This document shows, one piece after another, positions 1 to 64,000 of a DNA stretch of 64,000 nt (its first letter is position 1; the number at the start of each line of letters is the position of its first letter). The translations under genes and the position numbers were made by a program. The DNA lies in contig NZ_CP062163.1 in the NCBI RefSeq assembly GCF_014844095.1, positions 4,745,501 through 4,809,500 on the forward strand, in the 5' to 3' direction. Origin of the DNA: Brevibacillus sp. JNUCC-41 (GTDB taxonomy: Bacteria; Bacillota; Bacilli; Bacillales; DSM-1321). The notes under the pieces are model-generated. The model was not told the origin of the DNA, did no database searches, and was given only the letters and a program-made list of their open reading frames with translations.

Positions 1-535
1 CCATATCAAGAATAAATGGTTTCTTCGTTTTGGCAGGAACTCCGTAAGCGATTGGATTGGTACCAAGAAATGATGCTTTTCCTCCGAACGGGACCACAAT
101 TTTATCGGTATGTGACATCGCGATGCCAATCAACTTTGCATCAGCGGCTTTTTGAACGAAATAGCTTAGTGCTCCGCAATGACTGCTATTAAAAACTGTC
201 ACCATGCCAACGCCATTTTCTCTAGCCATATCGATTGCATGGTCCATGGCCACGTCGCTAATCACATGCCCAAAACCATCATCTCCATCAACCACACCGG
301 TAACTGGCCCTGTCTTTTGGAAGGAAATCCGGGCATCGGGATTTATGCCTCCTGCCTGTAAACGGTTCACATAATGCTCTGTTCGCAAAACACCATGGGA
401 ATTGACGTTTCTGAGATCCGCATGAACCAATACTTCCGCGATTTTTCCGGCATTTTCTTCATTTAAACCCACTTTGGTCAGCTGTTGTATGACTAATCGT
501 TTTGCTTCCTCTGCTTGTATAGTTACTGTTGCCAT
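1..535 (-). CDS. Ldh_2 family NAD(P)-dependent 2-hydroxyacid dehydrogenase (AllD-like), partial
   Basis: The first 178 codons of a gene whose 3' end lies beyond the left edge. The protein matches the Ldh_2 family (malate, lactate, sulfolactate and ureidoglycolate dehydrogenases), which oxidises 2-hydroxyacids with NAD(P) in the cytoplasm. Visible landmarks are NSHGVLR near residue 48 (the family's catalytic-site His segment), [11 protein letters not shown], and [19 protein letters not shown] followed by PFILDM at the window edge. The pattern resembles ureidoglycolate dehydrogenase AllD, but no allantoin genes are nearby. Because it lies 26 nt behind a sugar-acid kinase, a sugar-acid substrate is more likely. 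The start ATG at 535 is preceded by a GGGGGGAG ribosome-binding site. The family call is firm; the substrate is inferred. Confidence 0.85.
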
Positions 536-561
536 TTTCTCCCCCCATTTCTTTCAATCAT

Positions 562-1518
562 CTATCTTTCTATAACAGCCTCATTCTGTATGAAAGGCAT
601 CACTTCATCCAAATAAGGTAAGCCTTCATTGTCGCCTGCAACAGTTGTGACAAGAGCTCCTACACCGTTTGCGAATGTCAACCTTTCATCAATTGGTAAG
701 CCATGAAGATATCCGTAAATATAACCTGCATCATAACCATCTCCCGCACCAACAGTATCAACAGGTATAACCGGGAATGCTTCTTTTTCATGCCATTCAC
801 TTTTGGTATATAGTTTTGAACCATGTTTCCCGTCCTTAATGACAAGCTGATCAATATCATTCACCATTGCGAATTCCGCCAAAGATTCTTTAGAGTCCGT
901 TCCGATGATCAATCTTATTTCATCCAAACCTGTAAGCAAAATATCAACATATGGAAAAATATCACTATATACGGATCTTGCTTCCTCGATGGACCATAGC
1001 TTTAATCGGATATTCGGATCAAAAGAAACAGGTATATTTTTTTGTTTTGCAATATCCATTACCCTCTTGGCAATATCCACATTTTTGGGATCTATGGCCA
1101 AAAACACGCCAGTAAGGTGGACTATATCAACCTCTTCAAACATCTTCTCTGTTATATCTCCCGGATTTAAAGTTAAAATGGGAGATTGATGGCGGTAATA
1201 AAATGTCTTTCCGGAACCATCTTCCCGGATTTCTTTAAAGTTAAGAGATGTTGGATATCCATTTACATAGGCAACATCACTCATGTCCACGCCTTCCCCA
1301 CGAGCGAAATTATAGATAACTTTTCCGAATTCATCTTTGCCCAATCGGCTTATCCATTTTGCCCGCATTCCAAGCCTTGCACAACCAATCGCAAAATTCA
1401 GTTCAGCGCCTCCTACTTTTCGCTCAAAACGGTTTACGAATCTTAGAGGTCCTGTCTCTTCCGGATTTAGCGTAATCATGCCGTCGCCAAGCGTTAAAAC
1501 ACCATATTTTGATGACAA
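562..1518 (-). CDS. kdgK: PfkB-family sugar kinase, 2-keto-3-deoxygluconate kinase type
   Basis: 318-aa ribokinase/PfkB-family kinase, predicted to phosphorylate 2-keto-3-deoxy-gluconate or -galactonate at O6. It has the N-terminal sugar-binding GGAELNFAIGCARLG segment, FDPNIRLKLWS in the middle, and the C-terminal DTVGAGDGYDAGY motif with the catalytic Asp and anion hole. The start is taken as TTG at 1518: AAGGAGGT lies 6 nt upstream, whereas an ATG at 1566 would translate through that ribosome-binding site. The TTG start also gives exactly the length of the second kinase at 7481-8437 (318 aa), to which this protein is clearly related. It is first in an operon with the Ldh_2 gene, under the operator-bearing promoter at 1575-1621. 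Confidence 0.85.
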   Translation of the reverse strand: MSSKYGVLTLGDGMITLNPEETGPLRFVNRFERKVGGAELNFAIGCARLGMRAKWISRLGKDEFGKVIYNFARGEGVDMSDVAYVNGYPTSLNFKEIREDGSGKTFYYRHQSPILTLNPGDITEKMFEEVDIVHLTGVFLAIDPKNVDIAKRVMDIAKQKNIPVSFDPNIRLKLWSIEEARSVYSDIFPYVDILLTGLDEIRLIIGTDSKESLAEFAMVNDIDQLVIKDGKHGSKLYTKSEWHEKEAFPVIPVDTVGAGDGYDAGYIYGYLHGLPIDERLTFANGVGALVTTVAGDNEGLPYLDEVMPFIQNEAVIER

Positions 1519-1574
1519 TACAGTACCTCCTTCTTTCGAACAATCACAAATGAAAACAAAAAACATTTGATCAT

Positions 1575-1621
1575 ATCATATTTAGCTAAATCGATTTAGT
1601 AAAGTACTAAACCGGTTTGGT
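1575..1621 (-). promoter_or_regulatory. Promoter with two operator-like palindromes upstream of kdgK
   Basis: Read on the minus strand, TTTACT (1598-1603), a 17-nt spacer and TATGAT (1575-1580) form a sigma-A promoter, about 50 nt ahead of the TTG start. A perfect 14-bp palindrome CTAAATCGATTTAG (1586-1599) fills the spacer. A second one, ACTAAACCGGTTTGGT (1606-1621, one mismatched pair), lies just upstream of -35. Their centres are 21 bp apart, two helical turns. The central CG and A/T arms are typical of LacI-family operators, so repression by a LacI-type hexuronate/KDG regulator is inferred. No such regulator gene is in the window. Confidence 0.65.
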
Positions 1622-1830
1622 AAATCATAAGGAAATTGTAAATGAAAACCCTATCAAAAACAATAGAAAAGTTTGATAATTTTTAATTTTATTTTTATTC
1701 GCAGTTTTCCCATTTTATTTTTTGGTAAAATTTATTATTGCGGTAAAGTGGAAGGAATTATTCCTTCCCTCTTTTTAATGATTAAGAGTTTCTGATTTTT
1801 CATCCTCGGGCTTTCCATTAAATTTACTCT

Positions 1831-1860
1831 TTGCTATTAATTTGGAGAAAGTTGTATAAT
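1831..1860 (+). promoter_or_regulatory. Sigma-A promoter for the DMT permease
   Basis: TTGCTA (1831-1836), an 18-nt spacer and TATAAT (1855-1860). Transcription would begin near 1867, so a TTG start at 1868 would leave no leader. This supports the ATG at 1898 as the real start. Confidence 0.6.
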
Positions 1861-1897
1861 ATATCAATTGTTAAATAAGTTTGAAAGGTTGTTTGGA

Positions 1898-2815
1898 ATG
1901 AGTCTTTTGAGAATATACATCTTACTTACCGGAATAATGATTACATGGGGGTTAAATGTCTCGGTTATTAAAATTTTAGTTGCGAATACACAGCCCGTAA
2001 CAATAACCTCTTTGAGAATTTTTACTGCTTCCCTTATAGTCATTCTTATCCTTTTCTTCTTTGGACTAATACGCCTTCCTAAAAAAAGTGAACTTTTTTA
2101 CGTTTTTGGAGGCGCACTTTTGAGTGTCGTTTTTCATCATTATTTTTTAGCTGAGGGATTGACGAAGACTTCTGCATCGAATGCTGGACTGATTTTGGGC
2201 ATGGGGCCAATTTTGACAGTCATCTTGACCATGATATTCTTTCGTAAAAAGCCCACTTTAATCAGGCTTTTGGGCTTTATATGCGGTGCCATGGGTGTGA
2301 GTTTTACCGTTATGGCAGGAAGTGGAGGACTTCATTCTATTAATCTGGGGGATGTGGATATTTTACTTTCCATACTTTCACAGGCATTAAGTTTCATACT
2401 TATCAATAAAGCCTCAAAAACAATGGACCCACGATTACTAACCGGCTACATGATGCTGATTGGATCTTTTATTCTTTTTGCCATCAGCTTATGGAAGGAA
2501 CCAGAGGGCTTATCTTCACTGGCAACTGCACCGTCCTCCATCTGGGGAGCTTTCATTTTCTCCGCCATTTTCGCCACTGCCCTCGGGCACATGAGCTATA
2601 ATTATGCCATTGGTAAGGTAGGTGCAGCCGAATCATCCATTTTTCTTAACTTAAACACCTTATTCTCTTTGTTAGGGGCAGCATTTTTCCTTAATGAAGC
2701 CATTGTACCTGCACATTTCATTGGACTTATCTTCATTGTTTCGGGGGTATTGCTTGGCTCAGGTGCAATTGAAATATGGATTCTTCAAAGGAAAAATAAA
2801 CGTATTTCTGCCTAG
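1898..2815 (+). CDS. EamA/DMT-family permease
   Basis: 305-aa integral membrane protein with about ten hydrophobic helices in two EamA repeats, the drug/metabolite transporter fold usually responsible for metabolite or amino-acid efflux. The opening WGLNVSVIKIL segment and the internal repeat are typical. Start ATG 1898 follows GAAAGG; the in-frame TTG at 1868 coincides with the predicted transcription start and is rejected. It is a single-gene unit, with its own promoter and a strong terminator at 2866-2914. The substrate cannot be told from sequence. Confidence 0.85.
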   Translation: MSLLRIYILLTGIMITWGLNVSVIKILVANTQPVTITSLRIFTASLIVILILFFFGLIRLPKKSELFYVFGGALLSVVFHHYFLAEGLTKTSASNAGLILGMGPILTVILTMIFFRKKPTLIRLLGFICGAMGVSFTVMAGSGGLHSINLGDVDILLSILSQALSFILINKASKTMDPRLLTGYMMLIGSFILFAISLWKEPEGLSSLATAPSSIWGAFIFSAIFATALGHMSYNYAIGKVGAAESSIFLNLNTLFSLLGAAFFLNEAIVPAHFIGLIFIVSGVLLGSGAIEIWILQRKNKRISA

Positions 2816-2865
2816 CGGCAACGGCAGCCCCTAGATTCAGGTACCTTTCTTCATACCAGAATAGT

Positions 2866-2914
2866 AGACCCTATGACACTACCATCCCAATGGCTTAGCA
2901 GTGTCATAGGGTCT
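2866..2914 (+). terminator. Rho-independent terminator after the DMT permease
   Basis: A 15-bp perfect stem (2866-2880 with 2900-2914) and a 19-nt loop, followed by a T/A-rich TTATTATATA tail on the plus strand. Confidence 0.75.
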
Positions 2915-3082
2915 TATTATATATTGTCCATCCTCTCCTCCATCTACAGATAAAGCCTTTCAAACAAACTTTCAGTATAATAATTGGAGATTCATATCAG
3001 TTACAATATATCCCTATATTCACATGGACATATCCATTGAAGTATGCCCATTATGACAAGCTTGATTGTTTGTTGAATTAAT

Positions 3083-3119
3083 GAATATAAAAGAGACTGT
3101 CTACGGATTACAGACAGCC
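3083..3119 (-). terminator. Rho-independent terminator at the end of the lar operon
   Basis: On the minus strand GGCTGTCT (3112-3119) pairs with AGACAGTC (3095-3102) over 8 bp including one G-U pair, followed by TCTTTTAT. It lies about 30 nt after the transporter stop codon. It is the first convincing terminator met downstream of the TRAP promoter at 25966-25995. Confidence 0.7.
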
Positions 3120-3148
3120 TGAGATTCCAGTCACGCTTATAAAATAAA

Positions 3149-3787
3149 TCAATTAGCCCAGATTGCAAACAAGCCTTCTGTTACACCCAATTTGTATATA
3201 TAGTAAAGTCCGAATGCAAAACTTAAAGCTCCCGCCATTTTGATGAAGATTCGGTTTAAAACGATGTCCTTACCATTCAAAGCAAAAGGTATGCCTAGTA
3301 AAGTTGTAAAGCACAGCATGCCAATAATCGTCCCTGCGCCAAATATAATGATATAGATGGCTCCTTCACCTATTCCGCTTACGGTCGACATCGTTAGAAT
3401 GACCATTGCGGCACTGCCCGCGAGACCATGGACGAACCCAATCAAAGCAGACACCAAAAAAGGGCGAAATCTATCTTTGTCGTTCGTGATATTAGGGCAA
3501 GCTTTAAATAAACTTTTCGCCCCTAGCATAACAAGCATGATACCAACGCCGAATTCCAGCGTCATGCTTAACGACTCTGGAATTTCCCCTTTCATCCAAA
3601 TGAATAGCATACCTATAAAAAACAGCGTACATGTATGGCCTATTCCCCAATACACCCCCGTTAGAGTGGACCGCGATAATTTTTTCGTTTTTCCTGCAGT
3701 GGTTGCTACGGCAATAACATGATCCGGCTCTAACGAATGCTTTATTCCCAATAGGAACCCTAATGAAAGAATCGACACCAAGCTCAT
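3149..3787 (-). CDS. UreH/NiCoT-like nickel transporter, last gene of the lar operon
   Basis: 212-aa polytopic membrane protein. The first helix carries GIKHSLEPDHV, the His-x4-Asp-His signature that defines the nickel/cobalt transporter superfamily and its UreH/HupE relatives. Further helices follow (GIGHTCTLFFIG, GFVHGLAGSAAMVILTM), the second with another conserved His-Gly. The predicted role is nickel import across the plasma membrane. The start is ATG 3787, which overlaps the larC2 stop as ATGA; the longer ORF would begin inside larC2. Tight coupling to the NPN cofactor genes, whose end product carries nickel, argues strongly for nickel as substrate. The family is often labelled urease accessory protein, but no urease genes are here. 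Confidence 0.8.
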   Translation of the reverse strand: MSLVSILSLGFLLGIKHSLEPDHVIAVATTAGKTKKLSRSTLTGVYWGIGHTCTLFFIGMLFIWMKGEIPESLSMTLEFGVGIMLVMLGAKSLFKACPNITNDKDRFRPFLVSALIGFVHGLAGSAAMVILTMSTVSGIGEGAIYIIIFGAGTIIGMLCFTTLLGIPFALNGKDIVLNRIFIKMAGALSFAFGLYYIYKLGVTEGLFAIWAN

Positions 3788-4260
3788 TTCTCTATCACTT
3801 CCCCGAGACACTTCCATACTTCTTCATAAACCCTTTTAAGGGGTATATTGTACAGAACGGCAATTTTACGGCAATCTTCATATTCAGGTGCCTGCTGTAT
3901 GGGTTGGCCCTCATGGAAACCTCTCTTTATCGTCACTTGCCCCCATTGCGTGTCTACATATAATAATGATCGTTCGAGTCTGTGCACGGTAAGAGGATAG
4001 TAGCGTATACCGAGAGTCGTCGTTTCAGCAAATAATATCTTCTTGATTTTCGAAATCACCTGCTGTGAACAGAGAAGTTGCAATAACACCCCTGGTCGAT
4101 TTTTTTTCATGAAGATAGGCGTATAAAATACATCATTTGCTCCTGATTCAAACAACAAATCCATTACATGACCAAGCCATTCACCGGAAATATCATCTAG
4201 ATTCACTTCCATTTTTACCATTTGTCCATCAAGATGCTCATGATCAGGTGGGCGCTTCAT
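3784..4260 (-). CDS. larC: LarC2, C-terminal nickel-inserting domain of LarC
   Basis: 158-aa C-terminal half of the nickel-inserting cyclometallase LarC, which installs nickel into the P2TMN precursor in a CTP-dependent step to give NPN. Typical family segments are visible: MEVNLDDISGEWLGHVMDLL, FYTPIFMKKNRPGVLL and ETTTLGIRYYP. In many bacteria LarC is one chain. Here, as in Lactiplantibacillus plantarum, it is split in two reading frames. The start ATG overlaps the larC1 stop (CAATGA), and GGGGAG lies 7 nt upstream. That could be a ribosome-binding site for independent initiation, or a stimulator of -1 frameshifting that would make a fused protein; sequence alone does not decide. Confidence 0.9.
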   Translation of the reverse strand: MKRPPDHEHLDGQMVKMEVNLDDISGEWLGHVMDLLFESGANDVFYTPIFMKKNRPGVLLQLLCSQQVISKIKKILFAETTTLGIRYYPLTVHRLERSLLYVDTQWGQVTIKRGFHEGQPIQQAPEYEDCRKIAVLYNIPLKRVYEEVWKCLGEVIEK

Positions 4261-5096
4261 TGGATCTCCCCTATAATAATGCGAAGGACGTTCGGATGAT
4301 TTTCAAATGTTTTTGTCCCCGCACCATAGCCAATCGATTCGACAGTCATGGCTGGAAGCGAACCAAATTTTTCAGCTAAAACCGCAGCGATGGCAGCACC
4401 GGTTGGCGTTGCTAATTCAGAACGAATAGCGTTTGAGGCAATCGGTACCCCCTTTAATATTTCAAGTGTGGCAGGTGCAGGAACCGGGTATATGCCGTGA
4501 TCAATATGTATATGTCCAGATCCCGTTGGAATGGCTGATGACTGAACTGATTCAATACCTAGCTGTTCGATTAAAATTGCAGCCCCGATTATATCTATTA
4601 TCGAATCTACAGCTCCTACCTCATGAAAGTGAACTTTATCAAGCGGAAGCCCGTGTATGTGCCCTTCCGCTTCACCAATCTTCTTAAATATGGCGAGTGA
4701 CATGTTTGTTACCGATTCATTAAGGTTCGCCTCATTGATAGCTTCTACAATTTGTTTGTAGGTGCGGCTGCCATGATGATTGTGAAGTGCATGGCTATGG
4801 TTGTGTTCATGTTCATGACTGTGGCTGTGATCACCATTATGGCTGTGCTTATGTCCATGACTGTGGCTGTGTTCATGTGGTTGCTCTGATTTACTGGTAA
4901 GAATGACATCAAATTTAGTACTCGTAATGCCATTTTTGACGACTTTCCCCCATGACAGAGTATATTCTTCATCTATATTCAGCTTTTTTAACTCTTCTTC
5001 CATTTGTAAAGGGTCTGCACCCGCATCGATCAACGCACCAATAACCATATCTCCGCTTATGCCGGAAAAGCAGTCAAAATATAATGTCCTCATCAT
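4257..5096 (-). CDS. larC: LarC1, N-terminal domain of the nickel insertase LarC
   Basis: 279-aa N-terminal half of LarC. It begins with the family-typical RTLYFDCFSGISGDM. It then has an extreme His-rich stretch (17 His in residues 74-108, in HSHSHGHKHSH style), a common nickel-storage or delivery feature in LarC. Later segments HFHEVGAVDSIIDIIGAA and ATPTGAAIAAVL are conserved. GGAGG is followed by three consecutive ATG codons (5099, 5096, 5093); the middle one is chosen on spacing. The gene overlaps the end of larB by about 20 nt and ends in an ATGA overlap with larC2. Acts in the cytoplasm on the LarB/LarE product. Confidence 0.9.
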   Translation of the reverse strand: MMRTLYFDCFSGISGDMVIGALIDAGADPLQMEEELKKLNIDEEYTLSWGKVVKNGITSTKFDVILTSKSEQPHEHSHSHGHKHSHNGDHSHSHEHEHNHSHALHNHHGSRTYKQIVEAINEANLNESVTNMSLAIFKKIGEAEGHIHGLPLDKVHFHEVGAVDSIIDIIGAAILIEQLGIESVQSSAIPTGSGHIHIDHGIYPVPAPATLEILKGVPIASNAIRSELATPTGAAIAAVLAEKFGSLPAMTVESIGYGAGTKTFENHPNVLRIIIGEIQ

Positions 5097-5844
5097 CATT
5101 GGCCTCCTTTTTATGTACAAGTTTGTATATAATCGCTGCATTGTAGGCTGCACCAAATCCATTATCGATGTTCACCACACTTACACCCGATGCGCATGAA
5201 TTAAGCATGGATAAAAGGGCCGATAAACCGTTAAAATTGGCACCATAACCGATACTTGTCGGTACAGCAATAATTGGATTCGTGACAAGGCCTCCTAACA
5301 CACTTGGGAGAGCCCCTTCCATCCCCGCTACACAAACTGATACGGTGGCTCCTCGTATCTCATCTATATTATCAAGGAGGCGGTGCAGCCCAGCAACACC
5401 AACATCGTATATACGCCTGACTGGAATACCTAGTGTTTCGGCCGTCACGGCTGCTTCTTCAGCAACGGATAAATCTGATGTCCCGGCGCACACAATTGCA
5501 ATATATGAACCAACGGATTTGGGTTTTTCTTTAACCCAAGCAAGTGTCCGGGCCATATCGTTATACTCAAATTCACTACATTCTTTTTGTACAAAAACTG
5601 CTTTTTCCCGAGAAATTCGAGTCACAAGCACAGAATCATTCCTTGTCCGCAGGGATTGTACAATCGTTAAAATTTGCTCAGCCGTTTTCCCTTCTCCAAA
5701 TACAATTTCGGGAAAGCCTTGTCTCCTTTTTCGATGATGATCAATTTTTACAAACCCTAAATTCTCATATGATGCAAGTTTTTCCTTTGCTTCCGCTGCT
5801 GTCAATGAACCATTTTGAACCTGCTCTAAAATATTGTCGATCAT
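5074..5844 (-). CDS. larB: LarB, P2CMN synthase for nickel-pincer nucleotide
   Basis: 256-aa LarB. In the established pathway it carboxylates and hydrolyses nicotinic acid adenine dinucleotide to pyridinium-3,5-biscarboxylic acid mononucleotide, the first step to NPN. The N-terminal part (residues 1-110) is LarB-specific. The C-terminal part is a PurE-like domain with IVCAGTSDLSVAEEAAVTAE, YDVGVAGLHRLL, VAGMEGALPSVLGGL and VPTSIGYGA. Length is normal for the family. It overlaps larE by ATGA (5841-5844) and larC1 by about 20 nt, so translation of the set is coupled. Confidence 0.93.
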   Translation of the reverse strand: MIDNILEQVQNGSLTAAEAKEKLASYENLGFVKIDHHRKRRQGFPEIVFGEGKTAEQILTIVQSLRTRNDSVLVTRISREKAVFVQKECSEFEYNDMARTLAWVKEKPKSVGSYIAIVCAGTSDLSVAEEAAVTAETLGIPVRRIYDVGVAGLHRLLDNIDEIRGATVSVCVAGMEGALPSVLGGLVTNPIIAVPTSIGYGANFNGLSALLSMLNSCASGVSVVNIDNGFGAAYNAAIIYKLVHKKEANDDEDIIF

Positions 5845-6656
5845 AACATTTCTTCCTTTTTTAGCGCTATATTCATACTTCCGCTTGTATAGCCCGTTAG
5901 ATCCAATGATACATACTTATAACCAAATTGCTTCAGTCGTTTCGTGATCGCCACATGGTATTGGAGAACTCGCGGCATATCAACGGGTTCAACTTCAATT
6001 CGGGCAGTATCCTCATGCGTCCTGACTCTTACCTGATGAATATCCAATGATTTTAAGTAAGCTTCTGATTTATCCACTTTCGTCAACTTTTCCTTCGTAA
6101 TGATATCGCCATATGCTATGCGTGAAGATAGGCAGGCGAATGATGGTTTATCCCATGTTGGCAAACCGGCTTGCTTGGACAATTCTCTTATTTCTTCTTT
6201 GTATAAACCGGCTTCCAGAAGAGGTCCCCTGATTCCTTTTTCTTTAGCTGCTTTCATGCCTGGACGAAATTCGTTAGCATCATCAGCGATGACACCATAA
6301 ATTATATTTTTAAACTCATATTCTTCAAGAATAGGAAGCAGGTGATCAAATAAACTACTTTTACAAAAGTAACAGCGATTCTGATTATTTTCTGAATATC
6401 CAGGAATGGCCAACTCCGAAGTTTGAATGACTCGATGGTTGGCACCTATCCATTTTGATAGCATAATGGCTTCTTTCAACTCACTCGACGGATAGGTTTC
6501 CGAATCTGCTGTAATGGCTAACACATTATCATAACCCAAAGTCTCAATCGCAACATTTAGCAAAAAAGTGCTGTCCACCCCTCCTGAAAAAGCGACCACT
6601 ACCGACTCCATTTTTTGGAGAATCCCCTGCAGATTTCTATACTTTTCTAGTAACAT
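5841..6656 (-). CDS. larE: LarE, sulfur-inserting enzyme of NPN biosynthesis (three-Cys type)
   Basis: 271-aa PP-loop ATPase with SGGVDST at residues 24-30. LarE adenylates the LarB product and inserts sulfur to give the dithio-acid. In L. plantarum the sulfur comes from one sacrificial Cys. Here the equivalent Cys is C175 in FACLSSRI, and there is also a CxxC pair (C95, C98 in NRCYFCK). Those three Cys match the LarE class described as carrying a [4Fe-4S] cluster and acting without self-sacrifice. First gene of the tightly overlapping larE-B-C1-C2-transporter string; GGGG lies 9 nt before the ATG. A 178-nt gap separates it from the aldolase gene upstream, with no clear terminator between. 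Confidence 0.93.
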   Translation of the reverse strand: MLLEKYRNLQGILQKMESVVVAFSGGVDSTFLLNVAIETLGYDNVLAITADSETYPSSELKEAIMLSKWIGANHRVIQTSELAIPGYSENNQNRCYFCKSSLFDHLLPILEEYEFKNIIYGVIADDANEFRPGMKAAKEKGIRGPLLEAGLYKEEIRELSKQAGLPTWDKPSFACLSSRIAYGDIITKEKLTKVDKSEAYLKSLDIHQVRVRTHEDTARIEVEPVDMPRVLQYHVAITKRLKQFGYKYVSLDLTGYTSGSMNIALKKEEML

Positions 6657-6834
6657 AGCACTTTTCCCCTTTCTGGTTTGTCTAATTTATCCACTCTCCG
6701 CCATAATACTCTTGATGGACTACTATAAGATTAAACGAGATACATCAAATTGGCAGGAAAGGAGGAAATGAACACAGTCATACTATCATTACCAGTGCCT
6801 ATTGGACCAAAATTCATATAAGCTACGTATTGCT

Positions 6835-7467
6835 TTAGTTTTTTTGTACGATGGCTGCGAATTTTTTTGCCATTTCTGTCAACCTGGTATAATCCTCACC
6901 CGTAGTCAATTTCGCAGGAGTGATCAATGAACCACCAAGTCCTGCCGCGATGGCACCTGCCTTAAAAAAAGATGCAAGGTTGTCAAGGTTGACACCGCCA
7001 GTTGGCATAAGGGGAATGTGAGGAAACGGTCCTTTAAGATTTTTAAAGTAGCTAACACCCAGTGTATCTGCCGGAAAAACTTTGACAATGTCAGCTCCAT
7101 GCTCATAAGCAGTCAATATTTCGGTTGGTGTGAGCGCACCGGGGATACTAATAACGCCATAGCGCTTTGCCATTTTAATCGTTTTGACATTGACGATGGG
7201 AGAAAAGATAAATTCCGCCCCTGCCATGATGACCGCACGGGCCGTTTCAGGATCCAATACCGTGCCGGCACCCGCTATGATATCATCACCGAACTCCTCT
7301 TTCACTCTTTCAATTAAATGGCACACTTGGGGAGTTTCCACCGTTATTTCAAGTGTTCTGATGCCTCCCTCTTTCAGGGCCCGGGCGATTGGTATAATTT
7401 GGTCTGGGCGTGCACCCCGAATGACGGCGACCAGCTTCCCATGTTTAAGCTCTTCAAGTTTAGTCAT
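6835..7467 (-). CDS. kdgA: 2-keto-3-deoxy-6-phosphogluconate/galactonate aldolase (Eda family)
   Basis: 210-aa class I aldolase. It cleaves KDPG or KDPGal to pyruvate and glyceraldehyde-3-phosphate via a Schiff base. The catalytic Lys is in DIVKVFPAD and the general-base Glu in TLEITVETP; GAGTVLD, SPIVNV and MPTGGVNLDNL are further landmarks. ATG 7467 is chosen because AAAGGTGG precedes it; a GTG at 7476 is a possible alternative. It starts 13 nt after the kinase gene stop, so the two form the final phosphorylative steps for the product of DgoD or UxaA. Confidence 0.92.
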   Translation of the reverse strand: MTKLEELKHGKLVAVIRGARPDQIIPIARALKEGGIRTLEITVETPQVCHLIERVKEEFGDDIIAGAGTVLDPETARAVIMAGAEFIFSPIVNVKTIKMAKRYGVISIPGALTPTEILTAYEHGADIVKVFPADTLGVSYFKNLKGPFPHIPLMPTGGVNLDNLASFFKAGAIAAGLGGSLITPAKLTTGEDYTRLTEMAKKFAAIVQKN

Positions 7468-7480
7468 TTTTTCCACCTTT

Positions 7481-8437
7481 CTACCTCGTCACATCGTCAG
7501 TGCCGCCACTCATGAACAAAGCGAGGTCGGCACGGACCGGTAAACCCTCAACATCACCATTTACCATCGTTGCCATTGCCCCCATGGCATTTCCGCGCCT
7601 TGCAGCCTCATATAGAGGCAGTCCATCAAGTAGGCCGGAAAGTACACCAGATGCAAAAGCATCACCAGCACCGATGGGATCCACGACCCGTTCCACATGG
7701 AATCCAGGTACGTATGTTTTCGGTACAGACGGGGCTGAAATTAAAGAGCCCTCTTTGCCCAATTTAAGTAAAACTGTTTCAACACCGAGTTCATGAAAAT
7801 GATCGGCTAACATCTCCGGAGTATGGGAACCGAATAAAAATTCAGCTTCCGCCACCCCAGGCATGACGATATCACTTTTCGAGGCGTACTTTGTTATGAT
7901 GTGACGCGCTTCATTTTCATCCGACCATATTTTCAAGCGAATATTCGGATCGAAGACGATTTTTGTTCCGTTTTCTTTAGCAATGCGGATCGCTTTATCC
8001 AAGAGCGACTGACACGCATTCCCTAGTGCGGGGGTAATTCCGGTAATATGGAGATAAGCTGCGTCTTGGATGGCGAGATCAGTTAGTAATTCCGCCGTCA
8101 TTTTGCTAGCTGCCGAATCTTTCCGGTAATAATAAACTCTGGTATCATTCAGCCGTCTGTATTCTTTAAAAAAGACTCCGGTAGGCGCATCAGGATCTCT
8201 TGTTACATAAGAGATATCAACACCTTCTCCGCGAATGAACGATTGCATGGCATCGCCAAATTCATCCTCGCCGAGACGGCTTATCCAGCGTGTCCTATGA
8301 CCGAGTCGGCTTAGCCCGATCGCGACATTGGATTCCGCACCGCCGAACTTCATTGAAAAAGATCGGGCGTGGCGAAGTGGACCTTCTTCATTCGGGGTAA
8401 ACACTGTCATTGTTTCTCCGATGGTTACAACATCCAT
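7481..8437 (-). CDS. kdgK: PfkB-family 2-keto-3-deoxy-sugar-acid kinase
   Basis: 318-aa PfkB kinase, the same length as the kinase at 562-1518 and related to it throughout. It has GGAESNVAIGLSRLG, FDPNIRLKIWS and the C-terminal DPIGAGDAFASG motif with catalytic Asp. It should phosphorylate KDG or KDGal, feeding the aldolase gene that starts 13 nt downstream. ATG 8437 follows GAGGAAGAAGG. This copy is in the TRAP/DgoD string and the other in a separate operator-controlled operon, which suggests two related substrates or two regulatory inputs. Confidence 0.9.
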   Translation of the reverse strand: MDVVTIGETMTVFTPNEEGPLRHARSFSMKFGGAESNVAIGLSRLGHRTRWISRLGEDEFGDAMQSFIRGEGVDISYVTRDPDAPTGVFFKEYRRLNDTRVYYYRKDSAASKMTAELLTDLAIQDAAYLHITGITPALGNACQSLLDKAIRIAKENGTKIVFDPNIRLKIWSDENEARHIITKYASKSDIVMPGVAEAEFLFGSHTPEMLADHFHELGVETVLLKLGKEGSLISAPSVPKTYVPGFHVERVVDPIGAGDAFASGVLSGLLDGLPLYEAARRGNAMGAMATMVNGDVEGLPVRADLALFMSGGTDDVTR

Positions 8438-8458
8438 GTCATCACCTTCTTCCTCTTG

Positions 8459-9322
8459 TCATGCTATTACGTGATTAGAAAGCGTGCCGATCTTCTCAAT
8501 GCTGACGTTCATCCGGTCACCGTTTTTCAACCAGATTTTCGGATTCCGCCCCATTCCAACGCCAGGTGGCGTACCAGTTGCAATCAAATCACCCGGCATC
8601 AGTGTCATGGACTGTGATAAAAATGATATGATTTTCGGAACCGTAAAAATTAGGTTGCTTGTATTTGAATCCTGCATAATTTCACCATTTAATTCAAGCG
8701 AAATCTCTAGATTGTGGGGGTCTCCCACTTCATCTTGCGTCACGATAAAAGGACCAAATGGCGCAAATGTGTCCGCCGTTTTGCCTCTCGACCACTGGCC
8801 ATCCTGAAATTGCAAGTCTCGGGCGCTAATATCATTCATAATTGTATAGCCAAAGATGTAATCATTCGCCTCTTCTTCAGATACATGTTTCGCTTCTCTC
8901 CCAATGACAAACGCAAGCTCTGCTTCAAAGTCGACCTCGGTTGAATTAATTGGAATTTCAATCGCATCATTATGGCCGGCAATGGCATTTGCATATTTGG
9001 TAAAAATGACCGGTGATTCAGGAGGCTCCATCCCCGTTTCCTTGCAATGATCAAAATAGTTAAGTCCTACGCAAATGATTTTATCCGGCTTTGCGATTGG
9101 CGGCAGGATCTTTACTTCTGACAGCTTGAATATTGCATCGTCATTAACTCGTTGCTCAATTAACTGTTCAGCACGTATTCTAAATTCTCTGCTGCGTTGT
9201 ATGAATTTTTTCATGCAAGTTGGAAATTCTTCTGGACCAAGAGCCGTTAAACTAATGATTTGATCATTTTTAACAAGACCGATGTGTTGTTCGGTTTGTA
9301 TGGAAAAAGTCGCTAATTTCAT
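8459..9322 (-). CDS. Fumarylacetoacetate hydrolase (FAH) family protein
   Basis: 287-aa FAH-domain enzyme; these metal-dependent proteins act on 2-oxo-acids as hydrolases, decarboxylases or dehydratases. Family segments: ICVGLNYFDHCKETG, PPESPVIFTKYA, VDFEAELAFVIGREAKHV (acidic metal ligands), MNDISARDLQ, QWSRGKTADTFAPFGPF, and TGTPPGVG near the C-terminus. ATG 9322 follows AAAGGGG. It sits between the 2-hydroxyacid dehydrogenase and kinase genes of the sugar-acid string. The reaction is not defined; a 2-keto-3-deoxy acid or its derivative is the likely substrate. Confidence 0.88.
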   Translation of the reverse strand: MKLATFSIQTEQHIGLVKNDQIISLTALGPEEFPTCMKKFIQRSREFRIRAEQLIEQRVNDDAIFKLSEVKILPPIAKPDKIICVGLNYFDHCKETGMEPPESPVIFTKYANAIAGHNDAIEIPINSTEVDFEAELAFVIGREAKHVSEEEANDYIFGYTIMNDISARDLQFQDGQWSRGKTADTFAPFGPFIVTQDEVGDPHNLEISLELNGEIMQDSNTSNLIFTVPKIISFLSQSMTLMPGDLIATGTPPGVGMGRNPKIWLKNGDRMNVSIEKIGTLSNHVIA

Positions 9323-9337
9323 ATTTTTTCCCCTTTC

Positions 9338-10297
9338 CTAAGTCAAAGCGTATGGTGTTATTTCTCCGTTTAAGACCTGAACGATATTTCTCGCTGCCTT
9401 TTGACGAAGTTCAACCATTGCTTCCTCTGAATACCAGGCACTGTGCGGCGTAATGATGACATTGTCCATTGTGAGTAGCGGGCTATCGGTGCTGACCGGC
9501 TCTTTCTCTGTCACATCAAGTGCTGCACCTGCAATTACCCCTTTTTCAAGTGCATCAGAAAGTGCTTTTTCATCGATTATCGGTCCCCGTGCCGTGTTAA
9601 TGATAACCGCATTTCTCTTCATTTGTTTAAGGCGCTCCTCATTGATCAGATGGTATGTATCATCAATTAAGGGCACATGGATCGACAAATAATCAGCTTC
9701 TGCCATAATTTCGTCGAGCTCCATTTTTTGAACCCCAATCGCAGCCATGTCTGCCGCCGATACGAAAGGATCGTATGCAGCAGTTTTAAAGCCGAGCGGT
9801 TTCACCTTTTCAATGAAACGGCGCGGAATCCGACCAAAGCCTAGAACCCCAACAGTTTGCTCGTTAAATCGATGAATCGGGACACACACCTTAAAATCCC
9901 AGTTACCTTTTTTCACTTCATTGTTTAACAGTGTCACTTTCCGCGCGGAAGAAAGTAAAAGTGCCAATGCATGATTCGATACTTCTTCCATGCCATAATC
10001 CGGTACATTGGCGACAGTGATCCCCTTTTCCTTAGCCGCATTGAGATCAATTGTATTGACGCCAACACCGTAGCGGGAAATGATTTTGGTGTTTTCAAGC
10101 GAATCAATAACTCGGCGTGAGATAGGAGCATATTGATTCAAAATTGCATCCACTTCTTTTGCCTGCCCCATTACTTCTTCTTCAGTTTTGCATTGCGCTT
10201 TGATGAATTCGATTTCCAGACCGCTTTCTTGAAAAATCTCTTCTTCATATTTCAAATGTTCAAATTCGTAATCCGTTATTAATATTTTAAATGACAT
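9338..10297 (-). CDS. D-isomer-specific 2-hydroxyacid dehydrogenase (CtBP/SerA-like)
   Basis: 319-aa NAD-dependent dehydrogenase of the D-2-hydroxyacid family. The N-terminal substrate domain is followed by a Rossmann core and the catalytic set Arg in NTARGPIID, Glu in DVTEKEPV and His in PHSAWYS. One oddity: the dinucleotide loop reads G-F-G-R-I-P (residues 153-158), so the third Gly of the usual GxGxxG is Pro. The rest of the active site is intact, so it is probably functional, reducing a 2-oxo-acid or oxidising a 2-hydroxyacid in the sugar-acid pathway. ATG 10297 follows AAAGGGAG. Confidence 0.87.
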   Translation of the reverse strand: MSFKILITDYEFEHLKYEEEIFQESGLEIEFIKAQCKTEEEVMGQAKEVDAILNQYAPISRRVIDSLENTKIISRYGVGVNTIDLNAAKEKGITVANVPDYGMEEVSNHALALLLSSARKVTLLNNEVKKGNWDFKVCVPIHRFNEQTVGVLGFGRIPRRFIEKVKPLGFKTAAYDPFVSAADMAAIGVQKMELDEIMAEADYLSIHVPLIDDTYHLINEERLKQMKRNAVIINTARGPIIDEKALSDALEKGVIAGAALDVTEKEPVSTDSPLLTMDNVIITPHSAWYSEEAMVELRQKAARNIVQVLNGEITPYALT

Positions 10298-10363
10298 TTG
10301 GGCTCAACTCCCTTTTAGTAATAAATACATGAATATCAGAGGGGATCCCTCACGTTAATATCA

Positions 10364-11311
10364 TTATTTAACTGCTGCCTTTTCAATTTTCGCAATTCCG
10401 AGTCCTTTTGCACCGAGTTTTGATGTTTTTGCTTCTGGATAGTATCGTTCGATCATTTGAATACCAATTGCGGCACGGCGTACACGTTCCTTTGTGAGTG
10501 AGATGTTCGTACTTTCCCATTGTTTTCCTGATGGATATACATCTGGGTGATTACGAAGACCGAATTTGATGTAGACAGGCGCCAATACACGGATTATTTC
10601 CGGTATTTCATAATAGCGAAGAAATCCTCCGAAAGTGTCCGGAACTTCAACGTATAAATCAATTGGAATGTCTATTGATTGTCGGATCGCTGCAAGTTTA
10701 GACAGCGTTAATGCAGGTGGCACGTTGTAGGTATCCGCACCGATGTCTTCCATTAATTTGACGGATACTGGATTGGCTGACCCCATTTGAACCGATACTT
10801 TAACAACAAAGTCTTCCGGAAGCTGTCCGTATTTTTTCATTTCTTTCGTTAAAAGAAGGAGTCCTTCATCCGCAACTAACGCACCGCGAAGACCTAGTGC
10901 AGCCCCTCTTTTCAGGTCTTCCATGGCATAAACAAGCTGATCGGAGCCCTCATGGCGAATTCCCTGAGATTTGCCTCCTGTCGTAAGTGGTCCCGCACTG
11001 ACATCCCATGATCCCCTGGGACCGACAAACAAACTCAGCTCCATGCCACGCTCTGCTGTCATTTTACACATTTCTATAATTTCTTCATCGGTTTGAAGCA
11101 TGATGCCGCTGCCTTGAGATATTCGGTGAATAGTCAAACCGAGCCGGTCAATTTCTTTCAATGTTTCTTTCAGTGCTATCGGACCTTCTACGCTTGGGAG
11201 TTCAATGCGGTATTGAGCACCGTCTGGAAATGTTTTCGTTGATGTAGGAAGTTCTTTTAAATCAGTTGATGGATATCCTAATTGTTCGAGCAAGTCTCGT
11301 GATTCTTTCAT
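10364..11311 (-). CDS. TIM-barrel-like protein, possibly U32-peptidase-related
   Basis: 315-aa cytoplasmic protein with no signal peptide or membrane segment. Alternating hydrophobic strands and Gly-rich turns (LFVGPRGSWD, GLRGALVADEG, DIGADTYNVPPALTLSKLAAIRQ, PIDLYVEVPD) suggest a (beta/alpha)8 barrel. From memory, proteins like this beside sugar-acid genes are labelled U32-family peptidase, but I see no clear protease motif and do not claim that activity. The start overlaps the aldolase stop by ATGA, so it is translated with the DapA-type aldolase. It may act on the same substrate or serve an accessory role. Function unknown. Confidence 0.7.
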   Translation of the reverse strand: MKESRDLLEQLGYPSTDLKELPTSTKTFPDGAQYRIELPSVEGPIALKETLKEIDRLGLTIHRISQGSGIMLQTDEEIIEMCKMTAERGMELSLFVGPRGSWDVSAGPLTTGGKSQGIRHEGSDQLVYAMEDLKRGAALGLRGALVADEGLLLLTKEMKKYGQLPEDFVVKVSVQMGSANPVSVKLMEDIGADTYNVPPALTLSKLAAIRQSIDIPIDLYVEVPDTFGGFLRYYEIPEIIRVLAPVYIKFGLRNHPDVYPSGKQWESTNISLTKERVRRAAIGIQMIERYYPEAKTSKLGAKGLGIAKIEKAAVK

Positions 11312-12219
11312 TTTTGGACGCCTTCTTTCATATTTATATTTTTTAAAAGAACAGCTACTTTGTCACTCAAATCAGCAGGGTATACATCGCAAGGTGCACG
11401 GTGTCCAGCCGCAACGTCAAACCAGCGTTGATGAACCGCTTCTTTCATGGCAGTAAAAAATGTCGGACCGTAATTGTATACATCCATCAGTTTTGAAATC
11501 ACTTGATGATTTTTCTGTGCTTCAGCAAGGTCACCTTTATGATACGATTGATATAAATCAACGGAAATTTCCGGTGCAAAGACAGCGCTTCCATTAATGC
11601 TTCCCGCTGCACCAATCATTTGAGCCGGAAGCAAGTGCTCGTCAAAAGCCGAGAAGACTCGGAAATCACTGCGAACTTTCTTCACTTCCGCCAGCACTTG
11701 ACGAAGGTGCCCGAAATCACTGACCGTCTCTTTAATACCAGCAATGTTTGAATGATCTTCAGCTAATTTTTTAATCAATTCGATTGATAAATTTTGACCT
11801 GTCAGAAGCGGGATATTATAAATGAAAACTTGCAGATTAGTATGATTCGCTACACTGGAAAAATGACGGTATAATTGGTCGTCAGACAGCTTCCAGTAAT
11901 ACGGGTTGACTACGAGAACACCGTTCGCTCCATGCTCTTCTGCATAAAAAGTCAGTTCTTGCACCTCTTTTAATGCGGTATGCCCGACTCCAACCATGAC
12001 AGGCACTCGTCCGTTAATATGCTTGATCATTTCGCGTACATATAATTTTCTTTCTTCCGTAGTAAGCGACGAGAACTCACCTGAACTTCCCATCAATAAA
12101 ATACCGTCTATATTCCGTGAGATTAATAGGTCGATATAACTTCTGTTCAGCGCCATATCCAAGTTCCCCGATTCATCAAATAAGGTGACTACCGGTGGAA
12201 TGATGCCGTGAAAGTCCAT
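11308..12219 (-). CDS. DapA/NAL-superfamily aldolase, probable 2-keto-3-deoxy-sugar-acid aldolase
   Basis: 303-aa class I aldolase of the dihydrodipicolinate synthase/N-acetylneuraminate lyase family. The Schiff-base Lys is in AGIKETVSD and the Tyr in VFIYNIPLL. The GTTGE-like loop is changed to GSSGEFSSL, which differs from true DapA and is common in catabolic members such as YagE/YjhH. It would cleave a non-phosphorylated 2-keto-3-deoxy acid to pyruvate plus an aldehyde, a bypass of the kinase/Eda route. ATG 12219 is chosen because AAAGGAGG precedes it; the longer ORF runs through that site. The lysine-biosynthetic dapA is a separate gene at 33198-34094. Confidence 0.88.
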   Translation of the reverse strand: MDFHGIIPPVVTLFDESGNLDMALNRSYIDLLISRNIDGILLMGSSGEFSSLTTEERKLYVREMIKHINGRVPVMVGVGHTALKEVQELTFYAEEHGANGVLVVNPYYWKLSDDQLYRHFSSVANHTNLQVFIYNIPLLTGQNLSIELIKKLAEDHSNIAGIKETVSDFGHLRQVLAEVKKVRSDFRVFSAFDEHLLPAQMIGAAGSINGSAVFAPEISVDLYQSYHKGDLAEAQKNHQVISKLMDVYNYGPTFFTAMKEAVHQRWFDVAAGHRAPCDVYPADLSDKVAVLLKNINMKEGVQK

Positions 12220-12236
12220 TGTTTTTCCTCCTTTTA

Positions 12237-13385
12237 TTACCATTCAGCGATGCTCCCGTCTTCATTACGCCAAATTGGGTTTTTCCAATCATGTCCGGTT
12301 TCTGCTGCCTGCTTCACTTTTTCCTCATCAATTTCCACCCCAAGACCCGGTTTATCCGGAATGTTCACATAACCATTTTCATAGTCGAATAATTCTGGAT
12401 TTTTCATATAATCGAGAATGTCCATGCCTTCGTTGTAATGAATACCAAGGCTTTGTTCTTGAATTATGAAATTCGGTGTCGTTGCGTCCAGATGAATGGA
12501 TGAAGCGAGAGTCATCGGACCTAGCGGGCAGTGCGGAGCGATCGCTACATCATACGCTTCTGCCATTGCGGCAATTTTTTTCCCTTCTAAAATACCACCT
12601 GTGTGGGACAGATCCGGCTGAATTATATCGACATAACCATCTTGAAGTAGCTGCTTAAAGCCCCAGCGTGTATACATCCTTTCTCCCGTCGCAATCGGAC
12701 AAGTAGTATGCCAGGCAATCTCACGAAGTGCTTCATTGTTTTCCGGCAGCACCGGCTCTTCAATGAACATTGGACGGTATGGTTCGAGTTCTTTCACAAT
12801 CACCTTTGCCATCGTTTTATGAATCCTCCCGTGAAAATCCACACCGATCCCAAAGTCTTTGCCAACCGCTTCCCTAATTGAAGCAACGCGTTCGATGACC
12901 GCCTCTACTTTCGAAAAACTATCAATGTAATTCATTTCTTCTGATGCGTTCATTTTGACAGCAAGGAAGCCCTCTTTCTGTTTTTCGATGGCAGCTGCAA
13001 CGACATCCACTGGCCGATCTCCTCCGACCCATGAGTACACTTTAATTTTTTCACGTGCTTTGCCGCCGAGCATTTGGTATACAGGAATATTGAAGTATTT
13101 TCCTTTAATATCCCATAGTGCCTGCTCAATGCCAGAAATGGCACTCATTAAAATTGGCCCCCCACGGTAAAATCCACCTCGATAAAGCGTTTGCCAGATG
13201 TCTTCAATGTCGTTCGGATTTCTCCCGATCAAATAATCGGTCAATTCGTTAACTGCTGCTTTAACCGTTTCCGCACGCCCTTCCACGACAGGCTCTCCCC
13301 AGCCGGAAATGCCTTCATCTGTATCGATTTTTAAAAACAGCCAGCGGGGCGGAACTTTGTATAAAGAAATTTTATTGATTTTCAT
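12237..13385 (-). CDS. dgoD: D-galactonate dehydratase
   Basis: 382-aa enolase-superfamily dehydratase, the same length as E. coli DgoD and very similar to it as I recall that sequence: [49 protein letters not shown], and a C-terminus ending in SIAEW. It would convert D-galactonate to 2-keto-3-deoxygalactonate. Metal ligands are Asp in VDFHGR, Glu in FIEEPV and Glu in TGERMY; catalytic His residues are in VDFHGR and [11 protein letters not shown] 13385 follows GAGG; the longer ORF start is rejected. It precedes the aldolase gene by 17 nt. This is the best-defined substrate clue of the cluster. Confidence 0.92.
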
Positions 13386-13412
13386 CAAGCACCTCGCATT
13401 GTTTTTTTGGAG

Positions 13413-13448
13413 GAAAGAGAGGTTTTCAAACATGGAAACCTCTCTTTC
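13413..13448. other. Intercistronic stem-loop between the aldehyde dehydrogenase and dgoD genes
   Basis: A 13-bp perfect inverted repeat (13413-13425 with 13436-13448) and a 10-nt loop. On the minus strand it is followed by CTCCAAAAAAAC, with no T-run, so it is unlikely to be a strong terminator for the operon. It may stabilise or mark a processing point in the long transcript. Confidence 0.5.
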
Positions 13449-13453
13449 TCTTA

Positions 13454-14923
13454 TTAAGAACCTTTAATGAAAACCGTTTTTATGGCTGTATAAAATTCTT
13501 TCGCCGCCTCACCTTGCTCTCGCGAACCCGTGCTCGATGCTTTCATGCCTCCGAATGGGGCTTGCAACTCAACGCCTGCGCTTTCTGCGTTAATACGGAC
13601 AAGCCCTGCCTCAATTTCATCGATGAAATCTAGAATCGAGCTAATATTTGATGTGAAGATTGATGCACTCAATCCGTATTTCGTATTATTTGCCATGTCA
13701 ATCGCCTCGGCAAGATCGGTTGCTTTCATAAGCGCGATAACCGGTCCAAAAATTTCTTCCTGTGCTATCACCATATCCGTCGTCACGCCTTCAAAAATCG
13801 CAGGTGTAATGAAAAAGCCCCCATCATAGTCTCCGCCAGTTAATATCTCCCCCCCATGAATGAGTTTTGCACCCTCCTGCTTCCCTTTTTCAATGTATTC
13901 TTTCACCGTATTGAACTGGCTTTCGCTTGCACATGGTCCCATCCAAATTCCCTCTTGAAGGCCGTTGCCAACCTTTATTTTCGCTGTTGCTTCTACCAGT
14001 TTTTGTTTAAATACATCATAGACCGGGGATTCAACAACAACACGGCTTGAAGCTGTGCATTTTTGGCCGGAGGAACGAAATCCACCGCTGATGACTGCCT
14101 CGACTGCTTGGTCGATGTTTGCATCTTTCGTCACGATGACTGGATTTTTGCCTCCCATTTCAAGCTGATATTTTATCCCGCGGGCGGAAGCTGATTTCGC
14201 GACGCTCTGACCGACACTTTCAGAACCGGTAAATGTGATTGCATTTAAAAGCGGATGATCGATGAGCCCTTGGCCAATAATCGATCCTTTACCGGTTATA
14301 AAATTCACAACACCCTCAGGGAAGCCTGCTTTCGTAAAGCATTCCATGACTTTCGCTGCTGTAACGGCGCCTTCCGTAGCGGGTTTCCATACGATTGTAT
14401 TGCCATATACAAGAGCTGGAGCCATTTTCCAGATGGGAATGGCAACCGGGAAGTTCCATGGCGTGATTATCCCGACTACACCAAGTGGTGAGCGTTTTGT
14501 AAACATCAGGGCATCTTTATCAGAAGATGGAATAACATCGCCGTCTTTCCGCATCCCTTCCCCAGCATAGTAACGGAGGATTGCAACGCCTCGTGCAGTT
14601 TCGCCTTTTGCTTCAGGTAACGTTTTACCCATTTCGCGAGTCATGGTTTCGGCAATTTCATCTAGATTTTCTTCCAATATATTGGCCGCTTTGAAAAGGA
14701 TTTGTCCACGTACAGACTGCCCGATCCTGCGCCAATCCCTCTTTGCCTTATGTGCAGATGCCACAGCTTCGTTCAAGTCATCTTCTGTTGAGCTTTGTAC
14801 GTAGCCAACCGGTTCTTTGTCCGCAGGATTAATGCTTTCGATTGTATTTCCAGAAGATGCATTCACCCACTCATTATTAATGAAATTCTTATATGTTTTC
14901 GTTGCGAATGTAGTTGATATCAT
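13454..14923 (-). CDS. 2-oxoglutarate semialdehyde dehydrogenase (ALDH family)
   Basis: 489-aa NAD(P)-dependent aldehyde dehydrogenase. It resembles B. subtilis YcbD-type 2,5-dioxovalerate dehydrogenase, the last step of non-phosphorylative pentonate and glucarate breakdown to 2-oxoglutarate. Catalytic Cys is in SGQKCTASS and Glu in [20 protein letters not shown] and FTGSESVG bind cofactor. ATG 14923 follows AAGGAG with 9-nt spacing; upstream in-frame starts would overlap that site. It lies between the split UxaA-type genes and dgoD and complements the KdaD-like FAH protein at 16418-17305, which would make its substrate. Confidence 0.9.
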
Positions 14924-14945
14924 AATCTTCAGCTCCTTTTTCGTT

Positions 14946-16127
14946 TTAGAATGTCGGTCCAATTCTCCAAATACCAAAGTCATGCTGCTTTAAGATCTCC
15001 GCTTTTGTTAGTTTTCCGTTTGAAACATGCTGAATTTCTTCCATGATGCGCCTTCCCACTTCATCGACGGTTTCTAAACCATCAACAATCGTACCGGCAT
15101 TTAAATCCATATTTTCATTCATCCTGTCAAACATTGGTGTATTAGTTGAGATTTTTATGACAGGTGTTATAGGAGAACCCGTTGGCGTGCCTCTTCCACT
15201 TGTAAAGAGAACGATTTGGGCGCCGCCTGCGACCATTCCCGTCAATTGCTCAATGTCGTGGCCAGGCGTATCCATCCAGACGAGTCCTTTTTTTGTGGGA
15301 ACCTGGGCATAATCAATGACTTCTTCCAGCCTGGTTGTGCCCGATTTTGTCGCTGCCCCCAATGATTTTTCTTCGAGTGAGCTGAGACCTCCCTCAATAT
15401 TTCCCGGACTTGGATTTCCGGTGCGGATATCTACGCCCATTTGCATCGAGCGGTCTTCCATCATTTTAATAACCGCATAAGCTTTTTTGGCTACCTGGTC
15501 GTTTGCCGCACGGTTTGCGATCAAATGCTCTGCACCGATGAGTTCAGTCGTTTCCGCTAATATTGCGGTTCCCCCCTGCTGAACAACCAAATCGCTTGTA
15601 CGTCCGACAGCCGGGTTTGCCGATAAGCCGGAGCATGCATCAGACCCACCGCATTCCGTGCCGACAATCAGCTCGCTGAAATCACATAATTCCCGTTGCA
15701 CCATCGAGGCATCCTGGACCATTTTAACCGCAATTTTAGCTACTTCGGCAATGGTTTGAAGAGTGCCTCCATGTTCCTGAATCGATACAGTTTCCACTGG
15801 TTTACCGCATTTAGCAATTTCATCTCCAATACGGTGCGCCTGATGTGTTTCACAGCCAAGGCCGAGTACTATGACACCATATACATTTGGATTCATCCCC
15901 ATTCCCGCATAGGTTCTGGCCGTTTGATCAAAATCAGAGCCCACTTGCGCACAGCCATGCTGATGAATGAATGTGACGGTTCCGCTCACCAATTCTGTGA
16001 CGCGCTGTGCAGTTTGGGTTGCGCATGTTATCGTTGGCAAAATCAGTACATGATTCCGGACTCCGACGCGGTCATCCGGACGGCGATAGCCCCAAAACTG
16101 CATTTTTTCATTCAGCAATTTTGTCAC
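14946..16127 (-). CDS. UxaA-family sugar-acid dehydratase, large subunit
   Basis: About 393 aa, matching the catalytic C-terminal domain of altronate dehydratase UxaA/galactarate dehydratase GarD. Segments: [64 protein letters not shown] and the [19 protein letters not shown] loop. The Cys/His sites bind the family's catalytic metal. In UxaA the SAF domain is fused; here it is the separate upstream gene, as in SuyA/SuyB sulfolactate lyase. The start is uncertain: GTG 16127 after GAGG is used, with TTG 16118 and ATG 16103 as alternatives. The likely substrate is altronate or a related hexonate. Confidence 0.88.
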
Positions 16128-16407
16128 CCCTTCCTCTTTTACCTTCCAAATTGTGTACATGAACATGTGCACCAGCTGGAATAAAAGTTGAGGCTGCCCC
16201 TATGACTTCCCCATATTTAATTATGTCTGCTCCTTGTTCGATGGCTTTGACTGCGAACTTATGTCCAAAACGAATCGGTTCAAGAATGGGTACGACAAGT
16301 TCTTCAAGGTCTGCCTTCACAATGACTGATGTGTTTGCAGGGATTTCGGATAAAGCGACAGCTACACTATCTTTCGTACTTAAGTAAAGTGTTTTATACT
16401 CACCCAT
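16108..16407 (-). CDS. UxaA-family dehydratase, small SAF-domain subunit
   Basis: 99-aa protein with the SAF domain found at the N-terminus of altronate dehydratase and as the SuyA-type small subunit. It shows ALSEIPANTSVIV, EPIRFGHKFAVKAIEQGADIIKYGEVIG and AGAHVHVHN, whose His-x-His and upstream His are typical. ATG 16407 follows AGGGGGGAC. Its end overlaps the large-subunit start by about 20 nt, so the two subunits should be made together. It should form a two-chain dehydratase with the downstream protein. Confidence 0.88.
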   Translation of the reverse strand: MGEYKTLYLSTKDSVAVALSEIPANTSVIVKADLEELVVPILEPIRFGHKFAVKAIEQGADIIKYGEVIGAASTFIPAGAHVHVHNLEGKRGRGDKIAE

Positions 16408-16417
16408 TTTGTCCCCC

Positions 16418-17305
16418 CTAAATTGTTTGAACTGCTTTACTTTGGATAACCGGGTTGTTTAATACTCCAATCCCTGGTATTTCGATTTCGATTCGATCAT
16501 CGCCCTTCAATGTAAATTCATTTGGCGGAACCACGCATGTCCCTGTAAGTAACACTGATCCGTCAAAAATAGTGTTATCTAAGACTAAATAGTCGACAAG
16601 CTCTTCCAATTTTCGTTTCAGTTGGTTTACTTTCGCTTCACCTTCAAATACTTTTTCTTCATTTCGATAAATACGGCACATGATTTTAAGCTCATATGGA
16701 TCCGGAACAGCCTCTTTTAACAAGATGGCCGGTCCAATGGAGCAAGAGTTTTTCCATACTTTTGCTTGCGGAAGATAAAGCGGATTTTCACCTTCAATAT
16801 CACGGCAGCTCATGTCATTACCTGCGATATATCCAAGTACCGTTCCCTCTTTATCTATGACAAGACCAAGCTCCGGCTCCGGAATTTGCCATTTTGAATC
16901 AGAACGCAAGTAAACCGGATCATTCGGGCCCACGGTTCTTGCTGCAGTCGATTTAAAGAAAATCTCAGGACGCACTGCATCATAAACTTTGTCATAGAAA
17001 GTTTGTCGGTCCAGCTTTCCTTGTGTCGCTTCGTAGTTACGTGCTTCCTTGCTTTTTTTATATGTAACGCCAGATGCCCATACTTCCGGCGCATCGATTG
17101 GCGTTGTTAATTCAAGACCTTCCAATGGTCGCTTTTCCCCTTTGGCGATAATTTGTTTTACAATATCAAACGGTGTTCTGTTATCATGACGTGCCGTTGT
17201 AATCAACGACATAAAATCCGTAAATGGAAGGTCCACCACATTGTTTTCGTTTGTCACGGCAGCAAGTTGTTTCTTATTGTCTTTTACATAGCGAATAATT
17301 CTCAT
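16418..17305 (-). CDS. FAH-family 2-keto-3-deoxy-pentonate dehydratase (KdaD/AraD1-like)
   Basis: 295-aa FAH-fold enzyme, distinct from the FAH protein at 8459-9322. It resembles 2-dehydro-3-deoxy-D-arabinonate dehydratase (KdaD) in ASGVTYKKSKEAR, YDKVYDAVRPEIFFKST, the metal-ligand segment PEPELGLVIDKEG, GNDMSCRDIEGENPLYLPQ and LLTGTCVVPP. KdaD turns 2-keto-3-deoxy-pentonate into 2,5-dioxopentanoate, which the ALDH at 13454-14923 would oxidise to 2-oxoglutarate. Ten nt separate it from the UxaA small-subunit gene. The pathway assignment is inference from these two neighbours plus the IlvD/Edd dehydratase. Confidence 0.87.
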   Translation of the reverse strand: MRIIRYVKDNKKQLAAVTNENNVVDLPFTDFMSLITTARHDNRTPFDIVKQIIAKGEKRPLEGLELTTPIDAPEVWASGVTYKKSKEARNYEATQGKLDRQTFYDKVYDAVRPEIFFKSTAARTVGPNDPVYLRSDSKWQIPEPELGLVIDKEGTVLGYIAGNDMSCRDIEGENPLYLPQAKVWKNSCSIGPAILLKEAVPDPYELKIMCRIYRNEEKVFEGEAKVNQLKRKLEELVDYLVLDNTIFDGSVLLTGTCVVPPNEFTLKGDDRIEIEIPGIGVLNNPVIQSKAVQTI

Positions 17306-17336
17306 TTTCTAATTCCTCCTAAATGGCAGGCCTCAT

Positions 17337-18104
17337 TTATATTTTTTGATATTCATAACCGAGCTCCTGCGAAATTTTACTGCTGCATTCCTTTAATAGA
17401 CGTACATAATACTCATGTGTTTCTTCATTTACTTTCGAAGCAGGCATCGATACACTCATTGCAGCGATTACCTTTCCTGAATAATCTTTTATCGGGACGG
17501 CAAGACAGCAAATGCCCGGTTCGTTTTCTTCATTATCCATTGAATAGCCATTAATGCGTGCTTTTTCGATTTCCGCTAAAAACTGCTCCTTGGATCTAAT
17601 CGATCTTTCGGTCGGTCCCGTATAATCATAGCCGTCCAAGAGCAAATCCAGTTCACTATCCGTTTTCGTCGCAACAAGGGATTTGCCAACTGCACTCGTA
17701 TGAATCGGAACACGTCGGCCAATACGGGAGTAGAGGACCGTTACCCCAGTGCCCTCCACTTTATCGACATAAACACCTTCCTGCCCGTCTAATATGACAA
17801 GGTGCAGAGTTAAATTCGTTGTTGCTGAAAGCCATTCAAGATGTTTTCTTGCTACGTTGCGCAAATCGAGATGGGTCACAACAACGCTTCCCCTCTCCAA
17901 TAGCTTTAATCCTAACGAGTATTTTCCATTTTCTTCGCCTTGTGAAATATAGTGATGCTCCTGTAAGGTTTTTAATAGTGAATGAACCGTACTTTTATGT
18001 AAATTCATTCGCTTGCTTATCTCTGTGATAGTTAGTTCACGCTCACGCTCATCAAATAAATCCAAAATTTTTAAGGCACGCTCCACCGATTGGATGATAG
18101 GCAT
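17337..18104 (-). CDS. IclR-family transcriptional regulator
   Basis: 255-aa IclR-type regulator. The N-terminal winged helix-turn-helix (residues about 5-60: SVERALKILDLF, TITEISKRMNLHKSTVHSLL) is followed by a GAF-like effector domain (VGKSLVATKT, INGYSMDNEENEPGICCLAVPI). It lies inside the catabolic string in the same orientation, between the FAH and dehydratase genes, so it is a natural local regulator responding to a sugar acid or 2-keto-3-deoxy intermediate. The twin dyads at 25806-25818 and 25932-25944 are candidate binding sites. ATG 18104 follows AAAAGGAG. Confidence 0.92.
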   Translation of the reverse strand: MPIIQSVERALKILDLFDERERELTITEISKRMNLHKSTVHSLLKTLQEHHYISQGEENGKYSLGLKLLERGSVVVTHLDLRNVARKHLEWLSATTNLTLHLVILDGQEGVYVDKVEGTGVTVLYSRIGRRVPIHTSAVGKSLVATKTDSELDLLLDGYDYTGPTERSIRSKEQFLAEIEKARINGYSMDNEENEPGICCLAVPIKDYSGKVIAAMSVSMPASKVNEETHEYYVRLLKECSSKISQELGYEYQKI

Positions 18105-18166
18105 CGTTCCTCACTCCTTTTATAATCTGTCTACCTTTATCTTATCGGATTTATGACGAGCATTCC

Positions 18167-20371
18167 TCACTTTATTTCAACTTTTTTTCCTTGGAGTAAG
18201 ACATCCTGTTCATAATCAAGGACCGCATCCTCAATGACAGCGATTGGAACAACACCATTTGCAGCATCTGTATGTCCAAACATCCTGTTGCTGGCCGCAA
18301 CCATTTTTTGTCTAACTTTCATCCGCTGCTTGCGTTCAGTTGCCAATGATTGTCTTTCTTCTATAAAATGATCCGCAAAATCATGAACAACCTTTCCTGA
18401 ATGAAGTTGAGTAGCATCTACAAAATCAATCCGTCGATCACGAAGCTGAAGGTGGATTACATCCCCTGAATTTAGTAAACCAATGCCTCCGCCTTCATAT
18501 GATTCCGGTGTCATATGTCCTATAGCAGCACCATATGTGACTCCTGAATAGCGGCCGTCGCTAATGATTGTAGCGATCTTTTTCATAACGCGATTAGCAT
18601 TGATGTGTTGCATTGGTGTAAACATTTCCGGCATTCCGAATGCTACTGGCCCCTGCCCTGAGATAATGACCGCAATTTTCAATGTGCCTTCTTCAACCAT
18701 CCTGTCAAATAACTCCCCATAGGAAGCATTTTTTAGAAGAGACCATTCCGCCTCATTGTTGTATTTAAGAGACTCGAGCAATAGATTATGTCCGAAAAGC
18801 TTTTGCTCTTTTATTTTTGAAAGCAGATTTGAATCAAGCAGGCTTTTATTTGCATCATCCTCGTTTTCGTAATAAAGGACAAATGCCAGCTTATCATCGA
18901 ATTGGTCAAGCTGTGGTGTCGGCATTCCGCTGATTTTTACAACGGCGCTTTCAAAGAAGTTTCCTTTTAATACATCAACACCGCTGAATCCACGGCGTGG
19001 ATTGGATAAAATGACCTGATTTTGCTTTACATTAACCGCTTTTAGGCTACTTGTAATCGCAAGACGTTCTTTCCAGGTTTTTGCTGCAACAGTCGGCGCA
19101 TCCTGATCCATTGGTACACCATTCTCGATAAGTTCATAAAAAAGTGTTTCCATCCCCCTGCTTGTCCCACTGCAACATTGCATCGCAAGTGAATAAATGT
19201 CCCTTCCCTCTGTCAAACTGTAATCAAATAAGTCAGGAATTGGATGGGAATGATGAATGCGGTCAAGGTCCCATAAGCTGAATTTGAATCCTGCATAAAG
19301 CATGCCGGCGACAATATGCATCATTAAGTTAGTAGAACCACCCGAAGCGCTGTGAATACGGATTGCATTTTTTATGTTCGCAGCGACAATGTTGGCCACG
19401 CCGTAACGCTCTTCGTTTATCATGCCTGCAAAGCTATCAAGCACCGAGTTAATCTGGCGTTGTGTTGGTGGATCGGTTAACAGCTCCACGGCTGGATGAA
19501 CAAGACCCATGCCTGCCACTAAATGACGTGAACTATTCCCCGTTCCATTGAAGGCACATACACCTCCCTGCCCGTCGCATGTTGCGACAGCAAGTCTCAT
19601 TTCAAAATATTTATGCTGTTCCTTCGTCAATATTCCTCGTTCATACGCCCGTTCAAACACACCCTGGAATGCAGTATTCGATGAACATTGCAATATATAT
19701 GCCATCGTATCTCGTAAATCAACCGCTACATCAGTAGCTCCTTTACTTTCCGCTTTTTTCGCAAGAGTTTCCAATTCCTCAATCACGTCAGCTGGAATCG
19801 AACCGCCTTCTAATACGTGAGCAGGTGCGAATGTTGCGAAAAAGGGAGCTTCACCACGGTTTCGGCGAACACGATCAACATGTGCGAGTGCACTTACAAC
19901 ACCAAGAGGCTGCTTATCACACCCTTGAATGACGAATGCACCATGATAACTGTGAGCTTCTAGCTGGTTGACAACCATTTGTGCAACCGCGTTTCGGCTC
20001 TGGAGAGAGTAACTCATTCCTTGATTGTTTTGCGCAGTTCCATCACACATTACCGGAGTCGAGAAATGAAACGGCACGCCGCCGTTTTGCCAGATGCGGA
20101 TTGCTGCCCGTGCCGACGTTTGGTAATCCATTATATGGGCCGGATGATCGGACGAACCACCGATAATTGCGATACGCGGGGCATTCCTCTCTAGCCGCAT
20201 ATAAATTTCCTCAAGCGTCCAATCAGGCTTCCCCCCTTCATATGTGGAGCCAAGCGTCAACTTCGAACGGTCCAACAGACCCGCAACCGTAATGGGTTCA
20301 TTTGCTTTTCCCTGTACATTATCGCGGTAAGGGTTAATTTCGTTATCGATTAGTGGATATAGGTGTGTCAT
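18167..20371 (-). CDS. IlvD/Edd-family sugar-acid dehydratase (pentonate/xylonate type)
   Basis: 734-aa Fe-S dehydratase, longer than IlvD (about 560-620 aa) and nearer the YjhG/YagF xylonate-dehydratase branch. Cluster-ligand segments are VMCDGTAQNNQG, QGCDKQPLGV and CDGQGGVCAFNGTGNSS. SASGGSTNLMMH and SDGRYSGVTYGAAIGHMTPES are the substrate/Mg regions. It should dehydrate an aldonate, probably a pentonate, to the 2-keto-3-deoxy acid taken on by the KdaD-like protein. ATG 20371 follows AAAGGAG, 21 nt after the LarA-like gene. Substrate preference cannot be read from sequence. Confidence 0.9.
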   Translation of the reverse strand: MTHLYPLIDNEINPYRDNVQGKANEPITVAGLLDRSKLTLGSTYEGGKPDWTLEEIYMRLERNAPRIAIIGGSSDHPAHIMDYQTSARAAIRIWQNGGVPFHFSTPVMCDGTAQNNQGMSYSLQSRNAVAQMVVNQLEAHSYHGAFVIQGCDKQPLGVVSALAHVDRVRRNRGEAPFFATFAPAHVLEGGSIPADVIEELETLAKKAESKGATDVAVDLRDTMAYILQCSSNTAFQGVFERAYERGILTKEQHKYFEMRLAVATCDGQGGVCAFNGTGNSSRHLVAGMGLVHPAVELLTDPPTQRQINSVLDSFAGMINEERYGVANIVAANIKNAIRIHSASGGSTNLMMHIVAGMLYAGFKFSLWDLDRIHHSHPIPDLFDYSLTEGRDIYSLAMQCCSGTSRGMETLFYELIENGVPMDQDAPTVAAKTWKERLAITSSLKAVNVKQNQVILSNPRRGFSGVDVLKGNFFESAVVKISGMPTPQLDQFDDKLAFVLYYENEDDANKSLLDSNLLSKIKEQKLFGHNLLLESLKYNNEAEWSLLKNASYGELFDRMVEEGTLKIAVIISGQGPVAFGMPEMFTPMQHINANRVMKKIATIISDGRYSGVTYGAAIGHMTPESYEGGGIGLLNSGDVIHLQLRDRRIDFVDATQLHSGKVVHDFADHFIEERQSLATERKQRMKVRQKMVAASNRMFGHTDAANGVVPIAVIEDAVLDYEQDVLLQGKKVEIK

Positions 20372-20392
20372 TTGAGCACTCCTTTTCTGATT

Positions 20393-21661
20393 TCAAATGA
20401 ATTCTTCCAATCTGTCTAGTGCCAATTCCTCTGGTTCTGAAAGAATCTCTATATTTTTGTTTTTTAAAGCTTCTTCCATCATGCTTTCAGAAATCCAAAT
20501 TTCACCGATTTCAAGCGTGTTTTGTATTCTTACTACTCTCACTTTATTCAGATCGAAGGCATTGCACGTTTTGATAGCGGCTTTAACAGCCAATTCCTGC
20601 GTATCTAAAAACATCGGGAGCTTTACTACATCTGTCACTGTGCTTGTGAGTGCATTGGCGTAGCCTTTTTCCCACTCAATTTCATTCATGACGGCCTTCG
20701 TCGTCATATCAGCCATGCCGATGCCGTTTGCATTACCGTGAGTTTTTTCAGTAAGTCCAAGTACAACGGTCCGTTTAACGTCTGGCCCCCCGGTAGCATA
20801 TGGAGTGGCGAAGTTACCCGTAATATTCGGATCCATTCCATCCCCCGAAATGTCCTTTCCGAGTTCATTTACAATAAGTACGTCGATCGAATCGAAATGT
20901 AATTTTGGCATCAATGATTTTGCTTCAAGCAATAGTCCGGGTTCCACTTCCTCCAGTTCCTCTGCAGGGACTGCGACGATTTTCGCTGGTTTATCATAGG
21001 CATTTTCAATTGTCGCAAGACCAAATATGATAGGAGCTTTTGTTAAGGAAATCTTCGCCATCTCAGGGACATGTTCCGCCATATACTTAAAGCTATATGC
21101 ATGTGCAGCTTCGGCTCCCTTTTGCTTGCCTAAACCGATTGTAATCATTTTCATTAGTCCGCTTTCAACCGGCCCACGAAATGCCGTATGTGGTTTTATC
21201 CGATTAATGACTATGATTTTATCCGATTCATATGCAAGCTTATCAATATAGACAGGGAGCCCATTTGGCAATTCATCCAGTTGAATAACTTCCATCGATG
21301 AAAGTATTGGCGCTCCAACCGATTCCTCTGAAATACCCAGCTGAAGCAACACATCGATTTGCCCTTCCGCTGTAGCACCCCCATGGCTTCCCATTGCAGG
21401 GACGATAAAAGGATTGCCGCCAGCCCCTTTGACGGCCGCTACCGTTTCTCTTACTAATATAGGAAGGTCCGCTACCCCTCTGCTTCCTACTGCAATTGCC
21501 ACCCTGTCATCTTCATTTATTCTTGATAAGACACCTGCTTCTTTTATCGACTTCTTCACCTCACCGGCTACATCAGTGATTTGAGGTGTATTAAATTTCT
21601 GCCTCACTTTGACCATTTTCGGTAATTGGATTTCACGTAATAGTTCAGAGATAATATCCAT
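20393..21661 (-). CDS. LarA-superfamily protein, candidate nickel-pincer-dependent sugar-acid epimerase
   Basis: 422-aa protein of the lactate racemase (LarA/DUF2088) superfamily. LarA uses a nickel-pincer nucleotide bound covalently to Lys184, nickel-ligated by His200, with His108 and His174 as acid/base residues. Equivalents are visible: H93 in GSHGGATAEG, H158 in KPHTAF, K171 in SGLMKM and H187 in AEAAHAYS. The Lys-to-His spacing is 16, as in LarA; the His-to-Lys spacing is 13 instead of 10. It is therefore likely NPN-dependent but a divergent subgroup. Its place among sugar-acid dehydratase and TRAP genes suggests C2 epimerisation of an aldonate, not lactate racemisation. ATG 21661 follows GGAGG. 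Confidence 0.85.
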   Translation of the reverse strand: MDIISELLREIQLPKMVKVRQKFNTPQITDVAGEVKKSIKEAGVLSRINEDDRVAIAVGSRGVADLPILVRETVAAVKGAGGNPFIVPAMGSHGGATAEGQIDVLLQLGISEESVGAPILSSMEVIQLDELPNGLPVYIDKLAYESDKIIVINRIKPHTAFRGPVESGLMKMITIGLGKQKGAEAAHAYSFKYMAEHVPEMAKISLTKAPIIFGLATIENAYDKPAKIVAVPAEELEEVEPGLLLEAKSLMPKLHFDSIDVLIVNELGKDISGDGMDPNITGNFATPYATGGPDVKRTVVLGLTEKTHGNANGIGMADMTTKAVMNEIEWEKGYANALTSTVTDVVKLPMFLDTQELAVKAAIKTCNAFDLNKVRVVRIQNTLEIGEIWISESMMEEALKNKNIEILSEPEELALDRLEEFI

Positions 21662-21685
21662 TTTCTTTCCTCCAAACAGTCTGAG

Positions 21686-22726
21686 TTATTTACCGCGTAC
21701 TTTTTCAACTTCGCTCATCATTTCCTCTACAAGATCCGGCCCGAATTTTTGGGCATATTCGTCCGTCACTGGCTGGATGGCTTTCTTCATTTTTTCCACT
21801 TCTTCCGGCTCTACTTCATTGATTTTCATTCCTTCATCTTTTAGATACTTAAGTGCTTTTTCATTTTCTTTTTGGTTAACTTCCCGTTGATACTTTCCAG
21901 CCTCTTGTGCGGCCTCACTCATGATTTCTTGCTCTTGTTCTGATAAATCATCCCAGAACTTTTTACTTACCAGGAATACAAATGGAGTATAAACATGATT
22001 CGTAAGACTTAAGTATTCTTGCACTTCATTATATTTTTGCGTTTGAATTGTTGCGAGTGGGTTCTCTTGCCCATCAACAGTACCAGTTTCCAACGCAGTA
22101 AATACTTCAGAGAAGGCCATCGGCGATGGGTTCGCCCCTAACTTTGAAAATGCATCTAAATGCACTTCATTTTGCATGGTACGGAGTTTCAGACCTTTGA
22201 AATCATCAGCCGTTTTAATCGGATGTTTACTATTGGTTAAGTTTCGGAAGCCGTTTTCCCAGTATCCCAAACCAACTAAATCATGTTCCGGCAATTTATC
22301 CAAAAGTTTTTTGCCTACTGCACCATCAAGTACTGTATAAGCTTCCTCTTCATTATTAAAAACAAATGGGAAGTCATAAATTCCAAATTCCTTAATCATC
22401 CCCACAAGTGGTGAGGTTGAAGGTACAGTTACTTCCTGTAAACCGCCTTGAAGTGCTTCTGTCATTTTCTGATCATCTCCGAGGGTGGCATCAAAAAAGT
22501 TTTGGACTTTCATTTTCCCCCCGCTTTTTTCTTCAACCAGTTCTTTAAATTTCTCCATTCCTTTTCCTTGTGGATGCATTTTACTATTTCCGATTCCTGC
22601 TTTGATTGTTCTTTTCTGAATACCGTCGGCTGAAGCGCTTTCATTTTGTCCGCTTCCGCAAGCACTTAATAGTAGTAATGAAGGCAGTAAAACTCCAACC
22701 GCCAAACGTTTGAACAAATTATTCAT
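21686..22726 (-). CDS. dctP: TRAP transporter substrate-binding lipoprotein (DctP family), second copy
   Basis: 346-aa extracytoplasmic binding protein. A lipoprotein signal ends in LLLLSAC with the lipidated Cys near residue 20. The DctP fold shows the carboxylate-binding Arg in GLKLRTMQN and the conserved QENPLATIQTQKYNEVQ segment. It should capture a sugar acid and pass it to the DctQM membrane pair. ATG 22726 is used because GGAGG lies 9 nt upstream. It follows DctM by about 60 nt and is quite different from the first DctP at 24674-25702, so one transporter may use two binding proteins. Confidence 0.9.
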   Translation of the reverse strand: MNNLFKRLAVGVLLPSLLLLSACGSGQNESASADGIQKRTIKAGIGNSKMHPQGKGMEKFKELVEEKSGGKMKVQNFFDATLGDDQKMTEALQGGLQEVTVPSTSPLVGMIKEFGIYDFPFVFNNEEEAYTVLDGAVGKKLLDKLPEHDLVGLGYWENGFRNLTNSKHPIKTADDFKGLKLRTMQNEVHLDAFSKLGANPSPMAFSEVFTALETGTVDGQENPLATIQTQKYNEVQEYLSLTNHVYTPFVFLVSKKFWDDLSEQEQEIMSEAAQEAGKYQREVNQKENEKALKYLKDEGMKINEVEPEEVEKMKKAIQPVTDEYAQKFGPDLVEEMMSEVEKVRGK

Positions 22727-22790
22727 TTTCATTTTCCTCCTAATAAATAAGATGAATATCAGCATACAGACCAATTACTTGATAAATCCC

Positions 22791-24068
22791 TTAGGAAGTA
22801 AACCATTCTAGAGGAACCAGCACTAAGGAAGGAAACAAAATCAATAAGATCAATACAATCACTTCAACGAGCAAGAAAGGCCAAATCCCCTTCATGATAT
22901 CTTCCATACTGATCTTACTTATGCCGCACATGACATTTAAAACGGTTCCGACAGGTGGTGTAAGTAAACCGATGGCGTTATTCAGGATAAACAGGACACC
23001 AAAGTAAACTGGATCAATACCTGCAGCGACCACCAATGGCATCAAGACAGGTGTTAGAATAAGGATTGTCGGAGTCATATCCATAGCAGTTCCAACTACG
23101 ATAACCAATAGGTTTATCATGATTAATAGAAGGAATGGATGATCCATAAATGGCTCCAGCAATCCAATTACCTGACCAGGTAAATCGGCTACAGTTATCA
23201 GCCAGGATGACACGAGTGCAGCAGCGACCAGAAACATGACAACACTCGTCATTTTTCCTGCATGGACAAAGACATCATACAAATCTTTCACTTTCATTTC
23301 GCGATAGATTACTAGACCGACAAATATTGCATAGACTGCAGCCACCACTGCCGCTTCAGTCGGTGTAAATAAACCGAATTTCAATCCACCAATGATTATG
23401 ACGGGCAGGAATAGAGCCCAAATGCCTTGACGAAGAGATGTAAGTATTTCTTTTGCTGAAGCTCGGGGGTTAACGGCGACTTTATCTTTTCGTGCAACAA
23501 TGGCCCAGGTAACCGTAAGTCCAACGGCTAGTAAAATACCTGGAACGATTCCTGCCATGAACAACTTTGTAATGGACACACCACTCGCGACACCGAAAAT
23601 GATAAAGCCAATACTTGGCGGAATGATCGGGGCAATGATGCCACCTGATGCAATCAACCCACTTGACCGGTTCACATCATAACCGGACTTCACCATCATT
23701 GGAATTAATATAGCCCCAAGCGCTGCCGTATCGGCAACAGCAGATCCCGATAAACTCGCAAACAACACACTCGCAATGATCGCAACATAGCCAAGGCCTC
23801 CCTTGATATGGCCAACCAATTTCATTGCCATCTCAACGATACGCCGAGATAAACCGCCCCGATTCATCGCCTCTCCTGCCAGCATAAAGAACGGTATGGC
23901 CATTAGAGGAAAGTTATCCGCGCCACTGATTAGGTTTTGTGCGATAATTTGACTATCAAAAATACCAAGAAAGTACATAAGCACTACGCTACTAACAAGT
24001 AAGGCAAATGCAATAGGAATTCCAAGTCCCATGGCTCCCAGTAAAGATCCGACAAATACACCTATCAT
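22791..24068 (-). CDS. dctM: TRAP transporter large permease (DctM)
   Basis: 425-aa polytopic protein with about 12 hydrophobic helices, the sodium-driven translocating subunit of a TRAP transporter. Family segments include GIPIAFALLVSSVV, NFPLMAIPFFMLAGEAMNRGG, SGSAVADTAALGAILIPMM, SGGIIAPIIPPSIGFIIFGV and GLLTPPVGTVLNV. Its start overlaps the dctQ stop by 4 nt (ATGA). GGAGGAG precedes the ATG. With DctQ and the two DctP proteins it forms the uptake system that opens the sugar-acid operon. Confidence 0.94.
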   Translation of the reverse strand: MIGVFVGSLLGAMGLGIPIAFALLVSSVVLMYFLGIFDSQIIAQNLISGADNFPLMAIPFFMLAGEAMNRGGLSRRIVEMAMKLVGHIKGGLGYVAIIASVLFASLSGSAVADTAALGAILIPMMVKSGYDVNRSSGLIASGGIIAPIIPPSIGFIIFGVASGVSITKLFMAGIVPGILLAVGLTVTWAIVARKDKVAVNPRASAKEILTSLRQGIWALFLPVIIIGGLKFGLFTPTEAAVVAAVYAIFVGLVIYREMKVKDLYDVFVHAGKMTSVVMFLVAAALVSSWLITVADLPGQVIGLLEPFMDHPFLLLIMINLLVIVVGTAMDMTPTILILTPVLMPLVVAAGIDPVYFGVLFILNNAIGLLTPPVGTVLNVMCGISKISMEDIMKGIWPFLLVEVIVLILLILFPSLVLVPLEWFTS

Positions 24069-24637
24069 CCCTGCTTCTCCTCCTTAATTATCCTAATATC
24101 TGATTCAAATTCATCAGCATGGAGGGAAATTAGCTCTTCTGACTCACTTATCATAACTAATTCTTTGTCTTTAATTTTATTGAAGAAAATCCGATACAAG
24201 TTGAATATGATCATGCTGCCCATTGAAACACTTACAAGAATACCTGTCCCATATACAAATGCCAGTGGCATTCCAGTGGCCGGTGCAGCACTATCAATGT
24301 TTATCATGGTCATTTTCCAGCTTCCATCCAAGATTAAGAGAAGAACGAATAACATCATCAAATCACTAATAACCAGTACCACTTTTTTCATCTTATTCGG
24401 GAGCCGTTTAATGACCATGTCGACACCTAAGTGTTCTTTGTTTTTGAAAGCTCCGATGGCGCCGAGGAACGTCAACCAAATAAAGAGATACCTTGACATT
24501 TCTTCTGACCAAGTAATCCCTGAATTAAAGAAATAACGAAGAACTACATTACCAAACACGAGTACGACCATTATTGCTAAAGCAGCTGCCATAATAATGT
24601 TTAACGAATTTTCCAAGATTCTGGATATTTTATTCAC
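24065..24637 (-). CDS. dctQ: TRAP transporter small permease (DctQ)
   Basis: 190-aa four-helix membrane protein of the DctQ type: FGNVVLRYFFNSGITWSEEM is the family signature, followed by LFIWLTFLGA and GVDMVIKRLP. It forms the membrane scaffold with DctM. The start is GTG 24637 with GGGGGAG eight nt upstream. The C-terminus carries a charged cytoplasmic tail of about 45 residues. Translationally coupled to dctM. Confidence 0.92.
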   Translation of the reverse strand: MNKISRILENSLNIIMAAALAIMVVLVFGNVVLRYFFNSGITWSEEMSRYLFIWLTFLGAIGAFKNKEHLGVDMVIKRLPNKMKKVVLVISDLMMLFVLLLILDGSWKMTMINIDSAAPATGMPLAFVYGTGILVSVSMGSMIIFNLYRIFFNKIKDKELVMISESEELISLHADEFESDIRIIKEEKQG

Positions 24638-24673
24638 CTATACATCTCCCCCTTCCTATCTGGAGCGCCTGCT

Positions 24674-25702
24674 TCATTCTGCTTTTATTTTTCCAATGAG
24701 CTCCTCCGCCCAGTCATTTTTCTCAAAGACTTCATCATAAACAGGTTGAGATGCTTTTAACATTTTTTCTGAAAAGTCTTCGTCAGGCGTAGTGAATTTG
24801 ATTCCATTATCTTCAAGATATGCTTTGTCATCTTCATAACTTTTTTCCATCAATTCAAACTCATATGCTGCCGACTCTTTTGCGGCTTTTAGAATGATTT
24901 TTTGTTGCTCCTTTGTTAGCCCTTTATAGAATTTGCTATTGATAATGTAAATATTGGGGCTGAACATATGCTTGGATTCCAGTACATCACTTTGAACTTC
25001 ATTCCACCCCGAGGATCTCAGCGTGGCAATAGGATTATCTTGTGCATCAACTACCTTTTGTTCAAGTGCGGTGAAAACTTCTGAAATAGGTAATGGGCTA
25101 ACGTTCGCCCCCAATGATTCACCTAGTTTTATGTAATTCGGGATGTTCGGCATTCTGAGTCGAAGTCCATCAAAGTCTTTCATACTCTTAATTGGACGAT
25201 TACTCGAAAACATCCTAAATCCGTTTGCACTCCATGCAAGTGGTGTCACGCCATGTTTTGGATCAAGCTCTTTTGTCAATTCCTCTCCTATAGGTCCATT
25301 CAATACCTTCTTTACATGACCGTAATCCCTAAATAGGAAGGGCCATTCAGGAACACCCATTTTAGGAATGTCCGACTGCATAATTAGTCCTGGAACACCC
25401 ATTTCGATCGTTCCATTTCTGACTCCGTCGTAAAATTCTTTTTCTGCACCTAATGTACTGTTCGCATAAATCCGCACCTCTAGTTCACCATTACTCTCCT
25501 TTTCAACGATTTTTTTGAATTTTTCTTTCAGGGCAATGTTTTGAGGATGATTTTCAGCAAAATAATGCGCCACTTTAATCGTTTTCTTTTCAACTCCAGA
25601 TCCACTGGTTTTTTCTCCCTCTCCTCCGCCACATCCTGATAAAAGGAATGCCATTGCTAGAGTTAAGCTTGTGGAAAATACAAAAAGCTTTCTTTTTTTC
25701 AA
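24674..25702 (-). CDS. dctP: TRAP transporter substrate-binding lipoprotein (DctP family), first copy
   Basis: 342-aa binding protein, first gene of the long catabolic string. The lipoprotein signal ends in AFLLSGC; the mature part shows the DctP Arg in GLRLRMPNIP and the QDNPIATLRSSGWNEVQ segment. TTG 25702 is the start: GGGGAGGG lies 6 nt upstream, while the ATG 45 nt further upstream would read through that site and add a non-signal extension. A perfect cre box lies 24 nt upstream and the promoter about 260 nt upstream, so the gene has a long regulated leader. Confidence 0.92.
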   Translation of the reverse strand: MKKRKLFVFSTSLTLAMAFLLSGCGGGEGEKTSGSGVEKKTIKVAHYFAENHPQNIALKEKFKKIVEKESNGELEVRIYANSTLGAEKEFYDGVRNGTIEMGVPGLIMQSDIPKMGVPEWPFLFRDYGHVKKVLNGPIGEELTKELDPKHGVTPLAWSANGFRMFSSNRPIKSMKDFDGLRLRMPNIPNYIKLGESLGANVSPLPISEVFTALEQKVVDAQDNPIATLRSSGWNEVQSDVLESKHMFSPNIYIINSKFYKGLTKEQQKIILKAAKESAAYEFELMEKSYEDDKAYLEDNGIKFTTPDEDFSEKMLKASQPVYDEVFEKNDWAEELIGKIKAE

Positions 25703-25725
25703 TAAAAACCCTCCCCGAAGTTTTT

Positions 25726-25739
25726 TGTAAGCGTTATCA
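25726..25739. promoter_or_regulatory. CcpA cre box in the leader of the TRAP operon
   Basis: TGTAAGCGTTATCA matches the cre consensus TGWAANCGNTNWCA at every defined position. It lies between the promoter (25966-25995) and the dctP start at 25702, a position suited to CcpA roadblock repression when preferred sugars are present. Confidence 0.8.
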
Positions 25740-25795
25740 TTTATCACTGATCTTATAACTTCTCCTCACCCTTGTATAAGCCAAAATAAAATTGT

Positions 25796-25950
25796 TTTAT
25801 ATTATAAAACTCCGTTTTTGTTTTATTCGGAGTAAGGAAAACACTTTAATTCTAAATACGTTTTTCAAGTGGATTCGACTTTTTAAATGATTACGTTTAA
25901 TAAAATGAAGGGTTAATTTGTTCTATAATATAAAACTCTGTTTTTGTATT
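25796..25950. promoter_or_regulatory. Two 29-bp direct repeats with AAAAC-N3-GTTTT dyads, candidate operators
   Basis: Positions 25796-25824 and 25922-25950 match at 25 of 29 bases. Each contains a dyad AAAAC-N3-GTTTT (25806-25818 and 25932-25944). The copies are exactly 126 bp apart, 12 turns at 10.5 bp per turn. The promoter-proximal copy lies at about +15 to +27. Binding by the IclR protein encoded in the operon is inferred. Confidence 0.6.
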
Positions 25951-25965
25951 TGAAATCTTACGTTG

Positions 25966-25995
25966 ATTATAAGCTTCCATTTTTACTAATGTCAA
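25966..25995 (-). promoter_or_regulatory. Near-consensus sigma-A promoter of the TRAP/sugar-acid operon
   Basis: On the minus strand TTGACA (25990-25995), an 18-nt spacer and TATAAT (25966-25971), both hexamers perfect. Transcription would start near 25959, giving a leader of about 255 nt that contains both candidate operators and the cre box. Confidence 0.75.
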
Positions 25996-26355
25996 ACCAT
26001 TTTTTGAATTTTACAACAACTTAACAAATCTCTATTTCACTAATTAATATTTATAGATCCAGAACGTAAAAGTTGAAATGTATTTTTTCTATACTAGGAT
26101 AGAAAATCATACGAAATCAGATCTCTTACTCTTCTTTAATTGTATTTCCTTCTGAAAAGGCAGTCTTTAAGAGTTTATTTTTCTTCTTTGATTTAAGTTT
26201 TTCCCCCTTCCATTCCTACAAAAGGTATATTCCATTTTTAAAGGTTTATATTTTCTTTTGAAAAATTAGAATCCATATTTAATGTTGCCTCTCATACAAC
26301 AGGTTAAAGATGAAAGGTATAAAAACTCCACCCGAAGGTTTTAAAAAGGTCTCAT

Positions 26356-26381
26356 TAAATATATTTAATTATTACCGATAT
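26356..26381 (+). promoter_or_regulatory. Sigma-D-type promoter for the chemoreceptor
   Basis: TAAA (26356-26359), 14 nt, then ACCGATAT (26374-26381). The Bacillus motility sigma factor recognises TAAA-N15-GCCGATAT, so seven of eight -10 bases match. It lies 45 nt before the chemoreceptor start, as expected for a chemotaxis gene. Confidence 0.7.
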
Positions 26382-26425
26382 ATTAAACATGGTTAATATA
26401 TAACACGGGGAAGGAATAAACAAAG

Positions 26426-28162
26426 ATGAATAAACTCAGTACGAAAATAGGTTTTGTTCTTTTAACAGGCATGATCATCACATTAATTGGAAGTTTACTA
26501 TTGATGTATAAAAGTACAAATGATACGGTCGAGAAAACAATCGCTATGAGCAGTTTAGACATAGCTAGCAACATCTCTCAAGGAATAAATCCAACATCTT
26601 ATGCTGACTTTTTAAGTAATCAATCCGAAACCTCTACATATTGGGAGATACGCGAACAGTTAGACGATTATAGACAAAAAACTGGAGCATTGTATGTATA
26701 TACATTGGGGATTAACGAAAGTAGCGAAAAAGTCCATATTCTTATAGATGGAACGGGTAAGGGAGATAAAAAAGCAGCTCCCATTTCAACACCCACAACC
26801 GCAACTTCATATCAGGATGTAGAAAGCGTCATGAAGGGTAAGGTTTCTACCACTTCCATCGTTCATGATCCTGAATATGGTGACTATTTATCCGTTTTTG
26901 TTCCCATCAAGAAAGGGGACGAGGTCATAGGAATACTAGGGGTGGATATTGATGCCAGCAAAGTCGACACTACGGCCAGCAAGGTTTTGGGTGGCATCCT
27001 TCCCCTGACCATAATAATCAATGTAATCTTAATGGCGATCGTAGTCGGTGCCTTAATATGGTTCTTGACTAGAAAGTTAAGCCCCCTTCTCAAGGTCAGC
27101 TTGGCTGCAAAGGAAATCTCAAATGGAGATTTATTAACAGCCAATAAACTGATAAGCAACATAAAAGTAAACGGGAACGACGAAATCAAGGTTTTAGTGA
27201 AATCCTTTGAAGAAATGATTACCAATACAATTATGATTGTCAACTCCATGAAAAGCTCATCTTTCCAGATTTTGGAGTCATCAAGTGATATCGAACACAA
27301 AATCAAAGAAATGGATACTTCCACACAATATATAGTTAATGGCATTCAGCAAGTCGCAGGAGCTGCGGAAGTACAATTGCACAGAAGTGAAGAATCATCG
27401 AGGGTCATCGAGGAAATGACCATAGGAATACAAAGAATTGCAGAAGCTTCTTCAGAAGTCAGCGAACAGACTAATCATGTTTCAGCTAGAATGTCCATTG
27501 GAAATAAAGATATAAATGAACTCTCAAGTCAAATTCTGCAAGTAAAAGATGTGATGCTACAAACAAGTTCAAAGATAAAGAAATTGGATGAACAAGCAAA
27601 TGAGATTGTGAATATTGTACATTTAATTACCGGAATTGCCGAGCAAACAAACCTGCTATCACTAAATGCGGCAATTGAAGCTGCCAGGGCCGGTGAACAG
27701 GGTAAAGGTTTTGCGGTGGTATCGAACGAGGTACGGAAATTGGCAGTGGGTACGAAGGAATCTGCTATCAATATACAAGAGTCCCTCCTACATTTTAAAT
27801 CCATCATAAATGAGTCAGTGAAAATGATGGAAACTGGAACTAAAGAGGTAGAGGAAGGGACAAAATTTGTCCTGAATACAAGAGAAACTTTTAAACAGAC
27901 CATAGAATCTTTTAAGCGTGTTAGTGATCAGATTCAAGAAATATCAGCCATTACAGAACAAATGGCAGCAAGTTCCCAGGAAATCAATGCTTCGATAGAA
28001 GATTTTGCGGGATTAACAAGGGAAACTGCAGTGGCTTCAAAACAAGTGGCACAATCAACAGATCAACAAGCTAAATCCATGGAGGATATATCCTTCTCGA
28101 CCTCCTCGATGGTAAAGCTAGCTAATGACCTGGAAACATCTGTTGAACAGTTTAACGCGTAA
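26426..28162 (+). CDS. Methyl-accepting chemotaxis protein
   Basis: 578-aa membrane chemoreceptor. TM1 spans residues about 8-27, then an extracellular sensor of about 160 residues with Cache-like pieces ([33 protein letters not shown]). TM2 is near 195-215, then a HAMP linker and a long helical signalling domain. The conserved hairpin tip, [19 protein letters not shown] then [14 protein letters not shown], contacts CheA/CheW. It is divergent from the TRAP sugar-acid operon across a shared 720-bp region and has a sigma-D-like promoter. A receptor for the same sugar acids is an attractive inference without direct proof. Confidence 0.93.
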
Positions 28163-28193
28163 ATATCTTGAACCACTATTCTATTACTATATT

Positions 28194-28232
28194 AAGAAAG
28201 GGATTTTGCTATTTATGCAAAATCCCTTTCTT
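28194..28232. terminator. Bidirectional rho-independent terminator
   Basis: A 16-bp perfect stem (28194-28209 with 28217-28232) and a 7-nt loop. The plus strand continues CTTTTTATTT-like and the minus strand also meets T-rich sequence. It serves the chemoreceptor and the converging DUF4822-like gene. Confidence 0.85.
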
Positions 28233-28233
28233 T

Positions 28234-29081
28234 TTATTTAGTTGATTTTAGTTTCAAATTACCTTCATATGGTATATGTTCAACCGTTATCGTTATATCT
28301 TTTCCTTCTTTATCTTTACCGATTCGTTTACAAGTGAATTTATTTTCATTAAGCTCTGTAAGTTCAAGAACTGCACCATACTTATTTTCCCCTTGTGAAG
28401 CAAGGGCTCTTATCTTATTTCCATGAACAACATCGTAATAGCCGTAATCTCCACGGCTTTCACCGGTTTTAGCATCAAAAAATTCATACTTATTTGTTTT
28501 ATCATCATATTTTGCCAGTCCTAAATAATTCGAGTTATAGCTTGATACATCATTTCCCTTTTCATCCAACGCCACTGTTCCTTGCAATGTGGTGCTGGAT
28601 AAAATTCTGTCTCCATCAACGTCTGTATCTACTTCCCCAGTGTAAGTTTCCAAAGTTTTATCTGGATCACTAAAAGAAAGTTCTGTTTCAGTATAAGGAA
28701 TATGATCAACAAACACTTCTACATCATTACCATTAGCATCTTTACCCATTCTTTTATAGGTAAACATATCCTCATTCAGTTCTGTTATTTCAACAACGGC
28801 TTGGTAACCCATTGATTCTGAGATTAACACTCGCATCTTTTCATTTGTGATAAAGAAAGTTTCATTATCACCACGACTTTTTTTAGTATTTTTATCAAAA
28901 AATTCATATCTCGATGATTCATCATCATATTTCGCTAGACCAATAAAATAAGATTTTTTGTATAAATGCTCTATCGATTTTATATCACCTGTTATTGCAA
29001 AAATCCAGCTGCTAAAAATAAGGTGATGGAAATAAGAATTACGCCAACGTAGGACAATAGAAATCTCATTTTAATTGACAA
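28234..29081 (-). pseudogene. Secreted two-repeat DUF4822-like protein, frameshifted after the signal peptide
   Basis: Two homologous repeats are visible on the minus strand. Each begins LAKYDD...YEFFD and ends in a FTYKRMGKD / FTCKRIGKD segment followed by HIPY; the pattern recalls DUF4822. The open frame (28234-28836, 200 aa) starts inside repeat 1. Reading upstream, the same frame continues to about 29012 (AITGDIKSIEHLYKK). A signal-peptide-like start (SIKMRFLLSYVGVILISI, TTG 29081 after GGGGTG) lies in another frame and stops at CAATAA. Changing the T5 run in GGATTTTTGC (about 29002-29010) to T6 would join them into one protein of about 280 aa. It is either decayed, phase-variable or a sequencing error. 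Function unknown. Confidence 0.65.
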
Positions 29082-29259
29082 ATATTTTCACCCCAAATCG
29101 TTTATAGAAAAAAGTTCACCGTTCATCTGCTGTTCTTGCCTGAAAAAAGTTTCCCACGGTAATCTTTCTTAGAACTTAAAAAAACATATCACACAAATCT
29201 TAAAATTTTCTAAAATACATAGAAAAAAATCCTATTTAATTGTCGGACAACAGTTAAAA

Positions 29260-29360
29260 ACGTTCCTGTTGTTTTCAGAAATCCGCTCCCTTTCCGCGGA
29301 CTTTCTGCCAAGCCTCCTCGACGCAAGCTTCTCTGGGGTCTCGGCTAGCTAGTTTTTTGT
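29260..29360. repeat. Degenerate copy of a GC-rich dispersed intergenic repeat of Bacillus type
   Basis: A sharply GC-richer island in AT-rich intergenic DNA, with ATCCGCTCCCTTTCCGCGGA, AAGCCTCCTCGACGC and GGGGTCTCGGCTAG. This resembles a dispersed element I remember from many Bacillus genomes (TTTCCGCGG...GCCTCCTCG...GGGGTCTC). The rest of 29082-29534 shows no gene. Family assignment is from memory only. Confidence 0.45.
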
Positions 29361-29534
29361 TAAAATAGTGGTTTTTCACCCTACCTTTTATAATAATGGA
29401 ATGGTTTATAAATTATCCAAGAGTTAAATAAAGTTGCACTTCCATGCTATTTTAATTAATAACTATACCTTCATGTTGATGTATTATCTTGACAAAGATA
29501 CGAAATAAATGAGTGATAAACCATTATAAATAAA

Positions 29535-29572
29535 AAAAAGCGAACTTACCCCTTAAGGAAAGTCCGCTTTTT
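29535..29572 (-). terminator. Rho-independent terminator of the metallophosphoesterase gene
   Basis: On the minus strand a 13-bp stem with one G-U pair (29560-29572 with 29535-29547), ending in a run of eight T. It lies about 40 nt after the stop codon. Confidence 0.85.
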
Positions 29573-29609
29573 ACTAATACAAGTTTCAAGAAAAGTTCAC
29601 CTCTTCTTC

Positions 29610-31877
29610 TCATTCATTTGGTGAAACGATCATTTGGTCATCCAATCTAATATCGTCAATCGACCAAAACCAATTATTTTTCGCATTATGCATTCTCCAT
29701 TGTACTTTCATCGAAGAAGCATCTTCAGGAACCTTAATCGATTTAACCTCATACTTATTCAAAACATGTCCATTTTTATTATCGGAAGCATCTTTATTGT
29801 CATAAACGAGAACTTGTTGTTTTTCACCATTATCAAAGACAGCAGTTACTTCTGCTGTTTGCGTTCCTTCTTGTTTATAATGGGATGCAAATCCTAAGTA
29901 TAGATCTTTTGTACCATCAACTTTTACAGAAGGTGAAGTTAATGTACTATCAAAAAAGCCTTTTGATGATGGTGAACCGGTATCATCCCATTCATCAGGA
30001 TCCGCTACAGCTATTACATCTTGACCCAGCTCAAATTTGCTACGATCTTGGTCTTCTGCTTTTGTCCAAAAGTCCTTTGTTGTGAAACTCCAACCTTGCC
30101 ACTCCATTGTACCGGCTGGCATATTTGAGCTATTAGTAACCGACCAGCCGTTAGGAGCTGCATGGCTCCAACCGAGAATAGAACTTGGAATGTTTTCATT
30201 CACTGCCGGCTTTAATGCAGACTCTAATTGGTCAAAACTTTCTCCAAGTAACATGTTTACGAATACATTTATATTTTTGGAGCCAATTTTTTGGCCGCCC
30301 TCGTAAGCAGTAATCGTGAATTGTGATGAACCGGAACTTTCCTTACTAGGTGTAGCTTTTATTGGCAACGTTTTTTCTTCAGTTCCTGAAAGCTCATACT
30401 CAAGTTCATTGTGCTCCACACTCCAGCCTTCAGGTGCATCAACTTTAATTTTCCCTTTCACATTACCATTTCCGTAATTTTTCATCTTTACTTGTAGTGT
30501 AGTCGATTCACCTACCGCTACTAAAGAAGGGGAAGCTTGTGCTGAGACCATTTCCAGAGCTTTTGTCTGACCTTCAGCCAGTAACGACTTTTTACTGCTA
30601 TTGTTAAATGAATCTAGTGCTTGTACCTTAATTTCATAATCCGTACCTGGCTTAAGACCAGCTACAGGGAATTCTAAATTCTTTGGAACAGGATCAATAT
30701 AGAATTCAGAAAATGCGATGAAGTCTGCGTCCAGCTCTCCTGTTTCCTTATTTTTCGCTGTAATGTGATAAGAATGTACGAGCATGTTATCGTTTGCCTG
30801 TGGAAATGTAATATTCAAACTTTTTAGTGTCGATTTTTCTTTTACAATCGAAGCCTTGTCTTTACCTGCAAAAACCGGTGGTAACTGATCTCGATCTTCT
30901 GTATATGTAAAGTTATTTTTTTTAGAAGGGTGTTTGATTACCCATGGTTTTCCTGCCCAATCGTCTTTATGAAAATCACGTTTTTTAAGGACAACTTCAT
31001 TATTATAAACTTCTACAATCATACCTTGACTAATATCCCGATATCCTTCAGGATGAAACCCTTGAAGTTTGCCCGGCTCTAATTCTAAATAACTTACAGA
31101 AGACGTGCCAACAGACGTAAAGTCTTTTTGATGAATCGTTCTAGGGTCTTCAAGTGGATAATGAGAATGGCCTGAAAATGTAATTACCTGTGGATGTTTC
31201 TTTAATGTATCATATAAAAGTTCTTTATTTTCCTGAGTTCCCCATAAGTCACTTCCATACACAGTGTCTTTAATGTGTTGATGAAGAAAAACAAAGATTG
31301 GTTGGCCCGGATTCTCTTTTTCTGCTGCAGCTAACTTTTCGCCGAGCCAGTTAATTTGATGAACAGAATATAAACCATGCGTATTACCATTTTCCGGACT
31401 TAACGTAATAAAATCATATCCATTTACTTTTTTATGATAGTAAAGAGAATCCATTCCTGTTTTTTCGAGAAAACGATCTTGTGCTTTTTCTACTGAAAGT
31501 CCATTCCAATAATCATGGTTTCCCATAGTGAACATGGATTGAACATCGCCTTGTTTCTTCTCATTATAAATGGAGAAGAACTTATCATATTCAGTAGCGT
31601 AGCCATAGTCCGTTAAATCCCCAACGACAACAAAAGCATCCTGTTTAGGCGCAGCTTTGTTTAATTGATCCATCGCTGTTCTAAACTTGTTCATATCAGC
31701 AGTTGATCCATCATTTATATGTACATCACTGATAACAGGAAAAACGAGCTCGGGTTTACGTTTATTATCTGAATTTGAAGATTCCGAGAATGCTTGTACA
31801 TTTGATAAAGATGTTGTTAATCCCACCGTCACAATTGTCAACATTGCAGCAAATTTATTTTTCGCTTTCAAAATCAT
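29610..31877 (-). CDS. Large secreted metallophosphoesterase with Fn3/NEW3-like and C-terminal beta domains
   Basis: 755 aa. A Sec signal peptide (about residues 1-29, ending VQA-F) leads a calcineurin-like phosphoesterase domain with all metal motifs: DVHIND, GDLTDYG, GNHDYW, FLHQH and GHSHY. Then come an Fn3-like domain (near 340-440, ending in KALEMVSA), an NEW3/NPCBM-associated domain (ASPSLVAVGESTTLQVKMKN), and a C-terminal jelly-roll-like segment rich in Trp and Asp. It is probably exported and acts on phosphoesters outside the cell; the beta domains may bind polymer or wall. ATG 31877 follows AGGAGG closely; TTG 31871 is an alternative. Single-gene unit with its own terminator. Confidence 0.88.
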   Translation of the reverse strand: MILKAKNKFAAMLTIVTVGLTTSLSNVQAFSESSNSDNKRKPELVFPVISDVHINDGSTADMNKFRTAMDQLNKAAPKQDAFVVVGDLTDYGYATEYDKFFSIYNEKKQGDVQSMFTMGNHDYWNGLSVEKAQDRFLEKTGMDSLYYHKKVNGYDFITLSPENGNTHGLYSVHQINWLGEKLAAAEKENPGQPIFVFLHQHIKDTVYGSDLWGTQENKELLYDTLKKHPQVITFSGHSHYPLEDPRTIHQKDFTSVGTSSVSYLELEPGKLQGFHPEGYRDISQGMIVEVYNNEVVLKKRDFHKDDWAGKPWVIKHPSKKNNFTYTEDRDQLPPVFAGKDKASIVKEKSTLKSLNITFPQANDNMLVHSYHITAKNKETGELDADFIAFSEFYIDPVPKNLEFPVAGLKPGTDYEIKVQALDSFNNSSKKSLLAEGQTKALEMVSAQASPSLVAVGESTTLQVKMKNYGNGNVKGKIKVDAPEGWSVEHNELEYELSGTEEKTLPIKATPSKESSGSSQFTITAYEGGQKIGSKNINVFVNMLLGESFDQLESALKPAVNENIPSSILGWSHAAPNGWSVTNSSNMPAGTMEWQGWSFTTKDFWTKAEDQDRSKFELGQDVIAVADPDEWDDTGSPSSKGFFDSTLTSPSVKVDGTKDLYLGFASHYKQEGTQTAEVTAVFDNGEKQQVLVYDNKDASDNKNGHVLNKYEVKSIKVPEDASSMKVQWRMHNAKNNWFWSIDDIRLDDQMIVSPNE

Positions 31878-32815
31878 TTTCCTCCTATATATCGTTTAGC
31901 CGTTATGATTATGTAAGTATTTCCCAAGAAGTAAAATATCCTCCTTATTTTTTAATTTTTATATGGTTTACCAATTAAATAGTAACTTTACATTATTAAT
32001 AAAATATAGGTTCAGTGTAATTTAAATATTAATAAATCAAATAATACCTATGGCCAATAGTCCTTCCGTTCACTTAAATTGTTTCTGAGGAAGACTCAAG
32101 ATAATTTTTCGCTTGTAGTAATGATTTGCCTTTGCTTGATGTAATGGGGGAACTACCCCTAAACTACGTAGTTATCCCCACGAATCTTAATGGCTTTTAT
32201 CATTCCATCTCATGGATTTGTAGATAGGTATTCTGTTATACGTATCTCGTTCCAATCCTGAAAGGAATGAAAGCAACAAGAGTTCAATCCGTTTGATCTT
32301 GTTTGGCTGTGGATTTATATCCATTTTCAGCAACATACTCGCTGGTATTATTGCCAGCTATAATGCTATCGAACATCTTCGGTTTGTTTTCCTCTTGCAT
32401 GCAATTGTTCTGACCAGTTTTTATCGGACCACAGATAATTTTGTCTTTGGTTTGGTTAACATTAGCTTGATGTTATCAATGGCCATCCTTTTCAATTTTT
32501 TGATAGTGTAATTGAATCAATGGAGTCCTACTTACATGGAAGCGATCCGTTTTCTCGCTTGCTAAACGACACTGATTTTCATATCTTTTCTGCCCTTTGT
32601 TAAATTTGTATCATGTCGTACTCCCCACCTTGATCATCATTCTAAGTATTCATAAGATACATATCAATTTTCATAAGCTTTATAAATTGTAAAACTGACT
32701 ATAAAAGATTGAAACTTTTCATACAGTTTGTTTAATAAAAACTATAAATGTTGAGATTACATAATATTAAAAAAGGTGAATCCATGTATTCTAAAAAAAC
32801 ATTTCTAAATTGTCC
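31878..32815. other. Intergenic region without a recognisable gene
   Basis: Left end: on the minus strand TTTACT-N16-CATAAT (31908-31935) is a plausible promoter for the metallophosphoesterase. The rest (about 32040-32700) has several short open stretches on both strands, for example a minus-strand run at about 32290-32450, interrupted by stops. It looks like decayed coding DNA, but I could not identify a family. No ribosome-binding site supports the plus-strand 72-aa ORF at 32293-32511. Confidence 0.4.
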
Positions 32816-32844
32816 TTGCAATAAAGAGGATTCCTTGTTATATT
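32816..32844 (+). promoter_or_regulatory. Sigma-A promoter ahead of the lysine riboswitch
   Basis: TTGCAA (32816-32821), a 17-nt spacer and TATATT (32839-32844). Transcription would begin near 32851, about 38 nt before the riboswitch P1 stem. Confidence 0.65.
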
Positions 32845-32888
32845 ACAGTCAATTAAATATTTTCTTACTTCATACTTTTTTTGAAGTG

Positions 32889-33058
32889 AGGATAGAGGAG
32901 CAAAGACCATTAGTACACATTTTGAGGAGAATGAGATCCCATGACTATTGTGGAAAGGGGAATTTGCCGAAGCGGAAAGAATCTCATGTTCTTGAAGCTG
33001 GTTCTGCTATTGAATAAATGCAGGACTGTCATATAGGAAACTATATGGAGGGCTATCT
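32889..33058 (+). promoter_or_regulatory. Lysine riboswitch (L box)
   Basis: Conserved L-box core elements are present in order: GATAGAGG at the 5' side of P1, the GAAAGGGGAATTTGCCGAAG block (32953-32974), AATCTCAT, GCAGGACTGTCATAT, the ATATAGGAAACTATAT hairpin (P5) and GGAGGGCTATCT closing P1 (GATAG with CTATC). A terminator hairpin follows at 33099-33122. It controls dapA, 140 nt downstream, by lysine-induced transcription termination. Confidence 0.95.
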
Positions 33059-33098
33059 TATGCGCGGAAACATTTTTTTGATAAATATTGTTTCTACT

Positions 33099-33128
33099 GC
33101 AGCAGCGAATCCTCGTTGTTGCTTTTTT
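33099..33128 (+). terminator. Riboswitch-controlled terminator ahead of dapA
   Basis: GCAGCAGCGA (33099-33108) pairs with TCGTTGTTGC (33113-33122) over 10 bp with two G-U pairs and a 4-nt loop, followed by TTTTTT. It is the expression platform of the lysine riboswitch. Confidence 0.85.
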
Positions 33129-33197
33129 GCGTTTATTCCTGAATGGCCCTAACCACCTCTGAATTTTTATAAAAATTATACAAAAGGGTGTGAAGTT

Positions 33198-34094
33198 ATG
33201 AATTTTGGCCAAGTTTTAACCGCAATGGTTACCCCGTTTAATCATAATGATGAGGTTGATTTTAATGCTACGAGAACTTTAGTAAATTATTTAATTACTA
33301 ATGGTTCTGATGGATTAGTAATAGCTGGTACAACTGGAGAGTCTCCCACATTAACTGCAGAAGAGAAAGTGGATTTATTCAAAATGGTTGTAGAAATTGT
33401 TGATGGAAGAGTTCCAGTCATAGCTGGAACTGGCTCAAATAACACGAAGGCCTCCATCAGCTTAACCAAACAAGCAGAGGCAGCAGGAGTCGACGGAATC
33501 ATGCTCGTTACCCCATACTATAACAAGCCGTCTCAAGAAGGATTATTCCAGCACTTTAGTGCTATTGCCCATTCAACATCATTACCGGTAATGCTTTATA
33601 ATATCCCAGGACGAAGTGTCGTGAACATGTCCGTTGAGACGATTGTTAGCCTCTCAAAAATCAACAATATTGTGGCAGTAAAAGAAGCAAGTGGTGACTT
33701 AGATGCCATGGCACAAATCATCAGCAAAACAACTAGTCATTTTACATTGTACAGCGGCGATGATGGGTTAACATTACCGGTTTTTGCCATCGGAGGAACA
33801 GGCATTGTTTCGGTTGCTTCCCACATAATTGGCAATGAAATGCAAGAAATGATCAATAGCTTTAAAAATGGGGATGTCCAAGGTGCTGCCACTGCACATC
33901 GCAACCTTCTTCCAATTATGAAAGCATTATTTGCTGCACCAAGCCCAGCACCGGTAAAATCAGCATTAAATATGCGGGGGTTAAATGTTGGAGGTGTCCG
34001 CTTACCATTGGTCCCTTTAAACGATGAAGAAAAAAGAGCACTGCAAATAGCTCTACAACCGAGTAACGCAGAAGGAATTTTGTTAAGTAAATAA
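33198..34094 (+). CDS. dapA: 4-hydroxy-tetrahydrodipicolinate synthase
   Basis: 298-aa class I aldolase condensing pyruvate with aspartate semialdehyde, the first committed step to diaminopimelate and lysine. True-DapA features: AGTTGESPTL (residues 43-52), TPYYNKPSQEG, Tyr134 in LYNIPGRS with Arg for the substrate carboxylate, and Schiff-base Lys162 in AVKEASGD. The lysine riboswitch upstream independently confirms biosynthetic rather than catabolic use, unlike the DapA-type protein at 11308-12219. ATG 33198 follows AAAGGGTG. It is a single-gene unit ending at the terminator 34167-34206, so it may be an extra copy besides a dap operon elsewhere. Confidence 0.95.
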   Translation: MNFGQVLTAMVTPFNHNDEVDFNATRTLVNYLITNGSDGLVIAGTTGESPTLTAEEKVDLFKMVVEIVDGRVPVIAGTGSNNTKASISLTKQAEAAGVDGIMLVTPYYNKPSQEGLFQHFSAIAHSTSLPVMLYNIPGRSVVNMSVETIVSLSKINNIVAVKEASGDLDAMAQIISKTTSHFTLYSGDDGLTLPVFAIGGTGIVSVASHIIGNEMQEMINSFKNGDVQGAATAHRNLLPIMKALFAAPSPAPVKSALNMRGLNVGGVRLPLVPLNDEEKRALQIALQPSNAEGILLSK

Positions 34095-34166
34095 ACTTAA
34101 TGATTCATTAATCGAGTCTTCAATACTGATTTTCTGATTAAAACCCATAATAACCGGGCGAAATTA

Positions 34167-34206
34167 AAAAAGCAGTACAAACTTTGAATGAAGTGTACTG
34201 CTTTTT
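34167..34206 (+). terminator. Rho-independent terminator of dapA
   Basis: A 13-bp perfect stem (34167-34179 with 34194-34206), AAAAAGCAGTACA pairing with TGTACTGCTTTTT, and a 14-nt loop. Confidence 0.85.
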
Positions 34207-34477
34207 AATCGCTGCATGGCTCAATGCTTAATCTAGTTGAGCAATATAATGATTTTATAGGATTAAGGGCAAAAGGAGAATTTACATTTTCAAGAAAAAT
34301 ATATGGTGTATCCAGTAGGAATTGTAAATGTCGAATTTTCTATAGCGATGATTACGGGGATTGATCATAAGCTTATTATTTCTAGTGATGTTGATATGTA
34401 ATTATTAATACAGAGTCGTTCCTTCAATCTATAATGGCTCCTTAACAAATTCAAAAGAAATAAAGTAATTATAGCTT

Positions 34478-34595
34478 TGACGTTCAAAATTTTGAACGAA
34501 CATTATTATAGTTCAACTTAGAAATGGATTGATATCAACTTATAATATGATAATGAATAATAGCCTATTTTCTCTTTTATAAAGGCTATTTTTTT
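34478..34595 (+). other. Promoter-like palindrome and terminator without a gene: possible small RNA or decayed unit
   Basis: TTGACG (34478-34483) is followed by an 18-bp perfect palindrome CGTTCAAAATTTTGAACG (34481-34498) and CATTAT at -10 spacing (18 nt). About 50 nt later comes a terminator: AATAGCCT (34559-34566) with AGGCTATT (34583-34590) and a T-run. No ORF with a ribosome-binding site fits. The rest of 34207-34717 shows nothing recognisable. Confidence 0.4.
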
Positions 34596-34679
34596 GACGA
34601 GTTTTTTTATCCAACCCCTTTTATCTCATGGCCTGAAGTCGCTTTCTACTACTTTTCTCTCTCTTGTTCTATCAAAAAA

Positions 34680-34706
34680 CGTTCGTAAAAGTGACTTTTA
34701 CGAACG
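34680..34706 (-). terminator. Rho-independent terminator of the Lrp-family regulator
   Basis: A 13-bp perfect stem around one base (34680-34692 with 34694-34706). On the minus strand it is followed by TTTTTTGATAG. The one-base loop means some inner pairs must open. Confidence 0.75.
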
Positions 34707-34717
34707 GGACTTTTTTT

Positions 34718-35188
34718 CTATATGGGTAAAACTGTTGAATATTTAATTTCTCTGAGAGCTAGGCTAGTTTGAATTCTTGTTATACCTAGTTTATTTAACT
34801 TTCTAATAAATATTTCCAATTCCTTCCGATCTTTGTTAGCCACTTTTAAAAGATAATCATACTCACCTGTTAAACAATGGCACTCTAATACTTCTGACAT
34901 AGAAGCTAATGCCTTCTCCAAAACTTCCAGTTTTTCAGCTTGATGTATATTCGTACTCATAAAAATAAAACATAATAAATCAAAACCTAGCTTCTCCTGG
35001 TTTAAAATTGCTACTTGTCCATTAATAAATCCTTCATTTTCCAAACGTTTTATCCTTGAATGTATAGCTGGTGGAGATAACTTGACACGCTTTGCAAGCT
35101 CAGTATTGCTTATTTGTGCATCCTTTTGCAGTAAATCTAAAATTTGAATATCAACATTATCAAGAACCTTGCTTACGATAGATTCCAC
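34718..35188 (-). CDS. Lrp/AsnC-family transcriptional regulator
   Basis: 156-aa regulator. The N-terminal helix-turn-helix (residues 10-60: DNVDIQILDLLQKDAQISNTELAKRV is the start, with LSPPAIHSRIKRLENEGFI as recognition region) precedes a RAM effector domain (CHCLTGEYDYLLKV, LNKLGITRIQTSLALREIKYST). These regulators sense amino acids. It is divergent from a DMT permease gene, the usual arrangement in which an Lrp protein controls an amino-acid exporter. Candidate sites in the intergenic region are given separately. Confidence 0.92.
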   Translation of the reverse strand: MESIVSKVLDNVDIQILDLLQKDAQISNTELAKRVKLSPPAIHSRIKRLENEGFINGQVAILNQEKLGFDLLCFIFMSTNIHQAEKLEVLEKALASMSEVLECHCLTGEYDYLLKVANKDRKELEIFIRKLNKLGITRIQTSLALREIKYSTVLPI

Positions 35189-35273
35189 TTATAGTCACTC
35201 CTTTTACAATTGTTCCAAAAACGGTTTCATCCCAATAGCAAAACTTAATTTAATTCTGCATATCAGTAATTTT

Positions 35274-35389
35274 TTAAAATAATATTTTAAGTTTATTCTA
35301 TTATACAAAATAATATATAAAGAACTGAACTATAATGTTAAAATTAGTAGTAATTAATTATGAAAATTGAAATGTCATTGTGCACAATG
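35274..35389. promoter_or_regulatory. Two palindromes in the lrp-DMT intergenic region
   Basis: TTAAAATA-A-TATTTTAA (35274-35290) is an 8-1-8 palindrome in AT-rich DNA, typical of Lrp contact regions. CATTGTGCACAATG (35376-35389) is a perfect 14-bp palindrome that falls downstream of a TATAAT at 35331-35336, where a bound protein could block transcription of the permease gene. Confidence 0.45.
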
Positions 35390-35441
35390 GCTTCGATCTT
35401 TTTTCACTTAAACTGTGAAAGATGAAAAGGAGCAAAAAGAT

Positions 35442-36356
35442 ATGCAATATTATTATTTTTCGTTATTACTTTTAACAAGTTTATTATGGGGTGGAAACTT
35501 TGTCGTAGGAAAATCGCTTGTCGGTCATGCTTCTCCGATGACGTTGACGAGTTTAAGGTGGATCATTGCCATTAGTTGTCTTTTGCCAATTGTATGGTGG
35601 AAAGAGAGAAAGATATTTCCCCCTCGAAGTGCAATCATTCCTTTATTTTTGATGGGAATTACTGGTGTGGTTCTATTTAATCTATTACAATTTGCAGCAT
35701 TAGAGAAAACTACCGCCACTAATGTTGGATTAATATCAACATTAAACATGATTTCAATTGCTATTTTTTCATTTTTCTTTTTAAAAGAAAGAATTAATAT
35801 TCTCCAAATGTTTTCGATGTTTCTTTCGCTTATTGGCGTAATACTGGTACTTTCAAAAGGAAATATTGATCTATTCCTTTCATTACGATTTAATTCAGGT
35901 GATTTATATATGATGGCTGCTGTATGCGTTTGGGGAATATATTCCGTTTGTAGCAAATGGGCAATGATAACAACAACACCCATGATGTCTACATTATATT
36001 CTGGTATATTTGGACTTATAGTTCTTCTTCCGTTTAATTTTTCTAATTTTACAGTGTCTAATATAAATACTTCTTTTATACAATCTATTTTATATACAGG
36101 CGTTATCTCAACTGTAGCATGTATGGTACTTTGGAATATTGGTGTACAAAAATTAGGTACAACAACATCAGGTATTTTCTTGAATTTTAATCCTATTTTC
36201 ACTGCAATTTTAGCCTTTCTATTATTAGGTGAAAAAATGACGTGGGTACAAGGAATTGGTAGTGGCATTGTGATTATAGGCTGTTATTTGTTCTCACATT
36301 TTAAAGCGAAAATGATTTTTAAAAAGAATCCTAGACAATCGCAGATTCAAGCATGA
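35442..36356 (+). CDS. EamA/DMT-family permease, probable amino-acid exporter
   Basis: 304-aa protein with about ten hydrophobic helices in two EamA repeats; WGGNFVVGKSLVGHASP near the N-terminus and the GTTTSGIFLNFNPIFTAILAFLLLGE segment in the second repeat are typical. ATG 35442 has AAAAGGAG nine nt upstream; the ORF start at 35415 would include that site. The divergent Lrp-type gene suggests amino-acid-responsive export. It is not closely similar to the DMT permease at 1898-2815. Specific substrate unknown. Confidence 0.88.
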   Translation: MQYYYFSLLLLTSLLWGGNFVVGKSLVGHASPMTLTSLRWIIAISCLLPIVWWKERKIFPPRSAIIPLFLMGITGVVLFNLLQFAALEKTTATNVGLISTLNMISIAIFSFFFLKERINILQMFSMFLSLIGVILVLSKGNIDLFLSLRFNSGDLYMMAAVCVWGIYSVCSKWAMITTTPMMSTLYSGIFGLIVLLPFNFSNFTVSNINTSFIQSILYTGVISTVACMVLWNIGVQKLGTTTSGIFLNFNPIFTAILAFLLLGEKMTWVQGIGSGIVIIGCYLFSHFKAKMIFKKNPRQSQIQA

Positions 36357-36416
36357 TTTTTTTAAAAGTCTATAAACGTAATTTCCCTTGTGATTAATTT
36401 TCTATATATACATAAA

Positions 36417-36442
36417 AGCCTGTTCCAAGGTGGATACAGGCT
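36417..36442. terminator. Stem-loop between the DMT permease and a decayed gene
   Basis: AGCCTGT (36417-36423) pairs with ACAGGCT (36436-36442). On the minus strand it is followed by TTTTATG and would serve the remnant at 36450-36811; the plus-strand tail CTTGCGTTT is poorer. Confidence 0.5.
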
Positions 36443-36449
36443 CTTGCGT

Positions 36450-36811
36450 TTAAACCCAAGCCTTTCTTAATTGACTTCTTTTTGGATCTTTTCGTAAACA
36501 TTTAGAAAACTGCTTTTTTCTTGTCCCTTCTACAATTCCAATTGCCTTTGCAGTCCCGACACCTTTTCTTGGTGTGGCAAATATGTAATCCCCACTGTGA
36601 ATAGAAAATTACTCATAGCGGATTTCGTTCGTTCCGGCGAATCGTGAATCGTATTTTTCACACTATCAAGCATATTGGAAATCTTGCTTTCTGAAAATTC
36701 AACGTCAAGCCGATTCCCTAAAAGCCGGCAGTAGTAAATCCAGCCCGCTGACATTCGTCCTTTCACCCAGGCTAATAACACAACTGTTGAGCATAATGGA
36801 AAAACCATCAT
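36450..36811 (-). pseudogene. Remnant of a DNA alkylation repair (AlkD-like) gene
   Basis: The minus-strand reading GWIYYCRLLGNRLD, then a stretch with IHDSPERTKSAMSNFLFTVG, matches the C-terminal part of the DNA alkylation repair enzymes I know (IH...NRVR.aMN.FviavG.Y). After LPHQ the homology moves to another frame (VGTAKAIGIVEGTRKKQFSK) and ends at a TAA at 36450-36452. The N-terminal half is missing and there is no ribosome-binding site at the first ATG. It is therefore a truncated, frameshifted pseudogene, and the 93-aa ORF is not a real gene. Confidence 0.6.
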
Positions 36812-36853
36812 GTAAAATAAACACCCTTTCTCAAAATTGGCTTCAGTTTAGAC

Positions 36854-36891
36854 AAAAGGCATTCGGAACGAATTAATTCCGAATGCCTTTT
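36854..36891. terminator. Bidirectional rho-independent terminator
   Basis: A 15-bp perfect stem (36854-36868 with 36877-36891) and an 8-nt loop, AAAAGGCATTCGGAA pairing with TTCCGAATGCCTTTT. It lies about 150 nt after the HPP-family gene, which it probably terminates. Confidence 0.8.
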
Positions 36892-37041
36892 ATGAATTTA
36901 ATCGCATACATGCTTTTTTGCATTCTGCGAAAATATGGTCGCGAGAATAATGGATAATTTTCAGGAAACTAATTCTCGTCAATAACCTGAATCTCTCTTT
37001 TTAATAATGAGTCACATATAAAAGTTTATGAAATAGTTTTT

Positions 37042-37605
37042 TCATAACCAGTGTTTTGGATACTGTCTTGTTTGAAATAAATTATTATAAATCATCGATA
37101 CAAAAACTAATAATAAGGTACCTATTACAATCGGAATCAGGAATCCCCAACCAACTTGAGAATTGATCGAAACAAGGGCACTTGCTGCTGCGGGAGGGTG
37201 AACGGTTTTTGTAAAAGTCATTATAATTAATACAATAGCCAGTACCAGACCAATAATGAATAGGCTCTTACCAAAAATGCTCCAAATGATAAGGGCTGAT
37301 GTTGTAGAGATTATATGTCCACCAACAACATTACGGGGTTGTGACAAGAGACTTTTATGCGCACCAAAAACAATAACGCAGCTCGCCCCAAGAGGAGCTA
37401 ATGCCATAGGATATCCTAAATAGACAGCTATAAAACTAATAATGATAATGGCAATGAGTCCACCTATGGCTGAAACAAAGGAATCCATATAATCAATTCT
37501 GTCTTTTTCTCTAGCTTCGCCCTTCATTTTCTTTAAATATGCTGTTAAACCTGCATTTTGTTGATTGCTCAAACTTTTTTCAAGACTTTTTTCGAATTCC
37601 ATCAT
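37042..37605 (-). CDS. HPP-family integral membrane protein
   Basis: 187-aa protein with a charged cytoplasmic N-terminus (about 40 residues) and four or five hydrophobic helices. The family name motif is visible in KTVHPPAAASAL, with APLGASCVIVFG before it, both diagnostic of HPP proteins. Some members are linked to nitrite transport, but the function of bacterial members is poorly known. GAGG lies 9 nt before two tandem ATG codons; 37605 is used. Single-gene unit; terminator at 36854-36891. Confidence 0.9.
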   Translation of the reverse strand: MMEFEKSLEKSLSNQQNAGLTAYLKKMKGEAREKDRIDYMDSFVSAIGGLIAIIIISFIAVYLGYPMALAPLGASCVIVFGAHKSLLSQPRNVVGGHIISTTSALIIWSIFGKSLFIIGLVLAIVLIIMTFTKTVHPPAAASALVSINSQVGWGFLIPIVIGTLLLVFVSMIYNNLFQTRQYPKHWL

Positions 37606-37768
37606 TTATGTTTTCCTCACGTTTTCTAAGTAAGTCGACAAGTCGACATGGTTTTTACATATTGATATCTTACAGGAAAACAATGAATTTTTAAATATAT
37701 AGATTTGAATATTCATTGTTTGTTTCCCATAAAACAGTAATCCCCCCCTATGTCTGTAGTTTGTTATT

Positions 37769-38305
37769 TTATTGAGGATTTGCCGTTATTAAAGAGTATA
37801 GATTAGTATCAAATGAAACATCATTTTGGTACATATAATTTCTCAATATCCCTTCTTTTTTGAACCCTAAATTTGTCAACAACTTATTGGATGCTTTATT
37901 TTCAATAAAAACAACTGCTCCGATACGAGTTAGGTCAAGCTCTTTAAAGCCATAAGAAATCACCTTACTGACAGCTTCCGTTGCATAACCGTTTCCCCAT
38001 TCATTTGGGAAAAGTGCATAGCTCAGTTCTGCTCTCTTATGTTCATGAGACCATTCTTGTAATCCAATTGTCCCAATGATGCCATCCTTCCCTTTCAATT
38101 CAATTCCCCATTTAATACCGCGTTTTTCATCGAAATTCTTTGAAAACTTCCTAATGATTTGCTTCACCTGAACTGTATTTGTTAATGGAGTTTGCCCATA
38201 ATATCGTAATACCTCTGGATTGGAAAAGCATTTTAATATATCCACTGCATCATCTTCCACCAATTCCCTCAAGATCAACCGTTCAGTTTCTAATATAGGA
38301 AACAT
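37769..38305 (-). CDS. GNAT-family N-acetyltransferase (RimJ/RimL type)
   Basis: 178-aa acetyltransferase beginning with the typical LETERLILRELVEDDA. The acetyl-CoA-binding motif A is ALFPNEWGNGYATEAV (Q/RxxGxG/A variant), then NKASNKLLTNLGFKKEGILRNY near the end. This type acetylates ribosomal-protein N-termini, peptides or small molecules. No neighbour points to a substrate. It lies next to a decayed dehydrogenase gene. Confidence 0.9.
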   Translation of the reverse strand: MFPILETERLILRELVEDDAVDILKCFSNPEVLRYYGQTPLTNTVQVKQIIRKFSKNFDEKRGIKWGIELKGKDGIIGTIGLQEWSHEHKRAELSYALFPNEWGNGYATEAVSKVISYGFKELDLTRIGAVVFIENKASNKLLTNLGFKKEGILRNYMYQNDVSFDTNLYSLITANPQ

Positions 38306-38332
38306 TATTTCACTCCCTTTGCTTAAAACTTT

Positions 38333-38655
38333 TTACCGCTTCAAAATAACGTCATAGGTCTCACCATCTTTGGAAAAATCCTCAGAAGTGTAATATGACC
38401 TTATCGGTGCTAGAGATTTTACCAATTCTACATTCGCGGTACGGCAAAATTCTGTAACTTTTGCTCCGATATACTTGGCAATTTGTACTGCATAACTTCC
38501 GACACTTCCTGAAGCACCATAGACAAGAATCTTTTGACCACTCTGAATGTTAGCTTTTCTCAGATAAAATAAAGCTGTACGTGCCCCAATTGGAACGGCT
38601 GGGCTTCCTCAAAAGGTAAATTATTTGCTTTAATGGAAACTGGCCCGCCTTCAAT
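38333..38655 (-). pseudogene. Remnant of a zinc-type alcohol dehydrogenase/quinone reductase
   Basis: Minus-strand translation gives KANNLPFEEA, then in a shifted frame AVPIGARTALFYLRKANIQ, SGQKILVYGASGSVGSYAVQ and IAKYIGAKVTEFC, the nucleotide-binding part of medium-chain dehydrogenases. It ends at a TAA (38333-38335) right after SKDGETYDVI, where the normal protein continues for over 100 residues. One frameshift plus loss of both ends shows a pseudogene. The 68-aa ORF at 38560-38766 is part of it. Confidence 0.75.
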
Positions 38656-38902
38656 TCCTATTATTATAAGAAAAAAATCCATTCGTATCGAATGGATTTT
38701 AATCAATCGTTTGCTTCCCTGATGCTCAATAATAAAATTTAATGCCCCTTTTGTAATTGCTATCAATCTACAACAGCGTTTTAGTTTGATTTTAATCTAA
38801 AACCCAGCCTATCTGTCTATGAAGCAATTTTATGATGTTCAACATATAATTTTAGTCTGGATATCAAATTACATAAAATTCTCCTCCTACACGATTATAC
38901 TT

Positions 38903-39241
38903 TCATGATTTAGATTCAATAAAGGCGGCAGCTCCCGCAACAGCAAAGACCAATAGGATTGGAAAAGCAGCAGGAAAATAATAATAAGTAAGTACAGTAA
39001 TAAGGGAGCACCAAAACCCTACACACCAATAACAACTTAAAAGCGAACCTATGAAATAACGAAGTCCTGATCCCTTTATTTCAATGATTTCCTCCAGTTG
39101 TCCAGAGGCATTTTCTTGGATGGTGGCAGTCAAGAAAGGTTTTCTGATGAATGATGTGATTTCATCAAATACAATTAAATGAGTTAACCGGAAGGTAGCC
39201 AATATTAAAATAAGAAAATCAAGCCATTCAATAGTAAACAC
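38903..39241 (-). CDS. DUF1360 family membrane protein
   Basis: 112-aa small membrane protein with two or three hydrophobic helices and the family segment LATFRLTHLIVFDEITSFIRKP followed by SCYWCVGFWCS, matching DUF1360 proteins of Bacillus, some of which are sporulation-associated. GTG 39241 is the start: AGGAGG lies 7 nt upstream. It is back-to-back with the Cys-rich coat-like gene on the plus strand. Molecular function unknown. Confidence 0.82.
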   Translation of the reverse strand: MFTIEWLDFLILILATFRLTHLIVFDEITSFIRKPFLTATIQENASGQLEEIIEIKGSGLRYFIGSLLSCYWCVGFWCSLITVLTYYYFPAAFPILLVFAVAGAAAFIESKS

Positions 39242-39350
39242 ATATTCACCTCCTAATCTTCTTTAATATTTTATGATTTGAGTTTAGATTATATAAATAT
39301 CCATTTATAAATTCATAAAATATTATTAGCCCATTTTCTAAGAAAAATGT

Positions 39351-39378
39351 ACCCATAAAATGATATCCCCATAGTATG
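39351..39378 (+). promoter_or_regulatory. Sigma-K-like promoter for the Cys-rich coat-like gene
   Basis: AC (39351-39352), 17 nt, then CATAGTATG (39370-39378). The mother-cell sigma-K consensus is AC-N16/17-CATANNNTA, so all but the last base of the -10 match. Such short motifs occur by chance; taken with the protein type it hints at late sporulation expression. Confidence 0.35.
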
Positions 39379-39419
39379 TTAATGTGTTCAAAACCTGATA
39401 CTGAAGGGAAAGATGTTTG

Positions 39420-40550
39420 ATGAAAAAAAGGAACGTCAAATCTATTCAGGGCCGACAAGTGGTACCGAACCCCATCGGACCTGAATGTATTCGTGTTACA
39501 AAAGTATATGACTGGGTTGTTCTAACAAATCGTGATCGCAATAAAGTTCAAATACCTGAGGAATGTTTTGCAGCAATTGAAGATGCACGCCATGAGGGCA
39601 ACACTATAACAGCTACTTGTTCGGAAGTAGCTGGTACACGAAGCTGTGATTTTATCGGAGCAACTCCAGCTAACATTCCTACTGTTCCAGGTGCCCAAAT
39701 TGTCTCCCTTGCCTTTCATGTCCATATCCGCGTTCAATTCTTTTGCAATGGAGCACCACTACCAGGGTGTAATTTCGTAGTACCTGTTAGTTTCATGGAT
39801 GAAGTAATCCTATGTTTCCCAGAGGGAACAGAAATCAACTGTAATATTTTCGATGTTCAATGTACAGTTGTTTTAAATCAAATGCTTGGTGATATGGTTG
39901 TACTTGATGTGACCATGTGTAAAGATGTTCAAGTCGAGGCTGAGGTGAAGCTGGAGGTAGAGGCTAAGTTCTGTGGACCACGTCCTGTCATTCCAATTCA
40001 AGAAGAAGGATTCGTGTGCCCAACACCACGATTCCCGCAACAATGCCCGACCTTCTTCCCGACATTGTCGTGCGACTGCCAAGGTGCAGCAGAATACAAT
40101 GGCGAAGCATCCATCCTAGTAAGTGAAGGCGGTCTAGGTGGTGCTACAACCGGAAACTTAGATTTGACTGCGCTAATTTGTGACCAAGGTACCCTTTCTG
40201 GCAGCAGGATTCAAGTTACCTATATCGATACATTAGGACCTACTCCTATTGGAACACCGGAAGATTCTGAACTTGACCAAAGCTTCACGTTTACAGCCAA
40301 TGACTTTAACCAGCCTACATGCACTACCGATGCTGCTGGAGTAGTAACTGGGCTTACTGCAACTGGCACGGGTGTTATAACACCAGCCGGAGGTGCAGCA
40401 GAAAATGCGACATTCACACTTATTCTAGCTGATGTTGATCCTTTAGGAGATACTGCTACACTTATAATAACTGGCACATCTTCAACCGCTACTATTGCTC
40501 TGACAGCTGTAGCTAACCCTGGATTAGAGGTTGAAGCAGCAGATGCTTAA
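39420..40550 (+). CDS. Cys-rich spore-surface/coat-like structural protein
   Basis: 376-aa protein with no signal peptide or membrane segment, rich in Cys, Val and Pro. Residues about 1-185 form a globular block (GPECIRVTKVYDWVVL, NRDRNKVQIPEECF, FHVHIRVQFFCNG, VDEVILCFPEG-like). A Cys-Pro linker follows (GFVCPTPRFPQQCPTFFPT, LSCDC), then a Gly/Thr-rich beta repeat domain to the end. This two-part design with many Cys is like exosporium and coat structural proteins, but I cannot name the family. ATG 39420; GAAGGG lies upstream. Strong terminator follows. A sigma-K-like promoter supports the spore link weakly. Confidence 0.65.
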   Translation: MKKRNVKSIQGRQVVPNPIGPECIRVTKVYDWVVLTNRDRNKVQIPEECFAAIEDARHEGNTITATCSEVAGTRSCDFIGATPANIPTVPGAQIVSLAFHVHIRVQFFCNGAPLPGCNFVVPVSFMDEVILCFPEGTEINCNIFDVQCTVVLNQMLGDMVVLDVTMCKDVQVEAEVKLEVEAKFCGPRPVIPIQEEGFVCPTPRFPQQCPTFFPTLSCDCQGAAEYNGEASILVSEGGLGGATTGNLDLTALICDQGTLSGSRIQVTYIDTLGPTPIGTPEDSELDQSFTFTANDFNQPTCTTDAAGVVTGLTATGTGVITPAGGAAENATFTLILADVDPLGDTATLIITGTSSTATIALTAVANPGLEVEAADA

Positions 40551-40560
40551 TACTAAAAAC

Positions 40561-40590
40561 CCGAGGGATATTAATCTCTCGGTTTTTTTT
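40561..40590 (+). terminator. Rho-independent terminator of the coat-like gene
   Basis: CCGAGGGA (40561-40568) with TCTCTCGG (40575-40582), 8 bp with one G-U pair, followed by eight T (40583-40590). Confidence 0.85.
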
Positions 40591-40743
40591 GTAAAGAAAC
40601 TTGGGTAAGTCTAATTCCATTATTTACTTCAACACTTAGTAAATGTATCCCGCATTTTAGGCCACCCATTTATTAATTATAAGGTTACATAAGGATTCAT
40701 GTTTTCATATTTATAGAGCATACCTATAAAAGGAGAGAAAAAA

Positions 40744-40890
40744 ATGGCATCTGATAAGCTAAGACGTAAAGTAAGAAGAAAATTAGGAATGCCTAACCCG
40801 CAGCCAGCCCAATTACATCAACAAATCACTCCCTCTGCCCTGCAGGTTCGGCCAGTACGAGCAAAAGGTTGCTGTGGAAAAAACAAATGA
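40744..40890 (+). CDS. Small basic peptide (48 aa) coupled to the JAMM protease gene
   Basis: Open frame of 48 codons with an AAAAGGAGAG ribosome-binding site just before its ATG. The peptide has a very basic N-terminus (KLRRKVRRKLGM), a Pro/Gln middle and a Cys-containing tail (RAKGCCGKNK). It has no membrane segment or recognisable family. Its last 17 nt overlap the JAMM protease start in another frame, so expression of the two is coupled. It may be a partner, substrate or structural peptide of the surface layer; this is inference from position only. Confidence 0.6.
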   Translation: MASDKLRRKVRRKLGMPNPQPAQLHQQITPSALQVRPVRAKGCCGKNK

Positions 40891-41308
40891 TCCAGGTTTA
40901 ACATTCGGTACTTTTCACATGACGAATCATGTTAAGCAAATAATGATTGCCCATTGCAAACGAGAACTTCCTAATGAAGCATGTGGACTGGTTTCAGGGG
41001 AAAATGGGATCGCAGAAACAATTTGGCCAATGGAAAATGTCAATAGGAGCTCCTTTTCCTACTCGATGGATTTAGATCAAATTCGTCATGTATTTGAACT
41101 TATTGATAAGAGGAATGAAGATTTTATGGGCATCTACCATTCTCACCCAACGGATTGTGCTTATCCGTCAGAAGGAGATATTACTTTAAATAACTACCCA
41201 GAGGTAAGTCACATTATTATTTCGTTTGCAAACTCGACCCCTGAATTAAAATGTTTCCAACTAACAGGAAAAAACGTCTTTCCGATACAATTAAAATTCG
41301 TAAACTGA
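40874..41308 (+). CDS. JAMM/MPN-type metalloprotease (M67 family)
   Basis: 144-aa stand-alone JAB domain. The zinc motif is complete: Glu35 in ELPNEACG, His89 and His91 in YHSHP, Ser99 and Asp102 in SEGD (HxH-x7-S-x2-D). Bacterial members remove tails from sulfur-carrier or ubiquitin-like proteins, or act as general isopeptidases. Start GTG 40874 has AAAAGG five nt upstream and overlaps the preceding 48-aa gene. No ThiS/MoaD-like or E1-like gene is nearby, so a spore- or surface-related substrate is possible. Confidence 0.88.
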   Translation: MEKTNDPGLTFGTFHMTNHVKQIMIAHCKRELPNEACGLVSGENGIAETIWPMENVNRSSFSYSMDLDQIRHVFELIDKRNEDFMGIYHSHPTDCAYPSEGDITLNNYPEVSHIIISFANSTPELKCFQLTGKNVFPIQLKFVN

Positions 41309-41323
41309 ATTTAGCGCAAATAG

Positions 41324-41370
41324 ATACTCGCACCTCTTCCTTATGAATTCAAGGTTGAATCTGCGAGTAT
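41324..41370. terminator. Terminator between converging genes
   Basis: ATACTCGCA (41324-41332) pairs with TGCGAGTAT (41362-41370), 9 bp with a 29-nt loop, followed on the plus strand by TTTTATATTTATTT. It serves the JAMM gene and may also act for the GT-D gene. Confidence 0.65.
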
Positions 41371-41412
41371 TTTTATATTTATTTCCATACATTTAGAGTT
41401 TTTGTTTCCTAT

Positions 41413-42171
41413 TTAGGAAAACTGATCATTCCACTTTTTTACTAGATCAGAATGTTTGTATTCTTTTCCATCAAGAATCATATCAAGGGCATGCCCGAAA
41501 TCGATGGCAACCTTCTGGGTCAATTTAGCAATTCTTGGAGCTAAAATGGTTGCCGGAATCCCGGCGGAAATTAACGCCATTTCCCATTCCTGATTAGACT
41601 GGAGCTCATTTTGTACTCGATTTAACTCTTCATACCCATTTAAACCTATACTGCCAGTAATTTGTACGCCTTGTTCTTTAAAAACGATTTCGGCTTCTTT
41701 TGAACGGCGGCCAACAAGAAATACCTTCTTATTACTCAGCCATGGCCATAATGTCCCCTCGTCCAAGAGGCTCTGCATGATCCAAGCACAACAGGCTTTC
41801 AAAGGCATGAACTTCAGTTGTTTAAGTACATTTCGAGTTTGTTTAGCCCAAGGATCCAGTCTCCAAGGAGTTATCAAACCAGCAATGTCTGTATCCCGCA
41901 ATGCCCTGACCAATTCCCTCCTAATTAACTCTGGTGAATTGGATACGCCCGCATAAGATTCATACCGTTTAAACTCTTGAACTAATAATCCATTGGCTGG
42001 CCAGCTTAAATAGCTTATTTCACCTATTCCAAAACGAGCAAGAGAAAAGCCTTTATTCTGTTTTATCGCTTGGTCCAATAATTTTATCACCTTCATATTA
42101 TCTAATAAGTATTTCTCAAAGTGATAATTTCCTTCAACCAACCCACTTCCACCCCCGATATGCTCTGCCAT
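41413..42171 (-). CDS. GT-D-fold glycosyltransferase domain protein
   Basis: 252-aa cytoplasmic protein. GFSLARFGIGEISYLSWPAN near residue 41 recalls the Arg-Phe-Gly-x-Gly-Glu motif of GT-D-type glycosyltransferases (DUF1792-like), although the motif Asp of RFGDGE is Ile here. KKVFLVGRRSKEAEIVFKE and KVAIDFGHALDMIL complete the fold pattern. GT-D enzymes add sugars to O-glycans on surface adhesins. It lies 13 nt behind the 413-aa protein gene, so the two form one unit. It probably takes part in glycosylating a protein of this surface locus. Confidence 0.72.
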   Translation of the reverse strand: MAEHIGGGSGLVEGNYHFEKYLLDNMKVIKLLDQAIKQNKGFSLARFGIGEISYLSWPANGLLVQEFKRYESYAGVSNSPELIRRELVRALRDTDIAGLITPWRLDPWAKQTRNVLKQLKFMPLKACCAWIMQSLLDEGTLWPWLSNKKVFLVGRRSKEAEIVFKEQGVQITGSIGLNGYEELNRVQNELQSNQEWEMALISAGIPATILAPRIAKLTQKVAIDFGHALDMILDGKEYKHSDLVKKWNDQFS

Positions 42172-42184
42172 TTACCCTTTTATA

Positions 42185-43426
42185 TTATTTTTTCTTCGTT
42201 AATAATAAGGAAATTTGATTACTTGAATTGATTTCCAAATCTTGTTCTTTAAAAAACACAAAAGCTTCTACACGAATATTGCTGTTTTCTTCAGGTTTAA
42301 GGACGCTTATTTGTAAGTTAGTTAAAGATTCTGTTTGCCTAGGGGCTATATTTTTAGATTGAATTGGACATATCCAGGTTTCTCCCTTCTCCATTTCTTC
42401 AAACCATTCATCATTCATATATTTCCACCCTTTTGTTTCTTCATTTTTCATGACCCCCAAAGTATCGGCAACATTCGGCGGCAATATTTGCCCGGATATT
42501 TTTATACTTTCTGAAGGGGTGGAACGCAGACAGATAACTGGATTCCGCAAAACTTCCGTACCTATATTTTTAATATGAAGATTTCCAATAAGCTTGATTT
42601 TGTTACGATCTTCAAGTTCTTCAATAAAAATATGATAATCTAAAAACACTTCGGCTTCCTTTCTTTTATTAATAGTTGGTTTCTTTAATAAAAACTTTTT
42701 CTTTTCCGGTAACCTTTTTTCTTTTTGCAAGGCAGGATCTAAAATTAACTCAGTATTTTGAGAATGAACAAACATGTTTGAGAAAATTTCAATTGGAACT
42801 AATGACAAAACAGATAAAGGCGAACTTCCATGGAATCTGGCTAATATTCCTATTGTTATGGACATTGCATATTTTTCACCAAATTTTTTCCAAAAATCTT
42901 CTTCAGTTATAATAGGATACATTATCTGTATATTAATAAACGGGTTATTTGCTCCTCTAACTACTTCATTAGATTTAAATTTTGTTCCAGTTCTTGTACA
43001 TTCGTAATGAAAAATATCCAATAACTTTTTATTGGATATTTTTGAATTATGAATCAATTCAAGAGTGGGCTCTTTTATTACTGGTACTTCAAAGAGTGAT
43101 AGGTATACATGAAAATCAGCACTTTCTGATTCCTTCTTTTCATCTATAAGAATTACCTTTGCCCCGCATGCAGAAAGGAATGTTTGAACATACTCCAGCA
43201 CCTTCCTTTCTAGAAGGTGCTTTCTAAAGGTGTTACGTTTAACATCATAATCGGAAGAAATTACAATTTTTTTACCATGTAATGCAGAACATAATTGCAC
43301 TTTCTGATTTCCATTATCTGGCTTAACATCGAAACCCAATTCCCTAAAAAGATAAGTAAATGCCGGGAGAGACTCATAAGGTATGGTTCCTGCCTCCTTA
43401 TCTCCCACTTTTACTCTAAAATCCAT
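42185..43426 (-). CDS. Hypothetical protein, 413 aa, paired with the GT-D glycosyltransferase
   Basis: Not recognised. The protein has no signal peptide or membrane helix. The N-terminus (VKVGDKEAGTIPYESLPAFT then ELGFDVKPDNGNQKVQL) resembles the small stalk-like domain found before amidases and copper-amine-oxidase-N domains. A middle alpha/beta part follows (KKIVISSDYDVKRNTFRKHL, SACGAKVILIDEKK), then a C-terminal beta domain of about 140 residues (IKLIGNLHIKNIGTEVLRNP) like a bacterial Ig-like fold. First gene of the two-gene unit with the GT-D gene. A role at the cell or spore surface is inferred from neighbours only. Confidence 0.65.
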   Translation of the reverse strand: MDFRVKVGDKEAGTIPYESLPAFTYLFRELGFDVKPDNGNQKVQLCSALHGKKIVISSDYDVKRNTFRKHLLERKVLEYVQTFLSACGAKVILIDEKKESESADFHVYLSLFEVPVIKEPTLELIHNSKISNKKLLDIFHYECTRTGTKFKSNEVVRGANNPFINIQIMYPIITEEDFWKKFGEKYAMSITIGILARFHGSSPLSVLSLVPIEIFSNMFVHSQNTELILDPALQKEKRLPEKKKFLLKKPTINKRKEAEVFLDYHIFIEELEDRNKIKLIGNLHIKNIGTEVLRNPVICLRSTPSESIKISGQILPPNVADTLGVMKNEETKGWKYMNDEWFEEMEKGETWICPIQSKNIAPRQTESLTNLQISVLKPEENSNIRVEAFVFFKEQDLEINSSNQISLLLTKKK

Positions 43427-44021
43427 TTATGTATCCCCCTTTATGTTAATCCTGTTACAGATTTGGTTTTCGAAAGGATAAAATAACACCGTGCTACTTG
43501 TTTCATCACAACCCTTATTTCACTCAATATTAATGATATGTAGGAGTAATGAAGAAATGATAAAGAATAAACATAGCAGTCTTTAATTGTTTGTGAACTT
43601 GTGAGGGAATTAAAAAGTAATAAATATAATCACCATTTGAAATACGGTACATATAACTATTATGGAATCATTTATAAAGGGATCGGTGTTTGATTAAAAC
43701 ACGTCAAATGAATATTGAAAAAAATCAAGATTTTCGGTCAAGATGATAATTTATGAGGAGGAATTTACTTTTGTCTACTAAGCACCTGCAATGATACCGG
43801 TGTCGCTGTGTTCCTTAACACGAACCAGCACCTATACTCTCACGAACGAGTGCTCCATATAAAGTTACCACACCCATAAAAATCTTGATAAACATCTCCG
43901 CATAGGAACTTCTTGGTCATTTACAGTAGCTGAATCACATCCTGTCTAATTGATTCCTTATTGGTAATGGCAGGAGATTGCAGACTGTTAACACGTGATC
44001 AAAAATAAGGAGTGGTTATTT
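43427..44021. other. Intergenic region with a possible decayed small gene
   Basis: GAGGAGG at 43755-43761 and a TTG at 43772 begin a reading that stops after seven codons. A shifted frame then reads NDTGVAVFLNTNQHLYSHER before stopping. This looks like a dead small gene, family unknown. The rest holds the divergent promoters of the flanking genes, which I could not place with confidence. Confidence 0.35.
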
Positions 44022-47000
44022 TTGTATATAGATGATGAAAAAGCTAATGAAATACAAAAAAGTAAATTGAATAAAATAACTCCAATACAACTTCAGCAAA
44101 TGATCATTCACCTTAGATCTGAACTTTCCCTATACAAATCAAAAGTTAATGAATACGAAGTGGATTATAGTAGAAAGAAAATAAGAAAAATAATAAAACA
44201 CAATGAAGAAATGATAAATGAACAAAGAACATATCAAGAACTAATCAATCGGAAGGAACATGAAAAAAAGAGTGCAGAAACCAAGGTTCATAAATTAGAA
44301 GAAGAAATAAAGAAATATAAGACCGAACTACAGTACGTTAAAGGAACCAAAACAAACGACGAAAAGAACAAAAATGAAATAAAAACACTTGTAGATAAGA
44401 ATAAAATATTACAACGGGAAATTGCTTCTCTTCAAAAGAAAATTCAAGATTATGAGTCCGCCCAAAAGCAAAATGTAAACGATGAGGAATTCAAAAAGTT
44501 CGGCGATGAAGATTTTAAAAAAATGGCGGATGGGCTTTCAGAGGTGAAATCACTTCTTGCACCAGTAAATAAAAAAATAACTAAATTAGATATACAAAGC
44601 ATTAATTTAGAAATTGAGAAATTAATTGAAAAAGTCATGTTTTATTTTCAAGAGCAAAATACTTTCAAAAACGAAATTCAAGAGTTAAAAGCAACCATTA
44701 TTTCTCTCAACGAAAAAGAAATGAATTATAAAAATGAAATGAATCAACTTACTAAAACCATTGATCTTTTATACGATCAAGAAAAGCAATATAAAGTGGA
44801 GATTAATAATTTAGAAAAAACTGTTTCAGATAAGGAAAAGCATCATAAACAAGATATTAAAAAATATAAACATGAAATTGAAAAGTATACTCAAACGATT
44901 GGCCACCTATCTGAACAGGAAAGTCAATATAAGATGGACATTGAAAGTTTAGAAAAAGCCATAATCGATTTTTCCGAAAAGGAAGAGCAGCAGAAACAAG
45001 TTATCGATAACTTTAAACATGAAATGGAAAATTATGTTCAGACAATCGACACCCTATCAGAACAGCAAAGTCAATATAAGGCCGACATTGAAAATTTAAA
45101 ACAGATGATTTTGGATCAAAAGGAAAATGAAAACCTTCATCAACAAGAAATCGATCAGTTAAATCAAACGATTAGCATTGTATCTGAACAAGAAAATAGA
45201 TATATACTGAAGATTGAAAATTTAGAAAAATCCACGATCGAACTTTCAGAGAAGGAAGAGCAGCAGAAACAAGTTATCGAAGACTTTAAACATGAAATTG
45301 AAAATTTTGTTCAGACAATCGACCACTTATCCGAACAGGAAAATCAATATAAAGCGGAGATTGAAAATTTAAAACAGATGATTATGGATCAAAAGGAAAA
45401 TGAAAACTTTAAACAACAAGAAATCGATCAGTTAAATCACACGATTAGCATTGTATCTGAACAAGAAAATAAATATATATTAGAGATTGAAAGTTTAGAA
45501 AAAGCCATGATTGAACTTTCCCAAAAGGAAGAGCAGCAGAAACAAGTTATCGAAAACTTCAAACATGTAATGGAAAATTATGTTCAGAAAATCGATCACC
45601 TATCCGAACAAGAAAGACAATATAAGATGGAAATTAGTAACTTAGAAGAAGCTATTAGCCAACTTACCGAAAAAGAAGACCAATACAAGCTAGAAAATGA
45701 TCATTTACATCAATCCAACGTACTTGTTTCGGAGCAAGAAAATAAATATAAAGTGGAGATTGAAAGTTTAGAAAAAGCCATGATCGAACTTTCCGAAAAG
45801 GAAGAGCAGCAGAAACAAGTTATCGAAAACTTTAAACATGAAATGGAAAATTATGTTCAGACAATTGACCAGCTATCGGAACAGGAAGGTCAATATAAGG
45901 CGGACATTGCAAATTTGGAACAGACGATTAACAATTTAAAGGAAGATAAAAACTACCATCAGCAAGAAATCGATCAGTTAAGTCAATCGATTAGAGTTGT
46001 ATCTGAACAAGAAAATAAATATAAAGCGGAGATTGAAAATTTAGAAAAAGCCATGATCGAACTTTCCGAAAAGGAAAATTATCATACACAAGTTATCGAA
46101 AACTTTAAACATGAAATGGAAAATTATACTGAAACGATCGATAACCTATCGAAACAGGAAAGTCAATATAAAGCGAACATTGAGAATTTGGAACAGATGA
46201 TTACCGATCTAAAGGAAAAAGAGAACCTCCATCAGCAAGAAATCGATCAGTTAAATCACACGGTTACCGTTGTATCTGAACAAGAAAATAAATATAAAGC
46301 CGAGATTTTAAGTTTAGAAAAAGCCATGATCGAACTTTCCGAAAAGGAAGAGCATCATAAACATGTTATCGAAAACTTTGAACATGAAATTAAAAATTAT
46401 ACTCAAATGATCGGACACCTATCGGAACAGGAAAGTCAATATAAGGTGGACATTGCAGATTTAGAACAGATGATTTTAGATTTAAAGGAAAAAGAGATCT
46501 ACCATCAGCAAGAAATCGATCAGTTGAATCAATCGATTACCGTTGTATCTGAACAAGAAAATAAATACAAAGTGGAGATTGATAACTTAGAAAGAGCCAA
46601 GATTGAACTTTCCGAAAAGGAAAATCATCATAAACAAATTATCGAAAACTTTAACCATGAAATGGAACAATATACTCAAACAATCGACCAACTATCGAAA
46701 CAGGAAAATCAATATAAAGTGAACATTGAGAATTTGGAACAGATGATTACCGATCTAAAGGAAAAAGAGAACTATCATCAACAAGAAATCGATCAGTTAA
46801 ATCACACGATTACCATTGTATCTGAACAAGAAAATAAATATAAAGTGGAGATCGATAATTTAGAAAAAGCCATGATCGAACTTTCCAAAAAAGAAGAGCA
46901 ACAGAAACAAGTTATCAAAAACTTTAATCATGAAATTGAAAATTTCAATGATATGATCGGCCACTTATCGGAACGGGAAAGTCAATATAAGGTGGACATT

Positions 47001-48572
47001 GCAAATTTAGAACAGATGATTTTAGAATTAAAGGAAAAAGAGACTTACCATCAGCAAGAAATCGATCAGTTAAATCACACGATTAGCGTTGTATCTGAAC
47101 AAGAAAATAAATATAAAGTGGAGATTGAAGGTTTAGAAAAAGCCATGACTGAACTTTCCGAAAAGGAAAATCATCATATACAAGTTATCGAAAGCTTTAA
47201 ACATGAAATTAAAAATTATGTTCAGACAATCGATCACCTATCGGAAAAGGAAAGTCAATATAAAGTGGACATTGGTAACTTAGAAAAAGCTAATAAACGA
47301 CTTTCCGAAAAAGAAGACAACTATAAGCAAGAAATTGATAATCTACGTCAATCCATCGGTCTTGTTTCGGAGCAAGAAAATCAATATAAAGCTAAGATTG
47401 ATAACCTGGAGCAAATGATTATTACTTTTAAGGAAAATGAAAATCACCATCAACAAGAAATCGATCAGTTAAATCACACGATTGCTCTTGTTTCGGAGCA
47501 AGAAAATCAATATAAAGCCGAGGTTAAAAATCTGGAGCAAATGATTATTACTTTTAAGGAAAATGAAAATCACCATCAACAAGAAATCGATCAGTTAAAT
47601 CACACGATTGCTCTTGTTTCGGAGCAAGAAAATCAATATAAAGCCGAGATTAAAAATCTGGAGCAAATGATTATTACTTTTAAGGAAAAAGAAAATCACC
47701 ATCAACAAGAAATCGGTCAGTTAAATCATACGATTGCTCTTATTTCGGAGCAAGAAGATCAATATAAAGTGGAGATTGTTAATTTAGAAAAAACGATTAT
47801 AAATCTAAAGGAAAACGAAAATCAACGTCAACAAGAAATCGATCAGTTAAACCATGCGATTGCTCTTGTTTCGGAGCAAGAAAATCAATATAAAGCAGAA
47901 ATTGATCATTTAGAACAGAAGATTATCAATTTAAAGGAAAATGCAAATCAACACCAACAGGAAATTAAGAACTTAACCGCATCCATAACGGATTTTACAG
48001 AAAAAGAATTTAATTATATCAAAAAAATAGAAACCATAAATAAAATGGTAGAGGATCATAAAGAAAAAGAAATACGTTATAAAGATGAACTGGCAAAATA
48101 TATTCAAGAACAAGAGAAAAATTATTTGCAACCAAAAAGAAAAATGGAAAAACCTTTTAATAATAATGGAATACAACAGCAAGTTGAAAATACACGTGTA
48201 AATATGGGGAATTTCAATTCGCCAAATAGCAATGAAGTAATTAATCAACCAAATGCGTTTCGATTCTCGAAAGATACAATCCAACAAAAAACTGCAATCA
48301 AAAATTTTAATACGCAAACATCACATTGTCAATCAATCTTCCCCCCAAATAAACCGAGTTACACAAAAAATGATAGTACTCAACAAAATTACAATTCCGG
48401 GATAATGTCATCGTATCAGAAAAAAGATTACCCAGATTCTAAATTTAAAAACACTCATACAGATTCATTTTCATTAGATATGTTTTATAAAAACCATCCT
48501 TTATATAACTTACATTCTGGAGCGCAAAAAACAGCGATAGATCCCTTTAAGAATTTTAGAAAACATCAATAA
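44022..48572 (+). CDS. Giant coiled-coil protein of tandem heptad repeats (1516 aa)
   Basis: The protein is almost entirely predicted coiled coil. From about residue 290 it consists of a 91-aa super-repeat (13 heptads: sub-units of 21, 28, 21 and 21 residues, e.g. SEQENKYKVEIENLEKAMIE and HQQEIDQLNHTI), about nine copies. Then come five 42-aa units (six heptads; 126-bp DNA repeats nearly identical) from about 47368 to 48000. The C-terminal 130 residues are Asn/Gln/Ser/Pro-rich and disordered, ending SGAQKTAIDPFKNFRKHQ. No signal peptide or transmembrane helix, so it is cytoplasmic or assembled from the mother cell. TTG 44022 is chosen (AAGGAG nine nt upstream). A rod or scaffold of the surface layer is inferred. 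Confidence 0.8.
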   Translation: MYIDDEKANEIQKSKLNKITPIQLQQMIIHLRSELSLYKSKVNEYEVDYSRKKIRKIIKHNEEMINEQRTYQELINRKEHEKKSAETKVHKLEEEIKKYKTELQYVKGTKTNDEKNKNEIKTLVDKNKILQREIASLQKKIQDYESAQKQNVNDEEFKKFGDEDFKKMADGLSEVKSLLAPVNKKITKLDIQSINLEIEKLIEKVMFYFQEQNTFKNEIQELKATIISLNEKEMNYKNEMNQLTKTIDLLYDQEKQYKVEINNLEKTVSDKEKHHKQDIKKYKHEIEKYTQTIGHLSEQESQYKMDIESLEKAIIDFSEKEEQQKQVIDNFKHEMENYVQTIDTLSEQQSQYKADIENLKQMILDQKENENLHQQEIDQLNQTISIVSEQENRYILKIENLEKSTIELSEKEEQQKQVIEDFKHEIENFVQTIDHLSEQENQYKAEIENLKQMIMDQKENENFKQQEIDQLNHTISIVSEQENKYILEIESLEKAMIELSQKEEQQKQVIENFKHVMENYVQKIDHLSEQERQYKMEISNLEEAISQLTEKEDQYKLENDHLHQSNVLVSEQENKYKVEIESLEKAMIELSEKEEQQKQVIENFKHEMENYVQTIDQLSEQEGQYKADIANLEQTINNLKEDKNYHQQEIDQLSQSIRVVSEQENKYKAEIENLEKAMIELSEKENYHTQVIENFKHEMENYTETIDNLSKQESQYKANIENLEQMITDLKEKENLHQQEIDQLNHTVTVVSEQENKYKAEILSLEKAMIELSEKEEHHKHVIENFEHEIKNYTQMIGHLSEQESQYKVDIADLEQMILDLKEKEIYHQQEIDQLNQSITVVSEQENKYKVEIDNLERAKIELSEKENHHKQIIENFNHEMEQYTQTIDQLSKQENQYKVNIENLEQMITDLKEKENYHQQEIDQLNHTITIVSEQENKYKVEIDNLEKAMIELSKKEEQQKQVIKNFNHEIENFNDMIGHLSERESQYKVDIANLEQMILELKEKETYHQQEIDQLNHTISVVSEQENKYKVEIEGLEKAMTELSEKENHHIQVIESFKHEIKNYVQTIDHLSEKESQYKVDIGNLEKANKRLSEKEDNYKQEIDNLRQSIGLVSEQENQYKAKIDNLEQMIITFKENENHHQQEIDQLNHTIALVSEQENQYKAEVKNLEQMIITFKENENHHQQEIDQLNHTIALVSEQENQYKAEIKNLEQMIITFKEKENHHQQEIGQLNHTIALISEQEDQYKVEIVNLEKTIINLKENENQRQQEIDQLNHAIALVSEQENQYKAEIDHLEQKIINLKENANQHQQEIKNLTASITDFTEKEFNYIKKIETINKMVEDHKEKEIRYKDELAKYIQEQEKNYLQPKRKMEKPFNNNGIQQQVENTRVNMGNFNSPNSNEVINQPNAFRFSKDTIQQKTAIKNFNTQTSHCQSIFPPNKPSYTKNDSTQQNYNSGIMSSYQKKDYPDSKFKNTHTDSFSLDMFYKNHPLYNLHSGAQKTAIDPFKNFRKHQ

Positions 48573-48647
48573 CTTTTATTTATAGTATATGTACTCCCAA
48601 TTTAACTCAACAACAAACAAAAACTTACCTACTGCTTGCAATCGAAG

Positions 48648-48698
48648 ATCAAGGATTGTGATAATCCCCCTCTTACCATCTATTTCACAGTCCTTGAT
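48648..48698 (+). terminator. Stem-loop after the coiled-coil gene
   Basis: ATCAAGGATTGTGA (48648-48661) pairs with TCACAGTCCTTGAT (48685-48698), 14 bp with one G-U pair and a 23-nt loop, then ATATTTTCTTG. The T tail is weak, so it may be an attenuator or leader structure for the glycosyltransferase 50 nt downstream instead of a terminator. Confidence 0.4.
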
Positions 48699-48747
48699 AT
48701 ATTTTCTTGATAATGAAAAATTCGTTATAAAAGGAGAGATAAACGAA

Positions 48748-49626
48748 GTGAAAACTCATCCTTTAATTTCAATAATTTTCCCAGCCAAAAATGAAGGCGA
48801 AAATGTGAGAAACACTCTTGATTCATTATTTTCTGTTGATACACATTATTCCTTCGAAGTGATCATTATAAACGATGGATCTTCAGATGATTGCTGTGAT
48901 TTCCTTAATACCTATATTCACGCAAACCAGGTTAAACTTTTTGAAACAGAAGGAATAGGTGCTGCAAACGCACGAAATTTAGGGGCAACAAAAGCTTCTG
49001 GTGAATTCCTGATTTTTTGCGACGCTCATTTACAGTTTGAAGATTTGTGGATCGATCATATTGTAGAGCCCCTCCTCTCTGGAAAATCAGATGCAGTAAC
49101 CCCAGCAATCGCTTCGTTTGGCAATTCCGTTTTCATCGGCTATGGTCAGACCTTAAAGTCAAACCTTAGAATCAAATGGAATTCTAAACAAAATGGCCTC
49201 TTTGAAACTGCCGTATTACCCGGAGGATGTTTTATTATCTCCAAAAAAGTGTTTGAAGATGTGGGTGGATTTGAAACGAGATTTAAAACTTGGGGACATG
49301 AAGATGTAGAGCTATCTATTAAGCTATGGCTGTTTGGATTTCGCTGCCACGTTCTGCCTGATGTAAAAATAATCCATTTATTCAGAAAAACTCACCCCTA
49401 CGAAGTTAGCTATGATGAAGTATATTATAATTTATTAAGAATGGCCTACTCTCACTTTAATACTCATCGCATACAAAAATGCAAAAAACTCATGATCCAT
49501 GTAAAAGCAAACCCTATTGAATCCCAAGTTCTCCTAGATGGAGTCAAAAAGCAGAGACGGGCCTACTTTCAAAAACGAAAATATGATGATGATTGGTACT
49601 TTGCCAAATTTAATATAGATTTCTAA
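48748..49626 (+). CDS. GT2-family glycosyltransferase
   Basis: 292-aa GT-A glycosyltransferase of the polypeptide-GalNAc-transferase/chondroitin-synthase-like GT2 branch. It starts HPLISIIFPAKNEGENVRNT, with the nucleotide-binding NDGSSDDCCD, FCDAHLQFED (DxD-like DAH), and the acceptor-region GGFETRFKTWGHEDVELSIK. No membrane segment. GTG 48748 has AAAAGGAG 11 nt upstream and gives a typical GT2 N-terminus; the longer ORF from ATG 48589 adds 53 residues of low family character. It probably glycosylates a protein or polymer of this locus. Confidence 0.85.
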   Translation: MKTHPLISIIFPAKNEGENVRNTLDSLFSVDTHYSFEVIIINDGSSDDCCDFLNTYIHANQVKLFETEGIGAANARNLGATKASGEFLIFCDAHLQFEDLWIDHIVEPLLSGKSDAVTPAIASFGNSVFIGYGQTLKSNLRIKWNSKQNGLFETAVLPGGCFIISKKVFEDVGGFETRFKTWGHEDVELSIKLWLFGFRCHVLPDVKIIHLFRKTHPYEVSYDEVYYNLLRMAYSHFNTHRIQKCKKLMIHVKANPIESQVLLDGVKKQRRAYFQKRKYDDDWYFAKFNIDF

Positions 49627-49726
49627 GGTAAAGCACTGTATCAAGGGCTTTAAAAACCCCTTGACAGACTGAATTTCACAACTTTAAAATAACGCTAAAT
49701 AAAAAATCCATTAATTACAATAGGAA

Positions 49727-49752
49727 AAGCCCTTGTTTAAACACAAGGACTT
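49727..49752. terminator. Stem-loop between converging glycosyltransferase genes
   Basis: AAGCCCTTGT (49727-49736) pairs with ACAAGGACTT (49743-49752), 10 bp with one G-U. Plus-strand sequence soon reaches ATTTTTTT; minus-strand sequence runs TTCCTATTG. Likely shared terminator for the two GT genes. Confidence 0.45.
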
Positions 49753-49800
49753 ACAAATTTTTTTAGAGAAACCAGCAAGTTGCACATTCAGTTAGAATAA

Positions 49801-50517
49801 TCATTGTTTTCTGAGTTGCCTAAATATTAATTGTCTCATTTTAGCTTGGTGTCGATTAACAACGAGTCTAGTTTCTTTTTTGATACTAACTGCATGCTTG
49901 TTCGAGCCCATTTGTGGATGAACCCTATAAAGTAATAACGGTTGAGACAAAAAATGTATGTCAAATTTTTGTACTATCCTTAACCATAAGTCATAATCGT
50001 GAGTATATGGAAGTGTTTCATCAAACACTCCAATTAGATCAAATATCTTCCTATTCATCATTACAGTGCAGCCATTAATAATATTTCCCTTGCTCATTGC
50101 TTTAATTAATTCTAATTTATTAGGCAATTGTATACCCATCCTAGGAGTGGTAATTTCCCCATTTTCATTTATACAATAATAAGAAGTATAACTAAATAAC
50201 GCTCGATTTTTATTCATAAAGTCTAATTGAACTTCTGTTTTCTCAGGGTAAAAGATGTCATCTGAACTGAGCCAGCAAAAATAGTCCCCTGTCGCATTTT
50301 TTATGCCCATATTTAGTGCGCTCGCTGTTCCACCGTTTCCCTTTTCGATGTATATAATTCTATCTAGATACGGAGTGATTTTATCAGAATATTTTGTTGA
50401 GCCATCATTCACAACGATAATTTCTATATTTTTATATGTTTGGTTCATCAAACTTTCCAATGCTTCATCAATGTAGGGGCAATTATAAAACGGAACAACA
50501 ATTGATACTTTCTTCAC
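49801..50517 (-). CDS. GT2-family glycosyltransferase
   Basis: 238-aa GT-A glycosyltransferase. It opens VSIVVPFYNCPYIDEALESL and has VVNDGSTKYSDK for the nucleotide and the metal-binding LSSDDIFYP (SDD). Further on it has NGCTVMMNRKIFD and PYTHDYDLWLRIV. This is the EpsE/WaaE-like branch. No membrane helix, so it works at the cytoplasmic face. AGGAGGG lies just before the ATG at 50517. It is monocistronic and convergent with the GT2 gene at 48748-49626. Sugar and acceptor unknown. Confidence 0.88.
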   Translation of the reverse strand: MKKVSIVVPFYNCPYIDEALESLMNQTYKNIEIIVVNDGSTKYSDKITPYLDRIIYIEKGNGGTASALNMGIKNATGDYFCWLSSDDIFYPEKTEVQLDFMNKNRALFSYTSYYCINENGEITTPRMGIQLPNKLELIKAMSKGNIINGCTVMMNRKIFDLIGVFDETLPYTHDYDLWLRIVQKFDIHFLSQPLLLYRVHPQMGSNKHAVSIKKETRLVVNRHQAKMRQLIFRQLRKQ

Positions 50518-50864
50518 ATTAACCCTCCTTCAAAGAACAATGAAATCTAAAACTCGTTAAAAAGAAGCAAATCTATACTCGTAATATATGAAAATGGATT
50601 AATAATGGTATAGGCTAAAGGGTTTTCTAAAAAATCACCTATTTTCGAGTAAGCCAATATTACAGATTTTACGTTTAATAACTTCTTAATTACCTTCAGT
50701 CTCCTTTCTGTTAAATATTCCAAAAGTCGGATAAAGCACATATGTGATTAGGCATTTCCACCATTTATTGCGAGCAAAGCACTAGATTATATGTATATCA
50801 ACTAGTTCAAATACATATACATACATTTGATTCTTTTTAAAAAATTGCTGGAGGTTTTTTAATT
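50518..50864. other. Intergenic region without a supported gene
   Basis: A divergent promoter region, AT-rich. A 64-codon minus-strand ORF (50547-50741) has no ribosome-binding site at its ATG and no family character. No strong promoter could be fixed. Confidence 0.4.
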
Positions 50865-52670
50865 ATGCTATACAACACTTTTCTTACATTCCATGGGAAT
50901 AGCACCATAACGACTCAAAAACAACTATTCACTGAAATTAAAAATACATTCACAATAGAATTTTGGGCAAAACCAGAAGTTCCTCATGAGTTGAAAAAAG
51001 AATCATCAAGGGGTATTTCCAAAATCATTAACGAACGATTCGTTATTGTACCTGTATTTGGAGCATTTGGGGATGGAGATGGTTCTCGGGCAGGTGTTGG
51101 GGTATCGGTAGGAACAAATGGGATCTCTATATACGAGCACACAATTGACCATTTACCTGCGACTTTAGTTTATGATGCGCCAATAAATGGTTGGACACAT
51201 ATTGCAGTTGTATACGTTAATAAAAAACCTACATTATATATAAATGGGAAATTTACAAAAACGGGAAAAGTCAGTAGAAAAAAAACAGTAGTTCCTTCGG
51301 GAGTTTTTGGGGGAATGAAGGATTTAAGCTTTTATAAAGGTGGCATTAACGAAATACGGATATGGAACACAGCAAGAATGCACCATGAAATCCAAAAAAA
51401 TATGAGCCGGACTCTTACCGGAAATGAACGTTCCCTTTTGGGCTATTGGAAATTAAATGAAGGTTCCGGAATAATTGCTCACGATTCTACCATGTATAAA
51501 AATGACGGAAATATTGAAGGGGCAGAATGGAGCTTTCGCTCCCTTAAAAATATTCATTCCCTTAAAAATACAAGAACACAAAAAAAAGACATGAATATCT
51601 TGTTTACTTTTTTTGTTCCAAGCGGGGGAATTGAAACATTAAATAGACAACGCTTTAATGCGCTTGCACAAAGGCAAATAAACTGTCACTTTTTATATTT
51701 ACAAAATGGATCGGGACTACAAAACAAAATTAATACTTCAATTTTTGTGACAAATAGCAATGATGAGATTAAATCAATTATCTTACAAGGGAATTATGAT
51801 GCTATTGTTGTTGCTTCCGATCTCCGTCTATTACAAACAATTAAGAATTTTGGGTACCAAGGAATATTAATTTATGAAAATCAAGGATTAGGTTACAACA
51901 AAGCACATGCTTATAACTATTTACAAAGTCACAAAACCATTATTGACAAATACTGTGACGCTATTTTATACCCTAAAACACCTCACCTCATTCAAGCTTT
52001 TGAGACTTATTTTCCAGGTAAGAAAAAATATTGTTTTCATAATTGCTTTAATACAGATGATTTTAAATACCAAATACACCCTAAGAAGGATAACCCGATT
52101 ATTGGCTGGGTAGGAAGGCTAGAGGAAAATAAAAACTGGAGAGATTTCCTGATTATTGGGTCTAAATTAATCCATAAGAACCCTTCTATCCAACTTTGGA
52201 TGTTTGAAGATAACACATTATCAAATCAAGAAGAAAGGTTAGCCTTTGAACGAAGAATTGATGAATTAAATTTGAGAAACCACCTTACCATGTATGCAAA
52301 TCAACCACATAGTAAAATGGCTGAATATTTTTCTATCATTGGTGACTCCGGTGGCTTTTTATGTTCTACATCAAAAGTAGAAGGTTTTGGTTATGCGGTT
52401 CTTGAAGCAATGGTTTGCCGATGCCCTGTCCTATCAACTGATTCTGATGGAGTGAGCAGTTTTATTAAACATAATATAACTGGAAAGTTTTTCGATTTGG
52501 GAAATATCGATCAGGCGGTGCTAGAAGGTTATGAGTTATTGTCAAACATTCCTTTAAGAGAAGAAATTAGACGAAAGGCTGTCGAACATATAGAAACACA
52601 CTTCTCACCTGTTAAATATTCTGCAAACTTCATAAATATGTTATACACTCTTAAAAATGAAAAGTATTGA
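50865..52670 (+). CDS. LamG-like lectin domain fused to a GT4 glycosyltransferase
   Basis: 601-aa fusion. Residues about 1-230 form a LamG/concanavalin-A-like jelly roll: FTIEFWAKPEVP, HIAVVYVNKKPTLYINGKF, INEIRIWNTARMHHEIQKNM and LLGYWKLNEGSG are textbook LamG_3 segments. From about 243 a GT-B glycosyltransferase begins (MNILFTFFVPSGGIETLNRQ), with the GT4 donor domain later: IIGWVGRLEENKNW and STSKVEGFGYAVLEAMVCRCPVL (E-x7-E). No signal peptide, so the lectin domain acts in the cytoplasm, perhaps holding a glycan or glycoprotein acceptor. ATG 50865 follows GGAGG. The combination is unusual. Confidence 0.85.
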   Translation: MLYNTFLTFHGNSTITTQKQLFTEIKNTFTIEFWAKPEVPHELKKESSRGISKIINERFVIVPVFGAFGDGDGSRAGVGVSVGTNGISIYEHTIDHLPATLVYDAPINGWTHIAVVYVNKKPTLYINGKFTKTGKVSRKKTVVPSGVFGGMKDLSFYKGGINEIRIWNTARMHHEIQKNMSRTLTGNERSLLGYWKLNEGSGIIAHDSTMYKNDGNIEGAEWSFRSLKNIHSLKNTRTQKKDMNILFTFFVPSGGIETLNRQRFNALAQRQINCHFLYLQNGSGLQNKINTSIFVTNSNDEIKSIILQGNYDAIVVASDLRLLQTIKNFGYQGILIYENQGLGYNKAHAYNYLQSHKTIIDKYCDAILYPKTPHLIQAFETYFPGKKKYCFHNCFNTDDFKYQIHPKKDNPIIGWVGRLEENKNWRDFLIIGSKLIHKNPSIQLWMFEDNTLSNQEERLAFERRIDELNLRNHLTMYANQPHSKMAEYFSIIGDSGGFLCSTSKVEGFGYAVLEAMVCRCPVLSTDSDGVSSFIKHNITGKFFDLGNIDQAVLEGYELLSNIPLREEIRRKAVEHIETHFSPVKYSANFINMLYTLKNEKY

Positions 52671-54178
52671 ACTCAAGCACTCTAAAACTCTATCTTTGAA
52701 ATTTTTTCATTAATAATGAAATCAAAATGTCAATTTGAGTGTCACTTCCCTTTGGAATATTTAACATAATAATCGTACTAATTTAAATGTAATACTGAAA
52801 TTCATACAAGTTAGCAGTGCTTCCTGAACCAGTAATACTTTTTTAGAAAATAACCTAATGGAAAGATAAAGTTATTTCACCTATGATAATAACTCCTATC
52901 TTTCCGAAAGACTGAAGTATTTTACTTAATGAACGGTAGAATTCTGTTTAACACCTTATCTGAAATCACAACTTCATTTCTTATGTAAGGGCAAGCAATA
53001 TTCCAAAAACTACTGCCTGTGCAATATCAAGTATCTGATAAAAAGTTAATCAATACCTTCGTTATTTCAACCAATTTGATTCTTTGGAGTGACAGCCGAT
53101 AAACACCGAAACCCATAAAACACCAGTAAAAAAGTAATCAAAACTCCGCTTTCTTCTTCCCCATAAATGCGTAGCCATGTATACTACTAAAGGTCTATAC
53201 CCAAAAATGAACTCGAGATACCTACCAAATTATATTTTAATCAGGCAATGTAGTGATAAGAACTGATGGCTGATAATCAATTACGAGAATAATCTCAGTC
53301 CACTCCTCATAGAAAAAAGCTGAGAATTATTAATAGTAAATGTGATTGTAATTATTAGTAAGAAAGGCTTAATTATTTACGAAACATGGACAAGTAGGTC
53401 TTCCCGGCTTGAGCCAAAATATAAATCTGCTCTTTTATTTGACTATTGAAACTTTACTGAGTAGCAGCGTATTAAAAATTAGACAGCCGCTGTTCCACTT
53501 ACCACTCCAGAATTTTTCGTATTCTAATTAAATTAATAACTTTCCTACAATTTCCTTAAAACGCTTCTTAACCCCATTAACAAATATCATTACGCAAACT
53601 TCCTATTTTACCTCTCCTAAAGTTGCGGATCATTTGGGATTGATATTGCTAATCATCAAAAATACTACTTTATTGATCGCTAATGATTGCTGTGAGAAAC
53701 TAGCTCTTCATATGTGATAGAAAATAAATTTGGGCAGTTTTTCCATTCGGAAGGGCCTATATTTTTGCTTTTGAGAGGTTATTATCTTTGCGTAAAGAGA
53801 CATTGAATCTTCAGTAATTTTATCAAGATAATAGGCATAAGACACAACAATGTCCTTTTGGATCCCTACTTATCACCACATTCATTAGAATGATATAATT
53901 TTGATTATTGTGTAATCCGTCTAATAGAGCAAATTGTTGCTTAATTTGATGATCTCTGCCCTCAAAAAACAATTAACATAAATGATTTCTGTTATTCCTC
54001 TTGATAGTATGAAAATATCAACTTTACTTTACATTAGATAGACTTGGTTTGTATATACACGCTTTAAAAAATATATAAATTCATTAATTCAATAGTGGAA
54101 AATTTGCAGATATACAAGCAAAAATTAATTATTTGAATATATTAAATTGAAATTCACTTTTGAAAGGATGATTTAACG
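52671..54178. other. 1.5-kb AT-rich region without a gene
   Basis: No open frame longer than about 60 codons has a ribosome-binding site on either strand. One structured element is visible at 52860-52905: GGAAAGATA and GTTATT pair with AATAAC and TATCTTTCC across a small internal loop. The rest reads like old decayed sequence; I identified no family. The last 100 bp should contain the promoter of the 147-aa protein gene. Confidence 0.45.
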
Positions 54179-54622
54179 ATGTCACAATTTCTTGATTTAA
54201 GAACTACACAGAATGCTAGTTATGCTAACTCCATATCTATTCCTATTTCCGGAACTGGCACGCCTCAATTTATTGGACAAGTTGGTTTGGACGTTAGTGG
54301 TGCAACTGGTACCATCCGTGTTGGACTATATGGAACGGTTGCAGTTCAACTACCTCTCCTACCGGTAACCTCTTCTATTACTCTTACAGTTGTTGAAGGT
54401 ACCAATGTCACTCCAGAACAAGGAATCGTTTACTCTGCATCACAGGTCTTAGAAGCCAATATATTAGGCCCAACTGTCCTCACGTTTAATGGAACACGTT
54501 TTAATGCACCAGTCCCACCAGCAGGTCAAGTACTCGCATACTCATTATTTATCTCTACTAATGCATTAGGGCTTGTAAGAGTAGGGCCCGAGAGCTTTAG
54601 CGCAATCGCAGTTTCAGATTAA
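54179..54622 (+). CDS. Beta-rich 147-aa surface-like protein
   Basis: 147-aa protein with no signal peptide, dominated by short beta-strand patterns and Gly/Thr/Val residues (SIPISGTGTPQFIGQVGLDV, TGTIRVGLYGTVAVQLPL, SITLTVVEGTNVTP). The pattern resembles the compact beta domains at the C-terminus of exosporium and collagen-like spore proteins, and small coat proteins of Bacillus. I do not recognise a named family. ATG 54179 follows GAAAGGATG; a strong terminator follows. It lies beside the nucleotide-sugar operon and so could be a glycosylated surface subunit. Confidence 0.7.
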   Translation: MSQFLDLRTTQNASYANSISIPISGTGTPQFIGQVGLDVSGATGTIRVGLYGTVAVQLPLLPVTSSITLTVVEGTNVTPEQGIVYSASQVLEANILGPTVLTFNGTRFNAPVPPAGQVLAYSLFISTNALGLVRVGPESFSAIAVSD

Positions 54623-54657
54623 TAGGCCGAGCAAGTAATCCTTTAACTAGTTGGAAA

Positions 54658-54693
54658 AACCCAATGACAATTCTTTTTGATTGTCATTGGGTT
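54658..54693 (+). terminator. Rho-independent terminator of the 147-aa protein gene
   Basis: A 13-bp perfect stem, AACCCAATGACAA (54658-54670) with TTGTCATTGGGTT (54681-54693), and a 10-nt loop, followed by TGTTCTATTTT. Confidence 0.8.
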
Positions 54694-54829
54694 TGTTCTA
54701 TTTTCAACACATACTGGATTAATCGATTTATATGAGGTTCTATTATGGAAGTTAACCCATGGGAAGTATTATATAGACATCTGTTAGGGCACCAGAACAA
54801 AATATTTTATTCGAAGAAAGTGATACGTT

Positions 54830-55939
54830 CTAACTCTCCCAAGAACCCGCTTCATTCTTAATAAATTCAACAATTTTCTTAGCTGCAGTACCATCCCCAT
54901 ATGGATTTGGGATATTGGCAATCATTTTATATTCCGATGGATTCAATATTAAGCGTGATACTTCATTGTATATGCTCTCTTTAGAAAGCCCCACTAATTT
55001 TAGGATTCCAGCTTTGACACCCTCAGGTCGTTCGGTGGAAACCCTTGCTACAAGTACAGGCACTTTAAGCGAGACCGCTTCTTCTTGTATTCCACCTGAA
55101 TCTGTAATAACCAAAAATGCTTTCTTTAACAGGTGCGCAAATACTTCATAATCGATTGAACTAACAACGGATAATCTTTCATGTGGTTTTAAATATCTGT
55201 CAATTTGCTTTCGGACGTTTGGATTCTTATGCACAGGAAAAATGACATGAACATCCTTGTGATTTTGTAATATTTCATTGATTGCGAAGTATACGTTTTT
55301 TAATTCATTAAAGTTTTCCCTTCTATGTGTTGTTACAATGATGTTTTTCTTATCATTTTTCAAGAGTTCTGACACCGGTTGAGGTACAGGTTTTGAAGTA
55401 ACGTCTAGGAGCGCATCAATAACGGTATTTCCTACAACTTTTATTTGATCATCAAGTATATTTTCTTTCAGCAAGTTCAGCCTGTTATCTTGGGTAGGGG
55501 CAAAGTGATAAGTCGCCATTCGACTGACCAGCTGACGATACATCTCTTCAGGAAAAGGGGAATACATTTGATTTGTCCGTAAACCAGCTTCCACATGTCC
55601 GACAGGGATTTGTTGTAAAAAGGCCGCATATGCCCCCGCAAAAGTAGTAGCTGTATCACCGAGTACCAACACAAGCTGTGGCTTTTCATCTGCAAGAATG
55701 GCCGATATCCTAGTAATCATTTTAGCAGTAATATCCTGAAGCTTTTGGTCTTGGCTCATGATATTAAGGTCATATTCTGGAACTATCGAAAAAATTTCTA
55801 AAACTTGATCCAGCATGCCTCGATGCTGTGCAGAATTTAAACAGACACAGTTTAAATTCGTTTCGTTTCTTAATTCTTTAATGATGGGTGCCATCTTGAT
55901 TCCCTCAGGCCTAGTTCCAAAAATAGCGACAATTTTCAT
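54830..55939 (-). CDS. wecB: Non-hydrolysing UDP-GlcNAc 2-epimerase
   Basis: 369-aa epimerase interconverting UDP-GlcNAc and UDP-ManNAc. The family signature is intact: FGTRPEGIKMAPII at the N-terminus, AQHRGMLDQVLEIF, LGDTATTFAGA, GHVEAGLRTNQMYSPFPEE, THRRENF, FPVHKNP and ITDSGGIQEEA. Catalytic Asp, Glu and His residues are present. Its start overlaps the preceding GT2 gene stop by ATGA. It is the last gene of the nucleotide-sugar operon. A second, different family member is at 60333-61424. Confidence 0.94.
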   Translation of the reverse strand: MKIVAIFGTRPEGIKMAPIIKELRNETNLNCVCLNSAQHRGMLDQVLEIFSIVPEYDLNIMSQDQKLQDITAKMITRISAILADEKPQLVLVLGDTATTFAGAYAAFLQQIPVGHVEAGLRTNQMYSPFPEEMYRQLVSRMATYHFAPTQDNRLNLLKENILDDQIKVVGNTVIDALLDVTSKPVPQPVSELLKNDKKNIIVTTHRRENFNELKNVYFAINEILQNHKDVHVIFPVHKNPNVRKQIDRYLKPHERLSVVSSIDYEVFAHLLKKAFLVITDSGGIQEEAVSLKVPVLVARVSTERPEGVKAGILKLVGLSKESIYNEVSRLILNPSEYKMIANIPNPYGDGTAAKKIVEFIKNEAGSWES

Positions 55940-57447
55940 GATAATCCCCTCGGTCTCAAGTCTACTTTTACTAAACTTCCTTCATTAAAAATGAATTCAG
56001 GAATATATTCATTACCCCATTCTTTTATCTTTGCATGTACGATTTTTTGTATTTCTGAACTAATTTCTTCTTGCTGTATAAGAGTGATATTTTTTTCATG
56101 TCTTCTTTGATGATATAAAGCGCCATTAATCCAATGAAAGTCATATTTCTCAGCAAGATCTAAAAACATTAAGAAATCATCTAGAATGGCCGGTTGACCA
56201 TCGATAAATCTTTTCCATCCCCCAATACTTTTTAGTGCTGATTTTCTATAAAGCCTTGGACAATGAGTTTGTAAGTTAGATAATACATCATACTTATCCC
56301 CATAATTTAATCCTGGTATTATAGGGCCTTCAATAAGTTTCTCTCCAACTTGGTTCCATAATTTACGATTTGCATATGTGAGGCCGACATTTGGTGGCTG
56401 TTTATCCATTTCCCTTACCATGATGTCCAAAGCCTGAGGATCGAGCCAATCATCGCCATCCAGTTCAAGAACATATTCTCCTAAGCAGAACTCAAGGCCT
56501 GCGTTCAATGCATGAGCCTTTCCACGGTGATTAAGGAAAAGCCCGATGAGTCTGGAATCTTTTTTTTGATAGATGATCTCTTGAGTTCCATCGGTGGAAC
56601 CATCATCTACAGCAATAAGATGGAAATTGGTAAACGTTTGATTAAGGACACTTTCAATAGCATGGTCGATATATTTACACTGATTATAAGAAGTTAACAA
56701 TACTGATACCTTTGGAATGTCTTGTATCGTTTTCCGATTATCAATGCTGCTTCTCATACTTTCTAGTATCAGATCCTCAGACGGTGTCAAAGTGGTAAGT
56801 GAATATTTTCCATTCACTCGGTATTCCATTAAATATTTCTCCAGAAAATAAATATCGCCATGCTGTAGAATCCTCATCCAAAAGTCATGGTCCTGCGCGA
56901 TGGGAAATTTATTTCGGTATCCACCTGCCTTTTCAAATGCCTGCCTCCTAAATAAGAAAGAGGCCCCTAAAAAACAAACGGAATATATTTGTTCTTTTGG
57001 ACGTCTCATTAATGAAGTCATAAATTGATGCATCTCTTCAGAATTTGATACATTGATGCCTTTCTCATTTATTCGATGATATAAAGAATAAACGAGAACT
57101 ATTTCTTTTGGTGTAGAGTCCATTGTTTTGACTAATGCCTGCAAGAATTCGGGATAATGCCTGTTATCACTGGATACCCAAGTAAGATAGGGACAATCAG
57201 TAAGATAAGAGAATCCCTCATTTAAGGTATACGCAATGCCTTGGTTTTCTGTTCTGTTAATAATTTGAAAGGGTATCGTTAACACTTGTGATGCTTCATA
57301 AACTGCATTAACCGTCTCTACATTAGCCCCATCTATCACAATTGCCAGTTTGAACTGTCGAAAAGTCTGATTTTGAAGGGATTGTATGCATTCAAAAATG
57401 TATTGTGGTTCTTGATTAAAAACCGGAAGCACTACTCCTACTTTCAT
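55936..57447 (-). CDS. Tandem GT2 glycosyltransferase (two GT-A domains)
   Basis: 503 aa holding two complete GT2 domains. The first (about 1-235) starts VGVVLPVFNQEPQYIFECI and has TWVSSDNRHYP and AQDHDFWMRI. The second (about 246-460) starts VSVLLTSYNQCKYIDHAIES, with VDDGSTDGTQEI and ELDGDDWLDP (DxD). The second looks canonical; the first has SSDN in place of DxD. Two-domain GT2 enzymes often alternate two sugar additions, as in chain polymerases. ATG 57447 follows AGGAGG. A 180-nt gap separates it from the upstream SDR gene, possibly with its own promoter. Confidence 0.88.
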   Translation of the reverse strand: MKVGVVLPVFNQEPQYIFECIQSLQNQTFRQFKLAIVIDGANVETVNAVYEASQVLTIPFQIINRTENQGIAYTLNEGFSYLTDCPYLTWVSSDNRHYPEFLQALVKTMDSTPKEIVLVYSLYHRINEKGINVSNSEEMHQFMTSLMRRPKEQIYSVCFLGASFLFRRQAFEKAGGYRNKFPIAQDHDFWMRILQHGDIYFLEKYLMEYRVNGKYSLTTLTPSEDLILESMRSSIDNRKTIQDIPKVSVLLTSYNQCKYIDHAIESVLNQTFTNFHLIAVDDGSTDGTQEIIYQKKDSRLIGLFLNHRGKAHALNAGLEFCLGEYVLELDGDDWLDPQALDIMVREMDKQPPNVGLTYANRKLWNQVGEKLIEGPIIPGLNYGDKYDVLSNLQTHCPRLYRKSALKSIGGWKRFIDGQPAILDDFLMFLDLAEKYDFHWINGALYHQRRHEKNITLIQQEEISSEIQKIVHAKIKEWGNEYIPEFIFNEGSLVKVDLRPRGLS

Positions 57448-57631
57448 TACGTTCCTCCTAATGATAATTATATAAGTTTATAAACCTTTATTTCTGATAG
57501 CACCCATATATACAAATCAATCATTCTTTTTCTCGTATTTATGGTACAGTCCTTTTATCAAAAAATTCTTATTAGAATAATTTTTTTTAGAATTATTAAT
57601 CAACATTCAGTAACAGCTGATTTATATTTGA

Positions 57632-58528
57632 TCATTTATTCATACGGTAGAAATTAAGAATATCTAAAATAGATTTTTCTAAATTAATAATAGGTTCCCA
57701 TCCTAATTTCTTAATTTTATCCAAATTAATTTCATTATGAACTTCGCTTGCAAAGTTATTGTTTGTTTTCGTTATAAATTCCACATTTGTGAATGATTTA
57801 AAATGATTTATGATGTTTTCTAATGAATGATTCTTCCCTGAAGCAATATCATAAATTTCTCCTGATTTCCCCTGGGTTAAAAGAATTTCATAAGATTTTA
57901 CTACATCTCTTACATCTACAAAATCACGTTTTGCTTGCAGATTATTTACTTCAAGTAATTTTTCTGCATTATTTTCTTCCATATCGACTATTTTTTTCGC
58001 AAAAATGGAACAAACACCATTTGATAATCCGGGACCTATCAAATTTGTTGGCTTAGCGATTATTATGTGCATGCCGTAAAGCTCTCCCCATGATTGAGCA
58101 ATTAAAACTTGAACAGTTTTGCTTAAACTATAAGGGTGGGTTAAAGTTGTAATATTTTTAGGGTCAAATTGCAGGGCTGAACCGACTATAACTACTTTAC
58201 AGGCTGGATTTTCTTGCCGAAGTGCTTCTATTAAATATAGAGTTGACATTGCATTTGCTTCCAGAGAAGAAACAGGATCAATCCATGATTGTCCAACATG
58301 GCTTTGACCAGCTAAATGAAGAAGATACTCCGGTTTCACCTTCTTTATTAACTTTCCTACACTCTCCTTATTTGTTAGATCACACAGCTCTGTCTGTACT
58401 TGATCATTTACGAAATTCTTTTTAGTCACAGCAGTAACAGCAAAACCTGCGTTTACAAAGTGATTACACGCATGCTGGCCAGTGAATCCGCTTGCCCCCG
58501 TAATTAACAATTTAGGCATCTGGCTCAT
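57632..58528 (-). CDS. SDR-family nucleotide-sugar reductase/epimerase (RMD-like)
   Basis: 298-aa extended short-chain dehydrogenase. NAD(P) loop GASGFTGQH near residue 12, HLAGQSHVGQSW, catalytic YSLSK (YxxxK), and KRDFVDVRDVVKSYEIL with YDIASGKNHSLENI in the sugar domain. This matches GDP-4-keto-6-deoxymannose reductase-like enzymes, which act on 4-keto-6-deoxy sugars. ATG 58528 overlaps the previous stop (TAATG); a TTG at 58543 would start inside the upstream gene. It presumably reduces or epimerises a UDP-4-keto sugar made by the CapE-like enzyme. Exact product unknown. Confidence 0.83.
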   Translation of the reverse strand: MSQMPKLLITGASGFTGQHACNHFVNAGFAVTAVTKKNFVNDQVQTELCDLTNKESVGKLIKKVKPEYLLHLAGQSHVGQSWIDPVSSLEANAMSTLYLIEALRQENPACKVVIVGSALQFDPKNITTLTHPYSLSKTVQVLIAQSWGELYGMHIIIAKPTNLIGPGLSNGVCSIFAKKIVDMEENNAEKLLEVNNLQAKRDFVDVRDVVKSYEILLTQGKSGEIYDIASGKNHSLENIINHFKSFTNVEFITKTNNNFASEVHNEINLDKIKKLGWEPIINLEKSILDILNFYRMNK

Positions 58529-59352
58529 TACTTTTCCATCCAACTTTTTAAATCCCTCAGCATATATTCATAAGTAGGAATTTGATAATAAAAATCATTT
58601 CTTGTGCTTTTTATCGTACGATCCAGTACGATATTTGAGTCTGGTATAATCTCAACATCTGTTTTATTAAAGCTTTCCTTGATTATTTTCAATAGAGTAT
58701 ATTTTGACAACTTATCCTCTGAACCTAAATGATATAAGCCAGTAACGTTATTCTTAATCATTGCTTCAATCGCTTTAGCTAATTCCAGCGTTGTTACGCC
58801 ATTCCAAAGCACTTTTTCAAAACCTTTTATTTCTCCTTTTTGTTTCATAAACCAAAGAAATAAACCAATTCCATCTTCTTTTAGTTCCGGGCCTATTATG
58901 GAGGTCCTTATAGTCAAATGTTTTTCGGTTTTAATTTCTCCTAAGTGTTTAGACTGGCCATAAATCGTCGTACTGTCAGGAATATCCGCTTCTGTGTAAT
59001 CACCTTTTGTTCCTGAAAAAACGCAATCTGTACTAATATGGATTAATTTACCCCCATAGCGTTCAGTTAATTTGACAAGCTGATGTGGAAAAACGCTATT
59101 TACCTGAAAAGCCAGCTTCGTATTATTGCTGGCATGTTCATTTAAAATACCGATGCAGTTGATCGTAATATCCGGTTTTATGGAGTCTATAATTTCTTCC
59201 AACTTTGTTAAATCGGTTACATCCAGATATAAACTCTTTTTATCATTTAAATCCCTTGATGTATAGAAAACCTGATACTGTGGTTTTTGTATAAAGTATG
59301 CTTTTAACATATGTCCTGCCATCCCTTGTCCACCAAGGATTAATAACTTCAT
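58528..59352 (-). CDS. RmlD-like SDR nucleotide-sugar 4-reductase
   Basis: 274-aa RmlD-family reductase: LLILGGQGMAGHML at the N-terminus, HISTDCVFSGTKGDYTE and YGQSKHLGE with catalytic Tyr and Lys, LYHLGSEDKLSKYTLL near the end. It lacks the C-terminal cupin found in CapF/WbjC. That favours the WbvR-type reductase of the L-QuiNAc route, which reduces the UDP-4-keto-6-deoxy-L-HexNAc intermediate. ATG 59352 comes one base after the upstream stop; GTG 59367 is a possible alternative. The product identity is inference from the gene set. Confidence 0.85.
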   Translation of the reverse strand: MKLLILGGQGMAGHMLKAYFIQKPQYQVFYTSRDLNDKKSLYLDVTDLTKLEEIIDSIKPDITINCIGILNEHASNNTKLAFQVNSVFPHQLVKLTERYGGKLIHISTDCVFSGTKGDYTEADIPDSTTIYGQSKHLGEIKTEKHLTIRTSIIGPELKEDGIGLFLWFMKQKGEIKGFEKVLWNGVTTLELAKAIEAMIKNNVTGLYHLGSEDKLSKYTLLKIIKESFNKTDVEIIPDSNIVLDRTIKSTRNDFYYQIPTYEYMLRDLKSWMEK

Positions 59353-59353
59353 G

Positions 59354-60346
59354 TTATATGAAGCCACCTTTCTTTAACATTTCCTTGATCTGGGCTTTAT
59401 CCATTAGTCCTGTTCCAGAGTTATAGTCTTCTAAACTAACCGGCTGGCAGTTAGAGTAATGTTCTTTTATCCCATCTATATGAATGGATGGAAGTATTAC
59501 ATAATATTCATCGTCATAGGCAATCGCCGTTGTGCTCTCATATTCTGAAAGCAGGATTTCATGGATTTTTTCTCCTGGTCTTATCCCTAGAATTTCCACC
59601 TCTACATTTTCTTTCTTAGAAGCATCCATTAATACTTGGGCAAGATCAATAATTTTACAGGACGGCATTTTCATTACGAAAATTTCTCCGCCAATGCTTT
59701 CAAAGGTTGCCTTAAATACCAATTTAATCGCTTCTTCAATGGTTAAAAAGAATCTCGTCATTTTTAAGTCGGTTATCCCGATTTTTCCCTTTTCTTCAAT
59801 TTGCTTTTTAAAAACGTGTATGACACTTCCATTTGTGCCAAGCACGTTTCCCCCCCTGATACATACAAATCTTGTTCTCGTGTTTAATGTATTAGCGTGT
59901 ATGATCAGTCTTTCGGCCATTGCCTTTGATAGACCATAAAAGTTGGATGGATTCGATGCCTTGTCTGTAGAAATGTTTACAACTGAATGTACATTACAGC
60001 TTATAGCGGCTTCTATAACATTCTGTGTTCCAATTACGTTCGTCTTTAAAGCTTCAATAGGTTGATCTTCACATACAGGAACATGCTTTAACGCTGCCAA
60101 GTGGAAAATATAATCAACACCTTGGCAAGCTTCCAATAAAGCTTCCTTCTCTTTTACATCTCCGATTATGAATTGTAATTTCGGATTATTATCAAACTCT
60201 TGCTTCATTGTAAATTGATAGGACTCATTTCTTGAAAAAATCCGTATTTCACTCGGTTCAAAATCCAATAACTGCTTAACCAATTCATATCCCCATGAGC
60301 CTGTACCGCCTGTTACCAAGATTGTTCGATCTTTAATCAATTTCAT
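59354..60346 (-). CDS. UDP-GlcNAc 4,6-dehydratase/5-epimerase (CapE/WbjB/FlaA1-like)
   Basis: 330-aa SDR of the polysaccharide biosynthesis protein family. It has ILVTGGTGSWGYELVKQLL, the NAD region DVKEKEALLEACQGVDYIFH, LAALKHVPVCEDQP, STDKASNPSNFYGLSKAMAE (YxxxK) and RGGNVLGTNGSVI, all family hallmarks. It converts UDP-GlcNAc to a UDP-2-acetamido-2,6-dideoxy-4-hexulose with C5 inversion. Starts inside the end of the 2-epimerase gene (14-nt overlap). It is the key step into the FucNAc/QuiNAc/RhaNAc L-sugar branch. Confidence 0.9.
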   Translation of the reverse strand: MKLIKDRTILVTGGTGSWGYELVKQLLDFEPSEIRIFSRNESYQFTMKQEFDNNPKLQFIIGDVKEKEALLEACQGVDYIFHLAALKHVPVCEDQPIEALKTNVIGTQNVIEAAISCNVHSVVNISTDKASNPSNFYGLSKAMAERLIIHANTLNTRTRFVCIRGGNVLGTNGSVIHVFKKQIEEKGKIGITDLKMTRFFLTIEEAIKLVFKATFESIGGEIFVMKMPSCKIIDLAQVLMDASKKENVEVEILGIRPGEKIHEILLSEYESTTAIAYDDEYYVILPSIHIDGIKEHYSNCQPVSLEDYNSGTGLMDKAQIKEMLKKGGFI

Positions 60347-61424
60347 GGCCTCCCAGTATTATTTTAAGTACTTTATCTGAAACGTTTTTATGGTCGTAAC
60401 CTTCTGGAAAAGTCCAGTCTTTATGCTGATTAACCATAACCTTCACACAATTGACGATTTGTTTAGCGTTAATTCCTGATAACATATTGCTGCCCGACTC
60501 AATGGTTTCTGGCCTTTCCGTAGTTTTTCGTATCGTAACTGTCGGTACATGGAACAAACAACATTCCTCTTGAACCGTTCCACTATCGGTCAGCACACAA
60601 AAAGCGTTCTTTTCAAGTTTTACAAAATCAAAGAAACCAAATGGTTCATGAAATTCAATTAATGGATGCACTTCTAATTTGGGACTGAGTTCAATGCGGG
60701 ATTTTGTCCGGGGATGTAAACTGCATATGATTCTTTTTTGATAGGTCTCGGCAACTAAATTAATGCCCTTCATTATCTCCAGCAAACGGTCTTCATGGTC
60801 AACATTTTCGGCACGATGAATGGTAACGAGGAAATAATCTTCCTTATCCAAATTCCTTTTGTCCAAGATTAAACTTTTCTCGATTTCATTATCGTAATGG
60901 TTCAAGACCTCGTAAATGGGGTTTCCCGATAAATATATTTTGTTACTCGGGATACCTTCCTTCAAGAGATTTTCTTTACTTTGAGGAGTATATGGTAAAT
61001 TAAAGCTTGAAACAGCATCAATAATACGACGATTTTTTTCCTCAGGCACCTCCAAGTCAAAACAACGGTTCCCTGCCTCCATATGGATAACCGGTATGCC
61101 CATTCTTTCTGCTAAGATAGAGCTGAGTCCGGAGTTTGTATCCCCCAACACTAATATTTTGTCGGGCTTTTCCGTTAATAGGATGGCCTCTAATTTTTTA
61201 AATATGGCCGCTAACTGTTCACCAAGTGTTTGCTGTTGATTCAACAAGACATAATCAGGGGTTCGTACCTTTAGCTGTTGGAAGAATATTTCACTTAAGG
61301 ATGCGGTGAAATTTTGTCCAGTGTGCACTAGAATATGTGAATCGGCATATTGATCCAGTTTCTTTATAATTAGACTTAATCTGATAATTTCAGGTCGAGT
61401 CCCTAAAATAGTCATTACTTTCAC
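60333..61424 (-). CDS. UDP-N-acetyl-L-hexosamine 2-epimerase (CapG/WbjD-like)
   Basis: 363-aa member of the UDP-GlcNAc 2-epimerase fold: TILGTRPEIIRLSLIIKKL, HTGQNFTASLSEIFF, VLGDTNSGLSSILAE, HMEAGNRCFDLEVPEE, TIHRAENVDHED and LTDSGTVQEECCLF. GQNFT and the SGTVQEE form mark the CapG/WbjD branch, which epimerises the L-sugar nucleotide at C2. GTG 61424 has AAGGAG eight nt upstream. First gene of the operon, with the CapE-like and RmlD-like genes next. Confidence 0.9.
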   Translation of the reverse strand: MKVMTILGTRPEIIRLSLIIKKLDQYADSHILVHTGQNFTASLSEIFFQQLKVRTPDYVLLNQQQTLGEQLAAIFKKLEAILLTEKPDKILVLGDTNSGLSSILAERMGIPVIHMEAGNRCFDLEVPEEKNRRIIDAVSSFNLPYTPQSKENLLKEGIPSNKIYLSGNPIYEVLNHYDNEIEKSLILDKRNLDKEDYFLVTIHRAENVDHEDRLLEIMKGINLVAETYQKRIICSLHPRTKSRIELSPKLEVHPLIEFHEPFGFFDFVKLEKNAFCVLTDSGTVQEECCLFHVPTVTIRKTTERPETIESGSNMLSGINAKQIVNCVKVMVNQHKDWTFPEGYDHKNVSDKVLKIILGGHEID

Positions 61425-61605
61425 TATTTACACTCCTTAATCTTTTCTGGTTTATGGCCTCACCGTCTACCCTTATTGTATGCACAGCCAATCCTATTGT
61501 TATAGGCCATCCTATTAGATTTCGCCTCATTTGTTCATAGAAATATTAAATGAAAATTATGTTTTTATAGAGACCCTTATTGATTGAACTTCACCCCATT
61601 CTATT

Positions 61606-61645
61606 AAAAAAGCTATATGTCCTTGTGAGGACATATAGCTTTTTT
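61606..61645 (-). terminator. Rho-independent terminator of the ABC exporter gene
   Basis: An 18-bp perfect stem, 61606-61623 with 61628-61645, and a 4-nt loop; the minus-strand 3' arm ends in TTTTTT. It starts within the stop codon of the ABC gene. Confidence 0.85.
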
Positions 61646-63362
61646 ATCTTTTTTGAAATTGTAATTGATGCAGATTGGCAAAAAGGCCCCCCTGCTTAAG
61701 TAAGTCATCATGACCGCCCTCTTCAGCAATTCCTTCCTCCGTAACTACCACGATCTTGTCAGCGTTTCGTATGGTTGCCAAACGGTGTGCGATGATTAGC
61801 GTAGTTCTGTTTTCAGCCAGTTCAGTAAGAGCCTGCTGTATTATTCTTTCCGTTTCAGTATCGAGTGCAGAGGTTGCTTCATCGAGAATTAGTATGGGCG
61901 GATTTTTTAAAAACATCCTTGCTATTGCAATCCGTTGTTTTTGTCCACCCGATAATTTCAAGCCGCGTTCACCTATTTGAGTCTCATAGCCTTCCGGAAG
62001 TCCTTCAATGAAAGTCTCCAAATGGGCTTTCCTTGCGGCTTCTTTAATCTGTTCATCCGATGCGTCAAGCATTCCGTACGCAATGTTCTCTTTTATAGTT
62101 CCTGTAAAAAGAAACACATCTTGCTGGACTATGCCAATTTGTGAGCGCAATGACTTTTTCGTCATCTCACGAATATCAATTCCATCAATGGAAATCGAGC
62201 CGGCATTAACATCATAAAATCGTGGGATCAATGAACATATAGTCGTTTTCCCGGCTCCTGAAGGCCCGACAAAGGCAATGGTTTCACCCGCTTTAACTGT
62301 TAGATCAATACCTTTTAAAACGGGCTTTTTATCTTCATAGTTAAAAGAAACGTCTTTAAAGGAAATATCGCCCAAAAGGGTGGTCACTTCTATTGCATCC
62401 TTTTTATCCACGACATCAGGCGCGACATCCAAAAGTTCCGTAAAACGCTTAAAGCCGGCCATCCCTTTTGGATAAAGTTCCATCAACGCACTGATTTTGT
62501 CGATCGGTTTAAATAATACGTTAACGTATAAGACGAATGCAACCAATTCACCATAAGAGAGCTGCCCATGAAATGTTAGCCAAGCTCCTATCACCAACAC
62601 GGCAAGGGTCATAAACCTCGTCATCATGTAAATGCCTGATAAGCTAAAGGACATTACCTTATAGCCAAGAAGTTTCGCTTTACGGAATCTGCGATTATTA
62701 GTAGAAAATCTTTTCATTTCATATGTTTCATTAGTAAAGGATTGGACAACCCTCACCCCTGAGACGCTATCTTCCACACGGGCATTTACATCTGCAACTT
62801 CTGTATACATTTTCTTCCAGGCTTTATTCATCTTTAAGTTACTTATGACAATTAATAAAACGAGGAACGGTAAAATACAAACCGATATGAGTGCCAATTT
62901 CACATTGATCGTCAACATAATCCAAAATGCACCTATAAAAGTCATGAAGGCAATGAATAAATCTTCGGGACCATGGTGAGCAAGTTCACCAATATCGAAC
63001 AGATCATTAGTTATGCGGCTCATGATATGGCCGGTTTTCGTGTTATCAAAAAAACGAAAAGATTGTTTTTGCACATGCTCAAATAATTCCTCACGCATAT
63101 CAGTCTCAATATTAATACCCAATTTGTGACCCCAATACCCTACGATGAACTGTAAGAAGGTACTAATGATATAAAGGAGGAACAATCCGGCACTTACCGA
63201 AACAATTGCAGACCAATCGTCGCCAGGCAGCAGTGTATCTATAAACCACTGAACGGCTAGCGGAAATGCAAGTTCAAGTACAGCCACAACCACTGCACTG
63301 AAGAAATCAATAATGAATAACCGCTTATGCGGAAGGTAATATGAAGCAAAACGTCGAATCAT
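61644..63362 (-). CDS. ABC exporter, fused membrane and ATPase domains
   Basis: 572-aa half-transporter. Six transmembrane helices (residues about 10-310) are followed by an ATPase domain: Walker A GPSGAGKTT near 365, the signature LKLSGGQKQRIAIAR, Walker B ILILDEATSALD and the switch His in IIAHRLAT. It matches MsbA/BmrA-type lipid or drug exporters that work as homodimers. ATG 63362 has AAGGAG nine nt upstream; the ORF extension to 63413 would include that site. Its substrate is not evident; it could export a product of the surface locus, but it stands in its own transcription unit. Confidence 0.92.
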   Translation of the reverse strand: MIRRFASYYLPHKRLFIIDFFSAVVVAVLELAFPLAVQWFIDTLLPGDDWSAIVSVSAGLFLLYIISTFLQFIVGYWGHKLGINIETDMREELFEHVQKQSFRFFDNTKTGHIMSRITNDLFDIGELAHHGPEDLFIAFMTFIGAFWIMLTINVKLALISVCILPFLVLLIVISNLKMNKAWKKMYTEVADVNARVEDSVSGVRVVQSFTNETYEMKRFSTNNRRFRKAKLLGYKVMSFSLSGIYMMTRFMTLAVLVIGAWLTFHGQLSYGELVAFVLYVNVLFKPIDKISALMELYPKGMAGFKRFTELLDVAPDVVDKKDAIEVTTLLGDISFKDVSFNYEDKKPVLKGIDLTVKAGETIAFVGPSGAGKTTICSLIPRFYDVNAGSISIDGIDIREMTKKSLRSQIGIVQQDVFLFTGTIKENIAYGMLDASDEQIKEAARKAHLETFIEGLPEGYETQIGERGLKLSGGQKQRIAIARMFLKNPPILILDEATSALDTETERIIQQALTELAENRTTLIIAHRLATIRNADKIVVVTEEGIAEEGGHDDLLKQGGLFANLHQLQFQKR

Positions 63363-63581
63363 CAAATTTTTCTCCTTTTTTACATATATTAAGGAGTATA
63401 AATCCATATTCAAGATTCAGCAAGCATTTCATAACCCCCATTTTCATATTATGGTAAAATAATCTATATAAAACTGCCCAACCCGGCTCATACAATCTAT
63501 TAAATTTGGGAGTGAATCCAGTGTAAAAAAATAACCATTTTAAATATCCATGATCTTTATTTTCTTAAAAGGATGGTATTC

Positions 63582-64000
63582 ATGAAAAATACATCGTTTC
63601 GATGCCTTTGGATAGGTCAGGCGTTTGCAAATCTAGGGGATATATTTTATGTAGTCGGGTTGATTTCACTATTATATAGCTTGACGGGATCTGCTTTTTA
63701 TTTGAGTTTGCTTCCGTTCACTACAACGATTTTTAGGTTTTTCAGCAGTTTACTTGCCCCCCTTGTCATCGACAGGTTTCCTTTAAAAAGAATTCTTGTA
63801 CAATCTCAATGGTGGAAAACTATCTTACTCGTTTGCCTAGGAATCTATATAACAATTTTCAATCATGGTTTTTCTGTTGCCGTCATTTTCTTCATCGCCT
63901 TGATTTCATTATTGGATGGAGTCGCAGCACCGGTCAGCGCAGCTTTGGTTCCTCAATTAGTTCCAAAAGATGAACGGATGAAAGCGAATGGTTTCTTGAA
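63582..64000 (+). CDS. MFS transporter, partial at the right edge
   Basis: First 139 codons of a major-facilitator-type membrane protein. Start ATG 63582 follows AAAAGGATGG. Four hydrophobic helices are visible (WIGQAFANLGDIFYVVGLIS, then LLPFTTTIFRFFSSLLAPLV), and the loop after the second has PLVIDRFPLKRIL, the DRxxRR-like MFS motif A region. The pattern resembles the macrolide-efflux-like MFS branch. It is divergent from the ABC exporter. Substrate unknown; the rest lies outside the window. Confidence 0.82.
   Translation, partial: MKNTSFRCLWIGQAFANLGDIFYVVGLISLLYSLTGSAFYLSLLPFTTTIFRFFSSLLAPLVIDRFPLKRILVQSQWWKTILLVCLGIYITIFNHGFSVAVIFFIALISLLDGVAAPVSAALVPQLVPKDERMKANGFL

Follow-up and report, generated by a model that had tools for sequence, protein, structure and literature searches.

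A sugar-acid catabolism island in Brevibacillus sp. JNUCC-41 with its own nickel-pincer cofactor genes and a putative LarA-type aldonate 2-epimerase

Which reaction would require a string of sugar-acid genes to be followed by a whole pathway for the nickel-pincer cofactor (NPN)? NPN enzymes form a young superfamily, and the substrates of many of its groups are still to be found. We analyzed a window of 64,000 nucleotides from Brevibacillus sp. JNUCC-41 (NZ_CP062163.1), in which the minus strand carries 23 genes between 25747 and 3149, separated by at most 178 bp (the gap between 6656 and 6835). TRAP genes come first, followed by the LarA homologue, an IlvD/EDD-type dehydratase (IlvDx), an IclR-family regulator, catabolic enzymes, larE-larB-larC1-larC2 and a NicO-like gene (Table 1). 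Much of this arrangement recurs in other genera, so it is not the product of chance. We give an even chance to the reading that this is a self-contained aldonate-catabolism island whose LarA homologue is a C2 epimerase, with D-pentonates as the likeliest substrates.

Table 1. Features of the island and its upstream region, in window positions
Feature	Position	Strand	Remarks
Operator copy 2	25920..25936	.	one mismatch to GTTTTATAWTATAAAAC
Operator copy 1	25794..25810	.	perfect palindrome GTTTTATATTATAAAAC, upstream of TRAP genes; probable IclR-family operator
TRAP solute-binding protein DctP (1)	24674..25747	-	PF03480
TRAP small permease DctQ	24065..24637	-	PF04290
TRAP large permease DctM	22791..24068	-	YiaN-like, below equivalog cut-off
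Second TRAP solute-binding protein DctP (2)	21686..22774	-	PF03480
LarA homologue, group 22 NPN-dependent isomerase	20393..21661	-	proposed aldonate (pentonate) 2-epimerase
IlvDx, divergent 734-aa IlvD/EDD-superfamily dehydratase	18167..20371	-	PF00920/PF24877
IclR-family regulator	17337..18104	-	KdgR-like, below cut-off
FAH1, probable 2-keto-3-deoxy-pentonate dehydratase	16418..17305	-	best PDB match 2q18, E 1e-68
SAF small subunit of UxaA/GarD-type dehydratase	16108..16407	-	PF08666
UxaA/GarD-type dehydratase large subunit (GDAH)	14946..16172	-	PF20629, PF04295; real start probably internal
Alpha-ketoglutarate semialdehyde dehydrogenase (KGSADH)	13454..14983	-	NF042993, 851 vs 770 bits
D-galactonate dehydratase DgoD	12237..13433	-	NF010624, 673 vs 311 bits
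DHDPS-family aldolase, YagE-like	11308..12243	-	2v8z YagE, E 3.8e-68
Conserved U32-like protein, perhaps TIM barrel	10364..11311	-	weak U32 match
D-2-hydroxyacid dehydrogenase family	9338..10297	-	
FAH-family hydrolase, diketo-deoxy-rhamnonate hydrolase-like	8459..9322	-	below cut-off
PfkB sugar kinase, KDG-kinase-like	7481..8437	-	below cut-off
KDPG/KHG aldolase	6835..7476	-	TIGR01182, 193 vs 156 bits
LarE, ATP-dependent sulphur insertase	5841..6656	-	TIGR00268, 354 vs 150 bits; CXXC...C motif
LarB	5074..5844	-	NF033503, 306 vs 175 bits
LarC1	4257..5162	-	TIGR00299, 220 vs 90 bits; real start probably internal
LarC2	3784..4260	-	NF052512, 143 vs 50 bits; ATGA overlap with LarC1
NicO/UreH-like probable nickel transporter	3149..3817	-	PF03824, 23.6 bits, cut-off 27.7; HX4DH in sequence

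An earlier note on this DNA had placed the four lar genes and a transporter gene on the same strand as a catabolic string with TRAP, DgoD, UxaA and IlvD-type components. All five genes were located, the lar genes with scores above their cut-offs, and each catabolic component was recovered, the UxaA/GarD-type dehydratase being split into a SAF gene and a large-subunit gene. The note was silent on KGSADH, the two FAH-family proteins, the IclR regulator, the YagE-like DHDPS protein, the 2-hydroxyacid dehydrogenase, PfkB and the KDPG aldolase, all of them relevant to the pathway assignment.

The LarA-superfamily protein announced in the string is also there, with 557 bits against a cut-off of 400 for NF052515 ("nickel pincer cofactor-dependent isomerase, group 22") and 33.6 against 23.3 bits for PF09861. 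The group number is presumably that of the LarAH groups of Desguin et al. 2020. Group 22 passes its cut-off in 85 of the 398 genomes sampled in the phylum. We aligned the window protein with 17 sequences from loci L002-L042 (18 in total), and a larger set of 121 rows, leaving out L001 and L008 (the window's own gene), was used for a quick tree without bootstrap, from which only clade lists were taken. The protein has the LarA fold, and both catalytic His, the NPN-binding Lys, the Ni-binding His and Arg75 are present according to the hhalign mapping, being kept in 121/121 rows. The second catalytic His is followed by Thr159-Ala160 (Thr in 118/121 rows, Ala in 98/121). The only mapped catalytic or cofactor residue that is missing is the equivalent of Asp72, an NPN ribose contact in LarA, which falls opposite a 2-residue gap in group 22. 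The column preceding the invariant GSRG contains V, A, C, I or G in the 121 rows, while the five other homologues in the comparison alignment keep the Asp. No counterparts were mapped for the C-terminal LarA residues that engage the substrate, Tyr294, Lys298, Trp358 and Thr359, since the C-terminal half does not align to other LarAs and the hhalign alignment ends at residue 266. A profile search with the group-22 alignment against PDB sequences gave no match at E 0.01, and the phmmer match of the window protein to 2yjg has an E-value of 0.51, so the kinship to LarA rests on Pfam, NCBIfam, hhalign and the fold. No tested activity for this protein or for group 22 was found in the literature examined, partly available as excerpts; Table 1 of PMC7583248, in its accessible part, lists 13 homologues with no member of the group among them, and the main text of PMC11770544 never mentions "group 22".

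The missing Asp72 equivalent and the unaligned C-terminal half could mean that the protein binds NPN without epimerizing and instead catalyzes a different hydride-type reaction of a sugar acid; non-classical chemistry has been suspected for relatives of the fold that carry one catalytic His (PMC12611868). The invariance of both catalytic His, the NPN Lys and the Ni His makes this very improbable. A LarA of the single-His type (group 17, with Asn for the second catalytic His) was rejected because His158 is present in 121/121 rows, and a malate racemase was rejected since the two malate LarA models give just 27 and 21 bits. The window protein shares with lactate racemase LarA the fold, the catalytic His pair, the NPN Lys, the Ni His and the cofactor genes (larBCE), but differs in its sugar-acid neighbors, the lack of an Asp72 equivalent and an identity of only 15-20% to lactate racemase entries.

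The genome contains a single Lar_N protein, the LarA homologue of the window, and a single LarB over the cut-off, which lies in the window, in the island of that homologue. No lar genes are thus tied to another LarA elsewhere in the genome. With the sole Lar_N protein next to the sole LarB, the module looks self-supplied and would serve its own LarA homologue, as the earlier note had proposed for an NPN-dependent sugar-acid epimerase with its own cofactor genes. The NiCoT/UreH-like transporter of that proposal stands less firmly. Its NicO score is below the cut-off not only for PF03824 but also for TIGR00802 (23.6 vs 333 bits). On the other hand, the protein carries H-S-L-E-P-D-H, that is HX4DH, which we take to be the NiCoT signature, and its homologues are close to lar genes in loci L051, L054, L091 and L094 (among the best 80 of 589 matches). 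A nickel transporter is the probable product, this being the weakest identification in the island.

In the reading we prefer, sugar acids would be imported by the TRAP transporter, and LarB, LarE and LarC1/C2 would make NPN for the LarA homologue, with nickel perhaps entering via the NicO-like protein. The cofactor would be attached to Lys171 with Ni held by His187, and His93 and His158 would invert the C2 of the aldonate through a proton-coupled hydride transfer between them. The resulting epimer would suit a stereospecific dehydratase, chiefly the neighboring IlvDx, with the UxaA/GarD-type enzyme available in many islands. Two routes may follow. In a Weimberg-type Route II, the FAH-family dehydratase would turn the 2-keto-3-deoxy acid into alpha-ketoglutarate semialdehyde, which the dehydrogenase would oxidize to alpha-ketoglutarate; alternatively, the YagE-like aldolase would split the acid into pyruvate and an aldehyde. 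The likeliest substrates would be D-lyxonate/D-xylonate or D-ribonate/D-arabinonate, and all of these would converge on one 2-keto-3-deoxy-D-pentonate. No sugar dehydrogenase or lactonase was matched among the 23 genes in family-model scans, so the island seems to begin at the acid. The genes present and their families, the mapped residues, conservation and co-occurrence, and the recurrence of the operator sequence are observed here; that NPN is loaded, which reaction and substrate are involved, and that the regulator pairs with the operator are inferred.

The gene neighbors agree with this route. FAH1 has a 2-keto-3-deoxy-D-arabinonate dehydratase as its best PDB match, which by homology makes it a probable Weimberg-type 2-keto-3-deoxy-pentonate dehydratase, and the semialdehyde dehydrogenase passes its family cut-off. 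Conservation was examined in 80 named loci (L043-L122) of 122, within the limits of contig ends and 10-kb flanks; these are the best 80 of 589 matches, so the counts favor close relatives. In the 17 named close relatives among them, IlvDx lies within 9 kb of larA in 14, FAH1 in 13 and DgoD in 6, and IlvDx is missing from the covered stretch in the other three (L043, L056 and L059). IlvDx is a close partner of the LarA homologue; the named loci were retrieved via LarA, so an IlvDx without LarA cannot appear among them. Across the phylum sample it was found in 1/398 genomes, the window's own copy. It reaches the cut-off of none of the 8 listed IlvD/EDD models, so the family does not give its substrate, and its identity with YjhG is ruled out, with 25-32% identity in two patches. 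One further island (L135, genome G003) showed no KGSADH over the 20 kb covered, and the aldehyde dehydrogenase of L060 falls short of the KGSADH cut-off (324 vs 770 bits). The island shares with the known Weimberg/Route II non-phosphorylative pentose pathway a sugar-acid dehydratase, an FAH-family KDP dehydratase and KGSADH; a D-arabinonate dehydratase of the UxaA/GarD family is described in the accessible text of PMC6336799. The island differs in adding an NPN epimerase and the 734-aa IlvD/EDD subfamily.

The UxaA/GarD-type dehydratase raises another alternative, an aldarate substrate (a pentarate or hexarate epimer, for instance) upstream of this enzyme, followed downstream by a step of the keto-deoxyglucarate type and KGSADH. 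The sole PDB match of GDAH is a galactarate dehydratase (6u7l, E 5e-72), but it reaches only 244 of the 731 bits required by the galactarate dehydratase equivalog. The KGSADH model is named gudD/GucD, presumably a glucarate-operon enzyme. The DHDPS protein is nearest to YagE and not to KdgD (93 vs 374 bits), and GDAH was not seen in L052, L054 and L055 (among the best 80 of 589 matches), which retain larA, IlvDx, FAH1 and KGSADH. LarA homologues that epimerize D-arabinarate epimers at C2 are described in the accessible text of PMC11770544. Taken together, we regard an aldarate substrate as improbable.

Additional evidence for pentonates comes from regulation. The palindromic operator upstream of the island is also found in the same genome at a D-xylonate dehydratase locus, which carries FAH and KGSADH copies 63-66% identical to those of the island (63% for FAH1). 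The pattern with up to 2 mismatches has 16 sites in the genome vs 8 for the reversed control, therefore only sites with 0-1 mismatch (5 in the genome) were used. Nine island operators were located by position; those of G005, G032 (loci L132 and L133) and the window were also read, and the other 6 were placed by distance alone. Three of 29 operator sites (one in G001, two in G032) are at genes other than those identified, and no site was found in L046. The IclR-family regulator probably acts at this operator and would turn on the island jointly with the D-xylonate locus.

The earlier note had put hexonates at the head of its substrate list and pentonates last. The frequent partners FAH1 and KGSADH and the operator common to the D-xylonate locus favor the latter, leaving hexonates as one possibility, and five-carbon, perhaps six-carbon, sugar acids are predicted as the most likely substrates. 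The D-galactonate/D-talonate pair stays a real rival because of dgoD: the LarA homologue could be a hexonate 2-epimerase, converting for example D-talonate to D-galactonate to feed DgoD, the PfkB kinase and the KDPG aldolase (De Ley-Doudoroff). DgoD over its cut-off and the presence of the other two enzymes in the window argue for it, as do the direct adjacency of dgoD and larA in L053, L072 and L133, the partners of a sister clade that fit D-mannonate/D-gluconate, and the precedent of GntE (PMC7583248, in its accessible part). Against it are the operator link and the lower frequency of DgoD than of IlvDx or FAH1 near larA, and we consider it rather unlikely. Gene context agreed with the measured reaction only for Mar2 and GntE2 in the portion of PMC7583248 available.

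The sister clade of group 22 adjoins D-mannonate-oxidoreductase-like, gluconokinase-like and 6PGDH genes, in some cases UxaC as well; such neighbors suggest epimerization of D-mannonate/D-gluconate. Group 22 thus includes the window protein, in a pentonate-type island and sharing the mapped catalytic and cofactor residues of the group, and another clade among mannonate/gluconate genes. The earlier note had set its sugar-acid module apart from the lactate racemase setting of known lar genes; sugar-acid epimerization by LarA homologues is, however, not new in kind, since GntE proteins (LarAH groups 19/20) are already D-gluconate 2-epimerases in the accessible text of PMC7583248. They resemble the window protein as NPN enzymes for a sugar-acid C2 in a sugar-acid gene cluster, a function that is predicted here. 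In GntE the second catalytic His is followed by Glu-Val or Glu-Ser (PMC11770544 and PMC7583248, in the parts available), whereas group 22 mostly has Thr-Ala, and the window protein belongs to another group with other pathway partners. What would be new is the predicted reaction and regulon.

We tentatively suggest, with slightly less than even confidence, that group 22 comprises widespread nickel-pincer aldonate 2-epimerases. The enzyme of this island would be the first NPN-dependent pentonate epimerase, a stereochemical adaptor before an IlvD/EDD subfamily outside the named families, and C2-epimeric pentonates would thereby enter a single route to alpha-ketoglutarate controlled by a single IclR operator; the sister clade would let Bacilli send glucuronate through a bypass from mannonate to gluconate. 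The locus reduces one large NPN group to a short list of candidate reactions, with a matching dehydratase, transporter and regulator. If true, this would account for a Bacillus relative maintaining an entire nickel cofactor pathway on behalf of a single enzyme, one pathway could consume several sugar acids, and the enzyme could serve for the production of rare aldonates. As for the U32-like protein, its model has a pLDDT of 62.5, and the top Foldseek rows are mostly TIM-barrel enzymes as judged by their titles (query TM 0.26-0.45).

The window spans positions 4745501-4809500 in a genome of 5.49 Mb that forms one contig. Between 25747 and 3149 it carries 23 assigned genes, all on the minus strand, which overlap or are separated by at most 66 bp, save for a 178-bp gap before larE. 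LarC1 and LarC2 are separate ORFs (Table), in contrast to LarC of L. plantarum, which is a frameshift fusion. They are parted by other genes in four other loci (L093, L098, L108 and L111), and LarC2 is on the opposite strand in L137. Considering these split ORFs and those of the window, two separate LarC proteins appear to be sufficient. The gene string described in the earlier note is confirmed. The identity of its nickel-pincer nucleotide (NPN) genes is unambiguous: LarE, LarB, LarC1 and LarC2 each score above the curated cut-off of their profile models. The nickel transporter candidate, below the NicO cut-off, is the weakest call of the island. In LarE, an SGGXDS motif is accompanied by a CXXC...C pattern (Cys95, Cys98 and Cys175, positions counted by hand). 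This is the [4Fe-4S] type, as reported for T. maritima LarE in the accessible text of PMC9283937, rather than the single-Cys sacrificial one.

Features of the island, its relatives and the D-xylonate dehydratase locus
Feature	Position	Description
LarC1/LarC2 boundary	window 4257-4260	separate ORFs, ATGA overlap
Strongly conserved protein, weak U32 match	window 10364-11311; L151 5192-6133	58-88% identity in six relatives
Divergent YjhG locus		one side: YjhG/YagF D-xylonate dehydratase (1215 vs 808 bits), GntP symporter; other side: IclR, FAH, KGSADH

The best solved relative of FAH1, a FAH-family protein of the island, is 2-keto-3-deoxy-D-arabinonate dehydratase (2q18, E 1e-68). The alpha-ketoglutarate semialdehyde dehydrogenase (KGSADH) is above the cut-off of its model and the DHDPS-family protein is closest to YagE. 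The accessible text of PMC6336799 describes a D-arabinonate dehydratase of the UxaA/GarD family clustered with FAH-family KDP dehydratases, but notes that the FAH enzymes studied there have little kinship with their archaeal counterpart. All this fits a Weimberg-type pentonate route. A hexonate branch is added by DgoD, the PfkB kinase and the KDPG aldolase. The weak-U32 protein is possibly a missing pathway step; in G026, a genome with no group-22 match, it is lined up with genes for 2HADH, IclR and FAH under the operator of the island (described below). The LarA homologue, a member of NPN isomerase group 22, is quite probably an aldonate 2-epimerase in general, and to that extent the earlier interpretation stands. 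We give about even chances to pentonates coming first and a clearly smaller chance to hexonates, which that interpretation placed first; what is then left goes to another chemistry or substrate.

Upstream of the island, a 36-nt repeat occurs twice and contains the palindrome GTTTTATAWTATAAAAC, probably an IclR-family operator. Of 18 upstream regions, taken from the window, 14 named loci and 3 unnamed ones, 17 match it at 15 or more of its 16 positions; 14 of them are perfect, and L046 lacks a site. Among 18000 random regions of a first-order model, 4 reach such a match. Perfect sites in the same genome are restricted to the island and, twice, the YjhG locus, with identities between both loci of 63% for FAH1, 66% for KGSADH and 51% for IclR. 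Another site, with one mismatch, lies ahead of two genes, one for an MFS protein (D-galactonate type, 303 vs 395 bits) and one GhrB-like. Weaker sites mean little, since 16 are found with up to 2 mismatches vs 8 for the reversed pattern.

A set of 41 genomes contains 29 perfect sites, spread over 12 of them, and none of the reversed pattern. Judged by position, the LarA island accounts for 9 and YjhG for 12, a pair in every one of the 6 genomes whose YjhG is above cut-off; 3 belong to the MFS locus, 2 to IclR-FAH operons, and 3 are unassigned. Genes adjoining the perfect copies in L149 (~4114) and L150 (~4069 and 4142) match none of the reference proteins used. IclR-FAH operons with a perfect site but without larA occur in G026 and G031. 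These two genomes and G020 have operator-bearing loci and no group-22 match, so the putative epimerase looks like an add-on widening a core pentonate route.

Next to larA lies IlvDx, a 734-aa divergent dehydratase of IlvD/EDD type (18167-20371), whose subfamily is below the cut-offs of all 8 IlvD/EDD models compared. Among the 17 closest named loci (L043-L059, from the best 80 of 589 matches), it adjoins larA in 12, is 1-2 genes off in L053 and L048, and was not seen in L043, L056 and L059. It is present in 12 of the 41 genomes, always near larA (10 at up to 0.15 kb; G005 and G032 at 1.3-1.4 kb), with the island operator perfect in 9 and matching 15/16 in G016 (L134). Outside this clade, IlvD/EDD dehydratases of ordinary size adjoin group-22 genes in L069, L072, L102, L104 and L112, and one is two ORFs away in L060. 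The latter is an L-arabinonate dehydratase (1011 vs cut-off 882 bits); on the same model L104 reaches 772 bits and the other four 344 to 423.

A group-22 match above cut-off is present in 85 genomes of a 398-genome phylum sample and in 16 of the 41, own genome counted. The nearest named relatives of this LarA, among the best 80 of 589 matches, are from Bacillaceae (Bacillus sp. SA1-12, 85%; Domibacillus, 83-84%). Within 9 kb of larA, the same 17 loci contain DctP (15), IlvDx (14), IclR (14), FAH1 (13), KGSADH (11), UxaA/GarD-type proteins (10), any lar gene (7) and DgoD (6). LarB is above cut-off in 17 of the 41 genomes, namely all 16 group-22 genomes plus G038. The lar genes are ahead of the TRAP genes in L044, L045, L058 and L133 and behind the catabolic string in L050-L052, L054 and L055; order varies and linkage is kept where both are visible.

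In the sister clade (named loci from the same 80 matches, up to 9 kb from larA), a Paenibacillus branch has larA together with SDR and FGGY kinase genes in 11/11 loci, 6-phosphogluconate dehydrogenase (6PGDH) in 10 and lar genes in none. The other branch (n=28; Bacillaceae with some Paenibacillus) has SDR in 25, kinase in 22, lar genes in 25, and glucuronate isomerase and 6PGDH in 10 each; 7 further named loci on this side of the tree have SDR in 4 and kinase in 2. On the 'D-mannonate oxidoreductase' model (cut-off 281 bits), representative SDRs reach 271, 279 and 287 bits. For kinases the scores are 637 and 491 against a gluconokinase cut-off of 649, for 6PGDH 773 and 768 (427), and for glucuronate isomerase 632 (387). 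The simplest reading is glucuronate to fructuronate to mannonate, NPN epimerisation to gluconate, then phosphorylation. This is the route that the accessible text of PMC6978723 attributes to Rodionova et al. for Thermotoga. Since phosphorylation precedes epimerisation in the Lactobacillus treated there, the substrate may instead be 6-phosphomannonate. With two of its clades placed among sugar-acid pathway genes, group 22 as a whole is more likely to act on aldonates.

Group 22 already has a catalogued HMM, and NPN sugar-acid epimerases, GntE1/2, are already described in the accessible text of PMC7583248, whose Table S1 may already give group-22 gene context. In open-licence PMC literature we found no activity for any group-22 member; no paper there mentions both the nickel-pincer cofactor and xylonate, and its accessible portions revealed no pentonate 2-epimerase.

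Elsewhere in the window (32885-34094), a lysine riboswitch stands ahead of a DHDPS-family gene, an ordinary arrangement. Among 14 control genomes, only Haloferax volcanii exceeds the group-22 cut-off; the accessible text of PMC8305020 lists larB/C/E candidates for this species, the client enzyme not being named there. The L046 record, titled Pseudomonas sp. ISL-84, has a Bacillus-type island (LarA 79%, DgoD 90%), which may reflect mislabelling or contamination of the assembly, or else a recent transfer.
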